Virus record (IMG/VR): IMGVR_UViG_3300020187_003007
Span: 1-64,000 of that record
Reading direction: 5' to 3' (one strand)
DNA from: a virus
DNA: 64,000 nt
Shown here: positions 1 through 64,000 of the stretch, in pieces
Layout: each line of letters starts with the position of its first letter
How positions within the stretch are numbered: the first letter of the stretch is position 1
Notes under the pieces: generated by a model
Database searches by the model: none
Told to the model about the DNA's origin: nothing
What the model saw: the letters and a program-made list of their open reading frames with translations, nothing else
Made by a program: the position numbers and the translations under genes

Positions 1-1
1 A

Positions 2-124
2 CCTACTCAAGGATTGACCTTCACATACACACCTAAAGGTACAGATGAGCAGAAGATTTATAAATTCACAGGTATATTTGCACCAGTGAATCAGATTTTA
101 GGTAGTTTGAAGTTCGCTAGGTAA
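2..124 (+). CDS. 3' end of an unrecognised phage protein (partial)
   Basis: An open frame enters from the left edge and stops with TAA at 122-124, giving the last 40 residues of a protein that ends ILGSLKFAR. The fragment has alternating hydrophobic and polar residues (LTFTYTP, IYKFTGIFAP), suggesting beta structure as in tail-tube or baseplate proteins of T4-like phages. It is too short to assign. The next gene lies on the opposite strand and converges on it with a 1-nt gap. Confidence 0.5.
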   Translation, partial: PTQGLTFTYTPKGTDEQKIYKFTGIFAPVNQILGSLKFAR

Positions 125-125
125 C

Positions 126-467
126 TTATTGCATCTTTGCATTAAGTTCTGCTTTTTTATCATCTAGATACTTACTAGACAAGTTTTTCATATCTTTAAC
201 CTGTTTAGGTAATTGCTTACCAGTTGCTTTAGCTTCTTCCTCTGCTTCAGCAGTTTCAGTTGCAGCATTGATCGCGGTTTCAGTTGAACTCTCGACATCA
301 TCTACTTTCTCCTGTACGTTAGAATCGTTCCCAAGACATTTTCCAGCCTCTTCGCACTTCGATTCAGTTGAGCAATGAGAACACGGCTTGAATCCTGATT
401 TCCCTTCAAATATATTCATATATGCATTCGCGAGTGCGTCAAAGTCCTTCTTGTGTGATGATGTCAT
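126..467 (-). CDS. Acidic small protein with capsid-targeting-like N-terminus
   Basis: Unrecognised 113-residue protein. The N-terminus (residues 5-22) has an F-x-x-L-x-x-x-Y-x-x-I-F-E pattern followed by G. This resembles the capsid-targeting sequence of T4 internal proteins and the L/I-x-E cleavage site of gp21 protease. Residues about 28-44 contain a cluster of four Cys (CSHC...C....C) that could bind metal. The remainder is Glu/Ala/Lys rich and probably helical. A late promoter (AATAAATA, complement 473-480) ends 5 nt before the ATG. Packaging in the head is inferred from the N-terminal pattern only. Confidence 0.6.
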   Translation of the reverse strand: MTSSHKKDFDALANAYMNIFEGKSGFKPCSHCSTESKCEEAGKCLGNDSNVQEKVDDVESSTETAINAATETAEAEEEAKATGKQLPKQVKDMKNLSSKYLDDKKAELNAKMQ

Positions 468-472
468 ACGTT

Positions 473-480
473 TATTTATT
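473..480 (-). promoter_or_regulatory. T4-type late promoter
   Basis: AATAAATA on the minus strand, 5 nt upstream of the ATG at 467. It matches the T4 late consensus TATAAATA except for the first base. If transcription starts as in T4, the mRNA begins at or next to the ATG. Confidence 0.6.
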
Positions 481-751
481 AGAATTTATCAGATATCGAT
501 GGATTTGGGTGATTTATTTGTGTACCTCCATCACCATGCTCAGGACCTTGTTCAATGTATTCAGCGTCAACACCGGGGTTGGACGTCACCATACCTGACA
601 CATTCATAACAGCCGTATCATTACTAGGATTATACAAGTATAAATCCCATTCATTGTATGATTCTAGTTTTCCTTGTGAGTTAATCGCTTGTTTAACTGT
701 TGGTGTTCCTGGAGACTTTTTCCTCCAATATGATTTACTTGTACCGGCCAT
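479..751 (-). CDS. Hypothetical late protein
   Basis: Unrecognised 90-residue protein. The frame is open further upstream, but the ATG at 751 (product starting MAGTSKSYW) is chosen because a late promoter (complement 757-764) sits 5 nt before it; the longer form would have to be transcribed from inside its own promoter. The sequence is polar with a central WDLYLYNPS segment and a Gly/Pro/Asn-rich tail, and lacks the capsid-targeting-like start of its neighbours. It is probably a small virion or assembly protein, judged only by late expression and position. Confidence 0.55.
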   Translation of the reverse strand: MAGTSKSYWRKKSPGTPTVKQAINSQGKLESYNEWDLYLYNPSNDTAVMNVSGMVTSNPGVDAEYIEQGPEHGDGGTQINHPNPSISDKF

Positions 752-756
752 GTCAT

Positions 757-764
757 TATTTATG
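757..764 (-). promoter_or_regulatory. T4-type late promoter
   Basis: CATAAATA on the minus strand, 5 nt before the ATG at 751. It is divergent from the plus-strand late promoter at 795-802. Confidence 0.65.
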
Positions 765-794
765 ATAAAATCAGTAGATCTGTAATATGTTGAG

Positions 795-802
795 TATAAA
801 TA
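795..802 (+). promoter_or_regulatory. T4-type late promoter (perfect consensus)
   Basis: TATAAATA, a perfect match to the T4 late consensus. It lies 8 nt before the ATG at 811 and 2 nt before an alternative in-frame ATG at 805. Its position rules out the still earlier in-frame ATG at 787 as the late start. Confidence 0.75.
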
Positions 803-810
803 GTATGTAT

Positions 811-990
811 ATGAGCGAATCACATAACACACTTTTGACTCTAGTCGAGTCCTATATTAGCGAGAATGAGAAGTTTTCTGAAAAAGGAAACAAAGCTGCT
901 GGCACGCGTGCCCGTAAAGCTCTCATGGAGATCACTAAAATCTGCAAAGATCGCAGAAAAGAGATCCAAGAATCCAAGAATAGTGAGTAG
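811..990 (+). CDS. Histone H1/Hc1-like small basic protein, candidate head-packaged
   Basis: 59-residue protein. The C-terminal part carries the GNKAAGTRARKAL motif followed by a Lys/Arg-rich helix, which I recognise as the signature of bacterial Hc1/histone H1-like DNA-binding proteins (known from Bacteroidetes and Chlamydiae and also found in phages). The N-terminal 15-20 residues (LLTLVESYISE) resemble the capsid-targeting/gp21-cleavage segment of neighbouring genes. The inferred role is a nucleoid-type protein packaged with phage DNA or acting on DNA late in infection. The start was chosen from the late promoter at 795-802. ATG 805 would add two residues. Confidence 0.65.
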   Translation: MSESHNTLLTLVESYISENEKFSEKGNKAAGTRARKALMEITKICKDRRKEIQESKNSE

Positions 991-996
991 ACTATG

Positions 997-1004
997 ATTA
1001 AATA
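997..1004 (+). promoter_or_regulatory. Variant late promoter
   Basis: ATTAAATA, one or two bases off TATAAATA, 5 nt before the ATG at 1010. The spacing equals that of the better matches in this window, which supports it despite the weaker sequence. Confidence 0.4.
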
Positions 1005-1009
1005 CTTCT

Positions 1010-1360
1010 ATGGACAATAGATCATGGAAGAAAGAAAGGGACCTTCTCTCTGAAGCCTACGGTAAAACTAAAACTGTAACTGAAGAAGAAGGTTTACCTG
1101 TATCTGGAGAAAATGAAGAACCAATGGAAGAACCGATGGGTGATCCTGTTGATGCTATTATCGATGCGCAAAGAGAACCTGATGAAGTTGACGCTGAGAT
1201 TGAGTCTTTAAAAAACTTACTGTTAAATCCACCTGCTGCTAAAATTGAGGAATATGCAGATGCGGGTCAGTTACACGTGTATGTGGACATGCTCAAGAAA
1301 AAACTTGAAGCAGCCGAAGCTGTTCAAGCGGCTGTACGTGGTACAGAAGACAACACGTAA
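1010..1360 (+). CDS. Acidic protein with LLSEA capsid-targeting-like start
   Basis: Unrecognised 116-residue protein. Residues 8-17 read KERDLLSEAY, with L-S-E followed by A exactly as expected for a gp21 cleavage site. A Glu/Pro-rich linker (about 25-55) precedes a helical C-terminal half with AEIESLKNLL and VDMLKKKLEAAEAVQ, likely coiled coil. The net charge is strongly negative, like some T4 internal or core proteins. Packaging into the head is inferred. It converges with the minus-strand pair 1363-2175. Confidence 0.55.
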   Translation: MDNRSWKKERDLLSEAYGKTKTVTEEEGLPVSGENEEPMEEPMGDPVDAIIDAQREPDEVDAEIESLKNLLLNPPAAKIEEYADAGQLHVYVDMLKKKLEAAEAVQAAVRGTEDNT

Positions 1361-1362
1361 AA

Positions 1363-1518
1363 TTACTCCCGGGTAGGAGACAACACATACAATGTGTATA
1401 TGGTCAGTACGCCGATCAATACTAATAAAGGTCCGTTGAGTTGATGAGAGGCATGCTCGCATGCTCCACCAGTACATTCAATAAGTTTTGGGTCTATTTT
1501 GTCAAATATAGTTTTCAT
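1363..1518 (-). CDS. Small single-pass membrane protein downstream of folE
   Basis: A 51-residue open frame on the minus strand starting MKTIFDKIDPK and ending SPTRE. Residues about 29-47 (GPLLVLIGVLTIYTLYVLS) form one hydrophobic membrane segment. A Shine-Dalgarno-like AGGAA overlaps the folE stop codon and sits about 9 nt before the ATG, so it is translated as the second gene of a folE operon. A Cys-x4-Cys pair (residues 15-20) precedes the membrane segment. Function unknown. Confidence 0.55.
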   Translation of the reverse strand: MKTIFDKIDPKLIECTGGACEHASHQLNGPLLVLIGVLTIYTLYVLSPTRE

Positions 1519-1530
1519 TTTTTTAAGTTC

Positions 1531-2175
1531 CTATCTTTTTAAATCTCTTACAAAATCGTAAAACTCTTGTCGTGTGTTGATATCTTTACGATCTAAAAAG
1601 GCACCGCTCATTCTTGCAGTCTTCATCGTACTGTCGTGTTTAACACCTCGTACACATGCACACAAGTGGTTTGCTTCGATTAATACAGCAACACCTTTGT
1701 TACCTTCACAAACACTGTCTATATATCTATGCACTTGCATTGTGGCGTTCTCTTGTACTTGAGGTCTGCGACAGATCCACTCTACAATACGGTTCAACTT
1801 ACTCAATCCAATCACTTTGCCATCAACTCCAGGGATATACGCTACATGAGCATTACCGATGAATGGTAGATGATGATGAGAGCAAAATGAATTCATTCTG
1901 ATATTACCCTGAAACACAACACCATCATAACTATCAACGTTATCAAATGCTGTTATCTTGGGAGGTTCAGTGAAGCAACCTTCAGCTAGATCATTGATAA
2001 AAGCCTTTGCTACTCGTCTAGGTGTATCTGCACTGTTTGGATCATTTCTCCAGTCAAATCCTAATGCATCCATGTATTCACCATAGGCCTTAGCAGCGTT
2101 CTCAATCATTTCATCCTTCTCGTCACGTGTTCTAGGGTGATTACCATTTGCGAAAGTCAATTTAATATCTGTCAT
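1531..2175 (-). CDS. folE: GTP cyclohydrolase I (FolE)
   Basis: Converts GTP to 7,8-dihydroneopterin triphosphate, the entry step to tetrahydrofolate and to 7-deazaguanines. The 214 residues show the family signature: zinc/catalytic motif SFCSHHHLPFIG in the middle, the RRPQVQE motif, and a second zinc cysteine in LCACVRGVKH near the C-terminus. Length matches bacterial FolE. It has its own sigma-70-type promoter with -10 ending 6 nt before the ATG. Because queD and queE are nearby with early-type promoters, its likely job here is to feed deazaguanine synthesis rather than folate. Confidence 0.95.
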   Translation of the reverse strand: MTDIKLTFANGNHPRTRDEKDEMIENAAKAYGEYMDALGFDWRNDPNSADTPRRVAKAFINDLAEGCFTEPPKITAFDNVDSYDGVVFQGNIRMNSFCSHHHLPFIGNAHVAYIPGVDGKVIGLSKLNRIVEWICRRPQVQENATMQVHRYIDSVCEGNKGVAVLIEANHLCACVRGVKHDSTMKTARMSGAFLDRKDINTRQEFYDFVRDLKR

Positions 2176-2181
2176 ACACTT

Positions 2182-2210
2182 ATTATACGGTATATGATGT
2201 GAATATTCAA
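2182..2210 (-). promoter_or_regulatory. Sigma-70-type early promoter of folE
   Basis: On the minus strand: TTGAAT (2205-2210), 17-nt spacer, TATAAT (2182-2187), then 6 nt to the ATG at 2175. The predicted +1 falls on or next to the A of the ATG. Confidence 0.75.
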
Positions 2211-2219
2211 CAAGTTTTT

Positions 2220-2227
2220 GATAAATA
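2220..2227 (+). promoter_or_regulatory. T4-type late promoter
   Basis: GATAAATA, 6 nt before the ATG at 2234. It is divergent from and only about 10 nt away from the -35 of the folE early promoter, so early and late transcription diverge from one 60-bp region. Confidence 0.65.
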
Positions 2228-2233
2228 ATTTAT

Positions 2234-2662
2234 ATGTCTAGGTTTGATACAGTTTTAGAGAGTAATTTAAGTAAGACTAACTTGTTGAGAGTGAGAGTGA
2301 AGCATGATCCCAGAAACGAAGCAGAAACACGCGGTGATTATGTAGGATATGTACTTGAAGAAGATGGTGAGGGTAATATCGTGGCTATAGTGCCTAGTTT
2401 GGGTGCGGATAGGATGAGCTTTGGACTAGATCAGTATGAAGTTGATGGAGGAGGTTGCGGTATGCAGGATGACCCGTTGATTGATCTCAAAAAACATATT
2501 GTTGATTATTTGATGGTTAGAGGTTATCATGATAAGGTGTCTGAGAACATGGAAATTATTATAAAATCTACAAACGTTATTGAATTAGAACGAGTTATTG
2601 GATCATGTGGTTGTGATTCTTCTGAAATACTGAGCGTGTATAGAGATTATTTTGGCGGATGA
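2234..2662 (+). CDS. Hypothetical protein with capsid-targeting-like N-terminus
   Basis: Unrecognised 142-residue protein. It starts MSRFDTVLESNLSK, the M-x-x-F-x-x-x-L-E pattern shared with several neighbours and with T4 internal proteins. The body contains a beta-rich segment (YVGYVLEEDGEGNIVAIVP) and later Cys residues (GGGCGM, GSCGCDSS). It is first in a run of same-strand genes (2234-4222) and overlaps the next gene by 4 nt (ATGA), so the two are probably translationally coupled. Late expression from 2220-2227. Head packaging is inferred. Confidence 0.6.
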   Translation: MSRFDTVLESNLSKTNLLRVRVKHDPRNEAETRGDYVGYVLEEDGEGNIVAIVPSLGADRMSFGLDQYEVDGGGCGMQDDPLIDLKKHIVDYLMVRGYHDKVSENMEIIIKSTNVIELERVIGSCGCDSSEILSVYRDYFGG

Positions 2663-3306
2663 AGTCATTTGATACATTGGTTGAATCTCTATTGAGTGAA
2701 GCTTCTGAAGACGTGTACACAGTTGGTGTATTTCCAGGAGCCTTCAAGCCTCCTCACGTGGGTCACTACATGACTGCATTGAATGCTTGTAAGGTGTGTG
2801 ATGAGGTTAATATATTTGTATCATCCAAGCCCCGGGCATTAAGCACACAGAATAAAGCCGGTGGAGATAGTGCGCCTGACAGCGCTCGATATAAAAATTT
2901 AATACATTCAGACAAGTTCACTGACAACATTCTATCAGTTCAGACTGCTGGAGTTGCTAGGATGACTAGTGCAAGTGCCTTTAGAGTCGCGATATCCACC
3001 AAGGACAAGAACACTATAATGAAAAATTTACCCAAAGGTATTGATGCGGATCTGGTGTTTAATATATTGATGTCTAGTAATGATGTTAATAGTGAAGGAT
3101 ACGGACATGTGACTATAGAGCAAACGATGGCTATATGGAGATTGTATGCTGGTAGCTTGATACAAGAGAGTGGTATAGACAGTGACAAGCTTAATATTAA
3201 CATATCTAAACAAAGTCCGGTAAAAGACACGTATGATCTTGTAGATGATATAAATAATGGCGAACGTGCATCGATGACGAGTGTCAAGTTGTACGTAGGA
3301 GAATGA
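2659..3306 (+). CDS. Cytidylyltransferase-fold nucleotidyltransferase with capsid-targeting-like leader
   Basis: 215 residues. After a leader MKSFDTLVESLLSEASED (L-S-E followed by A, a gp21-type cleavage site) comes the nucleotidyltransferase signature GVFPGAFKPPHVGHYMTAL, i.e. the G-x-F-x-P-x-H-x-G-H motif that binds the nucleotide triphosphate. A second family motif, MTSASAFR, is near residue 100. The family includes NMN/pantetheine adenylyltransferases and CTP-dependent enzymes; the substrate cannot be told here. The combination suggests an enzyme packaged in the head and injected with DNA, by analogy with T4 Alt. That is inference. Confidence 0.75.
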   Translation: MKSFDTLVESLLSEASEDVYTVGVFPGAFKPPHVGHYMTALNACKVCDEVNIFVSSKPRALSTQNKAGGDSAPDSARYKNLIHSDKFTDNILSVQTAGVARMTSASAFRVAISTKDKNTIMKNLPKGIDADLVFNILMSSNDVNSEGYGHVTIEQTMAIWRLYAGSLIQESGIDSDKLNINISKQSPVKDTYDLVDDINNGERASMTSVKLYVGE

Positions 3307-3307
3307 T

Positions 3308-3742
3308 ATGAAACGTTTTGGTACATACGAGAGTGATTTTGCTAATTTATTTGAGTGTTATGCTCAGGTCAATAAGAGCATAGTAGTGGAACGAGACCTG
3401 CCTAGTGTTAGCAGGAGTGTCAACATACCTACTAACAGCAAAGAGCCATCGTTCAGAGGTCTCAAGTTTATAAAAATATTCCTACAACGAGCCGGTCAAG
3501 GAGCTGATCTGATTCACTTGGCCAAGTTGAAATCAATTGATAGTGATGACGGTGAGGGGAGTACTATAATAACTGGTACAGAGAATGATGATACTATTCA
3601 GATTATAGTTAACAAGAAGAGTGCTCAAGTGAAAGTGGTTGATTCGCAAGGTAATATAGAGAACGATTTCGTTACTAGTATTGCTCCTAGATTTGACAAC
3701 GAGAGTGGTGAATTGACCATCATTCAAGTTAACGAGGTTTAA
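3308..3742 (+). CDS. Hypothetical protein with capsid-targeting-like N-terminus
   Basis: Unrecognised 144-residue protein in the same operon as the nucleotidyltransferase, starting 1 nt after its stop with a good Shine-Dalgarno (AGGAG, 7 nt upstream). The N-terminus MKRFGTYESDFANLFECYAQ again contains a Phe/Leu-rich helix ending in L-F-E. The C-terminal half is beta-rich with TIQIIVNKKSAQVKVVDSQG. Function unknown; it is a candidate internal head protein from its leader and company. Confidence 0.55.
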   Translation: MKRFGTYESDFANLFECYAQVNKSIVVERDLPSVSRSVNIPTNSKEPSFRGLKFIKIFLQRAGQGADLIHLAKLKSIDSDDGEGSTIITGTENDDTIQIIVNKKSAQVKVVDSQGNIENDFVTSIAPRFDNESGELTIIQVNEV

Positions 3743-3754
3743 TAAAATTTAATT

Positions 3755-3952
3755 ATGAAAAAATTGAAGCATAATAGCAAGAGGAATAGTGTAATGTTGT
3801 GTTGTAATAGCAAGGCATGCCCTGAGGTATATTCTAAGGATAAAAATTCCATACAAATACGTGATGATGATGGGTTTGTTGTCACAATAACTAAAGATCA
3901 GGCTCGAATGATTTCAGAAGCTGTCGATCTGATTGAGGAAAACGAAGAATAA
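3755..3952 (+). CDS. Small conserved phage protein with Cys pair
   Basis: 65 residues. The N-terminal part is basic (KKLKHNSKRNS), followed by MLCCNSKACPEV with three cysteines and then IQIRDDDGFVVTITKDQA and a helical acidic tail. This arrangement looks like a small protein family recurrent in T4-like phages, but I know no function for it. The cysteines could bind metal. Its stop codon is directly followed by the ATG of the next gene. Confidence 0.55.
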   Translation: MKKLKHNSKRNSVMLCCNSKACPEVYSKDKNSIQIRDDDGFVVTITKDQARMISEAVDLIEENEE

Positions 3953-4222
3953 ATGGTGTATGAATTGATATGCTGTGTAGGAATGCACTGGATATTCAAG
4001 TATGGTTCAATTCTTAACATACCTCGTAATTTTCTCAGTAAATTAAATATATTCGACAGTCTATTCAAATGTAGTTTATGTCTAGGATTTTGGGTAGGTA
4101 TTGTTGTGTCATTGTTAACAGATAACAACATTCTATTACCTTTTGCATCTGCGGGGGTTTGCTGGTTTTTTGACAATATCAACAACACACTACAAAGTGT
4201 TGAGATAAAGCTGGATAAGTAA
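3953..4222 (+). CDS. Small membrane protein, DUF1360-like
   Basis: 89 residues with three hydrophobic stretches: residues 4-20, about 40-58 (CSLCLGFWVGIVVSLL) and about 63-78 (LLPFASAGVCWFFDNI). The C-x-x-C-x-G-F-W-x-G motif in the second segment resembles the DUF1360-type membrane proteins found in bacteria and marine phages. It abuts the previous stop codon and ends the late operon begun at 2234. Probably in the inner membrane; role unknown. Confidence 0.55.
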   Translation: MVYELICCVGMHWIFKYGSILNIPRNFLSKLNIFDSLFKCSLCLGFWVGIVVSLLTDNNILLPFASAGVCWFFDNINNTLQSVEIKLDK

Positions 4223-4230
4223 AGTTTCAG

Positions 4231-4259
4231 TTGCCTTGTATCAGTATATATACTATAAT
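4231..4259 (+). promoter_or_regulatory. Sigma-70-type early promoter of queD
   Basis: TTGCCT (4231-4236), 17-nt spacer, TATAAT (4254-4259), then 6 nt to the ATG at 4266. Predicted +1 coincides with the start codon. Confidence 0.75.
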
Positions 4260-4265
4260 TAGTAT

Positions 4266-4922
4266 ATGTTTCGTTGTACAAAATTATTAGAATTAGGCTC
4301 TTGTGCCTTCAAACAACCAAGAGCGACTAGTCATTGTCGACACAATCACGGCTATCAACTTAAGGCTAAATTTTGGTTCACTTCCGTTGATTTAGATATC
4401 AACCACTGGGTTGTAGATTTTGGTGGATTGAAGGAATTTAAAGCTATATTAAAAGATCAATTTGATCACACTACATGTCTTGCTTTTGATGATCCTCATT
4501 TGGATCTGTACAGGGAGTTAGAAAGACGTGACGGATGTAAGTTGAGAATAATGCCTAAAGGTACAGGGATTGAGAGAATTGCTGAGTGGTGTTATGATGC
4601 AGTTAACAAATATTTACGAGAAACTCAAGGTGTTAGATGTAGTTGTATAAAGGTTGAAGTGTTTGAACATCAGGATAATAGTGCTATATACGAGCAAGAT
4701 CAAATAGTCATCACAAATGACTTAGACACCTGGTCTGGAGCTGAGGTACAACCAGTGAGTGGTTTCGAGCAATTGATCGTAGAGGACAAGGTTCCAGAAA
4801 AAGTTGTACAAACAGCGCCTCCGGTAGATAATAATACGAAGACAGATGACAACCCTTTATATGGAAAGAAACAAACCAACAAGTGGATAGACAAAGAATC
4901 GACAAACGTTTGGGGATGGTAA
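4266..4922 (+). CDS. queD: 6-carboxytetrahydropterin synthase-like (QueD)
   Basis: Second step of 7-deazaguanine synthesis, acting on dihydroneopterin triphosphate from FolE. Residues 1-150 show the family: SHCRHNHGYQL (catalytic Cys and zinc His region), WVVDFGGLK, the catalytic Asp-His of QFDHTT, and VEVFEHQ near the end with its Glu. The site reads HGY where E. coli QueD has HGH, and the upstream zinc-His motif is SCAF rather than AAH, so it belongs to a divergent subgroup. Residues from about 155 to 218 are an extra Gln/Asn/Asp/Lys-rich, probably disordered tail ending NVWGW, absent from the roughly 120-residue E. coli enzyme. Next gene is queE, 4 nt downstream. Confidence 0.85.
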   Translation: MFRCTKLLELGSCAFKQPRATSHCRHNHGYQLKAKFWFTSVDLDINHWVVDFGGLKEFKAILKDQFDHTTCLAFDDPHLDLYRELERRDGCKLRIMPKGTGIERIAEWCYDAVNKYLRETQGVRCSCIKVEVFEHQDNSAIYEQDQIVITNDLDTWSGAEVQPVSGFEQLIVEDKVPEKVVQTAPPVDNNTKTDDNPLYGKKQTNKWIDKESTNVWGW

Positions 4923-4926
4923 TATT

Positions 4927-5751
4927 ATGAAAGACGAATCACAATCAATGAAAAATTTTATGGCTAACGACAGACCAGCACCTACAACTCTAGATTTATC
5001 TGAGAGTTTCTATTCAGTTCAATGCGAAGGACACACCACTGGTTATCCTGCATATTTTATAAGACTCAAGGCTTGTAATTTAATGTGCGGAGGTACAAAT
5101 GGTGAGTTGATGAAATCAGGAGATGCTACATGGTGGTGTGATACAGAGGCAGTGTGGAGGAGAGGCTTAGAGAAACCCTTCTACAAGCTTGTCAAAGAGT
5201 GGGAGGATGAGTGTATTGATCACTGGATATATGACGGTCGTATTCATCTTATATGGACTGGTGGTGAACCATCTATACCTAAGCATCAAAGATCAATACC
5301 AGCATTTCGTGACTATCTGTTTGATTACGTCAAGGATAATCATGATAAGACTCTCAATACATTTGATGAGATTGAGACTAATGGTACATTGTATCTCCAG
5401 GATGGTTTGTTTGATATGCTGGATCAGATCAATTGTTCTGTGAAGTTGGCTAATAGTGGCATGGCAGAGAACAGACGTATTGTACCTGCTGCATTGCATC
5501 GTATCATGTCTCATGAGAATTACTGGTTCAAGTTTGTTATCAGTACTGAAGAGTGTTTGAAGGAGATAGAAGAGGATTTCATTCGACCGTTTAATATACC
5601 TCATGACAAGGTTTTATTACAACCAGGTCTAGATCGGCAAGCAGATTATCACGAAAGAACTAGGTTCACATTAGAGATGGCCAAGAAGTATGGTTATATT
5701 GGATTGAGTAGATTACATGTATCTGCATGGGATAAATTGACTGGTGTGTAA
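4927..5751 (+). CDS. queE: 7-carboxy-7-deazaguanine synthase (QueE), radical SAM
   Basis: Makes 7-carboxy-7-deazaguanine from the QueD product using S-adenosylmethionine and an iron-sulfur cluster. Visible motifs: SVQCEGHTTGYPAYFIRLKAC (substrate strand), iron-sulfur cysteines in CNLMCGG and, after a loop, WWCDTE, TGGEPS for S-adenosylmethionine binding, and HVSAWDKLTGV at the C-terminus. The cysteines are spaced C-x3-C-x16-C instead of C-x3-C-x2-C, because about 14 residues are inserted before WCDT. Cotranscribed with queD. QueC and a DNA transglycosylase (DpdA) are not in this window. Confidence 0.92.
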   Translation: MKDESQSMKNFMANDRPAPTTLDLSESFYSVQCEGHTTGYPAYFIRLKACNLMCGGTNGELMKSGDATWWCDTEAVWRRGLEKPFYKLVKEWEDECIDHWIYDGRIHLIWTGGEPSIPKHQRSIPAFRDYLFDYVKDNHDKTLNTFDEIETNGTLYLQDGLFDMLDQINCSVKLANSGMAENRRIVPAALHRIMSHENYWFKFVISTEECLKEIEEDFIRPFNIPHDKVLLQPGLDRQADYHERTRFTLEMAKKYGYIGLSRLHVSAWDKLTGV

Positions 5752-5762
5752 TAAGTAGATTT

Positions 5763-6458
5763 ATGAGATTATCGATATCAGGTACAGCTTGTCAAGGCAA
5801 GACAACACTACTAAAAAGTTTCATTAAAAAGTGGGACATGTACGAGACTCCTAAGGTTAGTTATCGTTCGATTCTAAAACCTGAGGCTCACAGCAAGGAA
5901 ACTACCATGGAGAATCAATGGGACATTCTCAATCATATGATTGACCAGATGGAGACATATGATGAGGATAGCTACGTTATCTACGATAGATGTCCCCTTG
6001 ATAACCTTATATACTCCATGTGGGCATATCACAAGGGTGTAGGCGACATAACTGAATCCTTTATCGAAAAGTGTATTCCTATTGTGAAGCAATCGATGCA
6101 CTTTCTAGATATCATATTCTTCATACCTATCACGAACGTTGCTCAGAATGATATTGAGGATGACGGGGTGAGAGAGACTGACAGTGAGTACATAAAAGAG
6201 ATTGACAACTTGTTCAAAGCTATGTACACTAACTGGGCTAAAGAAGACGAGAGGTTTTTTCCAAAAGAGGATCGCGCAGCAATGGTAGAGGTTTTCGGCT
6301 CGACAGAAGAGCGTATAAAGTTGTTAGGATATTATCTTAATGACAATGGTGATATATTTGGTGAGGAAGATTCACTCGTTGATACTAGTGTGTTAACTGA
6401 TGAATTTGGGTTTCCGCTGATCGCTGATAATGATGATTCAGCAAAAACTTACGGTTAA
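5763..6458 (+). CDS. P-loop nucleoside/nucleotide kinase-like ATPase
   Basis: 231 residues with Walker A SGTACQGKTTLL at residues 5-16 and a kinase-like VIYDRCPLDNLIYSMW segment near residue 80, the DR-x-x-x-D motif of deoxynucleoside/thymidylate-type and NadR-type kinases. The C-terminal 40 residues are acidic. It follows queE by 11 nt and could share its promoter. An ATAAGTA sequence (5751-5757) 5 nt before the ATG may be a weak late promoter. The substrate is unknown; from context a nucleotide or modified nucleotide is plausible but unproven. Confidence 0.7.
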   Translation: MRLSISGTACQGKTTLLKSFIKKWDMYETPKVSYRSILKPEAHSKETTMENQWDILNHMIDQMETYDEDSYVIYDRCPLDNLIYSMWAYHKGVGDITESFIEKCIPIVKQSMHFLDIIFFIPITNVAQNDIEDDGVRETDSEYIKEIDNLFKAMYTNWAKEDERFFPKEDRAAMVEVFGSTEERIKLLGYYLNDNGDIFGEEDSLVDTSVLTDEFGFPLIADNDDSAKTYG

Positions 6459-6460
6459 TA

Positions 6461-6468
6461 CATAAATA
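6461..6468 (+). promoter_or_regulatory. T4-type late promoter
   Basis: CATAAATA, 6 nt before the ATG at 6475. It lies just after the stop codon of the P-loop kinase gene. Confidence 0.7.
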
Positions 6469-6474
6469 ATAACG

Positions 6475-6729
6475 ATGAAGAATTTTAATAGTGAGCTTGA
6501 CAGTGTGATGGAAAATTTTGGATTACACAAAACCGTCGTAAGGGAAAGATTTCCTAGAAATTTAAAGTTGAGTGAAGAGTTTGTTGAATCATTCAAGCGT
6601 GAATTTGACGCTCAAACAAGTCCAGTATTCACAGAGAATGAAGATGGTACTCAAGAAGAGACTCGTGGTGCTAGAGATCCTAGTAAAGTGTTGAAGGAGT
6701 TTCAAAAAGCTCTCAAGTTTTTAGTATAA
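6475..6729 (+). CDS. Small protein with capsid-targeting-like N-terminus
   Basis: Unrecognised 84-residue protein. It starts MKNFNSELDSVMENFG, with the M-x-x-F pattern and V-M-E resembling the leaders of neighbouring late genes. The rest is charged and helical. Its TAA stop (6727-6729) is followed immediately and in the same frame by a further 216 codons of clearly coding sequence that lacks a normal start codon (see next entry), so readthrough or reinitiation may link the two. Confidence 0.6.
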   Translation: MKNFNSELDSVMENFGLHKTVVRERFPRNLKLSEEFVESFKREFDAQTSPVFTENEDGTQEETRGARDPSKVLKEFQKALKFLV

Positions 6730-7380
6730 ATTATCAAGTTCGATGTTGAGATAAGAGCACGTAACTTCAAGGGGGAACCGGAGCTTAGCTTACCAGATAA
6801 AAGACAACCTTCAGGAAAGGTTGATCAAAATGCTTTAGGATTTTCATGGAGACCAGGTCAACCTAAACAATCTATATTAATAGAAGATTGTCATATAGAT
6901 GCAAATAATGTAGCTGAAGGATTAAAGTTATCATATGTTAGTAACGTAGTGGTACGTAGATGTATAATAGTGGGTGGATATGAGGATTGTGTTGATATTG
7001 TTAGAGGTGGTGATATATTGTTTGATCAATGTACTTTTATTTCTAATAACACCAAGCATCACTTCACTATAAAGTGTGATGTGCATAATATCCGCATTGA
7101 AGATTGTACGTTTAGTGGGGATTTTAAGAGTGTATGGGATGGAGCTTTCATAGATTTAGGTAATTGGGGGACATATAACTTTAAGGATATACCTAAGACA
7201 GACAATATATACGTAACGCGTTGTAATATTGTTAATGTATCGTGGTGGAAGCAGATATTAACTAGAAGATTATTCGCAGAAAATCCAGTCATATGCGATA
7301 CCTCAGGTTTTAATTTACGGGTACCTAAATTTATAGTTAATATATTCTGGTTATATAAGAGATTAATCGGATCACGTTAA
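6730..7380 (+). CDS. Right-handed beta-helix protein lacking a canonical start codon
   Basis: The frame from 6730 to 7380 encodes about 216 residues with short repeated strands such as SILIEDCHIDAN, LKLSYVSNVVVRRC, GGDILFDQCTFISN, HNIRIEDCTFSG and DNIYVTRCNIVN. This is the rung pattern of pectate-lyase-like right-handed beta-helix proteins, with Cys stacked at equivalent positions. Such folds bind or cleave polysaccharides, or form virion spikes. The first ATG/GTG/TTG in frame is GTG 6949, in the middle of a rung, so true translation must begin earlier: ATT 6730, ATC 6733, or readthrough of the TAA at 6727. The function is inferred from fold only. Confidence 0.6.
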   Translation: MIKFDVEIRARNFKGEPELSLPDKRQPSGKVDQNALGFSWRPGQPKQSILIEDCHIDANNVAEGLKLSYVSNVVVRRCIIVGGYEDCVDIVRGGDILFDQCTFISNNTKHHFTIKCDVHNIRIEDCTFSGDFKSVWDGAFIDLGNWGTYNFKDIPKTDNIYVTRCNIVNVSWWKQILTRRLFAENPVICDTSGFNLRVPKFIVNIFWLYKRLIGSR

Positions 7381-7670
7381 TTTTTAATCCTCTTCAATTG
7401 CTCACCTGTCTTGATCAACGTGTCACCTTCTTCATATTCCTTACCATTACTGTTAGTAACCTTGTATTTTACTAACCTACCAGGGATATTATGCTTACTC
7501 TTGACACCCTTACTACCTTTTTCTGGTAATTCGATAACATCCTCCACCTCTCCCTCACTACCGGCGTGTTCGCAGTCAGGGTTAGTATTCTTTATCTTGT
7601 CACCTTTCTTCAGAGTTGACGACACAGGCCTGTTATCAGCCTCGGTATAGAACTGTTTAAACGTCTTTAT
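7377..7670 (-). CDS. Small KOW-like conserved phage protein with probable non-AUG start
   Basis: From GTG 7625 the product is 82 residues with KKGDKIKNTNPDCEHAGSEG and GRLVKYKVTNSNGKEYEEGD, a short beta-barrel type sequence common in T4-like phages, function unknown. The frame continues upstream through KTFKQFYTEADNRPV to an ATA at 7670. That segment is almost the T4 IPIII capsid-targeting leader (MKTYQEFIAEA), so translation very likely starts at the ATA (or ACG 7664), not at GTG. A perfect TATAAATA lies at complement 7670-7677. It converges on the beta-helix gene with overlapping stop codons. Confidence 0.6.
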   Translation of the reverse strand: MKTFKQFYTEADNRPVSSTLKKGDKIKNTNPDCEHAGSEGEVEDVIELPEKGSKGVKSKHNIPGRLVKYKVTNSNGKEYEEGDTLIKTGEQLKRIKN

Positions 7671-7677
7671 ATTTATA
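7670..7677 (-). promoter_or_regulatory. T4-type late promoter (perfect consensus)
   Basis: TATAAATA on the minus strand. With T4-like geometry the +1 would fall at about 7664, on the ACG triplet two codons after the candidate ATA start. Confidence 0.6.
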
Positions 7678-7682
7678 CTTAA

Positions 7683-8444
7683 TTATTGCTCGAGTTTTTT
7701 GACAATAAACTTCAACATTTCACTACGCATGATATCATTATGAGTAAATTTGAAGCAGAAAATACCATTGTCTTCACTCTCTTTATCATTAAACTTATCG
7801 TACATTTCTTTAAAACCTGATTTTTGTCCGATATCAGCTTGGAATGTATCTCCGATGACTAACATTGTGGAATCTTCTCCAAATCGTGTTAATATAGTCA
7901 CAAGCTCACTCTTGGTTAGATTTTGTGCTTCATCAACTATAACTACGCTATCCTTGAATGTTAGACCTCTGACATAATTGACAGGTAATGCTTTGACTAC
8001 AGATTGTTCAAATAGTGTATTCATCGCGCTAGAGCTAATTAACTCTTGTAACTTCTCTTGCAAGGGTAAAGTCCATGGAAGGAATTTATCATCAACTTCA
8101 CCAGGTAAAGCTCCCATGCTCTTGCTAGCAGACTCGATTATACTTCTTATATACACTACCTCATCAACTCTATGTGACTTTAGCATGTTCAATGCGACTA
8201 ATGCAGCACAATATGTCTTGGCTGTACCTGCCGGGCCGTCAACAAATGCTATCTTTGTGTTGTGACTATAACATAGCTCAGTAAATGATTCGTGAGTCGG
8301 AGTTAGCTTGTACTTCGTATTTATCTTGAATGTTCTGTCAAACTCATTACTTGATACGACTTGTGGTAGCTCTTCAATTTCTCTATCCTTACGATTTTTA
8401 TTTGATGCGGATCTCTTGTAATTCGAAGTCTTTTTTCTTGTCAT
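7683..8444 (-). CDS. phoH: PhoH-like ATPase
   Basis: 253 residues. A basic N-terminal tail precedes a PhoH domain with Walker A GPAGTAKTY near residue 70 and Walker B VVIVDEAQNLT near residue 168. Downstream VIGDTFQADIG is the helicase-like motif III of the family. PhoH proteins are ATPases of unclear role (RNA handling and phosphate stress are suggested) and are very common in marine phages. No clear promoter is visible upstream of the ATG. Confidence 0.9.
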   Translation of the reverse strand: MTRKKTSNYKRSASNKNRKDREIEELPQVVSSNEFDRTFKINTKYKLTPTHESFTELCYSHNTKIAFVDGPAGTAKTYCAALVALNMLKSHRVDEVVYIRSIIESASKSMGALPGEVDDKFLPWTLPLQEKLQELISSSAMNTLFEQSVVKALPVNYVRGLTFKDSVVIVDEAQNLTKSELVTILTRFGEDSTMLVIGDTFQADIGQKSGFKEMYDKFNDKESEDNGIFCFKFTHNDIMRSEMLKFIVKKLEQ

Positions 8445-8457
8445 TTAAAATTACTTA

Positions 8458-8486
8458 TTGCAACCGACTGATTTAGCCATTATAAT
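8458..8486 (+). promoter_or_regulatory. Sigma-70-type early promoter of glycosyltransferase operon
   Basis: TTGCAA (8458-8463), 17-nt spacer, TATAAT (8481-8486), 8 nt to the ATG at 8495. It drives the four-gene run 8495-11496, together with a late promoter before the last gene. Confidence 0.7.
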
Positions 8487-8494
8487 TAAATATT

Positions 8495-9289
8495 ATGACT
8501 ATCGGAAAAATTGGATTAGGTATCGTTACTTGTGACAGGCCGGATTTTTATACGAAGTGTGTGGAGTCTATCAACGATACACACAAGGATATTATCGATG
8601 AAATTGTTGTTGTTAACGATAGTAAGAGGAGAGTGACGATACCGGCACTTGAGTGTCATGTCATAAACAATAAGAAAAACTTGGGTGTAGGCAAATCCAA
8701 GAACAAGCTATTGAAGTATTTGATGGACAAGAAGTGTGAGCATATATTTCTTGTGGAGGATGATATAATATTCAATAGCAATCAGGTAGTCAAGCAGTAT
8801 ATCGAGTTGTCTCAAAGGAGTGGTGTTAAGCACTTGAACTTCTGCTTACACGGAGAGGACAACAAGTTGAATGGTGTACCACAACCTAAATTGATCGTAG
8901 ATTACGGGGATATCAAGATGAGTCTTTACCATAATGTATACGGAGCTTTGAGTTACTATCACAACAGTGTCATAAAAGATATAGGTTTGATGGATAAGAG
9001 ATATTTTAATGCCATGGAGCACGTTGACCACACAATGGAGACTATCAAGGCAGGATACCATCCTCCATTTCGATGGTTTGCAGATATTCACAATAGTGAT
9101 GTTTTGTTATCTGAACAAGATCATGGACATAGTGACAGTAAAATACGAAGTGAAAGTGACTGGATGAAGAACTTTCAAACGGCAGTTGCGTTGTTTTACG
9201 ACAAGCATAATATCAACGTGTGTGATCCTAATCAAGAGACAGCTAGTAAAGATGATGCTGTCAATTTCTTAAAGTGTATTAAGCCATGA
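8495..9289 (+). CDS. GT-A family glycosyltransferase (GT2-like)
   Basis: 264 residues. The N-terminal GT-A core shows a first beta strand GLGIVTCDRPDFYTKCVESI, IVVVND, and the metal-binding acidic motif FLVEDDIIF near residue 90. YHNSVIKDIGLMDKRYFNAMEHVD is the acceptor-side region typical of GT2 enzymes. It presumably transfers a nucleotide-sugar residue to a glycan or glycoprotein; donor and acceptor are unknown. It overlaps the next gene by 4 nt and is the first gene of an early-promoter operon. Confidence 0.75.
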   Translation: MTIGKIGLGIVTCDRPDFYTKCVESINDTHKDIIDEIVVVNDSKRRVTIPALECHVINNKKNLGVGKSKNKLLKYLMDKKCEHIFLVEDDIIFNSNQVVKQYIELSQRSGVKHLNFCLHGEDNKLNGVPQPKLIVDYGDIKMSLYHNVYGALSYYHNSVIKDIGLMDKRYFNAMEHVDHTMETIKAGYHPPFRWFADIHNSDVLLSEQDHGHSDSKIRSESDWMKNFQTAVALFYDKHNINVCDPNQETASKDDAVNFLKCIKP

Positions 9290-10092
9290 AGATTGTAATA
9301 GGTACAAATACATTTGGTAAATACCATCGTCAAGACGTCGCGGTTGAGTCGTGGAAGCATTTAGGTGATGTCAATCTAATCAACGTACAGTTTGAGGACG
9401 AGAGGGATAGTTTTAACGCTCAATACGATATGGAGCATGTGTTTGCTCTCACTCGCAGTAGTATAGATACTGTTGATAAATCAACAAAGAAATTACCGTT
9501 TATTAACGATATATTAGATGTATTGTCTCGACAAGAATGTGACTATTTTATATATACCAACAATGATGTAATCATCAATAAAAATCTCATCAAATATATA
9601 TCCGAAAACAAACCAGCGTGTATGAGCTGTTCAAGATTAGATATACACGATATTGATTCATTTGATAATATACTAGATAAAAAAATAACTCCTGTTAGAT
9701 ATGAGATCGCTGGTTTTGATACATTCATATTTTCTAAGGACTGGTATGAGCTTCACAAGGATCTTTTTAGAGATTATCTAGTCGGGCAACCTCACTGGGA
9801 TCAAGTATACGCGGGTTTGATGAAGATGCATGGTGGGGATTTGTTTGGTAATAATTTTCCACCTTATTGTTTTCATATACATCATGAACCTACATGGCAA
9901 AACATTCAATGTGTTGAGAGAAATTTCAATTCAACTCAGTTATCATCTAACAGAATGGATAATCTGGCTGAACGTCTGTTTAATCGGTATTTGAGTGATG
10001 TACTAATCAAGAGATTACCTTATGGTTCGTTTATGAATCCTGTGATTAATGAAAAGTTGATGGAGCGTAATTTCTGGAGAATTTTTTTATGA
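9286..10092 (+). CDS. Putative glycosyltransferase (GT-A-like)
   Basis: 268 residues. It starts MKIVIGTNTFGKYHRQDVAVESW, a GT-A-like first strand, and has CDYFIYTNNDVIINKNL around residue 85, placed like a D-x-D loop but reading N-N-D. Later HWDQVYAGLM and PPYCFHIHHEPTW resemble the acceptor and late-His regions of such enzymes. Overlaps of 4 nt on each side couple it to both flanking transferases. Assignment rests on this pattern and on context. Confidence 0.55.
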   Translation: MKIVIGTNTFGKYHRQDVAVESWKHLGDVNLINVQFEDERDSFNAQYDMEHVFALTRSSIDTVDKSTKKLPFINDILDVLSRQECDYFIYTNNDVIINKNLIKYISENKPACMSCSRLDIHDIDSFDNILDKKITPVRYEIAGFDTFIFSKDWYELHKDLFRDYLVGQPHWDQVYAGLMKMHGGDLFGNNFPPYCFHIHHEPTWQNIQCVERNFNSTQLSSNRMDNLAERLFNRYLSDVLIKRLPYGSFMNPVINEKLMERNFWRIFL

Positions 10093-10841
10093 ATGTTGTA
10101 ACTATTATGAATTATGATAAAGAGCCATACATTAAGATGTGTAAGGTTTTTATTAGAGAATTTAAAAGACATAATGAGGATGTTAATCTTCATATATTGT
10201 ATGAGAGTGATATAGATAATTCTATTGTTGAATATTCTAAGAAGTTTAATAATATTAATTTTCACCAACGAGAATCATATAAGAATAGTTGGATGGATCA
10301 TCATAATGTTAATTTTAAATTGTATAATTTATGTAAGATAAGGGAACCTTTTATATTTCTGGATTCAGATATATTTTGTTTGTCTAGTTTAGATCATATA
10401 TGGAACAAGAGAAATGATAAGCCATTTATTGGCATTGACCATCAGTTAGTACCGGGTCATACAGATCAATTTAATTTCAAATTTCTTAATAGTGGTGTTC
10501 AGATCGTAGGTGATCCTGAATGGTATCAATTTGATAAGTTTAGAGATGCTTACGAGAATGTCAAAGGAAAACTCAAATGCCCGGGATTTGATCAAGCTCA
10601 TATATTTACACATTGTAAATTAGTTGATTATGATTATACACACCCTGAAATAGGATATGAATGGAATTCGTATGCTAAATATGGTGAGGTTACAAGGGAT
10701 AAAGATACATGGAAATGCGTGTATAATGGACCTGCTAGAAAAGGTGAGAGGAAATCATACAAGGTTCATCTCAATCATTACTGGTGGAATCAAAAACCTT
10801 GGACTTTAAACTGCCCTATATTTAATAGCATAAATAAGTAA
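10089..10841 (+). CDS. Glycosyltransferase, GT8/glycogenin-like
   Basis: 250 residues. The core shows PFIFLDSDIFCLSSLDHIW, a clear D-x-D with the hydrophobic lead-in typical of GT8-type enzymes, then FKFLNSGVQIVGDPEW (the N-S-G-V motif) and VHLNHYWW near the C-terminus. A Shine-Dalgarno GGAGA lies 7 nt before the ATG. Donor and acceptor are unknown. Confidence 0.7.
   Translation: MNVVTIMNYDKEPYIKMCKVFIREFKRHNEDVNLHILYESDIDNSIVEYSKKFNNINFHQRESYKNSWMDHHNVNFKLYNLCKIREPFIFLDSDIFCLSSLDHIWNKRNDKPFIGIDHQLVPGHTDQFNFKFLNSGVQIVGDPEWYQFDKFRDAYENVKGKLKCPGFDQAHIFTHCKLVDYDYTHPEIGYEWNSYAKYGEVTRDKDTWKCVYNGPARKGERKSYKVHLNHYWWNQKPWTLNCPIFNSINK
10829..10836 (+). promoter_or_regulatory. T4-type late promoter
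   Basis: CATAAATA, 9 nt before the ATG at 10846. It overlaps the end of the preceding glycosyltransferase gene, so the methyltransferase can be transcribed late on its own. Confidence 0.6.
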
Positions 10842-10845
10842 TAGT

Positions 10846-11496
10846 ATGAACAACAATAACGAGTATATATTTGAACAATTCTCCACATTACCTCTTGTTA
10901 GTAGTATTAACAAAATAGTAAAAGAAATTAAAGAACCAATGGAAGGTAATTGTCTCTATCAACATCACAGTAATTTTAAATTTCATCGAGATAATAAGGA
11001 GGCTCTCAGACAAAACATACATACATTATGTAAACAATCAAAGAGTATACTAGAGATTGGTTTTAATGCTGGTCACTCAGCTGCTCTTTACACATATGCT
11101 AATCCTGAAATAATAATAAGATCATTTGATTTATGTTCACACAAATACTCAAAACCTTGTGGTGAGTTATTAGCTAGAACACTATCAGACTTTAAACTCA
11201 TTCCAGGTGATAGTCGAGAAACATTAAGAGATTATAATGAAGCACCGGCATTCGACTTGATACATATTGACGGAGGTCACGGATACAGTGCAGCTAAAAG
11301 CGATTTGTATGAATGTAAGAAGTTCTCAACAAAAGAAACAATATTGATATTTGATGATGCTTACCATACTTTTGTAGAAAAGCTACTAACTGAAGAAACT
11401 TCATCCTCCAATCACACCGGGATGATAAGAGAGGTTAATTATACTGACTATAACTTAATACCCACAAAGTGGCATCGAGTATTTAAGTATGAATAA
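10846..11496 (+). CDS. SAM-dependent methyltransferase (Methyltransf_24 type)
   Basis: 216 residues. SILEIGFNAGHSAALYTY is motif I for S-adenosylmethionine binding, IIIRSFDLC the second strand, FDLIHIDGGHGYSAAKSDL motif IV, and ETILIFDDAYH the following strand. This set is typical of the class I family often found in sugar- or capsule-modifying gene clusters. It is the last gene of the glycosyltransferase operon, so a sugar or glycan O-methylation role is plausible. Confidence 0.75.
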   Translation: MNNNNEYIFEQFSTLPLVSSINKIVKEIKEPMEGNCLYQHHSNFKFHRDNKEALRQNIHTLCKQSKSILEIGFNAGHSAALYTYANPEIIIRSFDLCSHKYSKPCGELLARTLSDFKLIPGDSRETLRDYNEAPAFDLIHIDGGHGYSAAKSDLYECKKFSTKETILIFDDAYHTFVEKLLTEETSSSNHTGMIREVNYTDYNLIPTKWHRVFKYE

Positions 11497-11502
11497 AAAG
11501 GT

Positions 11503-11531
11503 TTGACTTTACATGTAAAATATCGTATAAT
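11503..11531 (+). promoter_or_regulatory. Sigma-70-type early promoter
   Basis: TTGACT (11503-11508), 17-nt spacer, TATAAT (11526-11531), then exactly 6 nt to the ATG at 11538. Near-consensus and again leaderless in geometry. Confidence 0.8.
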
Positions 11532-11537
11532 ATATGT

Positions 11538-12122
11538 ATGATAGTTGATATTAAAAGTTACGACGGCAATTTATTACATAACCGTTTCGCATATACATTT
11601 TTCAAGAAGAGAACATTACCAATTGGTAACATTATCACATTTCGTGGACCTATGCTTGTTGAAGCGGATGGGATGATCGACCATGAGGATGTTCTTAACA
11701 ATGATTATATCTATAGTGATGATGCAGTTAATTTTCTCTGGGAGATACCTGACCTAGACACATTCGGAGCAGTAGCATGGCAGAGGTTATTTAACACTGG
11801 TATTGCTAATGTGTTACAAAACTTGATCAAAGCTCCTATTGAAGTGGATGGAGATGATCTAATCGTACATAAAGAATTTACAAGTGGTGGTATCATACAA
11901 ACCAAAGGTAAGTGTAGCGTTAGTATCACACACAACAAGAGTGGTGCTGCACTAGGTCATACCGGAATTAACATTCGTGCTGGTGATAGAGCTCCTAGTT
12001 TTGCTTATAGTACTAACTTAACTGATGATCAAGTTAAGATTTTTCAAGATACCGTGGTTGAGATGTTTTATGCAATGAATGATGATATGTTCCTTGCTAC
12101 GACTAAGATCATCAGCAAGTAG
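11538..12122 (+). CDS. DUF366-like protein
   Basis: 194 residues. The N-terminal half (YDGNLLHNRFAYTFF, IITFRGPM, MIDHEDVLNNDYIYSDDAV, QRLFNTGIANVLQ) and KGKCSVSITHNKSG match my memory of DUF366, a family described mainly from archaea and of unknown function. The match is from recollection and has not been searched. It heads a short operon: its TAG overlaps the GTG start of the next gene. The strong promoter suggests early, abundant expression. Confidence 0.55.
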   Translation: MIVDIKSYDGNLLHNRFAYTFFKKRTLPIGNIITFRGPMLVEADGMIDHEDVLNNDYIYSDDAVNFLWEIPDLDTFGAVAWQRLFNTGIANVLQNLIKAPIEVDGDDLIVHKEFTSGGIIQTKGKCSVSITHNKSGAALGHTGINIRAGDRAPSFAYSTNLTDDQVKIFQDTVVEMFYAMNDDMFLATTKIISK

Positions 12123-12523
12123 TGACCATCTTTGATATTCTTAATGATATACTCTTCACCAAGAAGGGTAATCTATTAAAGAATGTAGATGAAGAAAGTT
12201 CTTTCAATAACTATATGGTTAATAGGTGGATCAGCATGCACAGCCCGTCATTAGCTATTGTTATCAACAACACAAGCAATTGGCTGTGGAGTGTGTTTGA
12301 AACCAAACAAGACTACTACAAGTTTATCAACACAATAATTCCTCGTGTGTCTAGAAAGAGGATACACTATATCAAGAAGACCAAACCGGAAGACAAACCA
12401 AAAGAGTTAGAGAACGTTGAATTACTCGCAAAGAGACTTGAACTTTCCCAAAGGGAGATTAAATCTTATTATGAGTACAGCAGCCAACACAGCACAACTT
12501 CAACACGCCCAGACACAACTTAG
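12122..12523 (+). CDS. gp62: Clamp-loader small subunit gp62-like
   Basis: 133 residues starting at GTG 12122 inside the previous stop (TAGTG). The segment FNNYMVNRWISMHSPSL, then DYYKFINTIIPRVSRKRIHYI and a helical LLAKRLELSQREIKSYYEY resemble the short gp62 proteins of marine T4-like phages, which form the sliding-clamp loader with gp44. No gp44 or gp45 gene lies nearby in this window, which weakens the call a little. The last 53 nt overlap the next gene in another frame. Confidence 0.55.
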   Translation: MTIFDILNDILFTKKGNLLKNVDEESSFNNYMVNRWISMHSPSLAIVINNTSNWLWSVFETKQDYYKFINTIIPRVSRKRIHYIKKTKPEDKPKELENVELLAKRLELSQREIKSYYEYSSQHSTTSTRPDTT

Positions 12524-12911
12524 AGACAAAGTCAAAGGCACTATTCAACTCGACAATTACGTGACGAGTGAAAATTTTGATCTATTCGGGTACGAACTTT
12601 CTAGTGTTCTAGATGATATTATTTTAGTTAAATTTCTAGACTGCAATGACGACGGATCAGAATTGCTTAAGAATGGTGTTTGGGTACCAATTAATGCCAC
12701 CACATTCACATGGAGGATTGGTGAAGTTATTCTAGCAGGGCCAAATTGTGAGTATGTCAAACCCGGGAGTGTGGTTTGCTTCCCCAACGACAAAGGCATT
12801 CAAGTAGGTAATTTAGAAATTGATGGTCATGGTAAGCTTAAAAATAGCTGCTTCTTGAACGAAGCTAGAATATTTGGTATTTGCAAGACAAAGGAAACAG
12901 ATAGTGAATGA
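12471..12911 (+). CDS. GroES-like co-chaperonin candidate (gp31-type)
   Basis: 146 residues from ATG 12471 (product begins MSTAANTAQL); an earlier in-frame ATG at 12417 would overlap the previous gene more. The core SSVLDDIILVKFLD, WRIGEVILAGPNCEYVKPGSVVCFPND and a Gly-rich strand follow the GroES plan (strand, mobile loop, V-x-G-D-x-V-x-F). T4 gp31 is a viral GroES needed to fold gp23. Similarity is by pattern, so an alternative small beta-barrel function is possible. Confidence 0.5.
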   Translation: MSTAANTAQLQHAQTQLRDKVKGTIQLDNYVTSENFDLFGYELSSVLDDIILVKFLDCNDDGSELLKNGVWVPINATTFTWRIGEVILAGPNCEYVKPGSVVCFPNDKGIQVGNLEIDGHGKLKNSCFLNEARIFGICKTKETDSE

Positions 12912-13294
12912 AGGTAGGTATATCAACGCTACGTGTGTTGCTTGAGAATAACGTACTCGAAATAAAGTTCAAGCGAAGAAGACCAAAAGCTGGAGCACCA
13001 GCCACGCGTAGAATGTTATGTACCAACAATCCTGTTGTTTTACAGAGCAGCACAGGCAGACAAACTCTACACTATAAAACAGCAACTGGTACTCCCAAGT
13101 ACAGTCCTACAGCAAAAAATTTAGTTATAGCATGGGACATATTCAAACAAGACTACAGGGCTATAAGCGGAGACAATATAGAAGTGATAAACACTATACC
13201 TATCAGTGGTGATGGTAAGGAGTTTTGGCAATATTTTGCAGACACAATACATCCAATGACACCTCAACAGAAAGCGAGTTTTTTCAATGTCTGA
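12908..13294 (+). CDS. DUF2693-like small beta-barrel protein
   Basis: 128 residues overlapping the previous gene by 4 nt. VLEIKFKRRRPKAGAPATRR followed by MLCTNN, KNLVIAWDIFKQDYR and a C-terminal FWQYFADTIHPMTPQQK match what I recall as the DUF2693/SH3-like family conserved in T4-like phages. Function unknown. It is strongly basic at the N-terminus, so nucleic-acid contact is possible. Confidence 0.5.
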   Translation: MKVGISTLRVLLENNVLEIKFKRRRPKAGAPATRRMLCTNNPVVLQSSTGRQTLHYKTATGTPKYSPTAKNLVIAWDIFKQDYRAISGDNIEVINTIPISGDGKEFWQYFADTIHPMTPQQKASFFNV

Positions 13295-13649
13295 TCTTGT
13301 TCAAAAAAAGATGAAGTTGCTGGAACCAATGTTACAAAAGAATGTGATATTCAACATAGGTACCAAAACCATAAGAAGAGGTAGATTGCTGTTGTTCAAT
13401 ATAGATGATTATTATATCAAGTTTACTATCAAAACAAACAAGGATGTGATCAAAACATATGACGCCCCGTATCCGTACGATATAATAGAAGGTGACAACT
13501 CTGTTAAATTGTCATATAAACTAGAAGACTTTTGCAGAGGTAACACTAAAAAAGAAGAATTGCTCCGAGAGCAGATACCAATTGGCAATAATAAACTATA
13601 TGATACAAAGCTGATAATTACAAATATTGACCCGTTAGTCAATAAGTAA
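13287..13649 (+). CDS. Conserved T4-like hypothetical protein
   Basis: 120 residues overlapping the previous gene by 8 nt. A basic helix precedes beta strands RRGRLLLFNIDDYYIKFTIK and an aromatic segment TYDAPYPYDIIEG. The layout (small barrel with YYI and PYP motifs) looks conserved, but I cannot name the family or a function. Operon position suggests coexpression with the DUF2693-like and GroES-like genes. Confidence 0.5.
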   Translation: MSDLVQKKMKLLEPMLQKNVIFNIGTKTIRRGRLLLFNIDDYYIKFTIKTNKDVIKTYDAPYPYDIIEGDNSVKLSYKLEDFCRGNTKKEELLREQIPIGNNKLYDTKLIITNIDPLVNK

Positions 13650-13653
13650 TTAC

Positions 13654-13872
13654 ATGGCGCATATAGAACCCGTATTTTCACACATCCCTCCAGTTACTGG
13701 TGATGTAAACTACTCACCACTAGGTGGCAAAATTGGCTTGGAAGCTGAAGACGTTGCTAATATCAAGGCTGTCGCTAGCGCAGAAGCAACCGCAGCTATT
13801 GAGGCTGGTTACGGTGAAGTTGGTGACGGAGAGGTTTTAGACCATGTACGTAAAAGAAATCTTGGGTATTAG
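13654..13872 (+). CDS. Small hypothetical protein
   Basis: 72 residues, start 4 nt after the previous stop. N-terminal Pro-rich segment (VFSHIPPVTGDVNYSPLG), an Ala/Glu-rich helix (VANIKAVASAEATAAIEAG) and a basic end RKRNLGY. Not recognised. It is the last gene before a 560-bp gap, and its stop codon lies in the loop of an inverted repeat. Confidence 0.5.
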   Translation: MAHIEPVFSHIPPVTGDVNYSPLGGKIGLEAEDVANIKAVASAEATAAIEAGYGEVGDGEVLDHVRKRNLGY

Positions 13873-13879
13873 TACCCAA
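13862..13879 (+). terminator. Inverted repeat at operon end (possible terminator or processing site)
   Basis: TTGGGTA, loop TTAG, TACCCAA: a perfect 7-bp stem with a 4-nt loop containing the stop codon region of the preceding gene. There is no downstream T run, so a standard intrinsic terminator is doubtful. Confidence 0.3.
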
Positions 13880-14171
13880 TAAGATTTAAACACAAAAAGT
13901 CCCCAAAACGTCTATCATTCGATAGTTATATAATAATATAGCGATACCTACCGCTATCAATGTCTTGCAAGTAATGGGTAAGGACAAGGTGAGTAATTTT
14001 ATCCGGCTGATTTGGTACATACACAATGCACCTATGAACTAACATAGATTACATTGAGTATGGTAATAATATCCGTATTGATATGTTTTACACAAAAGAC
14101 GCACTCTTCGAGATATCAATTTTATGGAGAATCCTGACCTAATAAACTCCGGTTATAAATAACCACTAATA
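13880..14171. other. Gene-poor gap with short hairpins and a late-promoter sequence
   Basis: About 290 bp without a convincing gene. It holds CTATC-ATTC-GATAG (13912-13925), a 6-bp stem ATAGCG/CGCTAT (13938-13957), an isolated TATAAT (13929-13934) without a good -35, and TATAAATA at 14154-14161. I could not fold a tRNA from it. A non-coding RNA or replication/recombination site is possible but unsupported. Confidence 0.3.
14154..14161 (+). promoter_or_regulatory. Late-promoter sequence in gap
   Basis: Perfect TATAAATA inside the near-palindrome GGTTATAAATAACC, 10 nt before an ATG (14172) that opens a 44-codon frame ending at 14306. That frame is probably a shadow of, or shadowed by, the minus-strand frame over the same bases. 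Confidence 0.4.
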
Positions 14172-14198
14172 TATGCCGACAATAGTCGCAGTTCGGTG

Positions 14199-14384
14199 CT
14201 ATGCGGATTTTAAGCCGCCGTTTTTCACCTGCCGTCTAACAGTTGTGTTTAATTTAGCTACGTTCGTTCTAGCAGTTCTCTCTGCCAAGTTGAATCCTAT
14301 CTCTTGAGCTAACCACTGCTCACACTCGTGTACCGAAAATGCCGATAGGCAGCACTGTAGCGTTGTTTCACACTTTTGTACCAT
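14199..14384 (-). CDS. Possible small hypothetical protein
   Basis: 61-residue frame with a plausible soluble, helical product (SVHECEQWLAQEIGFNLAER and a basic end). Upstream on the minus strand are TTGACT and TATAAT, but with a 19-nt spacer and only 2 nt from -10 to ATG, which fits poorly. It competes with a 44-codon plus-strand frame behind a TATAAATA. Either or both may be non-coding. Confidence 0.25.
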   Translation of the reverse strand: MVQKCETTLQCCLSAFSVHECEQWLAQEIGFNLAERTARTNVAKLNTTVRRQVKNGGLKSA

Positions 14385-14419
14385 ATATTATAATATAGTA
14401 TGATAATGAGAAGTCAACT

Positions 14420-14427
14420 GATAAATA
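14420..14427 (+). promoter_or_regulatory. T4-type late promoter
   Basis: GATAAATA, 5 nt before the ATG at 14433. It lies inside a longer upstream open frame (ATG 14400) and so decides the start of the gene. Confidence 0.65.
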
Positions 14428-14432
14428 ATATT

Positions 14433-15125
14433 ATGAACAAAGATGACATGTTATTATTTGAAGCCTATGAGTTAAGTAAAGCTGATAGAATATTAGAGAG
14501 TATATTGCCTGGGTATGGAGATTATATCATCACAGAAAAAGAATATAAACTCCCTAGTAATGTCATTACTAAAGATGAATTTGAGAGATCGTCCCAACAC
14601 CCAGGGAATGCCCCGTGGGATAGCAAATCTACTAACACAATGAATTATAATGCTGACAATCCACTTGACGGTAAACCAACAATGACTAAACATCCAGAAG
14701 GTGTGGGTGTGTTTGACGGTCCGGAATCATTAATGGATAAACTTGATGCAATACTTGACAAAGTGATTGAGTATGGTGGTACATTACTCAAAGCAGCACC
14801 AGCTGCAATTGTCACAGGAATTTTAGCTAAACTATTGGGTAAGGGTATCAAATTTTTGCTTAGAAATCACGATCCAGAGGCTAGAGAAATCAAAAAACGT
14901 GATGAAAGAAACTTGAGAATCACACATGCAATGCAAAAAGGTGATCAGATGGGTGATGATGAGATGGGTCGTGAGATTGATAGAATAAGTGAAAAGCTTG
15001 ATATCAAATATGGTCAAGGTGTTTCATGGTGGAAGGAAATGTTGTGGAGAGTTAGTGATTTCTTTGATGAAGGAGCAGGTAAATATATCGCTGGTCTGGG
15101 TGTTTTAGTGTTAGCGTTCGTTTAA
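14433..15125 (+). CDS. Candidate internal head protein with membrane-active segments
   Basis: 230 residues. The start MNKDDMLLFEAYELSKAD gives L-F-E followed by A, the capsid-targeting and gp21-cleavage pattern. Residues about 118-146 (LLKAAPAAIVTGILAKLLGK) are a hydrophobic, possibly amphipathic helix, and the C-terminus ends in IAGLGVLVLAFV, a second hydrophobic segment. Between them is a charged helical region. The combination of a packaging leader with membrane-interacting segments suggests a protein ejected with the DNA that acts at the host membrane. This is inference; the protein itself is not recognised. Confidence 0.55.
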   Translation: MNKDDMLLFEAYELSKADRILESILPGYGDYIITEKEYKLPSNVITKDEFERSSQHPGNAPWDSKSTNTMNYNADNPLDGKPTMTKHPEGVGVFDGPESLMDKLDAILDKVIEYGGTLLKAAPAAIVTGILAKLLGKGIKFLLRNHDPEAREIKKRDERNLRITHAMQKGDQMGDDEMGREIDRISEKLDIKYGQGVSWWKEMLWRVSDFFDEGAGKYIAGLGVLVLAFV

Positions 15126-15128
15126 GTC

Positions 15129-16235
15129 ATGAGAGAACAACCATTCTATTTCGAGATCAAGGATATAATGACCCAATTTGTGGGTGCATTCAATAATATC
15201 ATCATCAGTCGGCATAACAAGGATAGAGACGTTAGATCGAAGGTTCATGTGAGATATGTATATGCACCTAAACAACGTGTTGTACATGATTTAACTAACA
15301 AGGCCAAGCATTTAACCTTGCCTGTCGTTGCAGTCAATATTGGAAGTGTCAGTAGAGATGAAAGTAGAGTGTTTAACAAACTTGAAGGATCGTATTTCGC
15401 GAGTGAAGAAACTCACATAAGTGCAGAAAGAACTGAGAAATCTCAGACCACATACAACATGCCCCAGCCGGTTCCTGTTAACATAGAGGTTAACATGAGT
15501 ATATTGGCTAGATATCAAACAGACGTTGAGCAAATAATAAGCAATTTCGTTCCTTACAATGATCCGTATATTGTGATATCATGGAAATTACCTGAAGGGT
15601 TTAGTAGCAAAGATCAGGAGATCAGATCAGAGGTACTATGGAATGGTAATTTGAGTATGAATTATCCGGATGAATTGAGTAGCACCACACCTTACAGACT
15701 AGCATGCGACACGTCGTTCACTATCAAGACATGGTTATTCAAGAAGCACAGAGCTCCTGTGCACAATATATTTCAGATCACAACTAACATGTCTCCTGTA
15801 CCGGAAATTACAAGCGATTTTTCCTTCATCACACCTTACTACGATGAACTGACCGAAAGTTCGTACACATCTGGACTAGGTCCACCACTAACTGCTGCGC
15901 CTTTCATAACTCACATAGACACAGAGAGGTACGAGGAGAATGAAATATTAGGTTACAACATGTCATCAACAACAGGGGTGTACTTATCAAGTAATGATAT
16001 AAACAGTTTGAGTGGTATGGAGATTGTACCATTCACTGATCCCTACCTATCATCAATATACCCATCCTTCTCAGGTGTGCCTATCAATTACAATATAGTC
16101 AACGACAATAAAATATACTTTGATCTCCCAGAGCTCCCTAAGAACGTGACTTATGACCTGATTGTGCAAAATATAGGCGGATATGATACAGCACTTAACT
16201 CTACACTTCATGGCAAAGGAATATTCCTATCATAA
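15129..16235 (+). CDS. gp15: Tail sheath stabiliser/terminator gp15-like
   Basis: 368 residues. The N-terminal 180 residues follow the gp15 plan: DIMTQFVGAFNNIIISRHN, VHVRYVYAPKQRV, then NMPQPVPVNIEVNMSILARY followed by QTDVEQIISNFVPYNDP. T4 gp15 has the same order of a F-x-x-I-x-I helix, an I-x-V-P-I-x-Y-A strand and P-x-P-x-x-x-x-x-L-x-I-x-x-R-Y-E-D-D-x-x-Q-I. gp15 caps the tail tube and sheath and joins the head. The C-terminal 150 residues are extra and rich in Ser/Thr/Pro. The start is 3 nt after the preceding gene. Confidence 0.7.
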   Translation: MREQPFYFEIKDIMTQFVGAFNNIIISRHNKDRDVRSKVHVRYVYAPKQRVVHDLTNKAKHLTLPVVAVNIGSVSRDESRVFNKLEGSYFASEETHISAERTEKSQTTYNMPQPVPVNIEVNMSILARYQTDVEQIISNFVPYNDPYIVISWKLPEGFSSKDQEIRSEVLWNGNLSMNYPDELSSTTPYRLACDTSFTIKTWLFKKHRAPVHNIFQITTNMSPVPEITSDFSFITPYYDELTESSYTSGLGPPLTAAPFITHIDTERYEENEILGYNMSSTTGVYLSSNDINSLSGMEIVPFTDPYLSSIYPSFSGVPINYNIVNDNKIYFDLPELPKNVTYDLIVQNIGGYDTALNSTLHGKGIFLS

Positions 16236-16238
16236 ATA
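16231..16238 (+). promoter_or_regulatory. T4-type late promoter
   Basis: CATAAATA overlapping the stop codon of the gp15-like gene, 6 nt before the ATG at 16245. Confidence 0.7.
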
Positions 16239-16244
16239 ATTATA

Positions 16245-16769
16245 ATGACCGAGTGTACAAATAACATAACCCTAAGTGATTTACCTACTTGCAGTAATAT
16301 AGATAACCAAGGATATTTAATTGTACAGAATACTGATAGTACATGCAAGGTTAAGATTTCAGACTTAGTGTTAGGTGTCGAGAATGTAAGTTTCTATCCG
16401 GAACTACTCGATATTATATCTCAACTAGAAACATTAACAGCAATCGTACAATCCAAGTCAGCAGAATGGGATACATGCTACACAACAACCAACACAAACA
16501 GTGCTGCTTGGGGTCAGGTTGACAGCTTAGGTTTAGCTGAAGTTGGTAATATTGTTGAAACAACAAGTGCAGAATGGAGTGACACAACATCTTTAGTATT
16601 AGCGAAAAGCGCTCAATGGGACGCAGCTTATACGTATATGACTGATTACTCTGTAGAGTGGAACGATGGACTAGCTACAATAGCATTATATCCAGAGTAC
16701 TCAACCACTATAGGAATAGTTCAAGAATTATCCGGTCAATGGAATACAGCTTACATGAACTGGCAGTAA
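16245..16769 (+). CDS. Small structural protein with Trp repeats
   Basis: 174 residues. After a polar N-terminus, residues about 68-170 contain diverged copies of the S-A-x-W unit (SKSAEWDTCYT, NSAAWGQ, TSAEWSDTTS, KSAQWDAAY, YSVEWNDG, LSGQWNTAY) found in regular form in the giant fibre genes downstream. It is likely a fibre-associated coiled-coil or adaptor protein of the virion. First gene of the late fibre operon. Confidence 0.6.
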   Translation: MTECTNNITLSDLPTCSNIDNQGYLIVQNTDSTCKVKISDLVLGVENVSFYPELLDIISQLETLTAIVQSKSAEWDTCYTTTNTNSAAWGQVDSLGLAEVGNIVETTSAEWSDTTSLVLAKSAQWDAAYTYMTDYSVEWNDGLATIALYPEYSTTIGIVQELSGQWNTAYMNWQ

Positions 16770-16775
16770 TTGAAT

Positions 16776-19700
16776 ATGAGAAATGTAAAGATCAAGTCCG
16801 GAGAGAATTGGAATTCATTATCCCTAGATTATGAGTTTGATGATAAAATAAAATTCAGTAACAAAGTAATAACTAGTGCAGATGGTATTTCTCTAAACCT
16901 AAGTGATACTCTATCAAATTGTGTGGATATATCTAATAATAATTACAGTACATTGATGATGAGTGACTTGTGTAGACTTGACGACTTAATTGACCTAGAT
17001 GTCAATACAACCGATTACCCAGAACAATTCACTACCACACTTACATTCGATTCATCACCTGTCATAACAACCACTAGTAAATATTTAAAAATCCTACCTA
17101 GAGTTGATGATAGTGATGAGCGGGATTTAATATTCGGGGAAGATATCATTGACAATGTAGCGTATGATAGTTATTATTTTAATCAGACAGAGGATGACAA
17201 TGATATTTATTTTAGTATAAATCTAATATCACATGATCAACTTACAATCAGTCATAACGATAATTACGCAAACGTTTATCTGACGCTCCGGAGCGACGGT
17301 ACGTTTACATTTCGTGTTGGTACACTAGATGAACCGAGTTCTAGTCAAATATTCAAATATTTTATTAATAAAACCACCGGTAGTTTGATATTAATGACGG
17401 AGGTCGCCGGTGTGACATCGTATATAGGAACTAAGGCCGGGGAGTTAAGCTTATTGACTCCATCCATTGAGGACCCCAAGTATCCACCATCAAGTTTAAT
17501 TTCAATATTCCCCTACAGTAAGACATCAAAGAGGATGAGTATAATTAACAGTTGGGTCAGTTATAAGACGACTGGAGATCTAAATAATTTAAATGTTAAT
17601 GAGAGTAGAAGTTATAAGGATGTGTTTAATAATTTTATATTCAGTAACCAGTATAGTTGTATAACAGGATCAAACATGAATCTTGATATAATACAACTAA
17701 AGAATCAACTAACATCAGACTCAAACTCAACACGTAATAATCCATTTCCTAATTTTATTGACTGTGATCATCGAGAATATGACAGTATATTCACTGGTAG
17801 TAATCAGATCAAAGGGACTGATAACATGTACTTAGGTTATAATACATACACGACTGATATTACACTACCTACTGACAGCATAACCTACTTCCATACACCT
17901 CAAGTGATGTACCCTATAAGTAAGCTAAATGTTAACGATAGTGGTTTGATAGAATCCGGAGCAATTGGAGGTGATTCGCCTATAGTGTCTGATAAACTCT
18001 TCAAAAAGGCATCCAACTATAAATACAACTCTCCTCACGGAGCTCCTTCAGATGAGGAAACTGGTGTATGGTTGTGTACTTGGTTGAGGAGTAGTATAGA
18101 GTCTATATGGGATGGTGATGTTGAGTACGATAGAGATATACTTGTCAGCTACAACAACTCAGTATACAAATCATTGAAAAGAAACTCAAACTCTATACCC
18201 TCTAGTGATAGAACATCATGGGTTGAAGTACCAGAAGAAAAACCAGTATGGGTTGACAGGTATTATAATCCTGAGTATTATAGTACCCAGCAAGCATTAG
18301 AGGTACCAGATCAATATACATCATATGCATCTAAGTTTGAGTATATTGTATCAACTCTCAGTGCAGAGGAGATATACGTATTTGATAAGAAGAGTGATTT
18401 GGTGTTTGAGCCTGGGTGTCTTTACGCGTATTATAGGATAGGTGGTAGTGAGAATAATACTATAATAGATAGTTTGAGATCAACGTTAATTCATGAAGGT
18501 CAGTCACCTGCTTACAGAGATGACAGAACCATATACAATAACCCCAACAGGTCATTAACACTAGATGGTACTCTATATATAGAAACAGAGTCACTAAACA
18601 AGACTAACAACAGTGATTACACCATATCAGTTAATATAGGTTGTGATGACTGGACGAAACCATTTGGAGGTCAGATAGTAGGTAACTATACTAATCACGG
18701 AATCGGTATATTTAACACTATGTACACAACGCCCTTCATAATCATATCAAATGAATCCAGTACAGGTATATACAACACTAATCTCGAGTTAATTAAATCA
18801 ATACCATTATCTGGGATCCAGGTAGTACATGGACCTGGGGCAGAGAATATACACATACTACATACAGTTAATGGAATATATAACATTGCTCAATACGATC
18901 ATACTGGATTATTAGTAGAGAACACTCCACTACCGGATATTAACTCTACTATATCTCATATAAACATCGATGGAGATTATATGTATATACTCGATGTCAC
19001 TAACTCAGTTTACAAGTATAATATTAACAATGAAGTACAGGACATATTGTATAAACCTATACCAGCTGGAGTTATAGGTGACGAGCAATTACTATCTACC
19101 AAAACATACATTGAGATATTTGATGAATATCAGTATAAAATAAACTGTGATCAATACACAATAGACGTAACCGGTAGTATATGGTATAAAAAAGCTGGCA
19201 ATATTGTCAAGTATATGCCGTCTAATCAATTAGGATCGAACGCGACGTATAGCAATACAATCAACAATATAAGTGTATCTCTGATTGCAGAAGAGAGGAC
19301 ACGTGGATCTGATGGCAATAATATTATAATATTTGGGGACGGTATTAACACGTTATCTTTTATAGTAGGAGAGTGGAATGATCAGAATCCAGCTAATAAA
19401 GTTAGGATAATAAGTGGTGATGATAGTAAATCTCTTATTATATCAGACAACGAGCAGATAAGGTTGATAGGTGGAATTGATGCCGGATCTTCGACCACTA
19501 ATATAGCGCTGTCATCCGTTGATTGTGACATTACTGGTATCAAATCTGATATAGATAATAATATATGGCTCCTGGCTAAAGATAATCAATCGTTGACGGT
19601 TTATAAAATCGATAGTAACAGAAACATACTGTATAAGAAATCACTACGTGATATTAACACTATCCTCAATGACATGGTTGTAGGTAATATCTACTTAGAC

Positions 19701-20567
19701 TTAATTTCTGAATTTAAGGAAGGAGAGCATATTAACAATGTATTAATATTAAATCAAAATCCAACTGATATGACCAGTATAGAAGTCATAAAACTCGATT
19801 TGGATTGTAATTTTATAAGTAAAAACAACCAAACCATCCCACAATTAAGCACTACAGATATCAACACACTTCATAACATAACTAACTACGAGACTGTCAA
19901 GAGAATGTATAATGATACGATTGAGCGTAATCATATTATATTTAAATCACGATTACAAGGATATTTCGATACCGACAAGACATACACACAGGAAGTCAAG
20001 ATCGATGTTTCAGGTCTTTCACCTGGCTACCATCATTTCGCGACAGCATTTGATGCTACAAAAGGTATTACTACGGTGTTTTGTGATGGTGAATTGAAGC
20101 AGGTTTTAAGATCCGACGACATATATACCGGCGCGGCATATAAATTTAGTAAGACAGTACACGATCCCTTGTTAGTAGGTACTGAACCATTCTTAAATAA
20201 CATCACATTAAGCGACCACCTAAATATATCTAACTACTCTACTATATCAGGTGTAAATGTAGATCGGTTACGTGTATATAATAAATCACTAAATTTTCAT
20301 AAAATCAGGGCACTTACTAGAGAAGATAAAGATATACAACCAATAACCTTGTCATTACCGACAGGTAAGAGATCTTATATCGACCAAGTTAAACAGATAC
20401 ATAAACACCGATCAGCCGGCCGCAAATCAAGTGATATTGATATATCTATTACCAATATAACCGTTTCCGGAGATGATATCAAGCAATTAATAAATCAAAA
20501 GATATTTAAAGAGATAACCGATACATTATCTCCAAACTCAACTATCAGAAACATCAACTGGGTATAA
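16776..20567 (+). CDS. Large structural protein with propeller-like and LamG-like regions
   Basis: 1263 residues from ATG 16776. Residues about 690-970 contain short repeated motifs such as IHILHTVNGIYNIAQYD, MYILDVTNSVYKYNI and IWLLAKDNQSLTVYKID, resembling NHL/beta-propeller blades. Residues about 1080-1190 (LSPGYHHFATAFDATKGITT, later VDRLRVYNKSL) resemble a LamG/concanavalin-type carbohydrate-binding domain. The protein is Asn/Ser/Asp rich and has no signal peptide. It is likely a receptor-binding or fibre component; 3 nt separate it from the next gene, which shares the propeller motif. Confidence 0.6.
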   Translation: MRNVKIKSGENWNSLSLDYEFDDKIKFSNKVITSADGISLNLSDTLSNCVDISNNNYSTLMMSDLCRLDDLIDLDVNTTDYPEQFTTTLTFDSSPVITTTSKYLKILPRVDDSDERDLIFGEDIIDNVAYDSYYFNQTEDDNDIYFSINLISHDQLTISHNDNYANVYLTLRSDGTFTFRVGTLDEPSSSQIFKYFINKTTGSLILMTEVAGVTSYIGTKAGELSLLTPSIEDPKYPPSSLISIFPYSKTSKRMSIINSWVSYKTTGDLNNLNVNESRSYKDVFNNFIFSNQYSCITGSNMNLDIIQLKNQLTSDSNSTRNNPFPNFIDCDHREYDSIFTGSNQIKGTDNMYLGYNTYTTDITLPTDSITYFHTPQVMYPISKLNVNDSGLIESGAIGGDSPIVSDKLFKKASNYKYNSPHGAPSDEETGVWLCTWLRSSIESIWDGDVEYDRDILVSYNNSVYKSLKRNSNSIPSSDRTSWVEVPEEKPVWVDRYYNPEYYSTQQALEVPDQYTSYASKFEYIVSTLSAEEIYVFDKKSDLVFEPGCLYAYYRIGGSENNTIIDSLRSTLIHEGQSPAYRDDRTIYNNPNRSLTLDGTLYIETESLNKTNNSDYTISVNIGCDDWTKPFGGQIVGNYTNHGIGIFNTMYTTPFIIISNESSTGIYNTNLELIKSIPLSGIQVVHGPGAENIHILHTVNGIYNIAQYDHTGLLVENTPLPDINSTISHINIDGDYMYILDVTNSVYKYNINNEVQDILYKPIPAGVIGDEQLLSTKTYIEIFDEYQYKINCDQYTIDVTGSIWYKKAGNIVKYMPSNQLGSNATYSNTINNISVSLIAEERTRGSDGNNIIIFGDGINTLSFIVGEWNDQNPANKVRIISGDDSKSLIISDNEQIRLIGGIDAGSSTTNIALSSVDCDITGIKSDIDNNIWLLAKDNQSLTVYKIDSNRNILYKKSLRDINTILNDMVVGNIYLDLISEFKEGEHINNVLILNQNPTDMTSIEVIKLDLDCNFISKNNQTIPQLSTTDINTLHNITNYETVKRMYNDTIERNHIIFKSRLQGYFDTDKTYTQEVKIDVSGLSPGYHHFATAFDATKGITTVFCDGELKQVLRSDDIYTGAAYKFSKTVHDPLLVGTEPFLNNITLSDHLNISNYSTISGVNVDRLRVYNKSLNFHKIRALTREDKDIQPITLSLPTGKRSYIDQVKQIHKHRSAGRKSSDIDISITNITVSGDDIKQLINQKIFKEITDTLSPNSTIRNINWV

Positions 20568-20570
20568 TAA

Positions 20571-22352
20571 ATGTCAGAACATGTAACACAAACGAGTAGC
20601 TTCAATCAATCACTATTAACAGCGATGGATGATAGGGGTATAGTACAAGACCGTCTCCCCGGGGATAAACTATTATTACCTAACGATATGTACGAAATTA
20701 AAGTATCAGTGAATGATTTTGTTACGGCAGAGACCATTAATTATAGTCTTTCTAAGCTATATGATAACTGGTTATATTTAATATCAAAATCCATAATACC
20801 TAGTAACAATATACCTAATAATGACTACTACACAAAAATAGCTATCGATACTCCTGGAAGTGGATTGAGATGGACGTCAAAGACTAATTTTCCTAGCTTA
20901 TCGACAGTATCTAGCAATAATTCCCTGAATGGTATCAAGAATTTTACTAAAGTCATCAACACAGCAGATCCTAACAATTATAATATTATCGCGACAACAA
21001 ATACTAACGTTATACTCCTGAGCGGTAGCAACTCACCGATCGATGATTCTAATATAGATATCATTGTTAATGAGTTCAACGGATCGTTATCCGATAGTAG
21101 TATAACACACCCATCTAATAATATAAATTTTAAGAGTATAATCGACCACACTCTCAATAAATCAAACGATCTATTCATACTAGACAACGAAATCAACTCA
21201 TTATTCAAGTTTGATATTAGTGGTATATTGACTCTTGATACCGCCATCTTAAACAATGATACCCCCGGGCGATTGATGACAGGGTTAATAGGTGGCCCTG
21301 GTGATATATCTGATCGAACTAAATTCAATGATCCTGTATCGGTAGTAAGTGTAGATAATGCAGTTTATGTTTTAGATTACTCTAATACTGGCGTGATGGT
21401 TAAGATGTATGACTCAGAGTTGAACTGGAAGGAATCGTTTAGCTTAGGTCAGTATGTATCTTCTGGGCCGATTGATATCGCATATAATCATCAAGTTGAT
21501 ATGTTCTGTATATTATGTCATGAAAGTACATTCAACTCAACAACCGAGCCAACTGTGCCTAGGTTAATGATTTTCGATAAAACATTCAACTATATAAGTA
21601 CAAATGACTTAATGGATGAGTCTAGACACAGCGTTGACATTAAATTAGAAACGTACAAGAAGATCAATTTCAGTGTAGAAAACCCAAACATCATGTACAT
21701 ATTAACATCAACCAATATATACAAGAAATATTTATCCAGTCCAGAGATGTTTATAGGTAACTTCTTACTAGATGAGAAGCCCATAGGACCTGGTTCTAAT
21801 GCCGGTCAAGTTTTTGAAGATATAACAATACTACCAACAGTAATAACACATGGAGATGAATCTATTATTAAGGATGATATTATAATATATGAATCAACCT
21901 TTGAGGTCATACATAAATTTCTAGAAGATAGTAATTATCAACAAAGCCTAGAGACTAAGTTTGATGATAAAGTTTTGGGAAAAGAGAGCTTGATGATTAA
22001 CCCTGATGAAAATGTAAATACATTTGTATACAACAAGACCCTATCAAAACATCTATACAATAATATTATACTACTTGAGAATACATCAAGAAAATTTGCT
22101 ACAACATATGACGTTGCCGGTATATCACAGTATATAGGATTTAAATATCTGACTAAAACAGAATTATCGTCTCTAGAGTATCGCCCGGGCATGGATAACT
22201 TTATAGGTATTAATGAGATTGTAACAACACATACTGTTAATAGATGCTTAGAGCAGATATACAACCTACAGAAAGTCATACTGAATAATTGGCAAGAAAA
22301 ACCTACAAATGTGTTCCCTTTAATCAACACACCAGTACACATAACAATATAA
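20571..22352 (+). CDS. Structural protein with propeller-like repeats
   Basis: 593 residues, Asn/Ser/Asp/Ile rich. Residues about 200-330 contain blade-like motifs (LFILDNEINSLFKFDISG, AVYVLDYSNTGVMVKMYDS, FCILCHES) similar to those in the preceding gene, suggesting a paralogous propeller. The N-terminus (VTQTSSFNQSLLTAMDDRG) and C-terminus do not match anything I know. It is cotranscribed with the upstream fibre-type genes and most likely a virion protein. Confidence 0.55.
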   Translation: MSEHVTQTSSFNQSLLTAMDDRGIVQDRLPGDKLLLPNDMYEIKVSVNDFVTAETINYSLSKLYDNWLYLISKSIIPSNNIPNNDYYTKIAIDTPGSGLRWTSKTNFPSLSTVSSNNSLNGIKNFTKVINTADPNNYNIIATTNTNVILLSGSNSPIDDSNIDIIVNEFNGSLSDSSITHPSNNINFKSIIDHTLNKSNDLFILDNEINSLFKFDISGILTLDTAILNNDTPGRLMTGLIGGPGDISDRTKFNDPVSVVSVDNAVYVLDYSNTGVMVKMYDSELNWKESFSLGQYVSSGPIDIAYNHQVDMFCILCHESTFNSTTEPTVPRLMIFDKTFNYISTNDLMDESRHSVDIKLETYKKINFSVENPNIMYILTSTNIYKKYLSSPEMFIGNFLLDEKPIGPGSNAGQVFEDITILPTVITHGDESIIKDDIIIYESTFEVIHKFLEDSNYQQSLETKFDDKVLGKESLMINPDENVNTFVYNKTLSKHLYNNIILLENTSRKFATTYDVAGISQYIGFKYLTKTELSSLEYRPGMDNFIGINEIVTTHTVNRCLEQIYNLQKVILNNWQEKPTNVFPLINTPVHITI

Positions 22353-22364
22353 CAGTATACTGAA

Positions 22365-22399
22365 TATATATCTATAACAACCAACAATATAGATATATA
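22365..22399 (+). repeat. 12-bp inverted repeat upstream of giant fibre gene
   Basis: Perfect stem 22365-22376 (TATATATCTATA) with 22388-22399, loop of 11 nt. It lies 13 nt after the preceding stop codon. A perfect 12-nt palindrome GTATAATTATAC follows at 22425-22436. No T run follows the hairpin, so it may act in RNA processing or as a protein-binding site rather than as a terminator. Confidence 0.45.
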
Positions 22400-22445
22400 C
22401 GTGCCACCTTCTCGTGAAATAGGAGTATAATTATACCGTTGCTCT

Positions 22446-22453
22446 AATAAATA
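22446..22453 (+). promoter_or_regulatory. T4-type late promoter
   Basis: AATAAATA, 6 nt before the ATG at 22460 of the giant fibre gene. Confidence 0.65.
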
Positions 22454-22459
22454 ATTACA

Positions 22460-25400
22460 ATGGCCGGTAACAGAAAATTTCACAATAAATTCCACTCTGC
22501 GAATCATCACACGCTTCCTAGTCCTCATATAATAGATAGCGGGTTAGATCCTATTGCTAGTCATGACTTTCCTTTCATTGGAGACTTCGTCCTTAATGGT
22601 ACAGTTAGCTCTAGTAATAACTACGCTCTTAATAACGGTGGTATTAGAGCAGTAACACTCGACTCAGTCACTCACGGTTTATCTGCACCGGCAGGTTGGA
22701 ATGTATTTAGAGATAGTACATACATTGATGGTGATGTCACAATCACGGGTAATCTCAGCGCATTAGGGCAGTTGACATATTTAAATACTCAGGTTCACGT
22801 TACTAGCGCGACTGAGATTGAAGTACAAGCTGATAATAGCAACGGTAAGACAGTAGGACTACTCGTAGATCAACACGGTAGTAATGACGTTGTACATATC
22901 AAAAATGACGGTCAATCGACATTACTGATAACCGGGTCAGCTGCTAATGATGAAGAGCGTGGAGGTTGGTTAGGTATTAATCTTGCTTCTCTATCTGCTC
23001 GTGATATAACACGACCTAATCAAAGAATGACTATAGTCGGTAGTGTATCTGTAGTGCCTGATCCAATAGAAGTAGCAGATCAACTAAGTCAAAAGGACCC
23101 GGGAACAACTGGCTCACTCTATATAGAAGGTGGACTACATGTTAATGATGCTACATATCTCGATCAAGTCACGATAGATACGACTGACGGTAAGTTTCTA
23201 GTTAGTGGTAATAATAATGACGGTAGTGCTAATATATTTGAAGTAGAAGTACCGACACATTTAGATAGAACCCATATTGATACAAGTGACGGTGTATTTA
23301 CGGTCAGTGGTAGCACATCAATGGATGTTGACGTACCGAGTGATTTTTCAGGTCATGCAGATTTAGATTCAGTTCATATTGATGTAACAAAAGGAAACTT
23401 TGTGGTTAGCGGAAGCAACAACAAAATGTACATCAACACAGCAGGTGGATTAGATGTAAATACATACACTCAACTTGACAAGACGGAGATCAATACAAGT
23501 GACGGTAACTTTAATGTTATTGGTCCGAATACGATAACTTTTAATAACTCTGGAGGTCTAGATGTACAGCATCACACTAGATTAGATCAAGTAACTATTG
23601 ATACTACTGATGGTGTATTGTTAGTTAGTGGAACCGGTACACCAGGGCAGGAAAACAAAGTTGATATTGATGTACCTATCGAACTCGACCGGACAACAAT
23701 TGATACGTCTGATGGTGATCTTATTATTACTGGATCAGAAACAGTTTTAATTGACGCAACATCAGGTGTTTACATTGATTCACATACAAGATTAGACCAA
23801 GTAACGATTGACACGACTGATGGTAAGTTGTTAGTTAGTGGTATAGGGGTGCCAGGATTTGAGAATCCAGTCGATATTGATGTACCTGTCCATATGGATA
23901 GAGTAACAATTGACACGACAGATGGTAAGTTGTTAGTTACCGGAAACGGGATTGCTGGATTTGAAAACATAGTAGATATTGATGTACCTATTGAACTTGA
24001 TAGGACTAACATAGACACCACAGATGGTGACTTAACTATCACTGGTGACAATGCTGTTATAATCGACTCACTCTCCGGAGTAGATATCGATACTCATACT
24101 AGAGTAGATCAACTCACAGTCGATACATCTGATGGTGAGATGTTAATTGAAGGTAGTAATATACTAGATGTTGATGTAGATGCCTCTTTCCTTGATAATA
24201 CTATCTCGGCTAGAAATGTAATAATAGACACCCTACCTGGTACTGGAAATTTATTGATCCGTGGAGGTGGTAGAGTTGATGTTAATACTGAAACATATTT
24301 TGATAATCCAGTTGAGCTAGACAGGGTAACTATTGACACGACTGACGGTGAGTTTATAATAACGAACCCTTCTACAGGATTCTTTAATAGAAATAAGATG
24401 AGAGTAGAGGTACCACTGCTAGTGGAATCACTAACAGCTACTTCAGATTTATCACCTATATTAATAACTGGTAGCAACAATACGATATTCGATACAGAGG
24501 TGATTTTTAATCAACCAGTAACAATTAATAATCTTCTAGATATTCCAGGTGATATAACTGCTGGTAATATATCAATTTCCGGTACAGCGCTTCTGAGCCG
24601 CACCGAGATTGATACCAGTACAGGTACATTTGTAGTTACAGGTAGCAACTCGACCTCAATTAGAACAGATGCTGAATTCACACAGAATGTCCATATATTA
24701 GGAGATTTAAGAGTTGATGGTAATGCATATTTGAGTGCCGGTAGTGGTGGTAATATTAATATCGGTGATTCAGATAACGATAATATAATCTTTCATGCTG
24801 ATGTTAACAGTAATGTACTACCCAACATAACTGATACGTACTCTCTAGGATCAACTAGTAAGAGATGGATGAGTGTTCATAGTTTATCCTGTTTGGTAGA
24901 TTACTTAGCTGTTACACAGAACTTCGCATTAGAGGGTGACTTAGATGTAAACGGTACTACGACTTTAGATGAAGTAGTGATCGATACGACTGATGGAGAG
25001 TTTGTTGTAAGCGGATATAATAGATCACATATACACACCAACTTATCAACATACGATGGTATTTCTGCTTCTGGTGGACCGTGGAGGTTTGGTGACTTTG
25101 ATGAGATAAAATACGCATCACCTGGTTATGTAAATTATGAAGGTATAGACAACTGGGATACAGGCGCTGTATTAAACCATCCATTTAGAGTAGATACACG
25201 CTCACTTTTTCAACAAGGATTAACAGCGTTCGGACCGGTACAAGTCGGAGAGCTTCCAGCTGGTGTCACAGATGAACTAACAGAACCTACATTTGAGGTA
25301 CTAGGAAACATGCACCTAAGAGGTGGTAATCTGAAAATCACTAGTGATATCAGACATTTAGAGGACGAGGATACGTTAATTAGATTCTCACCGGATAAGA

Positions 25401-28400
25401 TAGAACTTCGAGCCGGTGATGCACCTTTGTTAACTTTGGAGGAGAAGCCTGACTCTGTAGGAAACAATGCAGTACATATTGGTGCCACTGACCAGCCAGC
25501 GGACTTAACATTATATAAAGATTTAAGCGGCGAACAACCTGGTATTTTATATGACAGTACTGATGGTAGTGTTGAGATACACGGAAATGTTGGCATATTT
25601 GGAGCTAATGAATCATCGGAAATTATCGGGGATGGAATTGATGTTCACGGTAGCGTTAGGGTAACAGAGACGTTATCAGCAAGGAATTTAATAGTTGATT
25701 ATATAACTGTACAGGAAAGTTCATATGGTAATATAGGTGGTCAAATAGGTGGTGCAGCAGAAATGAGCACATTGTCTGGTACTGCAGTATTTGGACATGT
25801 GACAACAGAGTGGGTGAATGGAGAAACACAGTCCTTTACTGGTACTGACATTGGTATCGAATTTGATCTCGAGAACGATGACCAAGGAGACATACAAAAA
25901 TTATACTCATTCACATTTGAAGCAGTGTCGGCAGACGAGTTGAGAGGTGTTAAGGTAGGTGACACTCAATCAACAACATATCAATTTGTAGCCAAATGGG
26001 ATCAATATTACACTCAAGCCTTTGTAAATGAGGTCGAGTATGGTATAATTCATACATCTGAACAGCCCTTTGTAGACGTCAAGTCTGTGGTATTATCCGC
26101 TCACGACGTACCAACAAACGAGAGAATTGTTAAGATAGTACTACAACCATCTGCTGACATTAAGTTTTGGGCTCATAATATATTAGTTCAAGATAAACCG
26201 CAGAGATTAGATACAGTAACTACAGCTGATTTTGACGTCAATGGAGGTTTGACTATTAACGGTCATACTTCTGCGGATGGTGACATCGTAGCTACTGGTG
26301 ATGTGTATGTGAGTGGTGGATCTATTTTTGATAAAGATGTACACATAAGAGGTGATTTAAGAGTAGATGGTAATGCATATCTTAGTGCTGGGGCTAGTGG
26401 TATAATCAATGTAGGTGATAACGCTAATGACGGTGTAGTATTCAATGCAGATATTCACAGCTCATTCATTCCAGACGAGCATCAATTACATGATCTCGGA
26501 ACAACCGGTGCAGAGTGGAAGAAGTTACATGTCAAGGATATATCAGCATCAAATAGCATTAATTGGAATGGTGGTAACTCTTTACAATCAAATAGTGTTT
26601 ATTCGAGTGTTTGTGCTACTAGTGCGGAATGGGATTCAGTTTACTCGAGTGTGCGTACTACAAGTGCTAACTGGGACAACGTTTACACAGATGTTTCTGA
26701 AACGAGTGCTAACTGGGACAGTGTTTACACAGACGTTTCTGAAACGAGTGCGGAATGGGATTCAGTTTACTCGAGTGTATGTGCTACGAGCAGTGAATGG
26801 GATTCAGTTTACTCGAGCGTTTGTGCTACGAGCAGTGAATGGGATTCAGTTTACTCAAGCGTTCTATCAACGAGCGCTGAATGGGATAGCGTTTATACAG
26901 ATGTTTCTGAAACGAGTGCGGAATGGGATAGCGTTTATACAGACGTATCCAATACTAGCGCTGAGTGGGATAGTGTTTATACAGACGTATCTGAAACAAG
27001 CGGAGATTGGAATAGCGTTTATACAGACGTATCTAATACTAGTGCTGAATGGAATTCAGTTTATTCAAGCGTTTGTGCCACAAGTAGTGAGTGGGATAGC
27101 GTTTATACAGATGTTTCTGAAACGAGTGCGGAATGGGATAGCGTTTATACAGACGTATCCAATACTAGCGCTGAATGGGATGGGGCGTATAGTTTCGTTA
27201 GTAGTGACAGTGCTACCAACAATACCGATTACAATCAAACACACTTTGTTAACGCTAGTGGTGACACGATTGTAGGAAGCTTATATATTACTGGAGACCT
27301 TAGAGTTGATGGCAATACATATCTAAGTGGTGGTACTGGTGGTGTTATTAATGTGGGAGACGACGCAGCTGATATCGTATCATTTAATGCGGATATCGGA
27401 TCAAGTTTAACACCTGATATGCATGGTACATTCGATCTCGGATCAGCAACACAAGCCTGGAGAGACATACACACAACTGGGGATATAGTGTGGAACGGTG
27501 GTAGTTCGATCAATAGCAATAGTGTATATAGCTTTATCAATACAACCAGTGGAGACGAGGGGTATGCAACGTTATCTGCGTATAAGGATAATAGATATGT
27601 ATTGAGACATGATCAGGTACCTGATTTAGCTATCACGAATGTATATCGTGTTTCTAATAGCTCGTTAGTAGGTACTCTGCAATCCAATATACATCGTGGA
27701 GATATTGTACTGGTTAACGACACCGAGGATAATATAATAGCAATCGCGGATCATCCTACAGGAGATTATAACTCTGATACTCATGAATATTTCGGGTATG
27801 AGAAGCTTTTTGCTCCAGGTAATATGGTTAGGTTTATCAATGGTAAGCAAGGACCTAGTGTAACGTTCACAACAGATGATTTTGATTTCTCTGCATCAAC
27901 GAATAAGTTCGTGTTGCAGAGTGATATAGATACATGGAACAGTAACTATAATAGCGTAAATACAACGAGTGCTGAGTGGGATAGTGTTTATTCGAGTGTT
28001 GAGGCAGCAAGTGCTGGTTGGAACAACACACAATCCACTGTAGAACAATTGAGCGCAGCTTGGGAAGAGAGTGCTGACATTCAATTAGTAGCAGATGATG
28101 TTGCTGTGATGGGATCAGTGAGCGGAGATTGGAACCTAATACAATCCACTGTAGAACAATTAAGTGCTGAGTGGGAAGAGAGTGCTGACATTCAATTAGT
28201 AGCAGATGATGTTGCTGTGATGGGATCAGTGAGCGGTGATTGGAATAGTGTTTATACAGACGTATCTGAAACAAGCGGTGATTGGAATTCGGTTTATACA
28301 GACGTATCTGAAACAAGCGGAGATTGGAATAGTGTTTATACAGACGTATCTGAAACAAGCGGTGATTGGAATTCGGTTTATACTGACGTATCTGAAACAA

Positions 28401-31204
28401 GCGGTGATTGGGACAGTGTCCATTCAAGTGTATTATCTACAAGCGGAGACTGGAATTCAGTTTATACTGACGTATCTGAGACAAGCGGTGAGTGGAATTC
28501 AGTTTATTCGAGCGTCCTAACCACAAGTGGAGATTGGAACTCAGTACATGCAAGCGTTCTAGCTACAAGTGGAGATTGGAACTCAGTACATGCAAGTGTT
28601 TTGACGACAAGTGCTAATTGGGATAGTGTCCATGCAAGTGTTTTATCTACGAGTGCTAATTGGAATTCAGTTTACACAGACGTTTCTGAAACAAGCGGAG
28701 ATTGGAATAGTGTTTATACAGACGTATCTGAAACAAGCGGTGATTGGGATTCAGTTTACTCAAGTGTACTTACGACAAGCGCTGATTGGAATTCAGTATA
28801 CACAGACGTTTCTGAAACTAGCGCGGAATGGAATTCAGTATACACAGACGTTTCCGAGACGAGCGGAGATTGGAATTCAGTATACACAGACGTTTCCGAG
28901 ACGAGCGGAGATTGGAATTCAGTATACACAGACGTTTCCGAGACGAGCGGAGATTGGAATAGTGCTTACACAGACGTTTCTGAAACTAGCGCGGAATGGA
29001 ATTCGGTATACACAGACGTTTCTGAGACAAGTGGTGAGTGGGATTCAGTTTACTCGAGCGTTTGTGCTACTAGTGCTGAATGGGATAGTGTTTACAGTTA
29101 TATTAATGTGGCTAGTGGTGATTACGGTATAGCGACTTTAGGATCTGATGGTAAGTTAGATGAAGCCTTGGTACCTAATCTTAGTATATCGGATGTATAT
29201 GTAGTGACGTATGCATCTCAGGTTGAAGCTTTATGTAATGGGTCACTACAAGGTGATGTTAATATCGAGCGAGGAGATGTTATTATAGTAACAACTGATG
29301 AACACAGTCTAATATCACTTGTTGATAATCCAGGAGGTGTATATAATACAGGCTTCGATACATTCACAGGCTTTACAAAACTAGCAACAGCTACTGATTT
29401 TATAAAGACCATTAATGGTAAGCAGGGTTATAACGTAACTCTTAATCCAGACGATCTTGATGATTATCAAACCGCACATAAATTCACCACTCAAGAGCAG
29501 AAGGATAATTGGGATAGTACTTACAATAGTGTTTGTGCTACAAGTGCTGAATGGGATAGCGTTTATACAGACGTATCTGAAACTAGTGCTGAGTGGGATG
29601 GTGCATATAGCTTTACAAGTAGTGATAGTGCTACTAACAATACAGACTACAATCAAACACACTTTGTTAATGCTAGTGGTGACACGATCACTGGACTTCT
29701 TTCAGTAACTGGGTTAACAGATGTCAGAACATTAAGTGCTATTGATATTGGTGTGAGTGATAGTGTGAGTGTTTCTGGTAACGTACATATCCTGGGAGAC
29801 TTGACAGTTGATGGTAACGCTTATTTGAGTGCAGGAGCGAGTGGTAGTATCAATGTAGGAGATTCAGCTGATGATAATGTAATATTTAATGCTGATATCA
29901 GTAGTGATTTACTTCCAGACATAACCAACACATACAACCTAGGATCTACATTACAGGAATGGAGTACTATTCATGTAGTATCTGCTTATGTGTTAGAACA
30001 AGAAATATATAATTTAAATGTAACAGGCACGACTAATCTATCTGGTAAATCGGATCAAGGGCCAGGTGTAATAATAACAGGTAATCCGACTGGGATATTT
30101 GATGAAAACGAACCGGGGTTTTTATATCGTAATGGAGATTATATGCTACCAGATGTTGATATCACTGGTGATGTAGTATTACATGGCAGTCTATCAGCTG
30201 ACAATGCACATATATACTCATTAACGGCGAGTAACTTCATGGCAGAGTATCAGCGATTGGTAATCAATGATGGAGACTTAGAGCTTTGGAACGGTAATGT
30301 ACGTCAACGTGGTGGAAATATATTAATCGAGAGTGATATAGGTCATATAGATGATGAGAATACATACATAAGATTTCAACAAGATCAAATAAAAATTGTT
30401 GCTCATGATTTGAACATGATTCAATTCAATGAATATCCTGTTGATGATGATATTATTATCATCGGTGATAGTGCGGATGCTGTAGACGTCAGGATACAAA
30501 ATCCAACAGATTTAAATACGTTATTTATCAACGGTGATAACGCATACATCGGTATAGGTACAGACACGCCGGAATGTAAATTACATGTAATTGGTGGTAT
30601 CAAGATTGAAGCAACCGACTACACTAAACCTGGACTTGATGTTTCCGAAACCGGTGCACTCTTATTACCTGTAGGTGATACATACGCTCGGTATGATGCT
30701 CCTGGATCAATTAGATGGAACAGTGAACTAGAACGATATGAAGGTTGGTGGCAAGACAAAGATGACACAGGTTACGGGTACTGGGTTAGCTTGAGTGATC
30801 TACAGGATGCGGATGGAGATTCTGGAGTATTAGTCAATCACGGTGGTGAAGACATAGACATGGTCACAATATTCACTGCTGGTTGTACTGCGATGACCGT
30901 TTATCCTGATCAAACAGTCGCGTTCGCTGGTGATATACAGTTTGATAATATAACGGTTTATGATAGTGATAGTGTGACAGGTCCATTATCAGCCACTAGT
31001 GAATTCATATATCTAAAGGTTAACGGTAAGGACCGAGCTATTAGATTATGGGAAACACCTGCTGATACTCGTGAAGATCTAGTAACACTACATGGTGAGA
31101 ATATAACCGAATTAGGCGATGATTGTGGTCTTGGATTACTCGGAAATATACCAATGCAAACAATAAGTGCCCAAAACGTTCTAACTTCCCCACCAACACA
31201 ATAA
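22460..31204 (+). CDS. Giant repeat-rich tail fibre protein
   Basis: 2914 residues. In order: N-terminal region with LSAL/GLLVDQ motifs (about 80-215); a block of L-D-x-V-x-I-D-T-T-D-G repeats (about 234-640); a first GDLRVDGNAYLSAG module (about 744-811); a mixed region to about 1290; a second module (about 1294-1359); 14 Trp repeats (about 1383-1577); a third module (about 1609-1674); two 37-residue repeats and about 21 Trp repeats (about 1858-2217); an NGKQGYNV segment; a fourth module (about 2443-2510); and a unique C-terminus. The GDLRVDGNAYL module occurs in fibres of marine T4-like phages. Trp repeats space hydrophobics 3-4-3-4, so a trimeric coiled-coil shaft is likely. It is a long receptor-binding or whisker-type fibre. 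Confidence 0.75.
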   Translation: MAGNRKFHNKFHSANHHTLPSPHIIDSGLDPIASHDFPFIGDFVLNGTVSSSNNYALNNGGIRAVTLDSVTHGLSAPAGWNVFRDSTYIDGDVTITGNLSALGQLTYLNTQVHVTSATEIEVQADNSNGKTVGLLVDQHGSNDVVHIKNDGQSTLLITGSAANDEERGGWLGINLASLSARDITRPNQRMTIVGSVSVVPDPIEVADQLSQKDPGTTGSLYIEGGLHVNDATYLDQVTIDTTDGKFLVSGNNNDGSANIFEVEVPTHLDRTHIDTSDGVFTVSGSTSMDVDVPSDFSGHADLDSVHIDVTKGNFVVSGSNNKMYINTAGGLDVNTYTQLDKTEINTSDGNFNVIGPNTITFNNSGGLDVQHHTRLDQVTIDTTDGVLLVSGTGTPGQENKVDIDVPIELDRTTIDTSDGDLIITGSETVLIDATSGVYIDSHTRLDQVTIDTTDGKLLVSGIGVPGFENPVDIDVPVHMDRVTIDTTDGKLLVTGNGIAGFENIVDIDVPIELDRTNIDTTDGDLTITGDNAVIIDSLSGVDIDTHTRVDQLTVDTSDGEMLIEGSNILDVDVDASFLDNTISARNVIIDTLPGTGNLLIRGGGRVDVNTETYFDNPVELDRVTIDTTDGEFIITNPSTGFFNRNKMRVEVPLLVESLTATSDLSPILITGSNNTIFDTEVIFNQPVTINNLLDIPGDITAGNISISGTALLSRTEIDTSTGTFVVTGSNSTSIRTDAEFTQNVHILGDLRVDGNAYLSAGSGGNINIGDSDNDNIIFHADVNSNVLPNITDTYSLGSTSKRWMSVHSLSCLVDYLAVTQNFALEGDLDVNGTTTLDEVVIDTTDGEFVVSGYNRSHIHTNLSTYDGISASGGPWRFGDFDEIKYASPGYVNYEGIDNWDTGAVLNHPFRVDTRSLFQQGLTAFGPVQVGELPAGVTDELTEPTFEVLGNMHLRGGNLKITSDIRHLEDEDTLIRFSPDKIELRAGDAPLLTLEEKPDSVGNNAVHIGATDQPADLTLYKDLSGEQPGILYDSTDGSVEIHGNVGIFGANESSEIIGDGIDVHGSVRVTETLSARNLIVDYITVQESSYGNIGGQIGGAAEMSTLSGTAVFGHVTTEWVNGETQSFTGTDIGIEFDLENDDQGDIQKLYSFTFEAVSADELRGVKVGDTQSTTYQFVAKWDQYYTQAFVNEVEYGIIHTSEQPFVDVKSVVLSAHDVPTNERIVKIVLQPSADIKFWAHNILVQDKPQRLDTVTTADFDVNGGLTINGHTSADGDIVATGDVYVSGGSIFDKDVHIRGDLRVDGNAYLSAGASGIINVGDNANDGVVFNADIHSSFIPDEHQLHDLGTTGAEWKKLHVKDISASNSINWNGGNSLQSNSVYSSVCATSAEWDSVYSSVRTTSANWDNVYTDVSETSANWDSVYTDVSETSAEWDSVYSSVCATSSEWDSVYSSVCATSSEWDSVYSSVLSTSAEWDSVYTDVSETSAEWDSVYTDVSNTSAEWDSVYTDVSETSGDWNSVYTDVSNTSAEWNSVYSSVCATSSEWDSVYTDVSETSAEWDSVYTDVSNTSAEWDGAYSFVSSDSATNNTDYNQTHFVNASGDTIVGSLYITGDLRVDGNTYLSGGTGGVINVGDDAADIVSFNADIGSSLTPDMHGTFDLGSATQAWRDIHTTGDIVWNGGSSINSNSVYSFINTTSGDEGYATLSAYKDNRYVLRHDQVPDLAITNVYRVSNSSLVGTLQSNIHRGDIVLVNDTEDNIIAIADHPTGDYNSDTHEYFGYEKLFAPGNMVRFINGKQGPSVTFTTDDFDFSASTNKFVLQSDIDTWNSNYNSVNTTSAEWDSVYSSVEAASAGWNNTQSTVEQLSAAWEESADIQLVADDVAVMGSVSGDWNLIQSTVEQLSAEWEESADIQLVADDVAVMGSVSGDWNSVYTDVSETSGDWNSVYTDVSETSGDWNSVYTDVSETSGDWNSVYTDVSETSGDWDSVHSSVLSTSGDWNSVYTDVSETSGEWNSVYSSVLTTSGDWNSVHASVLATSGDWNSVHASVLTTSANWDSVHASVLSTSANWNSVYTDVSETSGDWNSVYTDVSETSGDWDSVYSSVLTTSADWNSVYTDVSETSAEWNSVYTDVSETSGDWNSVYTDVSETSGDWNSVYTDVSETSGDWNSAYTDVSETSAEWNSVYTDVSETSGEWDSVYSSVCATSAEWDSVYSYINVASGDYGIATLGSDGKLDEALVPNLSISDVYVVTYASQVEALCNGSLQGDVNIERGDVIIVTTDEHSLISLVDNPGGVYNTGFDTFTGFTKLATATDFIKTINGKQGYNVTLNPDDLDDYQTAHKFTTQEQKDNWDSTYNSVCATSAEWDSVYTDVSETSAEWDGAYSFTSSDSATNNTDYNQTHFVNASGDTITGLLSVTGLTDVRTLSAIDIGVSDSVSVSGNVHILGDLTVDGNAYLSAGASGSINVGDSADDNVIFNADISSDLLPDITNTYNLGSTLQEWSTIHVVSAYVLEQEIYNLNVTGTTNLSGKSDQGPGVIITGNPTGIFDENEPGFLYRNGDYMLPDVDITGDVVLHGSLSADNAHIYSLTASNFMAEYQRLVINDGDLELWNGNVRQRGGNILIESDIGHIDDENTYIRFQQDQIKIVAHDLNMIQFNEYPVDDDIIIIGDSADAVDVRIQNPTDLNTLFINGDNAYIGIGTDTPECKLHVIGGIKIEATDYTKPGLDVSETGALLLPVGDTYARYDAPGSIRWNSELERYEGWWQDKDDTGYGYWVSLSDLQDADGDSGVLVNHGGEDIDMVTIFTAGCTAMTVYPDQTVAFAGDIQFDNITVYDSDSVTGPLSATSEFIYLKVNGKDRAIRLWETPADTREDLVTLHGENITELGDDCGLGLLGNIPMQTISAQNVLTSPPTQ
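23160..24370 (+). repeat. DTTDG repeats in the fibre shaft
   Basis: About ten or more copies of a roughly 30-40-codon unit containing L-D-(Q/R)-(V/T)-x-I-D-T-(T/S)-D-G followed by a short strand (LLVSG, LTITG, FVVSG). Spacing is regular but copies have diverged in DNA sequence, unlike the Trp repeats. Probably an elongated beta-structured shaft. Confidence 0.65.
26605..27190 (+). repeat. 42-bp tandem repeats, block 1 (14 copies)
   Basis: Fourteen 14-codon units of the form T-S-x-x-W-x-S-V-Y-x-x-V-x-x. Near-identical DNA copies recur, e.g. the tandem units encoding TSAEWDSVYTDV around 26880-26960 and 27100-27170. No spacers, so this is a coding tandem repeat rather than a CRISPR array. Confidence 0.9.
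28031..28252 (+). repeat. Two tandem 111-bp repeats
   Basis: A 37-codon unit (QSTVEQLSA, WEESADIQLVADDVAVMGS, VSGDWN) present twice back to back and nearly identical in DNA, inserted ahead of the second Trp-repeat block. Confidence 0.85.
28230..29112 (+). repeat. 42-bp tandem repeats, block 2 (about 21 copies)
   Basis: About 21 units of the Trp repeat. Three consecutive units at 28836-28961 are identical or nearly so over 42 nt, which indicates very recent unit duplication. Confidence 0.9.
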
Positions 31205-31207
31205 ATA
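31200..31207 (+). promoter_or_regulatory. T4-type late promoter
   Basis: AATAAATA overlapping the stop codon of the giant fibre gene, 9 nt before the ATG at 31217. Confidence 0.6.
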
Positions 31208-31216
31208 TATACACAT

Positions 31217-32575
31217 ATGGCTAAGAACTTTACAGATTTTCAAGAAATGGTCGGATCCTTCATCCCATCCGGAGCGACACACCTAACTGGACTCACAACA
31301 ACCGATACGACTACAGGAATGCATCTTGTTGGATATGAAAATGTTGAACCTCACGGCGAACGGCGGTTTACAGTTGAGAGTGTGTTATTAGCTGCTAGTG
31401 CCTATCACGTTGGTTTAGAGAATGTAGAGAATATATCTACAGCCGACTTGCTCAATGACACTACACTAACTGGAAATACATCCGCAGATAACCTGATGAT
31501 CCTCGGTAACTTAATTGTTGAGGGTGACACAGTACAGTTAAATACAGAAAGTTTTGCTACTAGCGCTTTTGAAGTAGAGAACAGTGGAACTACAATTGCC
31601 TTCTTAGTACGACAAACCGGTACTCAGCCAATAGCTAGATTTTTAGATGACCAAGACTTAGTGCTTGATGTCGCAGATGGTGGTTGGGTTGGAATTGGTG
31701 TTGAAGGTCAACAAAATGTACCATTGACCATAGCTGGTAATGTTAGCGCTACTGGTGAGATTTATGTCGGTGGTGAGGTTGACGGAAGGCATGTATATGA
31801 AGACGGATTGAAACTTGATGATATACAGAACCATGCCGATGTTACATCATATATGTTAAGTTCAGTTAGTACTAGACTGACAGAGTTGTCTTTAGAGCCA
31901 GAGTATCAAGGTATAACAGTAGCGAAAGGCTTTGATCTATTAGAGGACGGTGACAACTTCAAGAAAGTACCAACTTTATCAAGCTCTGATATCACCTTCA
32001 GCAAGGAAAAGATTGTCAGTATAGAAGACAATGCAGACGTTACAGGAGACCACAGTCAAGACATAACTTATAACTTAGTACCAGACGGTCCTTGGACCGG
32101 TGATATAGATACCACATTCGTAAAAATAACTAGTGCTGAGAAGATTAGACTAACAACAGTACGTGGTGTATCCGCCGGTGCAGGAGCTTTGTATAATGGT
32201 GATGGAGGTCAAGCGGATATAGGACCTAATGATATAGTACAATCTTATCATCAGGAATATCCTGATTTTTGGAGTACAGCAAACGAGATTGAGTACAGAA
32301 CAACAGTTGTTCCTCAAGCAAGCGCAGCTGTTAAGAATATCGGAGGTACTGATGAAGGATTAGCAGACGGACATGCAAATTTAAGCCATGTAACTGTTAC
32401 AGACTCTTTAACGGCAGAAGACTTTACCGCCACCGGTGATGTCAAACTAGGATCAACAGTGAGTGTTGTGAGTGGAGGAGAATGGGTACAAGGACTGACC
32501 CAGGATTTTGATATTGGTGGTACGGTTTTAAGATTTATAGACGGGATATTAGTTGATAGTTGGGACAATACATGA
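31217..32575 (+). CDS. Fibre protein, paralogue of neighbouring fibre genes
   Basis: 452 residues. The segment from about 90 to 185 (LMILGNLIVEGDTVQLNTES, IAFLVRQTGTQPIARFLDD, GGWVGIGV) parallels the N-terminal region of the giant fibre (GLLVDQHGSNDVVHI, RGGWLGINL). The C-terminus GLTQDFDIGGTVLRFIDGIL matches the C-terminal end of the 1367-residue fibre at 55844 (GITQDINIGGHVLHIVNGLI). It is likely a shorter fibre or distal subunit built from the same modules. Confidence 0.65.
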   Translation: MAKNFTDFQEMVGSFIPSGATHLTGLTTTDTTTGMHLVGYENVEPHGERRFTVESVLLAASAYHVGLENVENISTADLLNDTTLTGNTSADNLMILGNLIVEGDTVQLNTESFATSAFEVENSGTTIAFLVRQTGTQPIARFLDDQDLVLDVADGGWVGIGVEGQQNVPLTIAGNVSATGEIYVGGEVDGRHVYEDGLKLDDIQNHADVTSYMLSSVSTRLTELSLEPEYQGITVAKGFDLLEDGDNFKKVPTLSSSDITFSKEKIVSIEDNADVTGDHSQDITYNLVPDGPWTGDIDTTFVKITSAEKIRLTTVRGVSAGAGALYNGDGGQADIGPNDIVQSYHQEYPDFWSTANEIEYRTTVVPQASAAVKNIGGTDEGLADGHANLSHVTVTDSLTAEDFTATGDVKLGSTVSVVSGGEWVQGLTQDFDIGGTVLRFIDGILVDSWDNT

Positions 32576-32621
32576 CCCAACTAAGTAGCTAGTATTGCCG
32601 TTATGTGGAAAGTGAAGCATA

Positions 32622-34793
32622 ATGAGCGATAGAGAACCAGTATTAAAAAATTGTTTTAAAATAAAGCAAGGCCTGTGTGTAACGGGTGATGCAGCTGTAT
32701 ATGGTGCCGCATGGATTAGTTCGGACTTATCACTAGGCGCTAACCTGTACTTTGAGGATCCGAATGCTTTGCTGGAGGTACCTAGTGTAAATACAGTCGA
32801 CTTATCAGCCTCTAAGATATATAGTAGTCGCGAAGAGTTAATTTCTGTACCCTTCGCACCAGACTATTTATACACACATCCAATTTCTGTAATTGATCGA
32901 ATTGTTTTTGAGCGTGCAGTATTCATGGATAATGATATGTATGTTAGTGGTGAGTCAGTCTTCGCTAACACTATTGATGCATTATCTGGAGTGACATTAC
33001 ATAGTGAATTGAGCGTTGGGGGATCTTCGACGTTTACTAGCTCTGCTAGGTTTATCGATGATGTGTTAATGGAGAGTGATTTAGATGTAAGCGGTCATCT
33101 CTCTATCGCTGGCGGAATGACATTAAGTGGAGGATTGACAGTATTTGGTCCTATATCAGCAGTAAATGATTTATATGTAGATGGTAATGTGTGGTTTAAG
33201 GGTGATAATAACACAACTCTGTATATAGGCTCCGACGACTTAGATAATGTTGTGTTCGTCTCAGATGTAAGTAGTAACATACTCCCTGATAGTAACGATA
33301 CATACGATCTAGGAAAGCCAGAGAGTGAGTGGCGATCACTCTATGTAGATGACATTAACGCAACTGGAGTGATCAATGCTATAGGCTGGTCACCAAAAGA
33401 TGCTAATGCAGTGTCTTGGATAGACGCTAGTGATTTAAGCACTGTAGAGTATACAGTTAATACCTCCTGTATCTCTAGTGTAACAGACAGGATCGATCCT
33501 AATAGAAAATTGACTAACACCACAACATCCAGCCAACCAATGTCAAGTGTTATTAGTAATCGACACGCTATGGCGTTTGATGGTATTGATGATAACATGT
33601 ATTATACTGATAGTCCGCTAGGATCAGTTGCGGTTAGTTCTAGCTTTGTAAATATTTTCATATTATACAGAATAGAAGACACATCAATCAACGGTGTGTT
33701 GTTTCAGAACAGCCAAAGACAAGGAGGAACAGCATTCCAGGCTCATGCCCCATGGGGAAGCGGAACATGTCTTTTTGACGCCGGTGGATCTTCCGGACAT
33801 AACAGAGTAAAAAAGACAGATTGGGCAGAGAATGGTGAGGTCATGCTTGCTGGGTTTAGATCTGCCCGGGGTGGTCAAGCCAATCTACAGGAGATATGGA
33901 AGAATGGTGAATTGGTCGCCGGTGATAATTCCGGAGTGGATATTGCGTCAGGTGAATTTTTTAGTATAGGCGGAGTAGAGGGACCTCTAACAGATCAGTT
34001 TGCAACAATAGGTGAGGTTATAATAACAACTGATGAACTAACTGATGATATCAGATTAAAAATTGAAGGATACTTGGCACATAAATGGAATTGTGAGAGC
34101 CTGTTACCCGCTGATCATCCATACAAGGATAGATTTGTAATTGATGGAAATATTGAAGCCGCAGCTGTTGATGTCGATGGTAATATATCCGCTCGAGGTG
34201 ACCTGACTACCGAAGGTACAATAATATACTCTGATGGTGTAGGCACAGATGTAGAGACATGGTCAAAAGATGATGTGATAGCAACCAGGAGTATACAAAC
34301 AGCTGTAGAGAGTAATAGTGCTGTGTGGTTACAGGCAGCCGGTGTAAGCAATCAGCTACACACACTCACTAGAGGAGCGTTAGTATTATCAACTCCTGAT
34401 AATGAACGAGAGTTTATAGCGATTGCAAGTGACAATCCAGCTGGTGATGCTATATGGAATGATGTGTCGTATGCTCACGCCATGGTGTTACCGTACAACA
34501 CTAATGTTAAGCAAATAATACTCAGATCAACTGCGAGTCAAAACGCGGATATAATAGTAGGTATTCATACGAATAGTGGTATACAAAATACATCTACCCT
34601 AGAATATAAATATTTTGCCGAGCAGCCAATGGAAGAAGTATCCAATACATACACTTACAACAATCAACCTAAAATATATACATTTAATAACACAACATCT
34701 GCTCTTGCAGGTGAAACTCTAGGAGTTAGTATATCCGCATCAAAACCAATCGGGACAACTAATATATCAATAGTGCTCGCGTACAATTCATAA
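32622..34793 (+). CDS. Fibre protein with LamG-like carbohydrate-binding domain
   Basis: 723 residues. A GDLxVDGN-type module (VNDLYVDGNVWF with NDTYDLGKPESEW) lies at about 185-245. Residues about 260-505 look like a concanavalin/LamG_3 domain: SWIDASDLSTV, HAMAFDGIDDNMYY, IWKNGELVAG, IGEVIITTDELT, and the closing LKIEGYLAHKWNCESLLPAD with DHPYKD. The last 200 residues are beta-rich. A lectin-like domain in a fibre suggests binding of a host surface glycan. Confidence 0.7.
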   Translation: MSDREPVLKNCFKIKQGLCVTGDAAVYGAAWISSDLSLGANLYFEDPNALLEVPSVNTVDLSASKIYSSREELISVPFAPDYLYTHPISVIDRIVFERAVFMDNDMYVSGESVFANTIDALSGVTLHSELSVGGSSTFTSSARFIDDVLMESDLDVSGHLSIAGGMTLSGGLTVFGPISAVNDLYVDGNVWFKGDNNTTLYIGSDDLDNVVFVSDVSSNILPDSNDTYDLGKPESEWRSLYVDDINATGVINAIGWSPKDANAVSWIDASDLSTVEYTVNTSCISSVTDRIDPNRKLTNTTTSSQPMSSVISNRHAMAFDGIDDNMYYTDSPLGSVAVSSSFVNIFILYRIEDTSINGVLFQNSQRQGGTAFQAHAPWGSGTCLFDAGGSSGHNRVKKTDWAENGEVMLAGFRSARGGQANLQEIWKNGELVAGDNSGVDIASGEFFSIGGVEGPLTDQFATIGEVIITTDELTDDIRLKIEGYLAHKWNCESLLPADHPYKDRFVIDGNIEAAAVDVDGNISARGDLTTEGTIIYSDGVGTDVETWSKDDVIATRSIQTAVESNSAVWLQAAGVSNQLHTLTRGALVLSTPDNEREFIAIASDNPAGDAIWNDVSYAHAMVLPYNTNVKQIILRSTASQNADIIVGIHTNSGIQNTSTLEYKYFAEQPMEEVSNTYTYNNQPKIYTFNNTTSALAGETLGVSISASKPIGTTNISIVLAYNS

Positions 34794-34858
34794 AAAAATT
34801 GAAACACTAGTGGATTCTATAGGGATTGAATAAGTATATTTAACAATCTCTTAAGAAA

Positions 34859-35386
34859 ATGGCTAGAACTAAAATAGAATTATACAATCTGGATAAATAT
34901 AGTCCGTATATACCAGCTCCTGTAATAGACAGAGTGGAGGGTGATGCAGATGAAATTATACTAAGCGCAGATGGATACGAGGATTCCGCAAGCAGTGGAC
35001 TCCCCGGGTCTTTGACTATAAACGCATCAGGGGGTGTATGGACTGATACAAATTACATGGTTACATGCGAAACGTCTCATAAATATACTACTACTACTGA
35101 GTTAACACAAGAGACATTTCTCTCGTTTGATAAACAGGACTTTCGTAGTGCGATTATTGATATAACTATCCAGAAAGGTAACAACTTTACAACTAAGAGA
35201 CTGACAGTCATACATAACAATAGCCTTGTGACAGTTCACGAGGGAACAAGTGTGAGTGTACCAGAGATCACGATATGGAATGAACAGATTTCCGGTAATA
35301 TCAATGGTAACAATATAAACCTACATGTGTCAGGTTTAACAAGTAACAGTATAATTAGTTGTATATGTAAATATACGCTAGTCTAA
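34859..35386 (+). CDS. Hypothetical virion protein
   Basis: 175 residues, beta-rich, Thr/Ser/Asn rich, with SLTINASGGVWTDTNYMVTC and INLHVSGLTSNSIISCICKY at the end. Not recognised. It sits between fibre genes on the same strand with a 65-nt leader lacking a clear promoter. Probably a fibre-associated or small structural protein. Confidence 0.5.
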   Translation: MARTKIELYNLDKYSPYIPAPVIDRVEGDADEIILSADGYEDSASSGLPGSLTINASGGVWTDTNYMVTCETSHKYTTTTELTQETFLSFDKQDFRSAIIDITIQKGNNFTTKRLTVIHNNSLVTVHEGTSVSVPEITIWNEQISGNINGNNINLHVSGLTSNSIISCICKYTLV

Positions 35387-35409
35387 AAAACACAGTTACA
35401 AATTAGTCT

Positions 35410-36087
35410 ATGACTAAGAGGCTCATATTTAAGCAAACCGGAGTTATCACTAGAGTAACTATCCGTGCAGCTATAGAGCCAGAAAAGCACCCACCAAAAG
35501 GTAACGGTATTGATGGTGGTTATCCTAGAGTTTTAGACCTTGATATATGTACTGGATCAGATCACATAACATACAATAAAATTAACAACTGGTCTGTAAC
35601 ACAAGGAACTTTTGATCCATTTTCTCTGTTCGATGCTACTCTTAAGAGATTGGAGGCAGTGACCACAGAGGTAACCCAAGCCGGTGTGAGCTTTACATTA
35701 GACACATATAGTGTAAAGCTCGCCGGCAAGGGTTCAATTTCATTTACTGGCGGGAGCGAGGAGAACGGGTATAGTTGGTCAACAGGCAATTCAACAAATA
35801 CTGAGATTATCGATAACGATGAAGTGACAGTAACTTTCACAGGTACTCCTCCAACTGGAATTTCTATCCAAATGCAGAATAATGTAGACGAGGTGCAATC
35901 AATAAGTATAACGCTTGAATCAACTGATGAGGAGGTGTTAGTCAATGGTGATTTTACAGATATTGAAGTACAGTTTTATGATATAGAGAGCTGGTACGGA
36001 GATGCTTATTCCGGAGTTATTCCTAGAGATACCCTAGGCTGGCTGCAGGGCTTCAATGACAGCATAATTTACACCATTTTTGAATAA
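35410..36087 (+). CDS. Hypothetical virion protein
   Basis: 225 residues. The middle part (GKGSISFTGGSEENGYSWST, VTVTFTGTPPTGISIQMQN) has an Ig-like or beta-sandwich look, and the C-terminus is aromatic (YDIESWYGDAY, TLGWLQGFNDS). Not recognised. It is the last structural gene before the glycan cassette; the cassette's late promoter overlaps its stop codon. Confidence 0.5.
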   Translation: MTKRLIFKQTGVITRVTIRAAIEPEKHPPKGNGIDGGYPRVLDLDICTGSDHITYNKINNWSVTQGTFDPFSLFDATLKRLEAVTTEVTQAGVSFTLDTYSVKLAGKGSISFTGGSEENGYSWSTGNSTNTEIIDNDEVTVTFTGTPPTGISIQMQNNVDEVQSISITLESTDEEVLVNGDFTDIEVQFYDIESWYGDAYSGVIPRDTLGWLQGFNDSIIYTIFE

Positions 36088-36090
36088 ATA
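36083..36090 (+). promoter_or_regulatory. T4-type late promoter of glycan cassette
   Basis: AATAAATA, 7 nt before the ATG at 36098. It places the first sugar gene of the cassette under late control. Confidence 0.65.
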
Positions 36091-36097
36091 AAATTAT

Positions 36098-37006
36098 ATG
36101 AAGTTAAAATGTTTAGTAACTGGAGGAGCGGGATTTATTGGAAGTCACTGCGTGGATAGACTTAAAGAACTCGGCCATGACGTTGTCGTAGTTGATAACG
36201 AATGTGCACCTGAGAATGACAATTTCTATTGGAGAGATGATACTGATAACCATAAAGTCAATATCATGGATTATGATGCATTGGCTCCCTTGTTCAAAGG
36301 AGTTGATTACGTGTTTCATTTCGCCGCTGAGAGTAGAATACAACCAAGTATCATAGATCCTAGATATGCCATCAATGTTAATGTCGTTGGCACCACGAAT
36401 GTACTTCAAGCTTCAAGGGAGGCTAACGTCAAAAGGGTTATGTATTCAGGTACAAGTGCTAGTTACGGTCTAGCTAACACACCACCTTTAACAGAGGATA
36501 TGCCAACTGATTGTTTGAATCCATACTCAGTCGGTAAAGTAGGTGGTGAAGAGGTGTGTAAGATGTACACTCGCTTGTTTGGAGTTGAAACCACACGATT
36601 CAGATACTTCAATGTTTACGGAGATCGTAGTCCTACAAAAGGTCAATATGCTCCCGTGATTGGATTGTTTTTTCAACAAAAGATTGCCAAGAAACCTATG
36701 ACAGTTGTTGGAGATGGTGAGAGAAGAAGAGATTACACGCATGTGTCAGATATTGTTGAGGCGAACATACTAGCAGCAACATGCAAGAACATGCGCGCGG
36801 TAGGTGGATTGTTCAATTTAGGAAATGGTGTAAATTATAGTGTGTTAGATTTAGTCAAGATGATAGGCGGTCCTTACGAGCATATCAAAGACAGATTAGG
36901 TGAAGCGGATGCAACGTTAGCCGACAACACTAGAGCTAAAGAAATATTAGGTTGGGACCCCAAGATCGATCTACCGGAATGGATATACAATAACAAACCT
37001 GGGTGA
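36098..37006 (+). CDS. NAD-dependent nucleotide-sugar epimerase/dehydratase
   Basis: 302 residues of the extended short-chain dehydrogenase type. TGGAGFIGSHCVDRL binds NAD, and catalytic residues appear as SGTSASYG and the Y-x-x-x-K of NPYSVGKVGGEE. RFRYFNVYGDRSP and GDGERRRDYTHVSDI are typical of UDP-glucose/UDP-N-acetylglucosamine 4-epimerases. Substrate is not fixed by sequence. It overlaps the next gene by 4 nt and starts the glycan cassette. Confidence 0.88.
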   Translation: MKLKCLVTGGAGFIGSHCVDRLKELGHDVVVVDNECAPENDNFYWRDDTDNHKVNIMDYDALAPLFKGVDYVFHFAAESRIQPSIIDPRYAINVNVVGTTNVLQASREANVKRVMYSGTSASYGLANTPPLTEDMPTDCLNPYSVGKVGGEEVCKMYTRLFGVETTRFRYFNVYGDRSPTKGQYAPVIGLFFQQKIAKKPMTVVGDGERRRDYTHVSDIVEANILAATCKNMRAVGGLFNLGNGVNYSVLDLVKMIGGPYEHIKDRLGEADATLADNTRAKEILGWDPKIDLPEWIYNNKPG

Positions 37007-37344
37007 GTGTAACCACAGGCAAGCTGTTCGATCAAGCTCATCCAGATCTATATAAGAAATGGGTGATAGGTGGCTTCGTTCAGGATCATAAATTCAATAG
37101 TGATCACTTTGAGTTTAAGTTTCAAGAGGATAAAAAAGGAATGTTAAGAGAGCCAAAGACAGTGATCAATCCTGATACAAATACTCTCGCTATATTGATT
37201 CATGGAGAGTTACGTTTAAACTTTGGCGAAGATGACATAATCTTACGTGATAGGGGTGATTATGTATGGTGGTCACCTGATGAACCTCACCTGTTCGAAT
37301 ACATTGAGGATAGTCTCGTAATAACTTTGAGATGGTATAAATAA
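37003..37344 (+). CDS. Cupin-domain protein
   Basis: 113 residues from GTG 37003. TLAILIHGELRLNFGEDDII and GDYVWWSPDEPHLFEYIED form the two conserved cupin motifs of a double-stranded beta-helix. Small cupins in such clusters are often sugar isomerases or ring-modifying enzymes; this one lacks a clear set of metal-binding His residues, so its activity is uncertain. Coupled to the epimerase by overlap. Confidence 0.65.
   Translation: MSVTTGKLFDQAHPDLYKKWVIGGFVQDHKFNSDHFEFKFQEDKKGMLREPKTVINPDTNTLAILIHGELRLNFGEDDIILRDRGDYVWWSPDEPHLFEYIEDSLVITLRWYK
37336..37343 (+). promoter_or_regulatory. T4-type late promoter (perfect consensus)
   Basis: TATAAATA overlapping the end of the cupin gene, 7 nt before the ATG at 37351. 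Confidence 0.75.
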
Positions 37345-37350
37345 TTATAT

Positions 37351-38061
37351 ATGAGTAATAGTACGTATATTATGTTTGGTGATAGTCATTCACGTGCTTT
37401 CATGAGAACATTTAAAACGAACTGGTTCCGAGCTAGCTCCGCCCGGGGGTTATGTAATAAAGAATCTAGAACTAAAATCGGACCAAAGATTCACGACATG
37501 TTAAGTTCTATCAATGATGATACAAATGTTATTTTTTATTTCGGTAAGGTTGATTTAGATTTTATTATAAACTATAAATACAACTCACAGGACTCAAGTC
37601 TAGCTGAACTGAGTGAACACATAACAGAAACTGCTGATATGTATATTAACTACATAAAGAGTACTGGTATGAGAAATATTTTAGTATTTGAACCACCAGT
37701 TGTACATTTAAGTGAAGCAGACATGCTAACAACATTACGAATTGACGGTCATAGAAGTAATGCATCTAGCCATTTAACTGATAAAGATAAAGTAGAGTTA
37801 CACCGTGTGGATATACATGAGAAAATGATCCCTCGAGAAGATCACATAACGTTATATGATTTGTTTAATACTCGACTGAAATCATTATGCTCATCGAACG
37901 GCTTCACGTTTGTTGAGATAAATAAATATTTTAAACAACCATCCGGAGAGTATATTGTACCATCTAGATATATTAAAGATACAACCGATCATCACCTACA
38001 TGACAATTGTACTGAATTATTTTTAAAGTCTATGGAGACACTTGGATATATAATTGAGTGA
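37351..38061 (+). CDS. SGNH-hydrolase-like protein
   Basis: 236 residues. YIMFGDSHSRAFMRTF carries the G-D-S-H block I with the nucleophile Ser, and the C-terminal DTTDHHLHDNC gives the D-x-x-H-type block V. VIFYFGKVDLDF occupies the position of a middle strand. SGNH enzymes in glycan clusters act as O-acetyl esterases or acyltransferases. Here an O-acyl modification of the glycan is plausible. It overlaps the next gene by 4 nt. Confidence 0.65.
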   Translation: MSNSTYIMFGDSHSRAFMRTFKTNWFRASSARGLCNKESRTKIGPKIHDMLSSINDDTNVIFYFGKVDLDFIINYKYNSQDSSLAELSEHITETADMYINYIKSTGMRNILVFEPPVVHLSEADMLTTLRIDGHRSNASSHLTDKDKVELHRVDIHEKMIPREDHITLYDLFNTRLKSLCSSNGFTFVEINKYFKQPSGEYIVPSRYIKDTTDHHLHDNCTELFLKSMETLGYIIE

Positions 38062-38777
38062 GGTTACAATCATTTATATTCAACTGGCCCGGGCAGTCTG
38101 AAAACGTCAATAAAATATATAATGATATTGACGGTAGTGTTGTTATAAATAGTGGTGATACTGATATTGTTGACCGCTGTCATAACATAGGAGATCATTC
38201 ATACTTCAGTGCTCAGTTCAAGAAGATGTTATCACTACATGACGGAACTAGCACAATACTACACATACAAGGTGACGCTAGATATTATGATTGGTCTAAA
38301 CTGATAAAAGACGCTGGTCATTACATGTCAAGATATTCCGCTGGTATATATTACCCTGTTGTAAAAAATACATCATGGACTGCCGATAAAATGGCTGTGA
38401 CAAAATCATCATCTCGTGATGACAATATAAGTTATGTTGCAGATGGTGATGAAACTGTATGGTTTATACATCCAGATGTAATCAATTATTTTAATGATCA
38501 TAATTTAATAGACATATTACATGATAATAAGTATGGATTTGGATGGGACTTAATACTCTGCTCTATATGTCATCTAAAACAAATTCCAGTCATTAGAGAT
38601 AGCAATCACATAATAGAACACCCTCGAAGCAAAGGATATGACTTTCATGAAGCATGGATAGAATTCAAGGATGTGATGAACCAACTCCCGGGAGATCTGA
38701 AGATAATTGCAGAAATGGTACATAACAACCACAAGATAGATGATCTTAAGAATCATGTTGATAAGTATTGTATATGA
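38058..38777 (+). CDS. Putative glycosyltransferase (GT-A-like)
   Basis: 239 residues from GTG 38058. The N-terminus LQSFIFNWPGQSENVNKIYN and the central TILHIQGDARYYDWSKLI (a QGDAR strand where GT-A enzymes place the D-x-D) suggest a glycosyltransferase, as does GFGWDLILCSICHL. The family is not certain. Gene context within a dense transferase cluster supports it. Confidence 0.5.
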   Translation: MRLQSFIFNWPGQSENVNKIYNDIDGSVVINSGDTDIVDRCHNIGDHSYFSAQFKKMLSLHDGTSTILHIQGDARYYDWSKLIKDAGHYMSRYSAGIYYPVVKNTSWTADKMAVTKSSSRDDNISYVADGDETVWFIHPDVINYFNDHNLIDILHDNKYGFGWDLILCSICHLKQIPVIRDSNHIIEHPRSKGYDFHEAWIEFKDVMNQLPGDLKIIAEMVHNNHKIDDLKNHVDKYCI

Positions 38778-39400
38778 ATGTTTCCGTAGTGTGTGCTGTT
38801 ATGAATCGACCTTACAGGGTGATACCTTGTCTCCGTTCGTGGGTTGATTTGAAAATCGCTAATGATGTTGTTGTGGTAGACTGGTCATCCGATAAGCAGA
38901 TCAATGATATAATAGCAGAAGAAGAATTCAATCACAGCAAATTAACTGTAGTCCGAGTAGACAATCAAGAAAAATTTAACTTCGGTAGAGCGTACAATAT
39001 AGCAATTGATAGATGTGAGAGTGACATTGTCGTGAAGGTTGATATAGATTATATTTTAACAAATCAAGTCAAACTAACAGAAGTCGTGGATGGTATCAAT
39101 TTTGATAAACAATTTCTACACGGAGGTGGTACCGGTGCTCATTACCTGGGCTTCAGTTGTTTTGACAAGACACATGGTGAGAGGTACAATGAAAATTTTA
39201 ATGGATATGGATATGAAGATGGTGACCTGTACAAAAGATTTCAGAACATAGGTTTAGAAAAAATGATTATACCTGATATACGTGAGATATTTTATCATAT
39301 ACCTCATGACAACAGACTCAGAGTGCAAAATTTTGATGTTAAGGATATAGCGGAATCAACAAAAAATAATATGCAAATTGCAGACACCAATGATGAGTGA
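38774..39400 (+). CDS. GT2-family glycosyltransferase with GT7-type C-terminal motif
   Basis: 208 residues from ATG 38774. It starts NVSVVCAVMNRPYRVIPCLR, then VVVVDWSSD, KFNFGRAYNIAI and the metal-binding DIVVKVDIDYIL. The C-terminal FNGYGYEDGDLYKRFQNIGL is the acceptor-site motif shared with galactosyltransferase/chondroitin-synthase type enzymes. Probable role: transfer of Gal or HexNAc-type sugar. It overlaps the previous gene by 4 nt. Confidence 0.78.
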   Translation: MNVSVVCAVMNRPYRVIPCLRSWVDLKIANDVVVVDWSSDKQINDIIAEEEFNHSKLTVVRVDNQEKFNFGRAYNIAIDRCESDIVVKVDIDYILTNQVKLTEVVDGINFDKQFLHGGGTGAHYLGFSCFDKTHGERYNENFNGYGYEDGDLYKRFQNIGLEKMIIPDIREIFYHIPHDNRLRVQNFDVKDIAESTKNNMQIADTNDE

Positions 39401-41210
39401 TATAGAGTCAGAGGTAAAGTGGCGTATGGGTCGGTTGTATAGTGAGAGATTAGAGCTAAGAGACTTAATTGATGACAAGCAGGATTTAGAAGCAATGAAA
39501 GTGAAGCTATTGTATGAGTTAGATAATATTAGAAACAATAAAGAATTATTAAATGAGAAAAAGAGATTATCTGATGAGTTGGAGGAATGTAAGAACAACG
39601 AGACATTATTAAAGAGGAAGGATAAATTAACCGATCTTACAAATAATAGAAATAAACTTATACAAGAACTTGATAAGCATATAACTAACAAAGTGTTATT
39701 AAAGAGAAAGATCGAACTGACCGAATTGAAAAATAATAGAGACCAGCTCATACAAGAACTCAACAAACATAAAAATAATAGTACAATATTAAAGAAAAAG
39801 AATGAATTGATCAAATCAAGTGAAGAGAGAAATAATCTCATACAAGAACTCAACAAACATAAGAACAACGAGACATTATTAAAGAGGAAGGATAAATTAA
39901 CTACCTCACTAGATGTAATGAAATATAATAAAGCATTACACACTATTGAAGCTAGTAACATAACTTTAGAACTAAAATCAATACAAGAACAATTATATCC
40001 ACTAACATTAACAACGAAAATATCTGACCTTGATTACGTTCAAGCTGAACTAAAATCAATACAAGAACAACTAACACCATCATCATTAACAACGAAAATA
40101 TCTGACCTTGATTACGTTCAAACTGAACTAAAATCAATACAAGAACAACTAACACCATCATCATTAACAACGAAAATAGCTGACCTTGATTACGTTCAAA
40201 CTGAACTAAAATCAATACAAGAACAACTAACACCGGCAGAGACTCTGAATAAGCTAACAACTATACAACAGGAGATAGATAAAACCAATCATATAAGCGC
40301 TGAACTGAAGAGTATCCAAAACCGGTTAGACATGGCTCAAGGAACATATCGACACGTGACCATTCCTGGGGAATATGCTTTAGAACAACAGAAGACATGT
40401 CACGGTAGAGATAGCTACCCTAGAGAAGGCTTTTTATTTGACTTTATGATCAACAACAACATCGACACTCAGTTGATAATCGGAGGAGAACGCTCATTTG
40501 GATTTAATGGTGTGTTGTTTTCTCAAGCACGAACAATTGGAGATGATCAAGTGATATTATATCCGGATCATAACCTGTACCCAACACCAGCTGTTGATTT
40601 TCTGTTGAATAAAAATTTTAATCAAACTATTGAGTCTGTACCCTTTGAAGACAAACCTGATATAGCTGTATGGAGAGGTGGAGACACTGGTGGACAAGGC
40701 CCGGTACCAGGACAGGTTGAGTTGGGTCTGGATAAAGTTAAAATAAACAGACAGCATTTTGTTAATAAATTTAAGAATACAAAGTGTATAGACGCTGCTA
40801 TAATTGATAGTGATATCGGCCCTAGTACGCCAGAGATCAAAGGAGATCCTAATTGGTTGATGCCACATGAACAGGCTAATAACTACAAATATATAATATC
40901 ACTTGAGGGTAATGATGCTGGTAGTAATCCTAGATGGGTGTTCTCAACACAATGTGTAGTGTTCATGTCTGACAAACTGACATCCGAACTCACATGGCAT
41001 TATCATCTGAAACCATGGGTCAATTATATTCCATTCAAACATGATCTTAGTGACCTGGAGAATAAGATAAAGTGGGCTAATGATAACATTGATGAATGTA
41101 AATCGATAGTCAAACGAGCTAATGAAATGCATGGACTGGTAACTGACGTGGAGCGTGAATATAAAATATTAACATTAATGTTCGATAGATACAAGACAAA
41201 TATTAAATAA
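39390..41210 (+). CDS. Coiled-coil/GT90 (CAP10-like) glycosyltransferase fusion
   Basis: 606 residues. Residues about 1-315 are one long coiled coil: a 30-residue repeat (about 68-170) and then a 26-residue repeat containing ELKSIQEQLTPSSLTTKISD (about 195-285). Residues about 330-606 form a glycosyltransferase of the CAP10/GT90 type: PDIAVWRGGDTGG, KYIISLEGNDAGSNPRWVFS, then STQCVVFMSD and HYHLKPWVNYIPFKHDLSDL. GT90 enzymes are mostly O-glucosyl/xylosyltransferases. A coiled-coil half could anchor the enzyme to fibres or oligomerise it. It starts at ATG 39390 (39393 also possible), overlapping the previous gene. Confidence 0.8.
   Translation: MMSDIESEVKWRMGRLYSERLELRDLIDDKQDLEAMKVKLLYELDNIRNNKELLNEKKRLSDELEECKNNETLLKRKDKLTDLTNNRNKLIQELDKHITNKVLLKRKIELTELKNNRDQLIQELNKHKNNSTILKKKNELIKSSEERNNLIQELNKHKNNETLLKRKDKLTTSLDVMKYNKALHTIEASNITLELKSIQEQLYPLTLTTKISDLDYVQAELKSIQEQLTPSSLTTKISDLDYVQTELKSIQEQLTPSSLTTKIADLDYVQTELKSIQEQLTPAETLNKLTTIQQEIDKTNHISAELKSIQNRLDMAQGTYRHVTIPGEYALEQQKTCHGRDSYPREGFLFDFMINNNIDTQLIIGGERSFGFNGVLFSQARTIGDDQVILYPDHNLYPTPAVDFLLNKNFNQTIESVPFEDKPDIAVWRGGDTGGQGPVPGQVELGLDKVKINRQHFVNKFKNTKCIDAAIIDSDIGPSTPEIKGDPNWLMPHEQANNYKYIISLEGNDAGSNPRWVFSTQCVVFMSDKLTSELTWHYHLKPWVNYIPFKHDLSDLENKIKWANDNIDECKSIVKRANEMHGLVTDVEREYKILTLMFDRYKTNIK
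39595..39900 (+). repeat. 90-bp tandem repeats in coiled coil
   Basis: About three and a half copies of a 30-codon unit (NNxxLLKRKxxL ... NNRNxLIQELxKHK). The DNA of the first and last copies is nearly identical around AAGAACAACGAGACATT, present at 39591 and 39861. Confidence 0.75.
39966..40236 (+). repeat. 78-bp tandem repeats in coiled coil
   Basis: About three and a half copies of a 26-codon unit, repeating at 40044, 40122 and 40200 with almost no DNA divergence. Such identity implies recent expansion. Confidence 0.85.
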
Positions 41211-41216
41211 TTATAC

Positions 41217-41897
41217 ATGAAATTTAGATTCGTTACCATCACCAATAAAGGATATTACCACTACACGCAGAACTGTATGGAAAGCTTAAAGGTATCTCCA
41301 AATGCTCCTCAGTTAGAATGTTATTTTACCGACAAACTCGGATATGATCAATATAAAGCCGATAATAATGTTCACTACATTGGCGACAAGTCTAGTGAGA
41401 ATGAATGTGAGCATATTGAATTCCGTAAAGGTAATTGGATAAGTCTAGTTGGTAAGAAGATTAACGTAATCTCAAAAATACTTAAAACTGGTGATTGTGT
41501 AATTATTACCGATGGTGATATAGTATACAAGCATCCACAATGGTTCGACTACATCAAGGGAAGAATGACCAACCCGGAGGTAGAATTCATGTGTATGAAT
41601 GATATGTTATCGGATGATGATCATAGCATGCTTTGCTCCGGATTTATGGTTTTGAAACCTACTGTAAATAACATGAAATTTTTTAATGATAATATTGATA
41701 TCAGTGATCTTCCCGGTGATCAAGTGTATGTCAATAATATCAAGAGTGATTTAAAATATGAAATGCTACCGCTAGATAAGTTCCCTAACGGTCGGTTGCA
41801 TCAAGCTGCGAGCGACCCACACACTCTTCATTACAATTTCATGATAGGTAAGACCAAGGAACAAAAAATGAAGAAGTCCGGAAACTGGTTGATATAA
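41217..41897 (+). CDS. GT77-like nucleotide-sugar transferase
   Basis: 226 residues. RFVTITNKGYYHYTQNCMES opens a GT-A fold, GDCVIITDGDIVYKHP contains the D-x-D, and SMLCSGFMVLKPT, GDQVYVNN, PLDKFPNG and HYNFMIG follow the order typical of the nucleotide-diphospho-sugar transferase family (PF03407, GT77-like). Starts 6 nt after the GT90 fusion gene with a weak late-promoter-like ATTAAATA upstream. Confidence 0.75.
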   Translation: MKFRFVTITNKGYYHYTQNCMESLKVSPNAPQLECYFTDKLGYDQYKADNNVHYIGDKSSENECEHIEFRKGNWISLVGKKINVISKILKTGDCVIITDGDIVYKHPQWFDYIKGRMTNPEVEFMCMNDMLSDDDHSMLCSGFMVLKPTVNNMKFFNDNIDISDLPGDQVYVNNIKSDLKYEMLPLDKFPNGRLHQAASDPHTLHYNFMIGKTKEQKMKKSGNWLI

Positions 41898-41902
41898 TCA
41901 CA

Positions 41903-42799
41903 ATGAAGGCAATTCTAGTATCCGTAAAATACGATGACTACCTGTCACTCGCATTAAAATTCAACCAACATATATTCGAAGAGATAATTGTTGTCACTAC
42001 TAACACTGACCACGATACAATCAAGGCGTGTGACGAGATTGATAATGTCCATTGTGTTCGTGTTGATGATAGTGAAGTAACCAAAGGAGGAGCAGTATTC
42101 AACAAGGGTCATCTCTTAAACTTCGCAGTGAAATATCTAGAGGATCAACAATACAAAGGATGGATATGTTCGACAGATGGTGATATAATGTTCTCATCTG
42201 GATTCGATAAAAAATTTGATGAAATAAAAGAACAAGTAGATTCCTATGGAGTTAATAGTAACCGAATTATATTCACAGCTCCTAGGTATTTTATGCCACA
42301 GAATATAGAGTGGGTAGAAAGTTTTATGAGTAATCCAGATGTATCGTCAACACGAGATGAATATGGAAACTATACAGGCGTTAAATATAAAGGACTAACT
42401 AGACTCCCAAATGAAGGTAAGGAGAGAATAGGACTAGGGTATTGTCAGATGTATTATATAGATACAGTCACACGAATCAAACCTCATCAAGCCGCGGAAC
42501 ATCCTTATTATTATCAAGCGAGTGACTTGAAATCAACTATGGGTCTCGACACAAAATTGATCGGAAATTTTAAATGCACCGCCACTCGTAAAACAACACC
42601 AACTAAACAACTTCTCGATGTTTCAAATGTTATGGACCAGAGTGGTAAGGGTGAAGTTAAGCCTGGCTTCAATATAGAGCTCACATTTCGAAACGAACAT
42701 GTATTCTGTTGTCATTATGAATCTGATGACTTTTACTGTCTGCATATTGGTAGATCTTGGATCAACCAGAAGGGTAGAGTAAGTGCTAGAATTTCATGA
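41903..42799 (+). CDS. GT-A glycosyltransferase
   Basis: 298 residues. VKYDDYLSLALKFNQHIFEE then IIVVTTNTDHDT and NKGHLLNFAVKYL, followed by GWICSTDGDIMFSSGF with D-x-D. It is a paralogue of the protein at 48017-48760, which has the same VT(T/K)-D-x-D-T-I-K-x-C and F-N-K-G order. GLGYCQMYYIDT near residue 175 probably lines the acceptor site. Overlaps the next gene by 4 nt. Confidence 0.7.
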   Translation: MKAILVSVKYDDYLSLALKFNQHIFEEIIVVTTNTDHDTIKACDEIDNVHCVRVDDSEVTKGGAVFNKGHLLNFAVKYLEDQQYKGWICSTDGDIMFSSGFDKKFDEIKEQVDSYGVNSNRIIFTAPRYFMPQNIEWVESFMSNPDVSSTRDEYGNYTGVKYKGLTRLPNEGKERIGLGYCQMYYIDTVTRIKPHQAAEHPYYYQASDLKSTMGLDTKLIGNFKCTATRKTTPTKQLLDVSNVMDQSGKGEVKPGFNIELTFRNEHVFCCHYESDDFYCLHIGRSWINQKGRVSARIS

Positions 42800-43791
42800 A
42801 TACCGAGTATATACCAGTACACATACCGTCAGTACCTATATATGATATCTTTAAAGACCCTAGAGGAAACATACATGTAATATCACCACCTCCGGCTGAA
42901 GACAGAGAGATTGACGAAGTGTTAGACATAAGACTTTATAGAGAAGGAACCAGTGATTTAAGGTTTGAACCTATACGATGTGCACACGGAAACACCCGGA
43001 GATATACTCTATATAATCATGACCTACATGTACAGACTACTGAGATTACATTAACTGTGGGAGGTAATAAAATTAAGACGAGAATAAACGTACCGCCAAA
43101 GTTTGAGAATGAGATAGTGATAACCACGCTATGTAAAGACAGACAAGAGTGGGTCACGACGTGGGCTAATTATCACTTCGATTTAGGAGTGGATAGGATA
43201 ATATTATATGATAACTCTAAAAATAATAATCTTAGAGATTCACTAGCACCATTAATATCATCCGGAAAAGTGTTTTATATAAGATGGTCATATCCCTTCA
43301 AAACAAGTTCATTAAAAGCCACTGGAAGAAAACGAAACAGCTTATCATGTCAAACTACTTCTCAAAATCATTCGCTAAATCTTTTATCAAACTGTCGGAT
43401 AGTAGGTAACTTAGATGTGGATGAGTTTATTAATCTACAAAAACATAAAAATGTTATGAGTTTTTTTGATGAGTATATAAGAAGAGAGGAATATTACATC
43501 CGCATCCCCAGCAGGACATTTTTTAATAGCTCAAACAAACCCTACACTGGTAAGAAGTTCTTCAAAATATTCGAGTGTAACAGGACTACAGAGACACATA
43601 ATGGAAAGCTATTTATACACCCAAAATCAATACCCGTAATTTCTGTACATCTACTGACTGACAACAATGTGATCACCGAGGTGAATCCTATCACTGCTTA
43701 CTTCAATCACTACATCTATCTCTCTAATACTAACATATCTAGACGAACACGCACTGATACAACAACCGATAACTCAATACTAAATATATAA
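42796..43791 (+). CDS. GT92/Glyco_tranf_2_4-like glycosyltransferase
   Basis: 331 residues. The catalytic part begins near residue 108: IVITTLCKDRQEWVTTWANY, HFDLGVDRIILYDNSKN, then QNHSLNLLSNCRIVGNLDVD with the D-x-D, and DEFINL. This order is typical of the GT92/DUF23-type and related family-2 enzymes. The first 100 residues are an extra region with Pro-rich and beta segments. Cotranscribed with its neighbours. Confidence 0.75.
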   Translation: MNTEYIPVHIPSVPIYDIFKDPRGNIHVISPPPAEDREIDEVLDIRLYREGTSDLRFEPIRCAHGNTRRYTLYNHDLHVQTTEITLTVGGNKIKTRINVPPKFENEIVITTLCKDRQEWVTTWANYHFDLGVDRIILYDNSKNNNLRDSLAPLISSGKVFYIRWSYPFKTSSLKATGRKRNSLSCQTTSQNHSLNLLSNCRIVGNLDVDEFINLQKHKNVMSFFDEYIRREEYYIRIPSRTFFNSSNKPYTGKKFFKIFECNRTTETHNGKLFIHPKSIPVISVHLLTDNNVITEVNPITAYFNHYIYLSNTNISRRTRTDTTTDNSILNI

Positions 43792-43796
43792 TATAA

Positions 43797-44528
43797 ATGA
43801 ACATCAATGAAATAGAAAAATCTCTCCGGGATAACACTCGCCACGAATACAGACTTGGTGATTATATCAAACAAATGATGTCTGGGGTATCTAATAAAAA
43901 TGAAGAACTCAGACCACAATTACGTTCTCTGCGAGATAAACATAACGGAACAATGGGAGATGATCTACTATCATACGTACAGTCAAAAAATATAAAAGGA
44001 ACAAAGAATGTTCGGCAAGCTATCTTAAATTTTTTTAGAAATGCAGCCAAGTCAATAGCTGACCCGCCATACATGACAATACATCTACGACTAGGGGATG
44101 TGCTTGACCCCATCGGTGGAATTAAATCACGAGGGGAAGTTCATGGGTATTTAACACCTCTGAGTATATATAGTGATATGATTCAAGACTTAAAGAAACT
44201 CAATCCAGACCATCACATAGAGATCCAAACCGGTATTCATAAGTTTGGTGCTACTGCGACTGCAAAGTATCTATATGAGTTGAATGAACTCCTTGATAAT
44301 AACGGTTTAAAACCAACTGTCAATATCACAGATCCAGATACTGCGTTTCTCCGGTTGATCTCATCCAAAACATTGATATACTGCAAGGGTGGATATTCAC
44401 AGATAGCAGCAGTAATTTGTCAGGAGATGGGAGGCGATGTGTTGTATGCTGAGGATCTTGACAAGCGTAACCACTTCCCATATGCTGGGGACATCAGTAT
44501 ATTTGATTGCCCTCACTTGTATAAATAA
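43797..44528 (+). CDS. Fucosyltransferase-like protein (GT11/GT23 type)
   Basis: 243 residues. YMTIHLRLGDVLDPIGG provides the H-x-R-x-G-D motif that binds the GDP-fucose phosphate in GT11/GT23-type fucosyltransferases. SSKTLIYCKGGYSQIAAVIC fits the later 'S-x-x-S' motif. The N-terminal 80 residues are helical and charged. With gmd and fcl in the same cassette, GDP-fucose is the likely donor. Confidence 0.65.
   Translation: MNINEIEKSLRDNTRHEYRLGDYIKQMMSGVSNKNEELRPQLRSLRDKHNGTMGDDLLSYVQSKNIKGTKNVRQAILNFFRNAAKSIADPPYMTIHLRLGDVLDPIGGIKSRGEVHGYLTPLSIYSDMIQDLKKLNPDHHIEIQTGIHKFGATATAKYLYELNELLDNNGLKPTVNITDPDTAFLRLISSKTLIYCKGGYSQIAAVICQEMGGDVLYAEDLDKRNHFPYAGDISIFDCPHLYK
44520..44527 (+). promoter_or_regulatory. 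T4-type late promoter (perfect consensus)
   Basis: TATAAATA overlapping the end of the fucosyltransferase-like gene. It is 23 nt before the ATG at 44551, so unlike most promoters here it leaves a leader of about 17-18 nt. Confidence 0.65.
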
Positions 44529-44550
44529 CGCATATCTATAAGTAATACTG

Positions 44551-45189
44551 ATGATCAACCACAAAGAGAAATTTATATATGTACATATACCAAAAACCGG
44601 TGGGCATAGTATTGATAAATACTTTATGTCACGTAATCTAGTTGATGATAAGTTGTGGCACTGTACTGCGCGTCAGCTACACGATCATCTAGGAGCAGAT
44701 AAATGGTCCGAATATACAAGTTTCACTGTGGTACGCAATCCATGGGACCGGATGGTTTCTGAGTTTTGCTGGCAATCCGGAACAGGTGATAAACAAATAG
44801 CTACTCCATGGGGAAATAAAACAGCCACGTTCAAGGAATTTTTATTGATGGTAAAAGACTCTCCTACTGATCATCACAATCTTAATCAAGTGCGTCAATT
44901 CGACACATGGTACAGGACACAAGAAGTTAAGGACGGTCACCTGAACACACAAGCTAGTTTTGTGTTGAGCCCATCTGGTGAAAAACTAGTACAGCATATC
45001 ATCCGCTTCGAACAACTGAGCGAAGAGTTTTTACAAATATTATCAAAACTAAATCTTCCCATAGAACCATTACCACACTTAAATAAATCCTCTCGGACGA
45101 AATATCAGGATTATTATGATCAAGAGAGTATAGATATTGTAGCTACTCGATTTAAAGATGATATCGAGTTGTTCAACTACAATTACTAG
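44551..45189 (+). CDS. Sulfotransferase (PAPS-dependent)
   Basis: 212 residues. FIYVHIPKTGGHSIDKYF is the 5'-phosphosulfate loop and FTVVRNPWDRMVSEF the 3'-phosphate motif of the carbohydrate sulfotransferase (Sulfotransfer_2) family. It would move sulfate from host-made PAPS to a sugar hydroxyl. No PAPS-synthesis gene is in the window. A second, divergent sulfotransferase is at 48762-49757. Confidence 0.88.
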   Translation: MINHKEKFIYVHIPKTGGHSIDKYFMSRNLVDDKLWHCTARQLHDHLGADKWSEYTSFTVVRNPWDRMVSEFCWQSGTGDKQIATPWGNKTATFKEFLLMVKDSPTDHHNLNQVRQFDTWYRTQEVKDGHLNTQASFVLSPSGEKLVQHIIRFEQLSEEFLQILSKLNLPIEPLPHLNKSSRTKYQDYYDQESIDIVATRFKDDIELFNYNY

Positions 45190-45191
45190 AC

Positions 45192-46211
45192 ATGATTAAA
45201 ACTCCTTCTCTACCGGGTCATATTCGTGATTTCGTTCTGAAGTGGATATTATCAGACGATACAATACAACACTATGCTAAGCAACAAAACATATTTGTAA
45301 AACCACTGCAAATAGACAAATCGAAAAACTGTATTAGTAGTATTATAGCGAGGGATAATGGTAGATTGAAACTACCATCACCTACATTGTATGTCGGTTT
45401 CGAACCGTATATTGTAGGTTCACATCTAGACCCTGAACGTAATGGATTCTCCATACAGTCAGCTAGAGGTTCCGCTGGTGACATACCATTAGGTTTCGGA
45501 TATGATCCTATTGAAGGTATAACATCAAGAACACAGCTCTTAGATAGAAATATATTAATAACAACTTGTGATAAACAAGAACATTGTCATTACTTACCTT
45601 TCATCTCGACACACCCTAGTATTATTGATAGTACTGAAAATATAAAGAAGCATAGTAACATAAACCGGAGATTTAAAGTAGGTTATATGAACAGAGTTAA
45701 ATGTAATCGTAGAGAACAAATGTTTAATAATCTAGTGTATAGATTCGGAGTGAATCAGTGCCATGCTCTAGGTGAGAGGTGTGGTACATATCCAGAGACA
45801 TTACAACCTAGTAACAATCCTCGATCAGGCCAAGATTGTTGGTATAATGATAAGCTACATCAACTATATTCAAACTATACATTCATGATAGCTATGGAGA
45901 ATACAATTTCACCTGGATATATAACTGAGAAGATTTTAAACTCATTCATCGCTGGCGCGATTCCTATATATTATGGTACTGATGAAATCAAGGACGTATT
46001 TAACACTAAGGCTTTCATCCATGTAACTGACTACAAGTCAATCGAAGATTGTGCAGAATATATATCCAGTATGAATAATAAAGAAATCCTCCAGATGCAA
46101 AGTCAACATATATTCAAAAAACCACTACATGGCATGTTCAAAGAAACATCCGAGATGTATAGCAATATACGAAATGATATTATAAGTATGTGTAATCATG
46201 AGAGACCGTAA
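45192..46211 (+). CDS. Alpha-1,3-fucosyltransferase-like (GT10)
   Basis: 339 residues. The region YTFMIAMENTISPGYITEKI followed by LNSFIAGAIPIYYG is the hallmark GT10 motif for binding GDP-fucose. Upstream, RFKVGYMNRVKCNRREQMF fits the start of the C-terminal GT-B lobe. The predicted donor matches the GDP-fucose pathway at 53464-55791. It overlaps the next gene by 14 nt. Confidence 0.88.
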   Translation: MIKTPSLPGHIRDFVLKWILSDDTIQHYAKQQNIFVKPLQIDKSKNCISSIIARDNGRLKLPSPTLYVGFEPYIVGSHLDPERNGFSIQSARGSAGDIPLGFGYDPIEGITSRTQLLDRNILITTCDKQEHCHYLPFISTHPSIIDSTENIKKHSNINRRFKVGYMNRVKCNRREQMFNNLVYRFGVNQCHALGERCGTYPETLQPSNNPRSGQDCWYNDKLHQLYSNYTFMIAMENTISPGYITEKILNSFIAGAIPIYYGTDEIKDVFNTKAFIHVTDYKSIEDCAEYISSMNNKEILQMQSQHIFKKPLHGMFKETSEMYSNIRNDIISMCNHERP

Positions 46212-46971
46212 TATCTTAATCAATTTTGCAGATCATGCATATCATAACAGCCAGGTACGTAATTCAACTTCCGGGTTGATGTACGGGTTTAACACCGTAC
46301 ATCAATACAATCCCCGGGATATTGATAAGGATTTTTATAACAAGAATAAAAAGATATTAGACCAACCCCGAGGTTGTGGGTATTGGTTGTGGAAGCCTTA
46401 CTTTATATATAAAGAGTTAGTTGATCTATCTCCTGGGGATATATTATTTTACTCAGATTCCGGCTGTGACTTCATTAAAGACTTCACTCCGGTGATACGA
46501 CATATTAGAGAGTCTGAACATGGTATATGCCCCTTCAAGCTTGCAGGAAAACATAAGGAGTTTATATTTACGAAAAGAGACTTATTTATTGAGACAGAAA
46601 CCGATACAGAAGAGTATACACAAACACCTCAGATAATGGCATCATTCATAGGGATACGAAAAACAGATTTTACGGTTGACTTTTTTAAGAACTATCTACA
46701 GTACGCTCAAACCGAACAATTGATAACAGATTGTCCTAGTAAATCTAAAAATTACGATGGGTTTAAAGATCATAGACATGATCAATCAATCTTCAGTTTA
46801 CTCTGCAAAAAACATAAAATACCAACTCTAGATGATCCTACACAATGGGGACTAAAGCATAAGGAGTCAAAACCCGGTTGTACATATATCTGGCATCGCC
46901 GGAATAATAATAGAATCAAGACAGAGATGAGAGACCTAGAAGGAATGAGAGTTCCGTTGATAGTAGGATGA
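46198..46971 (+). CDS. Putative glycosyltransferase of capsule type
   Basis: 257 residues. RGCGYWLWKPYFIYKELVDL, GDILFYSDSGCDFI and QIMASFIGIRKTDFTVDFF, then FKDHRHDQSIFSLLCKK, form a pattern I know from uncharacterised glycosyltransferase-like proteins in capsule and phage glycan clusters. SDSG could be the D-x-D equivalent. It overlaps both neighbouring genes, which argues for tight coexpression. Confidence 0.65.
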   Translation: MRDRNILINFADHAYHNSQVRNSTSGLMYGFNTVHQYNPRDIDKDFYNKNKKILDQPRGCGYWLWKPYFIYKELVDLSPGDILFYSDSGCDFIKDFTPVIRHIRESEHGICPFKLAGKHKEFIFTKRDLFIETETDTEEYTQTPQIMASFIGIRKTDFTVDFFKNYLQYAQTEQLITDCPSKSKNYDGFKDHRHDQSIFSLLCKKHKIPTLDDPTQWGLKHKESKPGCTYIWHRRNNNRIKTEMRDLEGMRVPLIVG

Positions 46972-48020
46972 ACCGGAAATTAAGAATATATACCCCAATG
47001 AAGAAGGCGACCTCTGAGGAGAACGCACAGGTACTTCAACCCGGTATAAAAAACAGCAAACATTGTGAATCTGTAGACTTACCAGATCAGGTACGTACTT
47101 TAGATCACCCAGATGGTCCTTATGTAGAAAAATTGGCACCTCAAACACGAGGTACTCCAAAAGATATTGATCTCATGATACTACACGGATGCATGCAGCC
47201 AGATCAAGCAAAGGTATGGAGAGAACAATACCCTGATATACCTGCTATTGTCATGGATTATAAAGATGAACTCGAACTATATCACCCGGAACTTCGAGTG
47301 TTAGCTCACTTCAAGCGTAATATGGCTATAAGAAAATGGGGTAAACCGCTAGGAGTCAATGACTACAAACCACACAACGTTCATTTTTCACCATATTGTG
47401 TGCGTGAGGATATTGTAGCTGAGATGTCCCAGTATAAAAATACAGCAAGAGATAAGGATGTCTGTTGCTTTTTTGAGCCTAATGATGACAACTGGAGCAA
47501 GCACATTCCCATGCACTATGAACGTGGTGTAGGTTTACGATCTGTAATTGAGAATCATGTTGGTTGGTGTGGTACCCGCCGGCTAGTTGCATCAACATTA
47601 CAGGCAGCTAAGAAGTGGTATGGTTGTGGATATGATATGCATATAGGTAAAACAGGTGGTGGCCAGACTGACGGTAGGAGATCACCACAACAGGACTATT
47701 GTCGATTAATGGCCACGACCAAGATAATAGTGACAGCGACTCCTGACGGATGGGAGGGTGACTATAGGTTGATGGAATCTATTAGCAGTGGTGCATTAGT
47801 ATTACATAACCGAATGGCATTACCTCCAGCTGGATTAGTCGATGGTAAGCACTGGATAATATATGACGATCATCAGGATATGCTAGAGAAGGTATATTAT
47901 TACAACACACATCCAGATCAAGCAAGAGTGATAGGAGAGCAGGGAAGAGATTACGTGATGAACAACCACAAACCAGAGCACCGAGTCGAGAGTTGGCTTC
48001 GAATTATAGGTTTGTTATGA
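46968..48020 (+). CDS. GT-B glycosyltransferase
   Basis: 350 residues. The C-terminal lobe has TPDGWEGDYRLMESISSGAL followed by VLHNRM, the E-x7-E-like nucleotide-sugar-binding region of GT-B enzymes (GT1/GT4-like). It ends with the HRVESWLRIIGLL helix that packs on the N-lobe in such folds. Residues 1-150 form the N-lobe with LMILHGCMQPDQ. Donor unknown. The start overlaps the previous stop (ATGA). Confidence 0.7.
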   Translation: MNRKLRIYTPMKKATSEENAQVLQPGIKNSKHCESVDLPDQVRTLDHPDGPYVEKLAPQTRGTPKDIDLMILHGCMQPDQAKVWREQYPDIPAIVMDYKDELELYHPELRVLAHFKRNMAIRKWGKPLGVNDYKPHNVHFSPYCVREDIVAEMSQYKNTARDKDVCCFFEPNDDNWSKHIPMHYERGVGLRSVIENHVGWCGTRRLVASTLQAAKKWYGCGYDMHIGKTGGGQTDGRRSPQQDYCRLMATTKIIVTATPDGWEGDYRLMESISSGALVLHNRMALPPAGLVDGKHWIIYDDHQDMLEKVYYYNTHPDQARVIGEQGRDYVMNNHKPEHRVESWLRIIGLL

Positions 48021-48760
48021 AATTTGTAGGTATAACAGTTTGTGTTAATTATGCACCTATTTTGAGATTAGCCTTACAAGAAACAAGCCAAAGACTAGAT
48101 CGCATTATCGTTGTAACCAAGAAAGATGATATTGACACAATAAAGGTTTGTGAGGGATACAATAATGTGGATACAGTCTTCTTTGATTTTAGCGTTGATG
48201 AGAGGTGGTTTGAGACACACATGAAGCGATTTAAAAATGGGGAGATGAACAATCCGCCTGATATGAGAAAGCAATATTGGTCTAAGCGTTTATCTGATGC
48301 TAATGTCAAGGGATTTAATAAAGGTGGAGGGTTGCGTTTAGGTCAGCAACATGTAGTAAAAAACTATCCAGGATCTGTACAAATCATTTTAGATTGTGAT
48401 ATAGTTCTCCCACCTGAATTCAAAACCGCGACGACTAGCATGGATTATATTAATGATGTTTTATATGTACCTAACGAGCGTCGTGATTACACATCATATA
48501 CATTATACAAACAGCAAAAAACATTTAAGAACTACTCCACCGCTGGATGGGGATATTTTCAAATGTACAGACCGTCAATAGAATCTAACAGAGTGTTTTA
48601 TGATGACTGGCCAGATGCAGCGAAGACTGATGTTTGGTTCCGTAACGATATATTAAAGGGTGATTTCAAAAAAAAGATAAAACTCAATACACATGTAGAT
48701 CACTTAGGACAGGAAGGTGGCTCAATACATTTAACTAAATACAACTTCGACTTTAACTGA
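48017..48760 (+). CDS. GT-A glycosyltransferase, paralogue of 41903-42799
   Basis: 247 residues from ATG 48017, overlapping the previous stop. VGITVCVNYAPILRLALQET, IIVVTKKDDIDTIKVCEGY, KGFNKGGGLRLGQQHVV and VQIILDCDIVLPPEF (D-x-D) parallel the protein at 41903. The two copies suggest duplication within the cassette, each probably adding one sugar. Confidence 0.7.
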   Translation: MKFVGITVCVNYAPILRLALQETSQRLDRIIVVTKKDDIDTIKVCEGYNNVDTVFFDFSVDERWFETHMKRFKNGEMNNPPDMRKQYWSKRLSDANVKGFNKGGGLRLGQQHVVKNYPGSVQIILDCDIVLPPEFKTATTSMDYINDVLYVPNERRDYTSYTLYKQQKTFKNYSTAGWGYFQMYRPSIESNRVFYDDWPDAAKTDVWFRNDILKGDFKKKIKLNTHVDHLGQEGGSIHLTKYNFDFN

Positions 48761-48761
48761 A

Positions 48762-49757
48762 ATGATAGTATCACACAAACATAAATTTATATTCATTAAG
48801 ACACACAAGACGTCAACACAGACGTTTATGAAGTTTATCAAACCACATCTAGGGACAGATGATGTTATGGCAGGTGATTCATCTAGTGACGTCAATGAGG
48901 ATACGAAACTCAATGTAGATAAGAAATTTGAATCCACCGGCAAGAGTGCTCACGAGTATGTTGAAGTTTACGGAAACCATCTCCCGTGGTTTATGATCAA
49001 GGAAATAGTAGGTGATGATATATGGAGCAATTATACAAAGATCACTATTGAGAGAGATCCTTACGATAGACTAGTATCACTATTTCATTTCCTTAATAAT
49101 ATTCTCATAAAACCCGGTCTATTCCAGCCCAGCCCGGGTTATCGTTCTCAATTGAAAGGTCCAGAGATTAAAGACATGCTACAGAACAGTCTACTTGATC
49201 TATATCCAGAAGAGATACGAACCTATTTCGAGGAGCTTACACTCATGCAACTATCCTCACCGGTTATGAATCTCATGGATCATGATACGTATGGTCCGAT
49301 TGGAGTCGAAAAAGAGAGATCATTATATAAGAACACCGCGCGTGATTTAAATCTCAGAATATATGAAGTCGATAATAGCCCGTTGATCATCAATAACAAG
49401 CTCGGACCTTTTCCTTATCTAAACACTTCTGATATATGCATTCGATTAGAACCTTTTCAGAAACATCAAGCTAGTGAAGGTCAATGTAGATTTCTCAACT
49501 ATGGATATTACTACGATGGTGATCGATTGCAGGTCGACGAAGTTATAGATTTTAAGGATGTGGGTAACAATATAGGTGATACGTTTCAAAAATACGGAAT
49601 CAATATTAAATGTGATGAGAGTTTATATAATGACAACAGCCAAAACACACACTACAGATCAACTACATCCAGTTATAGTACTGATTGGTGGTATGAAGGC
49701 CTTAAGGGTTTCATGATCAAGGAATTAATTAATGAGAAACTCATTACGCGCACCTAA
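48762..49757 (+). CDS. Divergent sulfotransferase
   Basis: 331 residues. KFIFIKTHKTSTQTFMKFI corresponds to the PAPS 5'-phosphosulfate loop with K-T-x-K-T/S-T, and YTKITIERDPYDRLVSLFHF to the 3'-phosphate motif. It shares only these motifs with the sulfotransferase at 44551, so the two probably modify different positions. The C-terminal 100 residues are extra and Asp/Asn/Tyr rich. Confidence 0.75.
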   Translation: MIVSHKHKFIFIKTHKTSTQTFMKFIKPHLGTDDVMAGDSSSDVNEDTKLNVDKKFESTGKSAHEYVEVYGNHLPWFMIKEIVGDDIWSNYTKITIERDPYDRLVSLFHFLNNILIKPGLFQPSPGYRSQLKGPEIKDMLQNSLLDLYPEEIRTYFEELTLMQLSSPVMNLMDHDTYGPIGVEKERSLYKNTARDLNLRIYEVDNSPLIINNKLGPFPYLNTSDICIRLEPFQKHQASEGQCRFLNYGYYYDGDRLQVDEVIDFKDVGNNIGDTFQKYGINIKCDESLYNDNSQNTHYRSTTSSYSTDWWYEGLKGFMIKELINEKLITRT

Positions 49758-49762
49758 TTACA

Positions 49763-49770
49763 TATAAATA
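49763..49770 (+). promoter_or_regulatory. T4-type late promoter (perfect consensus)
   Basis: TATAAATA, 9 nt before the ATG at 49780. Confidence 0.7.
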
Positions 49771-49779
49771 TATGTATAT

Positions 49780-51618
49780 ATGGAAGAAGAGATGATTGTC
49801 AATTTATGCACCTTTATGGGACGAAAGAATAATGTTAAGATATTACTTGTATACGTGGAAGAAGCGCTCAAGATAAATGCTATTGATAATTATTATATGA
49901 TAGATATGACTCGTAATCATAAGGATCACGAATATATATTTAGCGAACAACAACGACTCAATGAATTATATCCAGAGCGAGTCCACGTTGTGAATAGGGA
50001 GATCCGGAGGAAACAGTTAGACGATAACACGGCTATGGACACAATCGGTAGTTGGGCACCATTCTATGAGTTCTGTAGTCAATTTAGTGACAATGATGTA
50101 ATTATAAAGTGTGATGATGACACTACATACTTTGACGTAGAGACTATTAGAGCTGCAGCAGAGGTAAGATTTAAAAACAAACACCCGTTCCTGATGCATG
50201 GTAATACTATTAATAATGGTATATGTGCTTTTCATCAGCAACGCAAAGGGATATGGACGTTTGAAGGTAATGATGTACTAGACAATTACCCTACAAGTGG
50301 ACTAACAGGTCCCTTGTTTTCTCACCCGGAAATTGCATGCGGGTGTCATGAACAGTTCACACGAGACTTAATAGCAGATGAGAGTAATATTAGTAAATAT
50401 GCCTTAAACTCAAATCCATACTTCACAGCAAGAGTGAGTATTAATATGATATTCATGTTGGGAAGTGATAGAGACATTATCAGCAAGATTGACACGCAAG
50501 ATGAGTATGTTAGTAGCAGTAAGATAGGACAACAAACAGACCGCCCTAACATGTTGATTGGTGATTTTACGTGCGCTCATCACACATACGGAGTTCAAGA
50601 ACCAGTAATGGAGGAGTTAGGTACATACAAAATGTACAAGGAGTTGGCGGATAAATACTACAGTAACGACACAGTACGTACTAACAAGAGTATCACCCAA
50701 CCAGAAGGACAATCACTGACACTCAAGTCTGATGATATATATTTGGCTAGATACTGGAGTGGTGAAAATAGTATAACTATCAAGAACAACAGGACTGATA
50801 AATATATCAATTTAGATTGGGTCAAGACAGAGAGAGTTAAGTTTATCGAGGATAAACCCGGGCAGAAAGAACGAGTAGGAACAGGAGTGTACTGGTATAA
50901 GGCAGAGTTGTCAGCTAGTGACAAGCCAATGGTATTTAATCTAGATGATAAAGAGAAAGGAAACCTACAAATACAGGATTGCACAGAGATATTTAAAACA
51001 TCTCAACCAGGTAATAAGGCTGAACGGTTCATGACATTTCCTGTTAAGAAGTGGTTCCAACAGAACTATAAAAAACAATACGTCAAGATCAATAACATAG
51101 GTACAGATGAAGCACAGATAGAGACTCCTCATCACCCTGGATTCAATTTAGTTGCAGATGATCGTAATCCTGACAAGACTTTATACTTCTTTACAAACGG
51201 TGGAGAAGATACATGGACCGTAGAGGATCTGAGCAATACAAATAATCTAATCGTACCTATTTCAATTGATCGTGGTAATCAGGATGAGTGTGAGAATGAC
51301 CCTACTACCGCCCGGGTTGTTAATGATGACAGTTTACCGGAGTGTAGGAATTTTAGAGAATTCTACTGGATGGTTAATGGGTATATTTGGGAAATGGTAC
51401 CTCAAGGAGATAATGAATGTCATGTAAAGTTGATAGCAGATGATCTAGATGATTTGTATCTCTCCGGAGAAGCTTCCGGTAAAGTGAGGTTGAGTGCCAA
51501 TAAGGATCTCTGGAAGTTAAGCACCGATAAGTTTTTAGTCCACAACTCGACAAAATTAAAGTTATCTATATCACCCACTGGAGTTGAGATTAACTTAACT
51601 GGAACTAAATTATCGTAA
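49780..51618 (+). CDS. Two-domain glycosyltransferase-like protein
   Basis: 612 residues. The N-terminal 300 resemble a GT-A domain: MIVNLCTFMGRKNNVKILL, FSDNDVIIKCDDDTTYFDVE with D-D-D, and a late His in FTCAHHTYG. Residues about 315-612 are a separate beta-rich region with repeated W and D (YLARYWSGENSITI, FYWMVNGYIWEM, KLIADDLDDLYLSGEASGKV), perhaps a carbohydrate-binding or acceptor-docking domain. I do not recognise the second domain. It overlaps ugd by 1 nt. Confidence 0.6.
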   Translation: MEEEMIVNLCTFMGRKNNVKILLVYVEEALKINAIDNYYMIDMTRNHKDHEYIFSEQQRLNELYPERVHVVNREIRRKQLDDNTAMDTIGSWAPFYEFCSQFSDNDVIIKCDDDTTYFDVETIRAAAEVRFKNKHPFLMHGNTINNGICAFHQQRKGIWTFEGNDVLDNYPTSGLTGPLFSHPEIACGCHEQFTRDLIADESNISKYALNSNPYFTARVSINMIFMLGSDRDIISKIDTQDEYVSSSKIGQQTDRPNMLIGDFTCAHHTYGVQEPVMEELGTYKMYKELADKYYSNDTVRTNKSITQPEGQSLTLKSDDIYLARYWSGENSITIKNNRTDKYINLDWVKTERVKFIEDKPGQKERVGTGVYWYKAELSASDKPMVFNLDDKEKGNLQIQDCTEIFKTSQPGNKAERFMTFPVKKWFQQNYKKQYVKINNIGTDEAQIETPHHPGFNLVADDRNPDKTLYFFTNGGEDTWTVEDLSNTNNLIVPISIDRGNQDECENDPTTARVVNDDSLPECRNFREFYWMVNGYIWEMVPQGDNECHVKLIADDLDDLYLSGEASGKVRLSANKDLWKLSTDKFLVHNSTKLKLSISPTGVEINLTGTKLS

Positions 51619-52448
51619 TGAAAGTCGGAGTTATTGGAGCAGGATTCGTTGGAAACGCGATGAGTCAATTAAGCCCAGGAGTGGATATAATCGTATGGGA
51701 CACTGACGAGAGCAAGAGGGTACCAGTTGACATAACATTCGAAGATTTTGTTAAACAGTCTGAAATAGTCTTTATAGCAGTACCTACACCGATGGATAAA
51801 GATGGTAGATGTCATACTGATATCGTTGAGAGTGTAGTTAGCGACGTACGTAGGATTGATAATGAACAGCACATAGTAATAAGATCAACAGTACCTCCTG
51901 GTACATGTGCTCGATTAGGTGTTAGTTTCATGCCAGAGTTCTTGACAGAGAGATATTGGAAGACTGATTTTATACGAACAACAAAGTGGATTATCGGTAC
52001 AAATGATAATATACTATTCGAATTGATGACAACCATGTTCAAACTAGCGAAAGATCGAGGATGTATCGATAGCTGTGTGACTGAACAATACACACCTAGT
52101 GAAGCTGAGATGATGAAGTATACCGCTAATTGTTTTCTAGCGACCAAGATAAGCTTCTTCAATGAAGTTAGCGAGTTATGTGACACAATTGGTATTGATT
52201 ATAATAATATCATCAAATTCTGTGGTGGTGATCCTCGAATTGGTAACAACCACACCCGCGTGCCTGGTCACGACGGAAAGAGAGGATATGGAGGTACATG
52301 CTTTCCAAAGGATATGAACGCATTAGCGCATGAGTTTGAAGCGAACGGTTTAGAGTCATATATAATAAAAGCATCAATCGAACGAAATGAACATCATGAC
52401 CGGCCTGAACGCGATTGGAAGTCGGATAGTGGTAGAGCAGTAATTTAA
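51618..52448 (+). CDS. ugd: UDP-glucose/GDP-mannose dehydrogenase, short form
   Basis: 276 residues. VGVIGAGFVGNAMSQL binds NAD, IVFIAVPTPMDKDG and IVIRSTVPPGT are family motifs, and GYGGTCFPKDMNAL carries the catalytic cysteine. It would oxidise UDP-glucose to UDP-glucuronate (or a related sugar). Most members have about 390-450 residues; here the C-terminal UDP-binding domain is missing, since the protein ends soon after the central helix. The gene has no visible frameshift remnant after it, and glf follows 2 nt later. Confidence 0.85.
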   Translation: MKVGVIGAGFVGNAMSQLSPGVDIIVWDTDESKRVPVDITFEDFVKQSEIVFIAVPTPMDKDGRCHTDIVESVVSDVRRIDNEQHIVIRSTVPPGTCARLGVSFMPEFLTERYWKTDFIRTTKWIIGTNDNILFELMTTMFKLAKDRGCIDSCVTEQYTPSEAEMMKYTANCFLATKISFFNEVSELCDTIGIDYNNIIKFCGGDPRIGNNHTRVPGHDGKRGYGGTCFPKDMNALAHEFEANGLESYIIKASIERNEHHDRPERDWKSDSGRAVI

Positions 52449-52450
52449 TA

Positions 52451-53467
52451 ATGAAGGTAAATATATTTGGATGCGGGATGAGCGGCACAGTCGCGGCGAT
52501 CTTATTTAAAGAACAAGGACATGATGTTGAGATATTTGAGACTAGGTCTCATGTTGCTGGCAATTGTTTTGATAAAAAGAATGAGGATGGTTGCACAGTA
52601 CATGAGTATGGTTCGCATATCTTCCATACCAACGATAAAGAGGTATGGGACTTTTTAAACCGGTACACAAAATTTAACGACTATCAGCACCGTGTCAGAG
52701 CGAACACCAAGGAAGGATTATTGAGCATTCCATTCAGTAAAAAGACAGAACAAGAACTCGGACGTGATCTGTCACCTAAAGAGATACAAGAGTTGTTATT
52801 CCGTGATTATTCCGAACGTCATTGGGGCATACCATGGGAGGAATTACCCAAGAGTATAAGCGGCAGAGTACCTAACAAACGTGACAATTTCGACGACCGA
52901 TACTTCACTGACACATATCAAGGTATACCAGAGAAAGGATATACTACCATGTTTAATAATATGTTAGATGGTATCAAGGTTAACGTTGGTGTAGATCGTG
53001 ATTTACGCAAACGTATCAAAGGGGACCTTACAGTTTGGACCGGAAAGATATCTGAGTATTTCGACTTAGCATACGGTCATCTCCCTTATCGTTCCCTTAG
53101 ATTTGAACACACACGCGTAAAACGAGACCCGATGTACACATGGGACAAAGGATCAGTTATTAACGAATGTAACACCAAGCCTTTCAACCGTACTATGGAC
53201 AACAGTGTGTATCTCAAGGAGGATGTGACTCACACTATTCATACACGTGATCATCCAGAGGAATATCAACCAGGTGTCAATGATCCAATTTACCCAAAGA
53301 CATTCGGAGAAGGTCCAGAGGTATATAAGAAATATTTACAAGCCGCCGAAGCAGATAAGAATACTATATTCTTAGGCCGATTAGCCACATACAGATACTT
53401 GGATATGTGGATGGCAGTAAAACAAGTTATAGCTAAACTTGAAACTAGTGATAAATTAAAACGATGA
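52451..53467 (+). CDS. glf: UDP-galactopyranose mutase
   Basis: 338 residues. VNIFGCGMSGTVAAILFKEQ is the FAD-binding start, and GNCFDKKNEDGCTVHEYGSH followed by IFHTN is the strongly conserved substrate-domain motif. LRFEHTRVKRD and GRLATYRYLDM lie at the expected ends. It converts UDP-galactopyranose to UDP-galactofuranose, so galactofuranose may occur in the glycan. It overlaps fcl by 4 nt. Confidence 0.92.
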   Translation: MKVNIFGCGMSGTVAAILFKEQGHDVEIFETRSHVAGNCFDKKNEDGCTVHEYGSHIFHTNDKEVWDFLNRYTKFNDYQHRVRANTKEGLLSIPFSKKTEQELGRDLSPKEIQELLFRDYSERHWGIPWEELPKSISGRVPNKRDNFDDRYFTDTYQGIPEKGYTTMFNNMLDGIKVNVGVDRDLRKRIKGDLTVWTGKISEYFDLAYGHLPYRSLRFEHTRVKRDPMYTWDKGSVINECNTKPFNRTMDNSVYLKEDVTHTIHTRDHPEEYQPGVNDPIYPKTFGEGPEVYKKYLQAAEADKNTIFLGRLATYRYLDMWMAVKQVIAKLETSDKLKR

Positions 53468-54390
53468 AATTGTTAATAACAGGTGGTACTGGTTTGGTAG
53501 GAACCGGAATTAAATCAATCGCAAGTGAATTTCCAGAGCTTGATATATCTTATATGTCTTCGAAGGATTGTAACTTGCTTGATTACGATCAAGTGTTGGA
53601 ATATTTCTGGAACGAAGAACCAGAATGTATTATTCACTTGGCTGCAAATGTTGGTGGGTTGTACAAGAACATGAACCAAAAAGTGGAGATGTTTGATGAT
53701 AATATTCAAATGAATCTCAACGTGATAAAAGCTGCATTCTCAAATGATATCAAGAACTTGATAGGTACTTTATCAACATGCATCTTTCCTGACAACACAA
53801 CATATCCTATCAACGAGACCATGCTTCATGATGGAGCACCACACACATCAAATGACGCATATGCGTATGCAAAAAGAATGATCAAGGTTCAATGTGACGC
53901 ATATAGCGCTCAGCATGATGTGAATTATTCGTGCATAATACCTACGAACATATACGGAGAAGGTGACAATTTCTCATTAGAGGATGGACATGTGATACCC
54001 GCATTGATCCACAAATGCTTTAACGCTGTTAAAAATGGTACTGATTTTGAAGTGTATGGTACAGGTAAGCCGTTGCGTCAGTTTATATACTCAAAGGACC
54101 TAGGTAGATTGATACTAAAATCAGTATACAAACTAATGCAAGAAAGTATAATACTGGCACCTCGTGAGGAAGTCGCGATTGGTGATGTGGCTCGTTACAT
54201 CGCTAGAGCGTTTGACTACGAAGACCGTATGATATTCAATGATAGCTTTAGTGATGGTCAATACAAGAAGACAGCTGATAACTCCAAACTAATGGAGTTG
54301 TTCCCGGATTTTGAATTTATGAAAATCGAGGAAGGTATAGCTGAGACCGTTAAGTATTTCAAACATGAGTACCCAAATTTAAGACTATGA
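53464..54390 (+). CDS. fcl: GDP-L-fucose synthase
   Basis: 308 residues. TGGTGLVGTGI binds NADPH, LAANVGGLYKN, STCIFPDNTTYPINE, the Y-x-x-x-K in YAYAKRM, and IPTNIYGEGDNFSLEDGHVI are typical of Fcl/WcaG. GTGKPLRQFIYSKDLGRL closes the substrate pocket. It performs the last two steps (epimerisation and reduction) from GDP-4-keto-6-deoxymannose to GDP-L-fucose, using the product of Gmd two genes downstream. Confidence 0.93.
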   Translation: MKLLITGGTGLVGTGIKSIASEFPELDISYMSSKDCNLLDYDQVLEYFWNEEPECIIHLAANVGGLYKNMNQKVEMFDDNIQMNLNVIKAAFSNDIKNLIGTLSTCIFPDNTTYPINETMLHDGAPHTSNDAYAYAKRMIKVQCDAYSAQHDVNYSCIIPTNIYGEGDNFSLEDGHVIPALIHKCFNAVKNGTDFEVYGTGKPLRQFIYSKDLGRLILKSVYKLMQESIILAPREEVAIGDVARYIARAFDYEDRMIFNDSFSDGQYKKTADNSKLMELFPDFEFMKIEEGIAETVKYFKHEYPNLRL

Positions 54391-54740
54391 ATAACAACAC
54401 AGATGAATCTATCCGCCCATGGGGTAACTACGAGATCTTACTAGATACAGACTACTGTAAGGTTAAGAGAATTTATGTAAAGCCTGGTCAACGATTGAGT
54501 TACCAGTACCATCACAAGAGACAAGAAGCATGGACTGTGGTTAGTGGTGTGGCACGTATAACAATCGACGACGAGACTAATGACTACAAACCAGGCGAGA
54601 CTGTGCTGATTCCATTAGGAGCAAAGCATCGGATGGCCAATCCAGAAACTGATGAGATGATGATACTTGTTGAGGTACAGACAGGTACGTATTTTGGTGA
54701 GGATGATATTGTCCGTGTGCAGGACGATTACAACAGATAA
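54387..54740 (+). CDS. Mannose-6-phosphate isomerase type II-like cupin
   Basis: 117 residues overlapping fcl by 4 nt. [52 protein letters not shown] and [16 protein letters not shown] match the C-terminal cupin domain (PF01050) of bifunctional mannose-1-phosphate guanylyltransferase/mannose-6-phosphate isomerase. Only the isomerase half is present. It would supply mannose-6-phosphate for GDP-mannose, with the guanylyl step left to the host. Confidence 0.88.
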
Positions 54741-54744
54741 TTTT

Positions 54745-55791
54745 ATGAAAATAGCACTTATAACAGGAGTCAATGGACAAGACGGCTCTTATCTAGCAGA
54801 ATTATTATTAGATAAGGGTTATGATGTGTGGGGAGTAGCAAGACGCGCATCAGATATAAACACACAACGCATAGAACATCTTTACTCGAACAAGAAATTG
54901 TTTCTCAGATACGGTGACATGACTGATGGTATCAATCTTGTCAACATATTGTATGAAATAAAAACTACATATCCAGATATGAACCGGTTAGAGATATACA
55001 ATCTAGCTGCTATGAGCCACGTCAAGGTGAGTTTTGACATGCCTGAGTATACAGCGAACGCTGACGGTACTGGTGTGCTAAGATTGTTAGAGGCTGTGAG
55101 GTCTACCGGACTGATGGATGTCACAAGATTTTATCAAGCAGCTACATCAGAACTATACGGACTGGTTCAAGAGGTACCTCAAAAAGAAACCACGCCATTT
55201 TATCCTAGATCTCCTTATGGTGTTGCTAAACTGTATGGATATTGGATAACCAAAAATTACAGAGAGTCATACGACATGTTCGCCGCTAATGGTATTTTAT
55301 TCAATCATGAGAGTCCCAGAAGAGGTCCAACATTTGTGACTCGTAAGGTCACTAGAGGGTTGAACATGATATTGACTGGTGAGCGTGATAAGTTAGTGAT
55401 GGGTAATATTGATGCCAAGCGAGACTGGGGGCATGCTAAGGATTATGTTGAAGGCATGTGGCGTATATTACAAGCTGACAAACCAGATGATTATGTGCTG
55501 TCAACTAATGAATTTCATTCAGTTAGAGAGTTTATCGAGAAAAGCTTCTCTATGAGAGGTTTTGACATTCGATGGAAAGGCACTGGAGTAGATGAGATCG
55601 GGTATGATTATAATAACGGTAGAGAGTTGATACATATCTCAGATAAATACTTTCGACCAGCTGAAGTTGAAGAACTGTTAGGAGACTCAACAAAAGCCAG
55701 AACAGAACTAGGTTGGGAGCCTCAATATTCATTTGATCAACTAGTAAAAGAGATGGTCGATCATGATTGCCCACCGAATAATACTGATTAA
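54745..55791 (+). CDS. gmd: GDP-mannose 4,6-dehydratase
   Basis: 348 residues from ATG 54745. [20 protein letters not shown] is the nucleotide-binding start; [30 protein letters not shown], the Y-x-x-x-K in [12 protein letters not shown] and FNHESPRRG are diagnostic. [20 protein letters not shown] is the family's C-terminal motif. It makes GDP-4-keto-6-deoxymannose for Fcl. A longer frame to ATG 54667 would overlap the cupin gene and precede the conserved start, so it was rejected. It is the last cassette gene. Confidence 0.95.
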
Positions 55792-55823
55792 GTTTCAAGT
55801 TGCTATATATTCTGAATGAATGT

Positions 55824-55831
55824 CATAAATA
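55824..55831 (+). promoter_or_regulatory. T4-type late promoter
   Basis: CATAAATA, 12 nt before the ATG at 55844. An ATG-TAA start-stop pair (55835-55840) lies between promoter and gene. Confidence 0.65.
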
Positions 55832-55843
55832 ATTATGTAAGTT

Positions 55844-58800
55844 ATGACATTTGAGCACACAAATTTAGACGAATTAAAAGGTAAATTCGAAGACGGGGAC
55901 AGGCCTATAGGTGAAGATTTTGCAAGGCTATTAGATAGCTGCCACAATACCCTACAGGATACCGACGTTGGTATAACCAGGACATTAACTGTAAGTGGAG
56001 AGACATCATTTAATAGTAGTGTGGGTATATCATCTAGTTTATCAGTCGGAGGCGCGTTAGGAGTAACCGGTTCGACTGTTCTGCACAGTACATTAGGTGT
56101 ATCTGATACGGTTAGTTTCAATGGAGCATTAGGTGTGGTTGGAGCAGTTGGGTTTGGATCAACACTATCAGTATCAGGCCCAGTTAATTTAAGTAACTCG
56201 CTTGTGGTGAGTGGATCCACTAGTCTACATGACGGTTTAGCAGTAATTGGGGCAACTCTTCTACGTGATTCACTAGATGTATTAAGTGATACTAGGATTA
56301 TATCTTTAACAGCCTCAGGTAGTACAGTACTAACAGACACATTATCAGTCACAAAAGGTGTTGTACTTCAGGATACAGTAGATATAGCAGGACACACGGC
56401 TATCAATGCTCCGTTAGACGTATTGGGGCTTACTGAGCTTAGTGGTACTACAATCAACGGGACACTACAAACCAAAGGATTCGCGACGTTTGACAGTAAT
56501 GTTCATATCAAAGGTAACTTACGTGTTGATGGAAACGCATATCTGAGCGCCGGCAGTGGTGGTAATATACATGTAGGTGATACAGATGAGGATAATCTTA
56601 TATTCAATGCTGATATTGCGAGTGATGTTAACTTGGATTCAGACAAAACGTACGATTTAGGTTCAACTACCAAACGATGGAAGAATGTTTATGTAGCTGA
56701 TATTGATGTTGATGGTCTAGTTGATGGTAGAGATATTTCAGATGATGGTCAAAAACTAGATAGTGTCAGCAGTACAGTTGACACAGGTAGTGCAAATTGG
56801 ACTGATACATACACTAACGTTTCATCTTTTAGTGCCAATCGTGATAGTGTTTATTCTAGTGTCAACAACACCAGCGCTCAATGGAACTCAGTATATACAG
56901 ATGTTAGTGACACCAGCGCTCAATGGAACTCAGTATACACAGATGTTAGTGACACCAGCGCTCAATGGAACTCAGTATACACAGATGTATCAGAAACAAG
57001 TGGAACATGGAATGATGTTCATACGAACGTTAATGTTAATAGTGCTAATTGGGATGAATTATACACCACCGCTCAAGCTAATAGTTCAGCTTGGTATGCA
57101 GACACAATAGCTGAACTTACTGATGTTGATGTGACCGGAGCATTAAATGACTCGATATTAGTGTACAGTAGCAGTATCGACAAATGGGTTGTCACAACAC
57201 AATCGGATAACGATCTCAGAGCCACCGCCACCTTAGAAGCAATCACGCATAACGGAAGCAACATCGATCTAGATAATAAAACATTAATTCTAACTGATAA
57301 TGATCGAACGATAGCAGCACGTACTGTGACGTTCACAACATCTGCTGCTTTGGTTACTGGTACATATGTTGAGGTGGATGATTCATCATATGTATATGGT
57401 GTATCCGGGTTGGATCGGAGCAATTTAAACGGGATAGCAGAGATAACAACAAATGTTATCGAGCTTGCTAGGATCAATGGTGATATAAGTATCGCAGCTA
57501 GCGTCACTGATGCTAAGATCAGATTAACACAACTGACCGGAGGACCAGGAGGCAACACTGAGATCGCTGGTACTGCTACCGGTAATACCAATGACGCGCT
57601 CTTCCATGGAGTAGACGGCACGAACAATCACAACCCAAAATTCACCGGAGGAGAGTCTGTAGATAATTTTGAATCACTAAACGACACACCTGGTAGTTAC
57701 GCTGGTAATGCTGGTAATTTCGTCAAAGTCAACACCGGTGAGGACGCGCTAGAATTTATATCACACCCGACAGATGAATGGGATTCAGTTTATAGTTTCG
57801 TGAATGGTGATAGTGCCACCAACAATACTGATTATAATCAGACAGTATTTCTCAAGCTTAGTGGTGATGTGATGACCGGTGGATTGACAGTACAAGGTGA
57901 TATATCTGCTACTGGTGATATCTATCTATCCAACGATAGTTTAAACTTCGCTGATGGCGAAACATTTTCTAGTACTGATAGTGTCAATGTGAAGGGTACG
58001 TATGCTAGTGTTACAGCCACTAGTGGTGAGTGGGATAGCGTTTATGCTAGCGTTACAGCCACGAGTGGTGAGTGGGATTCAGTATATTCAAGCGTATCAT
58101 CTACAAGTGCTAATTGGGATTCTGTTTACTCTAGCGTTACAGCTACAAGCGGTGAATGGGATTCAGTTTACACAGATGTATCCGAAACAAGTGGTGAGTG
58201 GGATTCAGTATACTCAAGTGTTACTGCTACAAGTGGTGAGTGGGATAGCGTTTATACAGACGTATCCGAAACAAGTGGTGAGTGGGATAGCGTTTATGCT
58301 AGCGTTTCATCTACAAGTGGTGAGTGGGATAGCGTTTATACAGACGTATCCGAAACAAGTGGTGAGTGGGATAGCGTTTATACAGACGTATCTAATACAA
58401 GTGGTGAATGGAATTCGGTTTATAGTTATATCAACACAGCATCTGGTTTCGGTCTAGCTACTGTAGACGCTCAAGGTAAATTGTTAACAACACAGATACC
58501 AGAGCTTAGTATAACTCGCGTACATGCGGTTACCAGTCCATCAGAAGTCGCTGTGTTAAACCCCGGGAATGGTATTCAATCAGGAGACGTTGTTGTCGTA
58601 TCATCTACACATGATAACCTAATAGCAGTAGTTGATTCACCTACAGGTACATATACGAGTGGTACAGGAGATTACGTAGGGTATGCTAAGCTAGCTCTAC
58701 CGGATGGCTTAGTACAGACTGTTAATGGTAAGCAGGGTCCTAGCGTTGTTCTTAACTCAGATGATTTTGATGATGCAGTCACTGCACATAAGTTCGTGTC

Positions 58801-59947
58801 AGCTGTTGATAAGACAAAATGGAATTTAAATAACACAACAGTGCATGCTAACAGCGGTTCTTGGATAGGTGGTAACAGTGTTTACAATAGCGTGCTTGCC
58901 ACAAGTGCTGATTGGAACAGTGTTCATGCAAGTGTCTTAGCTAACAGCGGTTCTTGGATAGGTGGTAACAGCGTTTACAATAGCGTGCTTGCCACAAGTG
59001 CTGATTGGAATAACGTTCATGCAAGTGTCTTAGCTACGAGCGCTGAATGGGATAGCACACATACATCAGTTTTAGATACAAGTGCTAATTGGGATAATGT
59101 CTATACGGACGTATCTAATACAAGTGCTAAATGGAATGATGTTTACAGTTTTGTTAATAGTGATAGCGCTACCAACAATACAGATTATAACCAGACACAC
59201 TTTGTTAATGCTAGTGGAGATACAATAACCGGTAAGTTGGAGATTGAATCTAGCGAACTAGAGGTAGGTGGTAATATAACAATGGCGGGAGATTTAATAC
59301 ACCAAGATGATACAGGTACTAAGATATCATTTAATACAGATATAATAACACTAGAAGCAAATGGACAGGAATTCATAACCATAGACGGTACTGCTCCAAC
59401 ACCTGATACAGTTATTATTAATGAAGCTGCGACTACACCAGTGAATTTCATAATTAAAACTCCAAGCAATCACCCAGCATTGTACTTTAGAGGTAGTGAT
59501 GGTTCTCTAGGTCTAGGAACTTCCTCCATGAATGTTAAGTTAGCAGTAGTGGGTGGTATATCCGCTAGTGAGGGTATTGAGATAGAGGAGCATGCTACTA
59601 TAAAAGGGAACACTACACTAAGTGGTAGTGTTGATGTAAAGAGTACACTAACCGGTGTTAGTGCTGAGTTTACCGGTAGTTTATCCACCACCGGTGAGAT
59701 GATCAGTGCTGGTGTTCCTCTACATGAGATATTCTCAACGGACGTGGATATATGGAACGACTTGACTGTACATGGTAGTATAAGTGCTACTGAAAGTTTA
59801 TCAGCTACAGATATAGTAGCGAAAACCGGTTATCATACTTTAACTGGAGCCGATGTAAAAGTCACAGGAATTACACAAGATATTAACATTGGTGGTCATG
59901 TATTACATATAGTGAATGGATTAATTGTTGAGGTGACTGATGAGTAG
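55844..59947 (+). CDS. Large repeat-rich tail fibre protein
   Basis: 1367 residues. The N-terminal 210 residues contain short L-S-V-S-G-x-x-x-L repeats. A GNLRVDGNAYLSAGSGG module lies at about 222-285. Trp-repeat blocks follow at about 314-420, 720-865 and 1003-1103. Between them are NGKQGPSVVLNSDDFDD and DSATNNTDYNQT segments shared with the giant fibre at 22460. The C-terminus GITQDINIGGHVLHIVNGLI matches that of the fibre at 31217. It is therefore a paralogue of the fibre genes on the other side of the glycan cassette. Overlaps the next gene by 8 nt. Confidence 0.75.
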   Translation: MTFEHTNLDELKGKFEDGDRPIGEDFARLLDSCHNTLQDTDVGITRTLTVSGETSFNSSVGISSSLSVGGALGVTGSTVLHSTLGVSDTVSFNGALGVVGAVGFGSTLSVSGPVNLSNSLVVSGSTSLHDGLAVIGATLLRDSLDVLSDTRIISLTASGSTVLTDTLSVTKGVVLQDTVDIAGHTAINAPLDVLGLTELSGTTINGTLQTKGFATFDSNVHIKGNLRVDGNAYLSAGSGGNIHVGDTDEDNLIFNADIASDVNLDSDKTYDLGSTTKRWKNVYVADIDVDGLVDGRDISDDGQKLDSVSSTVDTGSANWTDTYTNVSSFSANRDSVYSSVNNTSAQWNSVYTDVSDTSAQWNSVYTDVSDTSAQWNSVYTDVSETSGTWNDVHTNVNVNSANWDELYTTAQANSSAWYADTIAELTDVDVTGALNDSILVYSSSIDKWVVTTQSDNDLRATATLEAITHNGSNIDLDNKTLILTDNDRTIAARTVTFTTSAALVTGTYVEVDDSSYVYGVSGLDRSNLNGIAEITTNVIELARINGDISIAASVTDAKIRLTQLTGGPGGNTEIAGTATGNTNDALFHGVDGTNNHNPKFTGGESVDNFESLNDTPGSYAGNAGNFVKVNTGEDALEFISHPTDEWDSVYSFVNGDSATNNTDYNQTVFLKLSGDVMTGGLTVQGDISATGDIYLSNDSLNFADGETFSSTDSVNVKGTYASVTATSGEWDSVYASVTATSGEWDSVYSSVSSTSANWDSVYSSVTATSGEWDSVYTDVSETSGEWDSVYSSVTATSGEWDSVYTDVSETSGEWDSVYASVSSTSGEWDSVYTDVSETSGEWDSVYTDVSNTSGEWNSVYSYINTASGFGLATVDAQGKLLTTQIPELSITRVHAVTSPSEVAVLNPGNGIQSGDVVVVSSTHDNLIAVVDSPTGTYTSGTGDYVGYAKLALPDGLVQTVNGKQGPSVVLNSDDFDDAVTAHKFVSAVDKTKWNLNNTTVHANSGSWIGGNSVYNSVLATSADWNSVHASVLANSGSWIGGNSVYNSVLATSADWNNVHASVLATSAEWDSTHTSVLDTSANWDNVYTDVSNTSAKWNDVYSFVNSDSATNNTDYNQTHFVNASGDTITGKLEIESSELEVGGNITMAGDLIHQDDTGTKISFNTDIITLEANGQEFITIDGTAPTPDTVIINEAATTPVNFIIKTPSNHPALYFRGSDGSLGLGTSSMNVKLAVVGGISASEGIEIEEHATIKGNTTLSGSVDVKSTLTGVSAEFTGSLSTTGEMISAGVPLHEIFSTDVDIWNDLTVHGSISATESLSATDIVAKTGYHTLTGADVKVTGITQDINIGGHVLHIVNGLIVEVTDE
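56785..57100 (+). repeat. 42-bp Trp repeats, block A of second fibre
   Basis: About seven units; the three encoding TSAQWNSVYTDV (56870-56995) are identical or nearly so in DNA. Confidence 0.8.
58000..58440 (+). repeat. 42-bp Trp repeats, block B of second fibre
   Basis: About ten units dominated by TSGEWDSVYTDVSE/TSGEWDSVYSSV with long near-identical DNA stretches. Confidence 0.85.
58850..59150 (+). repeat. Mixed Trp repeats, block C of second fibre
   Basis: A larger unit (ANSGSWIGGNSVYNSVLATSADWN) occurs twice, around 58850 and 58940, followed by ordinary 14-codon units. Confidence 0.75.
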
Positions 59948-61073
59948 TTGCGATGACGGTGGTCCACACACACCACCTCCTGTAAAGCCATTACATGAAT
60001 TTTACAGCTCTAATTTAAATCCTAAAGTAACGACCTATGAGAAGCTAGCGACTCGTATTGCGTATACATTAGGTTACCCGCAAATCAATATAGAAGCTCA
60101 TCAGAATCAAGTGTTTGAGAACATTAGTATCGCGATTGAGATGTTCAGTAAGTTTGCCGGATACACCGAAGAGTATTTAACATTCCATTCTAGCTTGTAT
60201 GAGCCGGGTAAAGGACTTCGGATGGATGTACTGATGACAGCGACAGAACAGTTGGCTGGATCTTATGAAGCTAATCCAAATGAAACGACTCTCGACAAAT
60301 CGTTATATGAGATTGGTAGTAGTATTATAGGTGGTGGTCCGATTGATATGGCTGTAAATTATAAAGGATATTCAGATGGAGAGTCAAAATGGGAAGGTAC
60401 CAAGACACGAAAATCTCATGGATCGCGTGCTAGTAGCCGCCCTGATGAATCTCAACGTGATCAATTAAACGAAAAACTAGCCAAACCACTCCCTAACATG
60501 AAGGGGTATGATTATCTAACTGATAGTTACAGGAAGGTTATAGATATTTTCGCATTTGAAGAAGGTACATCTACTGGTATCAACACTCTATTCACAATAG
60601 AACAAACATTAGCACAACAGACATACTTTAGTTATGCGTTAGGAAAGTACGGGTTTGATTTAGTAAGCTGGTACACAATGAAGAATTGGTTAGAAGACAG
60701 AAGAAAAATGCTATCACAAGACTACTATTGCAGATTTGATGACAGAAAACAAACACTCTACTTGACACCCGAACCTAACAGAGGTAACAGACGCACACAG
60801 TTCTACGGTCTTATAGGAGCATACGTTGAGCGACCTGTATGTGAATTAGTATCTGAAGCATGGGTATATCAATATGCATTGGCGTTAACTAAAATAGTGA
60901 TCGCTCGAGTGCGTGGTAAATATTCCGGTACGAATTTATTCGGTGGTGGTTCTCCTAATTACAATGAATTGTTAAGTGAAGGTAATACTGACAAGAAGGA
61001 GCTCGAGACCAAGTTGTATGAAGGGGTTCCTGGATTCGGTGATGGTGAACCTCCGATGTTCTTCGTAGGGTGA
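59940..61073 (+). CDS. Conserved T4-like virion structural protein (neck/connector candidate)
   Basis: 377 residues. Motifs GYPQINIEAHQNQVFENISI then IAIEMFSKFAGYTEEYLTF near residues 38-85, and a C-terminal VYQYALALTKIVIARVRGKY followed by SGTNLFGGGSPNYN, recur in structural proteins of marine T4-like phages. I know them without a firm function. The position between fibres and the gp4-like head completion gene fits a neck or connector protein. The start overlaps the fibre gene by 8 nt and the end overlaps gp4 by 4 nt. Confidence 0.6.
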   Translation: MSSCDDGGPHTPPPVKPLHEFYSSNLNPKVTTYEKLATRIAYTLGYPQINIEAHQNQVFENISIAIEMFSKFAGYTEEYLTFHSSLYEPGKGLRMDVLMTATEQLAGSYEANPNETTLDKSLYEIGSSIIGGGPIDMAVNYKGYSDGESKWEGTKTRKSHGSRASSRPDESQRDQLNEKLAKPLPNMKGYDYLTDSYRKVIDIFAFEEGTSTGINTLFTIEQTLAQQTYFSYALGKYGFDLVSWYTMKNWLEDRRKMLSQDYYCRFDDRKQTLYLTPEPNRGNRRTQFYGLIGAYVERPVCELVSEAWVYQYALALTKIVIARVRGKYSGTNLFGGGSPNYNELLSEGNTDKKELETKLYEGVPGFGDGEPPMFFVG

Positions 61074-61540
61074 AGAAGAAACCTTACAAGAAATTTACTA
61101 AATTTCGACAAGGCATATACAAACCAGTTCACAGCGAGAAGTACGACGGTTCAAAATACCCTAGATATCTAAGCAGCTGGGAATTAAAGTTTTTTAAATG
61201 GTGCGATATAAACCCTACAGTATTGAAATGGTCCAGTGAGTCGGTATGTGTACCTTATATATCACCAGTAGACGGTAAGATGCATCGGTACTTTGTTGAT
61301 AATGTGGTACATATACAAGAAGGAGCAAAGGTTGTTAAATATCTAATAGAGATAAAGCCATACAAACAAACAAAGCCACCTGTAACAACCGGCAAGAAAA
61401 AACGAACCACGTTAGTACATGAGGCTGCTACATGGGGTGTCAATCAAGCTAAATGGCAGGCAGCAATGAAGTGGGCTGATAAAAACGGCTACATCTTCCA
61501 ACTAGTGACTGAGAAAGATTTTACATTATTCTCTAGATAG
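61070..61540 (+). CDS. gp4: Head completion nuclease-like protein gp4
   Basis: 156 residues from GTG 61070, inside the previous stop (GTGA). YPRYLSSWELKFFKWCDINP, VLKWSSESVCVPYISPVDGK, HRYFVDNVVHIQ and YLIEIKPYKQTKPP match the gp4/gp50-type head completion protein of T4. The E, D and E-x-K residues fit a PD-(D/E)xK nuclease-like site. gp4 acts after DNA packaging, before tail joining. Strong match by motif order and length. Confidence 0.85.
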   Translation: MKKKPYKKFTKFRQGIYKPVHSEKYDGSKYPRYLSSWELKFFKWCDINPTVLKWSSESVCVPYISPVDGKMHRYFVDNVVHIQEGAKVVKYLIEIKPYKQTKPPVTTGKKKRTTLVHEAATWGVNQAKWQAAMKWADKNGYIFQLVTEKDFTLFSR

Positions 61541-61581
61541 TAGTAGAATTTCTAGTTTTAGAGATAAGTAATTAGAATCAT

Positions 61582-62268
61582 ATGCACGCTAACCTATTAA
61601 TAGAGACAACAGATCCAAGTGATTTTGAATACATTATTGAAGAACGTAATGCTAAAGGTGATCAGAATGTTTATATCAAAGGACCTTACGCAATGGCAGG
61701 AGCTTCTAATAAAAATGGCAGAATATACTGCGAGAAGGAGATGGCTAAAGAGGTTAAAAGGTATACAGAGCAGATGATCGACACTAAAAGAGCTTTAGGT
61801 GAGTTGAACCATCCAACTAGTGCTGATGTCGATCTAGAGAGAGCATGTCATATGGTGACTGAGTTAAATGCATGTCCTCACAATAGAGGTGTATACATCG
61901 GAAAGTCCAAGGTATTAAGCACACCGACCGGGGCAATCGTCAAGTCTTTAATCAATGATGGATGCAGTGTAGGAATGAGCACAAGGAGTCTGGGTAAGTT
62001 GGTTCAATCTGAAGACAATTCTGGAGAGAATCACGTACAAGACATGCGCTTAGTAGCTATCGATTGTGTTGCAGATCCTAGTTTTGGAGAAGCGTTTGTT
62101 AATGGTATTCTAGAAAGCAAACAATTTATTCTCAACCAGTCTGGTATGTACGTGGAAGCGTACGATAAATTTGAAAAAGGATTAGCTAACATGCCGAAGA
62201 ATGATGTACAGGATTATTTAAAGAACAATATTTTAACGTTTATTGAATCAATCAAACAAAAACTATAA
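61582..62268 (+). CDS. gp21: Prohead core protease gp21
   Basis: 228 residues. MIDTKRALGELNHPTSADVD holds the catalytic His (residue 77) and CSVGMSTRSLGKL the nucleophile Ser (133); VYIKGPYAMAGASNKNGRIY is the conserved first strand region. It cleaves scaffold, internal proteins and gp23 after L/I-x-E during head maturation, which ties it to the capsid-targeting-like leaders at the left of the window. An ATAAGTA (61564-61570) upstream may be a weak late promoter. The next gene starts inside its stop (TAATG). Confidence 0.93.
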   Translation: MHANLLIETTDPSDFEYIIEERNAKGDQNVYIKGPYAMAGASNKNGRIYCEKEMAKEVKRYTEQMIDTKRALGELNHPTSADVDLERACHMVTELNACPHNRGVYIGKSKVLSTPTGAIVKSLINDGCSVGMSTRSLGKLVQSEDNSGENHVQDMRLVAIDCVADPSFGEAFVNGILESKQFILNQSGMYVEAYDKFEKGLANMPKNDVQDYLKNNILTFIESIKQKL

Positions 62269-62441
62269 TGACCAGACCTAACAACAACCCAAATGAACGC
62301 CAACCAGTCATGAAATTTATCAGCGATATTGGCAATAAAAACTACGCAGCTGCGAAGGATTCACTCAAGGTGGCGATAGAAAAAAAGCTATTTAACAAGA
62401 TAAATGCTAACAAAAACATAAATATATTTAGAGATGAGTGA
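62268..62441 (+). CDS. Small prohead core protein (gp67/gp68-like position)
   Basis: 57 residues, ATG overlapping the gp21 stop (TAATG) and 8 nt of overlap with gp22. After an Asn/Pro-rich start comes NKNYAAAKDSLKVAIEKKLF and a basic end. The N-Y-A-A-A-K-x-S-L-K helix is typical of the small core proteins that accompany gp21 and gp22 in T4-like phages. The late promoter for gp22 lies inside its 3' end. Confidence 0.65.
   Translation: MTRPNNNPNERQPVMKFISDIGNKNYAAAKDSLKVAIEKKLFNKINANKNINIFRDE
62417..62424 (+). promoter_or_regulatory. T4-type late promoter of gp22
   Basis: CATAAATA within the small core gene, 9 nt before the ATG at 62434. Confidence 0.65.
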
Positions 62442-63351
62442 AAAACAAATTAATAACCAACTTAAAGATCTAGGCGACGGAATCCTCACAGAGGAAACTC
62501 TAGCAGAACTAGAAACATCATTCCATGAATCAGTAGACGAGTTAGCTCAATTACGTGTTGAGAAAGCACTAGTTGAACAAGACGAAGAACATGCTGTTAA
62601 ACTCGAGAAGCTTTTAGAAGCTATCGATAGTGATCACACTAACAAACTTCAAAAGGTTGTAGAGGCTATCGACAAAAATCACTCAGAAAAATTAGTCGCT
62701 CTCGTAGAGAAGTTCAAAACGGAAATTGATGGAGACGCTAAAGTGTTTAAAGAAGGCTTAGTAGACAACATCAGCAACTACTTAGACTTGTATGTTGAAG
62801 AGACTTTACCAGTAGCAGACATTCAAGAGGCTATTAAGAATAAACATGCAGTAACAGTATTAGAAGGATTAAGAAAAGCATTATCAGTTGACAATGCGCT
62901 TTCAAATGAGTCAGTACGGGAAGCTGTTATGGACGGTAAACGTCAAATCGATGAGGCTTCTACTACAGCAATCAAGTTAGCTGAAGAGAACAAAGTTTTA
63001 AAAGAAAACTTAAGTGCTCAACGTGCTGAATTAGCACTGGACAAGCTCACAGAAGGTCTACCTGCTAGCAAAAGACGTCACATGTACAAAGTACTTGAAG
63101 GCAAGTCCGCACAATTTATTAACGAGAACTTCCAATACACATTGGACATGTTCGAGAAAAATGAAAAATCTAAACTAACCGATCTCAAGGCAGAAGCCAC
63201 TAGTGGCAAGAGAGTCATCGATCGTCCAGTTTCAAAGCAAGCACCTGTTATTAAAGAGAGTGTTGAATCCCAAATCGAGCAAGTAGAACCTGACAACAAA
63301 CAAGACGGTCATCTATTTAACAATTATATGGGTGAGCTTAAGAAATGGTAA
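62434..63351 (+). CDS. gp22: Prohead scaffold protein gp22
   Basis: 305 residues. LAQLRVEKALVEQDEEHAVK then LEKLLEAIDSDHTNKLQKVV with E-A-I-D-K-N-H is the repeated helical signature of gp22, the main core scaffold on which the T4 prohead assembles and which gp21 later degrades. The rest is highly charged and helical. Short L/I-x-E sites occur throughout, as expected for a protease substrate. gp23 follows after 52 nt. Confidence 0.93.
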   Translation: MSEKQINNQLKDLGDGILTEETLAELETSFHESVDELAQLRVEKALVEQDEEHAVKLEKLLEAIDSDHTNKLQKVVEAIDKNHSEKLVALVEKFKTEIDGDAKVFKEGLVDNISNYLDLYVEETLPVADIQEAIKNKHAVTVLEGLRKALSVDNALSNESVREAVMDGKRQIDEASTTAIKLAEENKVLKENLSAQRAELALDKLTEGLPASKRRHMYKVLEGKSAQFINENFQYTLDMFEKNEKSKLTDLKAEATSGKRVIDRPVSKQAPVIKESVESQIEQVEPDNKQDGHLFNNYMGELKKW

Positions 63352-63416
63352 CATCAATTTTAAATGAGGCTTCACAGCCTGAGTATGTAAGGAAATTAAT
63401 AATATGTCACAGGTAA
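63345..63416 (+). CDS. Possible micro-ORF between gp22 and gp23
   Basis: A 23-codon frame (MVTSILNEASQPEYVRKLI and 4 more residues) overlapping the gp22 stop (ATGGTAA) and the gp23 start. It contains L-N-E followed by A, a gp21-type cleavage site. It may couple translation of gp22 and gp23, or be chance. Confidence 0.25.
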   Translation: MVTSILNEASQPEYVRKLIICHR

Positions 63417-64000
63417 AACCCGCACAATCATATATTGATGAGGAAAGAGCTGGAACACTTCTTGAGAAGTGGGCACCAGTTTTGGATTACACATCCGATA
63501 ACGTTAAACCTATCACCGATGATCATTCTCGTTTGAACACCGCTATTCTCTTGGAAAACCAAGAGTCATGGTGCTTGAAAGAAAATTCAGCTGGTGGTGG
63601 AGCAGGCGGAGTCTTCGGATCTGCTGGAAGCATGGGTCAAGGAGGCGCAATGACGCCTGCTCAAGACTTTTACGCTACTGGCGATGCACGTCTTCCAAAA
63701 ATTCTCATCCCAATGATTCGTCGTACATTCCCTGAACTAATTACTAATGAGATCGTAGGCGTCCAACCTATGAGTGGTCCAGTAGGGCTTGCTTTTGCAA
63801 TGCGTTACAAATACGAAAATGAATCTTTGGGTTCAACAGGTATTGACGGACACACTAATGGGTCAACAACTACTGGTAAAAACGGCCAACCTCGTACAGC
63901 AGGAAATGCTCCTGATAACGAAGCCGGATACCAGAAGTTAGACACACGTTTCACAGGTGCATCTTCTGCTGCTTTAAGTGGAGACGCTGGACTCGGAATC
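63404..64000 (+). CDS. gp23: Major capsid protein gp23 (5' part, runs off the window)
   Basis: The first 199 residues are present. LLEKWAPVLDYTS, AILLENQESWCLKEN, ARLPKILIPMIRRTFPELIT, NEIVGVQPMSGPVGLAFAMR match the N-terminal half of T4 gp23 (KWKPLLEG, KIFENQEKDF, VGVQPM-type motif). gp21 should remove the first 50-65 residues; the best site is L-K-E before N-S-A-G-G, about residue 62. A Shine-Dalgarno AAGGA is about 10 nt upstream. Very high expression is expected. Confidence 0.95.
   Translation, partial: MSQVKPAQSYIDEERAGTLLEKWAPVLDYTSDNVKPITDDHSRLNTAILLENQESWCLKENSAGGGAGGVFGSAGSMGQGGAMTPAQDFYATGDARLPKILIPMIRRTFPELITNEIVGVQPMSGPVGLAFAMRYKYENESLGSTGIDGHTNGSTTTGKNGQPRTAGNAPDNEAGYQKLDTRFTGASSAALSGDAGLGI

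Follow-up and report, generated by a model that had tools for sequence, protein, structure and literature searches.

A predicted late-transcribed glycan cassette with fucosylation and sulfation genes in the virion-structure region of an uncultured T4-like virus

What would a T4-like phage build with some twenty glycan genes placed among its virion genes, and what would the product decorate? In the window (the whole stretch of 64,000 nucleotides that was analysed), 22 co-directional plus-strand ORFs, chosen from the ORF list, occupy positions 36098–55791 and are flanked by fibre-like genes and by the neck/head genes of an uncultured bacterial virus from a deep T4-like lineage (Table 1). The twenty-gene glycan cassette that a preliminary description had placed within the virion-structure region is thus real. 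On the left, one of the flanking ORFs matches a tail-fibre family, while the other three (31217..36087) have no family match and are named from position and composition. On the right, no family profile scores above cut-off for the fibre at 55844, which is followed by Ad2, so that the island directly precedes the neck genes; in S-SM2, the gene annotated Ad2 is gp13, followed by gp14. A megablast search over 24 kb retrieved no cultured close relative, and matches to gp21 and gp23 in the phage collection are all below 60% identity, those to gp23 among the matches listed being at 33–35%.

Table 1. Coordinates of the cassette genes, late-promoter elements and flanking genes in the window
Feature	Position	Strand	Evidence
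Left flank, four fibre-like or virion-like ORFs	31217..36087	+	31217: phrog_32829 tail fibre 1.4e-5
Late-promoter element AATAAATA, ahead of first cassette gene	36083..36090	+	
Nucleotide-sugar 4-epimerase-like SDR	36098..37006	+	PF01370 1.5e-55, phrog_540 2.4e-87
Small cupin-like protein	37003..37344	+	Cupin_2 0.035, under cut-off; 54% identity in L042, L128
Late-promoter element TATAAATA	37336..37343	+	
SGNH-like candidate (possible acyl-ester enzyme), weak	37351..38061	+	OSK 0.0028, SGNH 0.049, both below cut-offs
Candidate transferase, from position alone	38058..38777	+	no Pfam, no PHROG match
GT2/GT7C-type glycosyltransferase	38768..39400	+	PF02709 6.7e-7
GT90 glycosyltransferase	39378..41210	+	PF05686 2.2e-14, residues 393-584
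PF03407 nucleotide-diphospho-sugar transferase	41217..41897	+	1.3e-11
Candidate transferase	41903..42799	+	no Pfam above cut-off; 25% / 32% identical proteins in L042 / L128 cassettes
GT92 glycosyltransferase	42796..43791	+	PF01697 9e-17
GT11-like candidate	43797..44528	+	no relevant family match
Late-promoter element TATAAATA, ahead of ST1	44520..44527	+	
Sulfotransferase ST1 (Sulfotransfer_2)	44551..45189	+	2.3e-15; phrog_3347 1.8e-20
GT10 fucosyltransferase	45192..46211	+	PF00852 1.1e-17; 60% identity in L128
GTx, unassigned cassette protein	46198..46971	+	no Pfam; 67% identity in L128 cassette
GTB, GT-B-type transferase	46968..48020	+	PF13524 2.7e-18; 77% identity L128, 73% L042
GTA, candidate transferase	47993..48760	+	no Pfam; 50% identity in L128 cassette
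Sulfotransferase ST2 (Sulfotransfer_2)	48762..49757	+	8.8e-7
Late-promoter element TATAAATA, ahead of GT49780	49763..49770	+	element kept at same position in L008
GT49780, GT-A-fold transferase, beta-rich C-terminal half	49780..51618	+	phrog_4447 2.7e-10
Short UDP-glucose 6-dehydrogenase (UGDH)	51618..52448	+	PF03721, PF00984
UDP-galactopyranose mutase (UGM)	52451..53467	+	PF03275 5.2e-45; PDB UGMs 8.1e-61
GDP-L-fucose synthase (GMER)	53464..54390	+	PDB 6aqy 8.6e-84, 4e5y 1.2e-83, 1bws 4.2e-41
Mannose-6-phosphate isomerase (PMI) cupin domain	54387..54740	+	PF01050 1.3e-32
GDP-mannose 4,6-dehydratase (GMD)	54745..55791	+	PF16363 3.8e-139, for ORF from 54667
Late-promoter core ATAAATA, ahead of downstream fibre	55825..55831	+	also before corresponding gene in L007, L008, L012, L015, L029
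Fibre-like protein, 14-residue repeats	55844..59947	+	19 TSxxW-type repeats; relatives in L007, L008
Head-tail adaptor Ad2 (gp13-like), island's right flank	59940..61073	+	phrog_211 1.5e-15

The precursor genes largely bear out the sugars named in the preliminary description. GDP-fucose synthesis is upheld by matches for both GMD and GDP-fucose synthase; the latter is an epimerase whose best PDB matches bear the name GDP-L-fucose synthetase or synthase, and the former most likely starts at the ATG at 54745 rather than at the listed TTG at 54667. The galactofuranose precursor is upheld by the UGM profile. UDP-glucuronate stands in part: UGDH has the NAD and central domains, with a GGxCFxKD sequence that we take to be the UDP-glucose 6-dehydrogenase cysteine motif, but its 276 residues stop after the central domain and the C-terminal UDP-binding domain is absent. 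The L008 protein likewise has 276 residues, and the short enzyme is a widespread phage form, with ORFs of 273–297 residues in 74 of 80 related viral loci. The epimerase at 36098 has UDP-glucose 4-epimerase as its best PDB match (7.2e-45) and shares 81% identity with the L128/L208 phage epimerase across 193 residues.

About ten transferases had been proposed; seven ORFs have family support (38768, 39378, 41217, 42796, 45192, 46968 and 49780), whereas five candidates (38058, 41903, 43797, 46198 and 47993) have none at curated cut-offs. In particular, the GT10 fucosyltransferase is confirmed by PF00852 (64.7 bits against a cut-off of 23.9), with a match that covers only profile positions 47–129 of 182. 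The PF03407 protein is presumably of GT77 type, and the GT90 domain follows a repetitive, coiled-coil-looking N-terminal region of ~320 residues with tandem repeats at 39697–39890 and 39969–40234. The fold model of GT49780 (pLDDT 75.9) gives GT-A matches with Z up to 13.8; because this domain ties with many transferase families (query TM-scores of 0.13–0.25 in the listed Foldseek rows), the fold does not decide its sugar and acceptor. GT49780 has zero matches in the phage collection, and a non-exhaustive scan of cellular genomes gave 70 stretches that fit its short patterns, with no relative among them. Two further proposals gained no confirmation. For the GT11-like candidate (43797), PF01531 does not appear among matches up to E 10, the sole Pfam hit is unrelated (E 0.24), and the fold model from the single sequence is unusable (pLDDT 42); for the acyl-modifying candidate (37351), both the OSK and the SGNH match fail the cut-off.

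Both predicted sulfotransferases exceed the PF03567 cut-off of 22 bits (57.9 for ST1; 29.7 for ST2, over positions 3–99 of 252 only), in agreement with the initial assignment, while a comparison of ST1 with PDB sequences retrieved no sulfotransferase. ST2 is 67%, 48% and 44% identical to its counterparts in L042, L044 and L045, respectively. Because one L044 protein fuses a sulfotransferase domain to a Core-2/I-branching domain, the sulfate is a candidate for placement on sugar, and the fusion suggests sugar as the target. In L053, a sulfotransferase gene sits between Ad2 and gp4. Searches of an open-licence library brought up no paper on sulfated phage glycans.

The four late promoters reported earlier (36083, 37336, 44520 and 49763) all exist, and the elements lie above chance. 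As in T4-type late units, a NATAAATA element lies directly upstream of genes here, head and tail genes included, and this motif agrees with the late motif in the accessible part of PMC2984593. Specifically, 12 of 60 selected plus-strand genes have ATAAATA in the 40 nt ahead of them (1000 simulations: mean 1.7, maximum 7), as do 4 of the 22 cassette genes (binomial P 0.003). Across eight related loci, some of them near-duplicates whose counts are not independent, the element precedes 30 of 92 plus-strand ORFs within 45 nt, versus 1 of 92 at mid-gene. The L008 gene that keeps the element before GT49780 encodes a protein of 51% identity, and in L045 two ST1 genes are preceded by late elements. 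Chance as their source is ruled out by the simulations and by conservation in related loci, and late transcription of the cassette is well supported by these sequence elements. Late elements also occur outside the structural region, before 2234, 6475 and 10846. Neither sigma-70 promoters (91 found, 87.1 +/- 9.2 expected) nor terminators (9 versus 9.7) are in excess so as to split the cassette.

Eight of the genes, ST1-GT10-GTx-GTB-GTA-ST2-GT49780-UGM, keep their order on the L128 phage contig at 45–77% identity. On this contig, searches for T4 gp23 and the T4 head protease found neither. Several T4-like relatives lack the cassette at the corresponding place, and fibres and glycosyltransferases in the island vary among relatives. 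Since only the window and L128/L129 have GT10 among the cassettes compared, fucosylation by GT10 is not constant. In the phage collection (50,697 records), GT10 has four matches, never over 80% of its own length, and ST1 has three. A GT10 pattern scan of contigs returned this virus alone, although the L128 GT10 is 60% identical; the contig scans, with few short patterns each, are non-exhaustive. Against L007, dN/dS is 0.057 for PMI and 0.066 for GMD, similar to 0.051 for gp22; values were obtained for these two of the 22 cassette genes, at low dS (0.19 and 0.06), and five genes were saturated against L008. The cassette thus appears to be a horizontally mobile module with a block common to apparently unrelated phage types, which is apparently new here. 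Terminase family phrog_2 was rejected as a marker of kinship: it matches G013, G014 and, weakly, G001 but not G017, and also 11 of 14 control genomes.

Glycosyltransferase islands are already known in pelagimyophages and cyanophages. Like the pelagimyophage host recognition cluster, as presented in the accessible text of PMC7029224, the present cassette belongs to a hypervariable island beside a neck gene in the virion-structure region, with fibres, many glycosyltransferases and a UDP-glucose dehydrogenase. It differs in that the word sulfotransferase does not occur in the main text of PMC7029224, and the accessible text gives GT8 as the commonest transferase family and describes no cassette common to another phage type. 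Large glycan clusters are also present in the marine T4-like cyanophages P-SSM2, S-SSM7, S-SM2 and S-SCSM1 (available sections of PMC3037559, PMC2984593 and PMC9602691), and the S-SCSM1 cell-wall genes include MPI, GMD, GDP-fucose synthase and fucosyltransferases (PMC9602691, same section). In PMC3037559, however, the location given for the clusters is near hli03/phoH, and its available section never mentions sulfotransferase. Synechococcus phage S-SKS1 (NC_020851) likewise has a GT10-type fucosyltransferase and nucleotide-sugar epimerases upstream of a baseplate wedge gene, but its GT10 is only 41% identical over 84 residues and no sulfotransferase is annotated in the 30 kb examined, where many genes are hypothetical. 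The 484-kb phage LR756508 combines GMD, GMER, GT10 and three ST1-like sulfotransferases in ~10 kb; its gene order differs, the sulfotransferase and GT10 similarities are only 7e-17 to 1e-10, and the cluster was probably assembled independently. Virion glycosylation has a precedent in mycobacteriophages, with glycans on capsid and tail-tube proteins (cited in PMC12619734, accessible part). The hosts there are mycobacteria. The mycobacteriophage virion glycosylation of Freeman et al. 2023 reportedly differs in the size of its gene set and lacks sulfation.

We propose, with a probability of roughly 0.45, that the cassette is a mobile, late-transcribed module whose soluble enzymes build a fucosylated, sulfated glycan fixed on virion proteins. 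From its own late promoters, the phage would transcribe the cassette late; soluble cytoplasmic enzymes would convert host GDP-mannose to GDP-fucose and make UDP-galactofuranose and probably UDP-glucuronate. A set of transferases, the better-conserved of which include GT49780, GTB and GT10, would assemble an oligosaccharide to which two PAPS-dependent sulfotransferases would add sulfate. While still in the cytoplasm, the product would be attached to virion proteins, the likeliest being the long repeat fibres (55844 and 22460) or another surface protein, and the charged, variable coat could alter adsorption or shield the particle. None of the 22 cassette proteins has a membrane-like segment, which, together with the absence of the lipid-carrier families searched for, fits a soluble acceptor. 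The earlier argument that late timing and adjoining fibres point to virion decoration is not decisive: late elements are not confined to structural genes, and L045 and L053 have the cassette directly next to Ad2, with no intervening fibre. Moreover, the fibre neighbourhood is not general, since the L128 cassette has head-protease/RNR-like genes on one side and replication genes on the other. Virion decoration is plausible; virion proteins and host lipid A-core are both candidate acceptors of the glycan.

The late enzymes might instead extend or replace the host lipooligosaccharide or O-chain, and so block adsorption of competitors or keep progeny off debris, which we consider a serious if somewhat doubtful possibility. 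A host flips lipid A-core on its own, and soluble late transferases could still extend it there. Sharing across apparently unrelated virions also fits an acceptor owned by a common host, and host-surface remodelling is the published reading both of pelagimyophage islands, as host O-chain modification (PMC7029224), and of cyanophage LPS clusters (PMC2984593 and PMC9602691), each in its accessible part. Against it, PF02397 (initiating transferase), PF01943 (flippase) and PF04932 (polymerase/ligase), which mark a Wzx/Wzy O-antigen or capsule cluster, are absent from both records searched, and PF04138 (GtrA) and PF00589 (integrase), which mark a gtr-type seroconversion operon of a temperate phage, from all seven; controls were detected for these five families, and the records may be incomplete or fragments. 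Late timing would also leave a new surface little time to matter. In favour of host remodelling, one Opitutaceae MAG contig carries a UGM of 68% identity beside genes that by eye, unprofiled, look like LPS-core genes. UGM relatives occur in three MAG contigs: two look bacterial (Opitutales), and the last, a glycan cluster of uncertain origin, was binned as Proteobacteria; GTB has no convincing match in these three MAG genomes (best E 7e-7, partial). UGM matches 40 of 113 sampled genomes of that MAG's class, with none above 44% identity among the matches listed, the MAG aside. Host assignment through UGM was therefore rejected, the class survey yielding no host signal.

It is very improbable that the cassette serves to glycosylate some other product of the phage, for instance modified DNA. 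QueD- and QueE-like genes lie upstream (4266–5751), as does a separate small glycosyltransferase set (8495–10841), but the cassette does not adjoin the Que genes and profile scans found no DNA-glucosyltransferase family. A twenty-gene set that includes sulfotransferases, GT90, GT92 and GT10 greatly exceeds what base glycosylation requires. It is equally hard to credit that the cassette consists of captured, functionless glycan genes that fill the head, a possibility raised for cyanophage LPS clusters (PMC3037559, available section): PMI and GMD are under purifying selection (two of 22 genes, low dS), frames are intact, and both gene order in another phage type and a late element are conserved.

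The sequence itself shows which enzyme families are encoded, where late elements lie, that two genes are under purifying selection and that another phage type has an ordered gene block in common. The last three make it possible to test what the product coats: a single sulfated, fucosylated product is predicted for two virion types, and relatives exist that have or lack the block. On the virion, the product would define a novel class of phage glycoprotein; on the host cell, the cassette would act as a transferable kit for surface change. An extension of virion decoration, which we hold to be unlikely, is a portable coat module swapped among unrelated aquatic phages, its fucosylated, galactofuranose-containing, sulfated and switchable negatively charged coat acting as shield, decoy or adhesin.

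TSxxW fibre repeats were rejected as an acceptor mark; they are unspecific, since the big fibres of cassette-less relatives have them as well (n=40 in L030, n=38 in L031). A search for acceptors among non-cassette proteins common to both phage types (window, 63.5–67.4 kb, G001 60–120 kb; L128, L206–L209, L042 and L044) gave nothing convincing. The two types share RNR-like proteins, proteins of 144 aa (69%), 105 aa and 65 aa, a membrane-looking protein (30% identical), and two weak sugar-enzyme matches. The C-terminal part of 35410 matches a repetitive ORF at 29%.

Pfam or PHROG matches establish the families of many of the enzymes encoded by the 22 plus-strand ORFs (counted from the ORF list) at 36098-55791. 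Specifically, the sugar-nucleotide enzymes are an epimerase, a UDP-glucose dehydrogenase-like protein (UGDH), UDP-galactopyranose mutase (UGM), a GDP-fucose-synthase-type epimerase, a mannose-6-phosphate isomerase cupin (PMI) and GMD, while the transferases are GT2/7C, GT90, PF03407, GT92, GT10, a GT-B transferase, a phrog_4447 transferase and two Sulfotransfer_2 proteins. Of the content proposed in the preliminary description, fucose synthesis, UGM, GT10 and two sulfotransferases are thus borne out, whereas GT11 for gene 43797 and acyl transfer for gene 37351 are unproven. A further five proteins are candidate transferases that gained no support from the family searches; for three of them, other cassettes encode partners at 25-67% identity. 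The GDP-fucose synthase matches PDB entries 6aqy (8.6e-84) and 4e5y (1.2e-83), which we take to be eukaryotic, more closely than 1bws (4.2e-41), presumably from E. coli. The fold model of GT49780, the transferase at 49780-51618, contains a GT-A domain (pLDDT 75.9), with many families tying as matches. The GT90 enzyme (39378-41210) bears a long repetitive, coiled-coil-looking N-terminal region with 78- and 90-base repeats, which could be a tether or fibre-like scaffold.

UGDH (51618-52448) has 276 residues and ends after the central domain; it retains the GGTCFPKDM cysteine motif and is without the UDP-binding domain. The UGDH of L008, a same-lineage relative, has the same length and is 56% identical. 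Scanning with both queries yielded 82 relatives, and 80 loci were retained (L046-L125, including this virus and some near-identical contigs). The ORF measures 273-297 aa in 74 of the 80; one is longer (326 aa), and of the five shorter ones four are cut by the end of the contig stretch. The enzyme is therefore a conserved reduced form common in viral contigs, and a candidate UDP-glucuronate maker, rather than the product of a local break.

The window takes up the greater part of a virus record of 67,404 bases, and the same virus is represented by an IMG/VR contig of 146,809 bases (99.995% identity across 21 kb). Cultured isolates are remote: in the phage collection no gp21 or gp23 match reaches 60% identity, and gp23, among the matches listed, is at 33-35%.

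Features outside the cassette, in window coordinates
Feature	Position	Remark
QueD- and QueE-like genes	4266-5751	deazaguanine DNA modification possible
Second, small glycosyltransferase set	8495-10841	apart from main cassette; 8495, phrog_2456; 10089, resembling GT8 at a sub-threshold 0.05
gp15-like tail sheath stabilizer	15129	
Long fibre-like genes	22460-36087 and 55844-59947	14-residue repeats (42-base units, TSxxW-type pattern): 34 copies in 22460-31204, 19 in 55844-59947; also present in cassette-less relatives
Ad2/gp13	59940	
TnsA-like gene	61070	presumably gp4
gp21-type protease	61582	
gp22	62434	just below Pfam cut-off
gp23-type protein		extends beyond window end

Cyanomyoviruses are described as having NATAAATA as their late promoter (PMC2984593). 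Of 60 plus-strand genes in the window (chosen by us), 12 have ATAAATA ≤40 nt upstream; 1000 first-order simulations averaged 1.7 such genes and never exceeded 7. Four of these 12 are cassette genes (4/22, P 0.003), in agreement with the late promoters previously claimed for the cassette; the others include gp22, fibres, and three genes that lie beyond the structural part (2234, 6475, 10846). Across eight related loci, some of them near-duplicates, 30 of 92 ORFs have the element ≤45 nt upstream, versus 1 of 92 in a mid-gene control. L008 retains the element ahead of GT49780 (element 173, ORF 185), although the two GT49780 proteins are 51% identical; no such element was seen at this place in the cassette-bearing loci L042, L044 and L045, and the L053 stretch begins inside the gene. 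Sigma-70-like sites are at background level, with no excess.

A scan with Ad2 gave 26 loci, of which L004 and L005 are this virus and 11 others are unjudged, mostly through missing upstream sequence. Cassette genes precede Ad2 in L007 and L008, and two further cassette-bearers with Ad2 (L045 and L053) were recovered by GT49780 and UGDH scans. Fibre-like genes run directly into Ad2, with no cassette, in L012, L015 (and its near-duplicate L016), L018 and L029, as read over the whole gp15-to-Ad2 interval for L015 and L029 and over 4.5 kb for L018; no cassette gene was seen between gp15 and Ad2 in the more distant L022-L026. L020 carries different transferase-like genes on the opposite strand (PF11397; GT11 at 0.0015, below cut-off). 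In a four-protein tree of 19 taxa, with several weak nodes and the cassette status of six taxa not established, cassette-bearers are mixed among cassette-less taxa (L045 near L015, L053 with L018).

UGM directly precedes Ad2 in L045 and L053, so a fibre is not always the neighbour of the cassette. The earlier argument from late timing and flanking fibres to the virion is thereby weakened on the fibre side. In L053, an ST1-type sulfotransferase gene lies between Ad2 and gp4. UGM is 82-83% identical to its counterparts in L045 and L053, versus 64-75% for Ad2, gp4, gp21 and gp22, a sign that UGM moved separately; the remaining common cassette genes are less alike (32-71%). Relative to L007, PMI and GMD have dN/dS values of 0.057 and 0.066, at low dS (0.19 and 0.06), while those of gp22, Ad2 and fibre 55844 are 0.051, 0.016 and 0.168; L008 comparisons are saturated. 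The low ratios show selection on PMI and GMD, the two cassette genes tested, and speak against their being filler.

An ordered part of the cassette is common to another phage type. A scan with the second sulfotransferase, ST2, gave 80 loci, six of them with a full-length match (this virus and the pair L128/L129 included) and all six with GT49780. L128, a contig of an apparently unrelated phage type (near-identical to L129, one mismatch in 20,993 bases), carries ST1, GT10, GTx46198, GTB46968, GTA47993, ST2, GT49780 and UGM arranged as in the window; their identities are 61, 60, 67, 77, 50, 63, 45 and 71%, respectively. Other genes are interspersed in the block; an epimerase and a cupin lie upstream of it, as in the window, and UGDH, GTA41903 and a GMD-like gene lie at other positions than in the window. 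Upstream, the block is flanked by a GMD-like gene, a phrog_94 head protease gene and a gene that resembles RNR; downstream come genes similar to UvsX, DnaB, primase and exonuclease. T4 gp23 was not found on the L128, L129, L042 and L044 contigs, nor S77 protease on those of L128, L042 and L044, records that may be incomplete; T4 kinship of the virions of these phages is thus unlikely.

The soluble pathway would build a fucosylated, sulfated oligosaccharide, with virion proteins as its tentative acceptor (probability about 0.45). This acceptor is favoured because the cassette has its late elements in common with virion genes, because the island is inserted in the neck gene run, and because lipid-carrier functions were not found. 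Specifically, none of the 22 cassette proteins has a 19-residue window >1.6 (Kyte-Doolittle scale); Bac_transf, Polysacc_synt and Wzy_C were not found in the sister contig or the L008 record, nor GtrA_DPMS_TM and Phage_integrase in any of seven records (control genomes positive), although the records may be incomplete. The host may supply such functions. Host lipooligosaccharide is a possible, somewhat less probable acceptor: soluble transferases are able to act on lipid A-core, the block has reached phages whose virions are apparently unrelated, and comparable islands have published precedent. Pelagimyophages, like the window, have fibres and glycosyltransferases before a neck gene, an island interpreted as O-chain modification (PMC7029224), and cyanophages carry LPS clusters and, in the case of S-SCSM1, genes for a GDP-fucose set (PMC3037559, PMC9602691). 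Glycan islands are a kind already known from these phages; apparently new, within the open-licence literature searched, are the reduced UGDH family and the combination of sulfotransferases, GT10 and UGM in an order-conserved block across two phage types.

Cassette content varies. GT49780 occurs in every cassette compared, most of them recovered by scanning for it, and GT10 was seen only in the window and L128/L129. L044 has no UGM, UGDH, GMD or GMER within the 21.8 kb examined. Sulfotransferases number two in the window; L128 combines two of the ST1 type with a single ST2, L045 has that same set plus a Sulfotransfer_4 protein, and L044 has five of the ST1 type besides a single ST2. Among the five, one (L044:3-1061, cut by the locus edge) has a Core-2/I-branching domain fused to a Sulfotransfer_2 domain. 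The 484-kb phage LR756508 (L037), an unannotated record, clusters three sulfotransferases, GT10, GMER and GMD, a cluster that apparently arose independently. A 143-144-aa protein is 69% identical between two otherwise dissimilar phage types (L034:475-909 and L042:14759-15190), and an Opitutaceae MAG (L211:5782-7002) encodes a UGM that shares about 70% identity with the phage enzymes, among LPS-core-looking genes.
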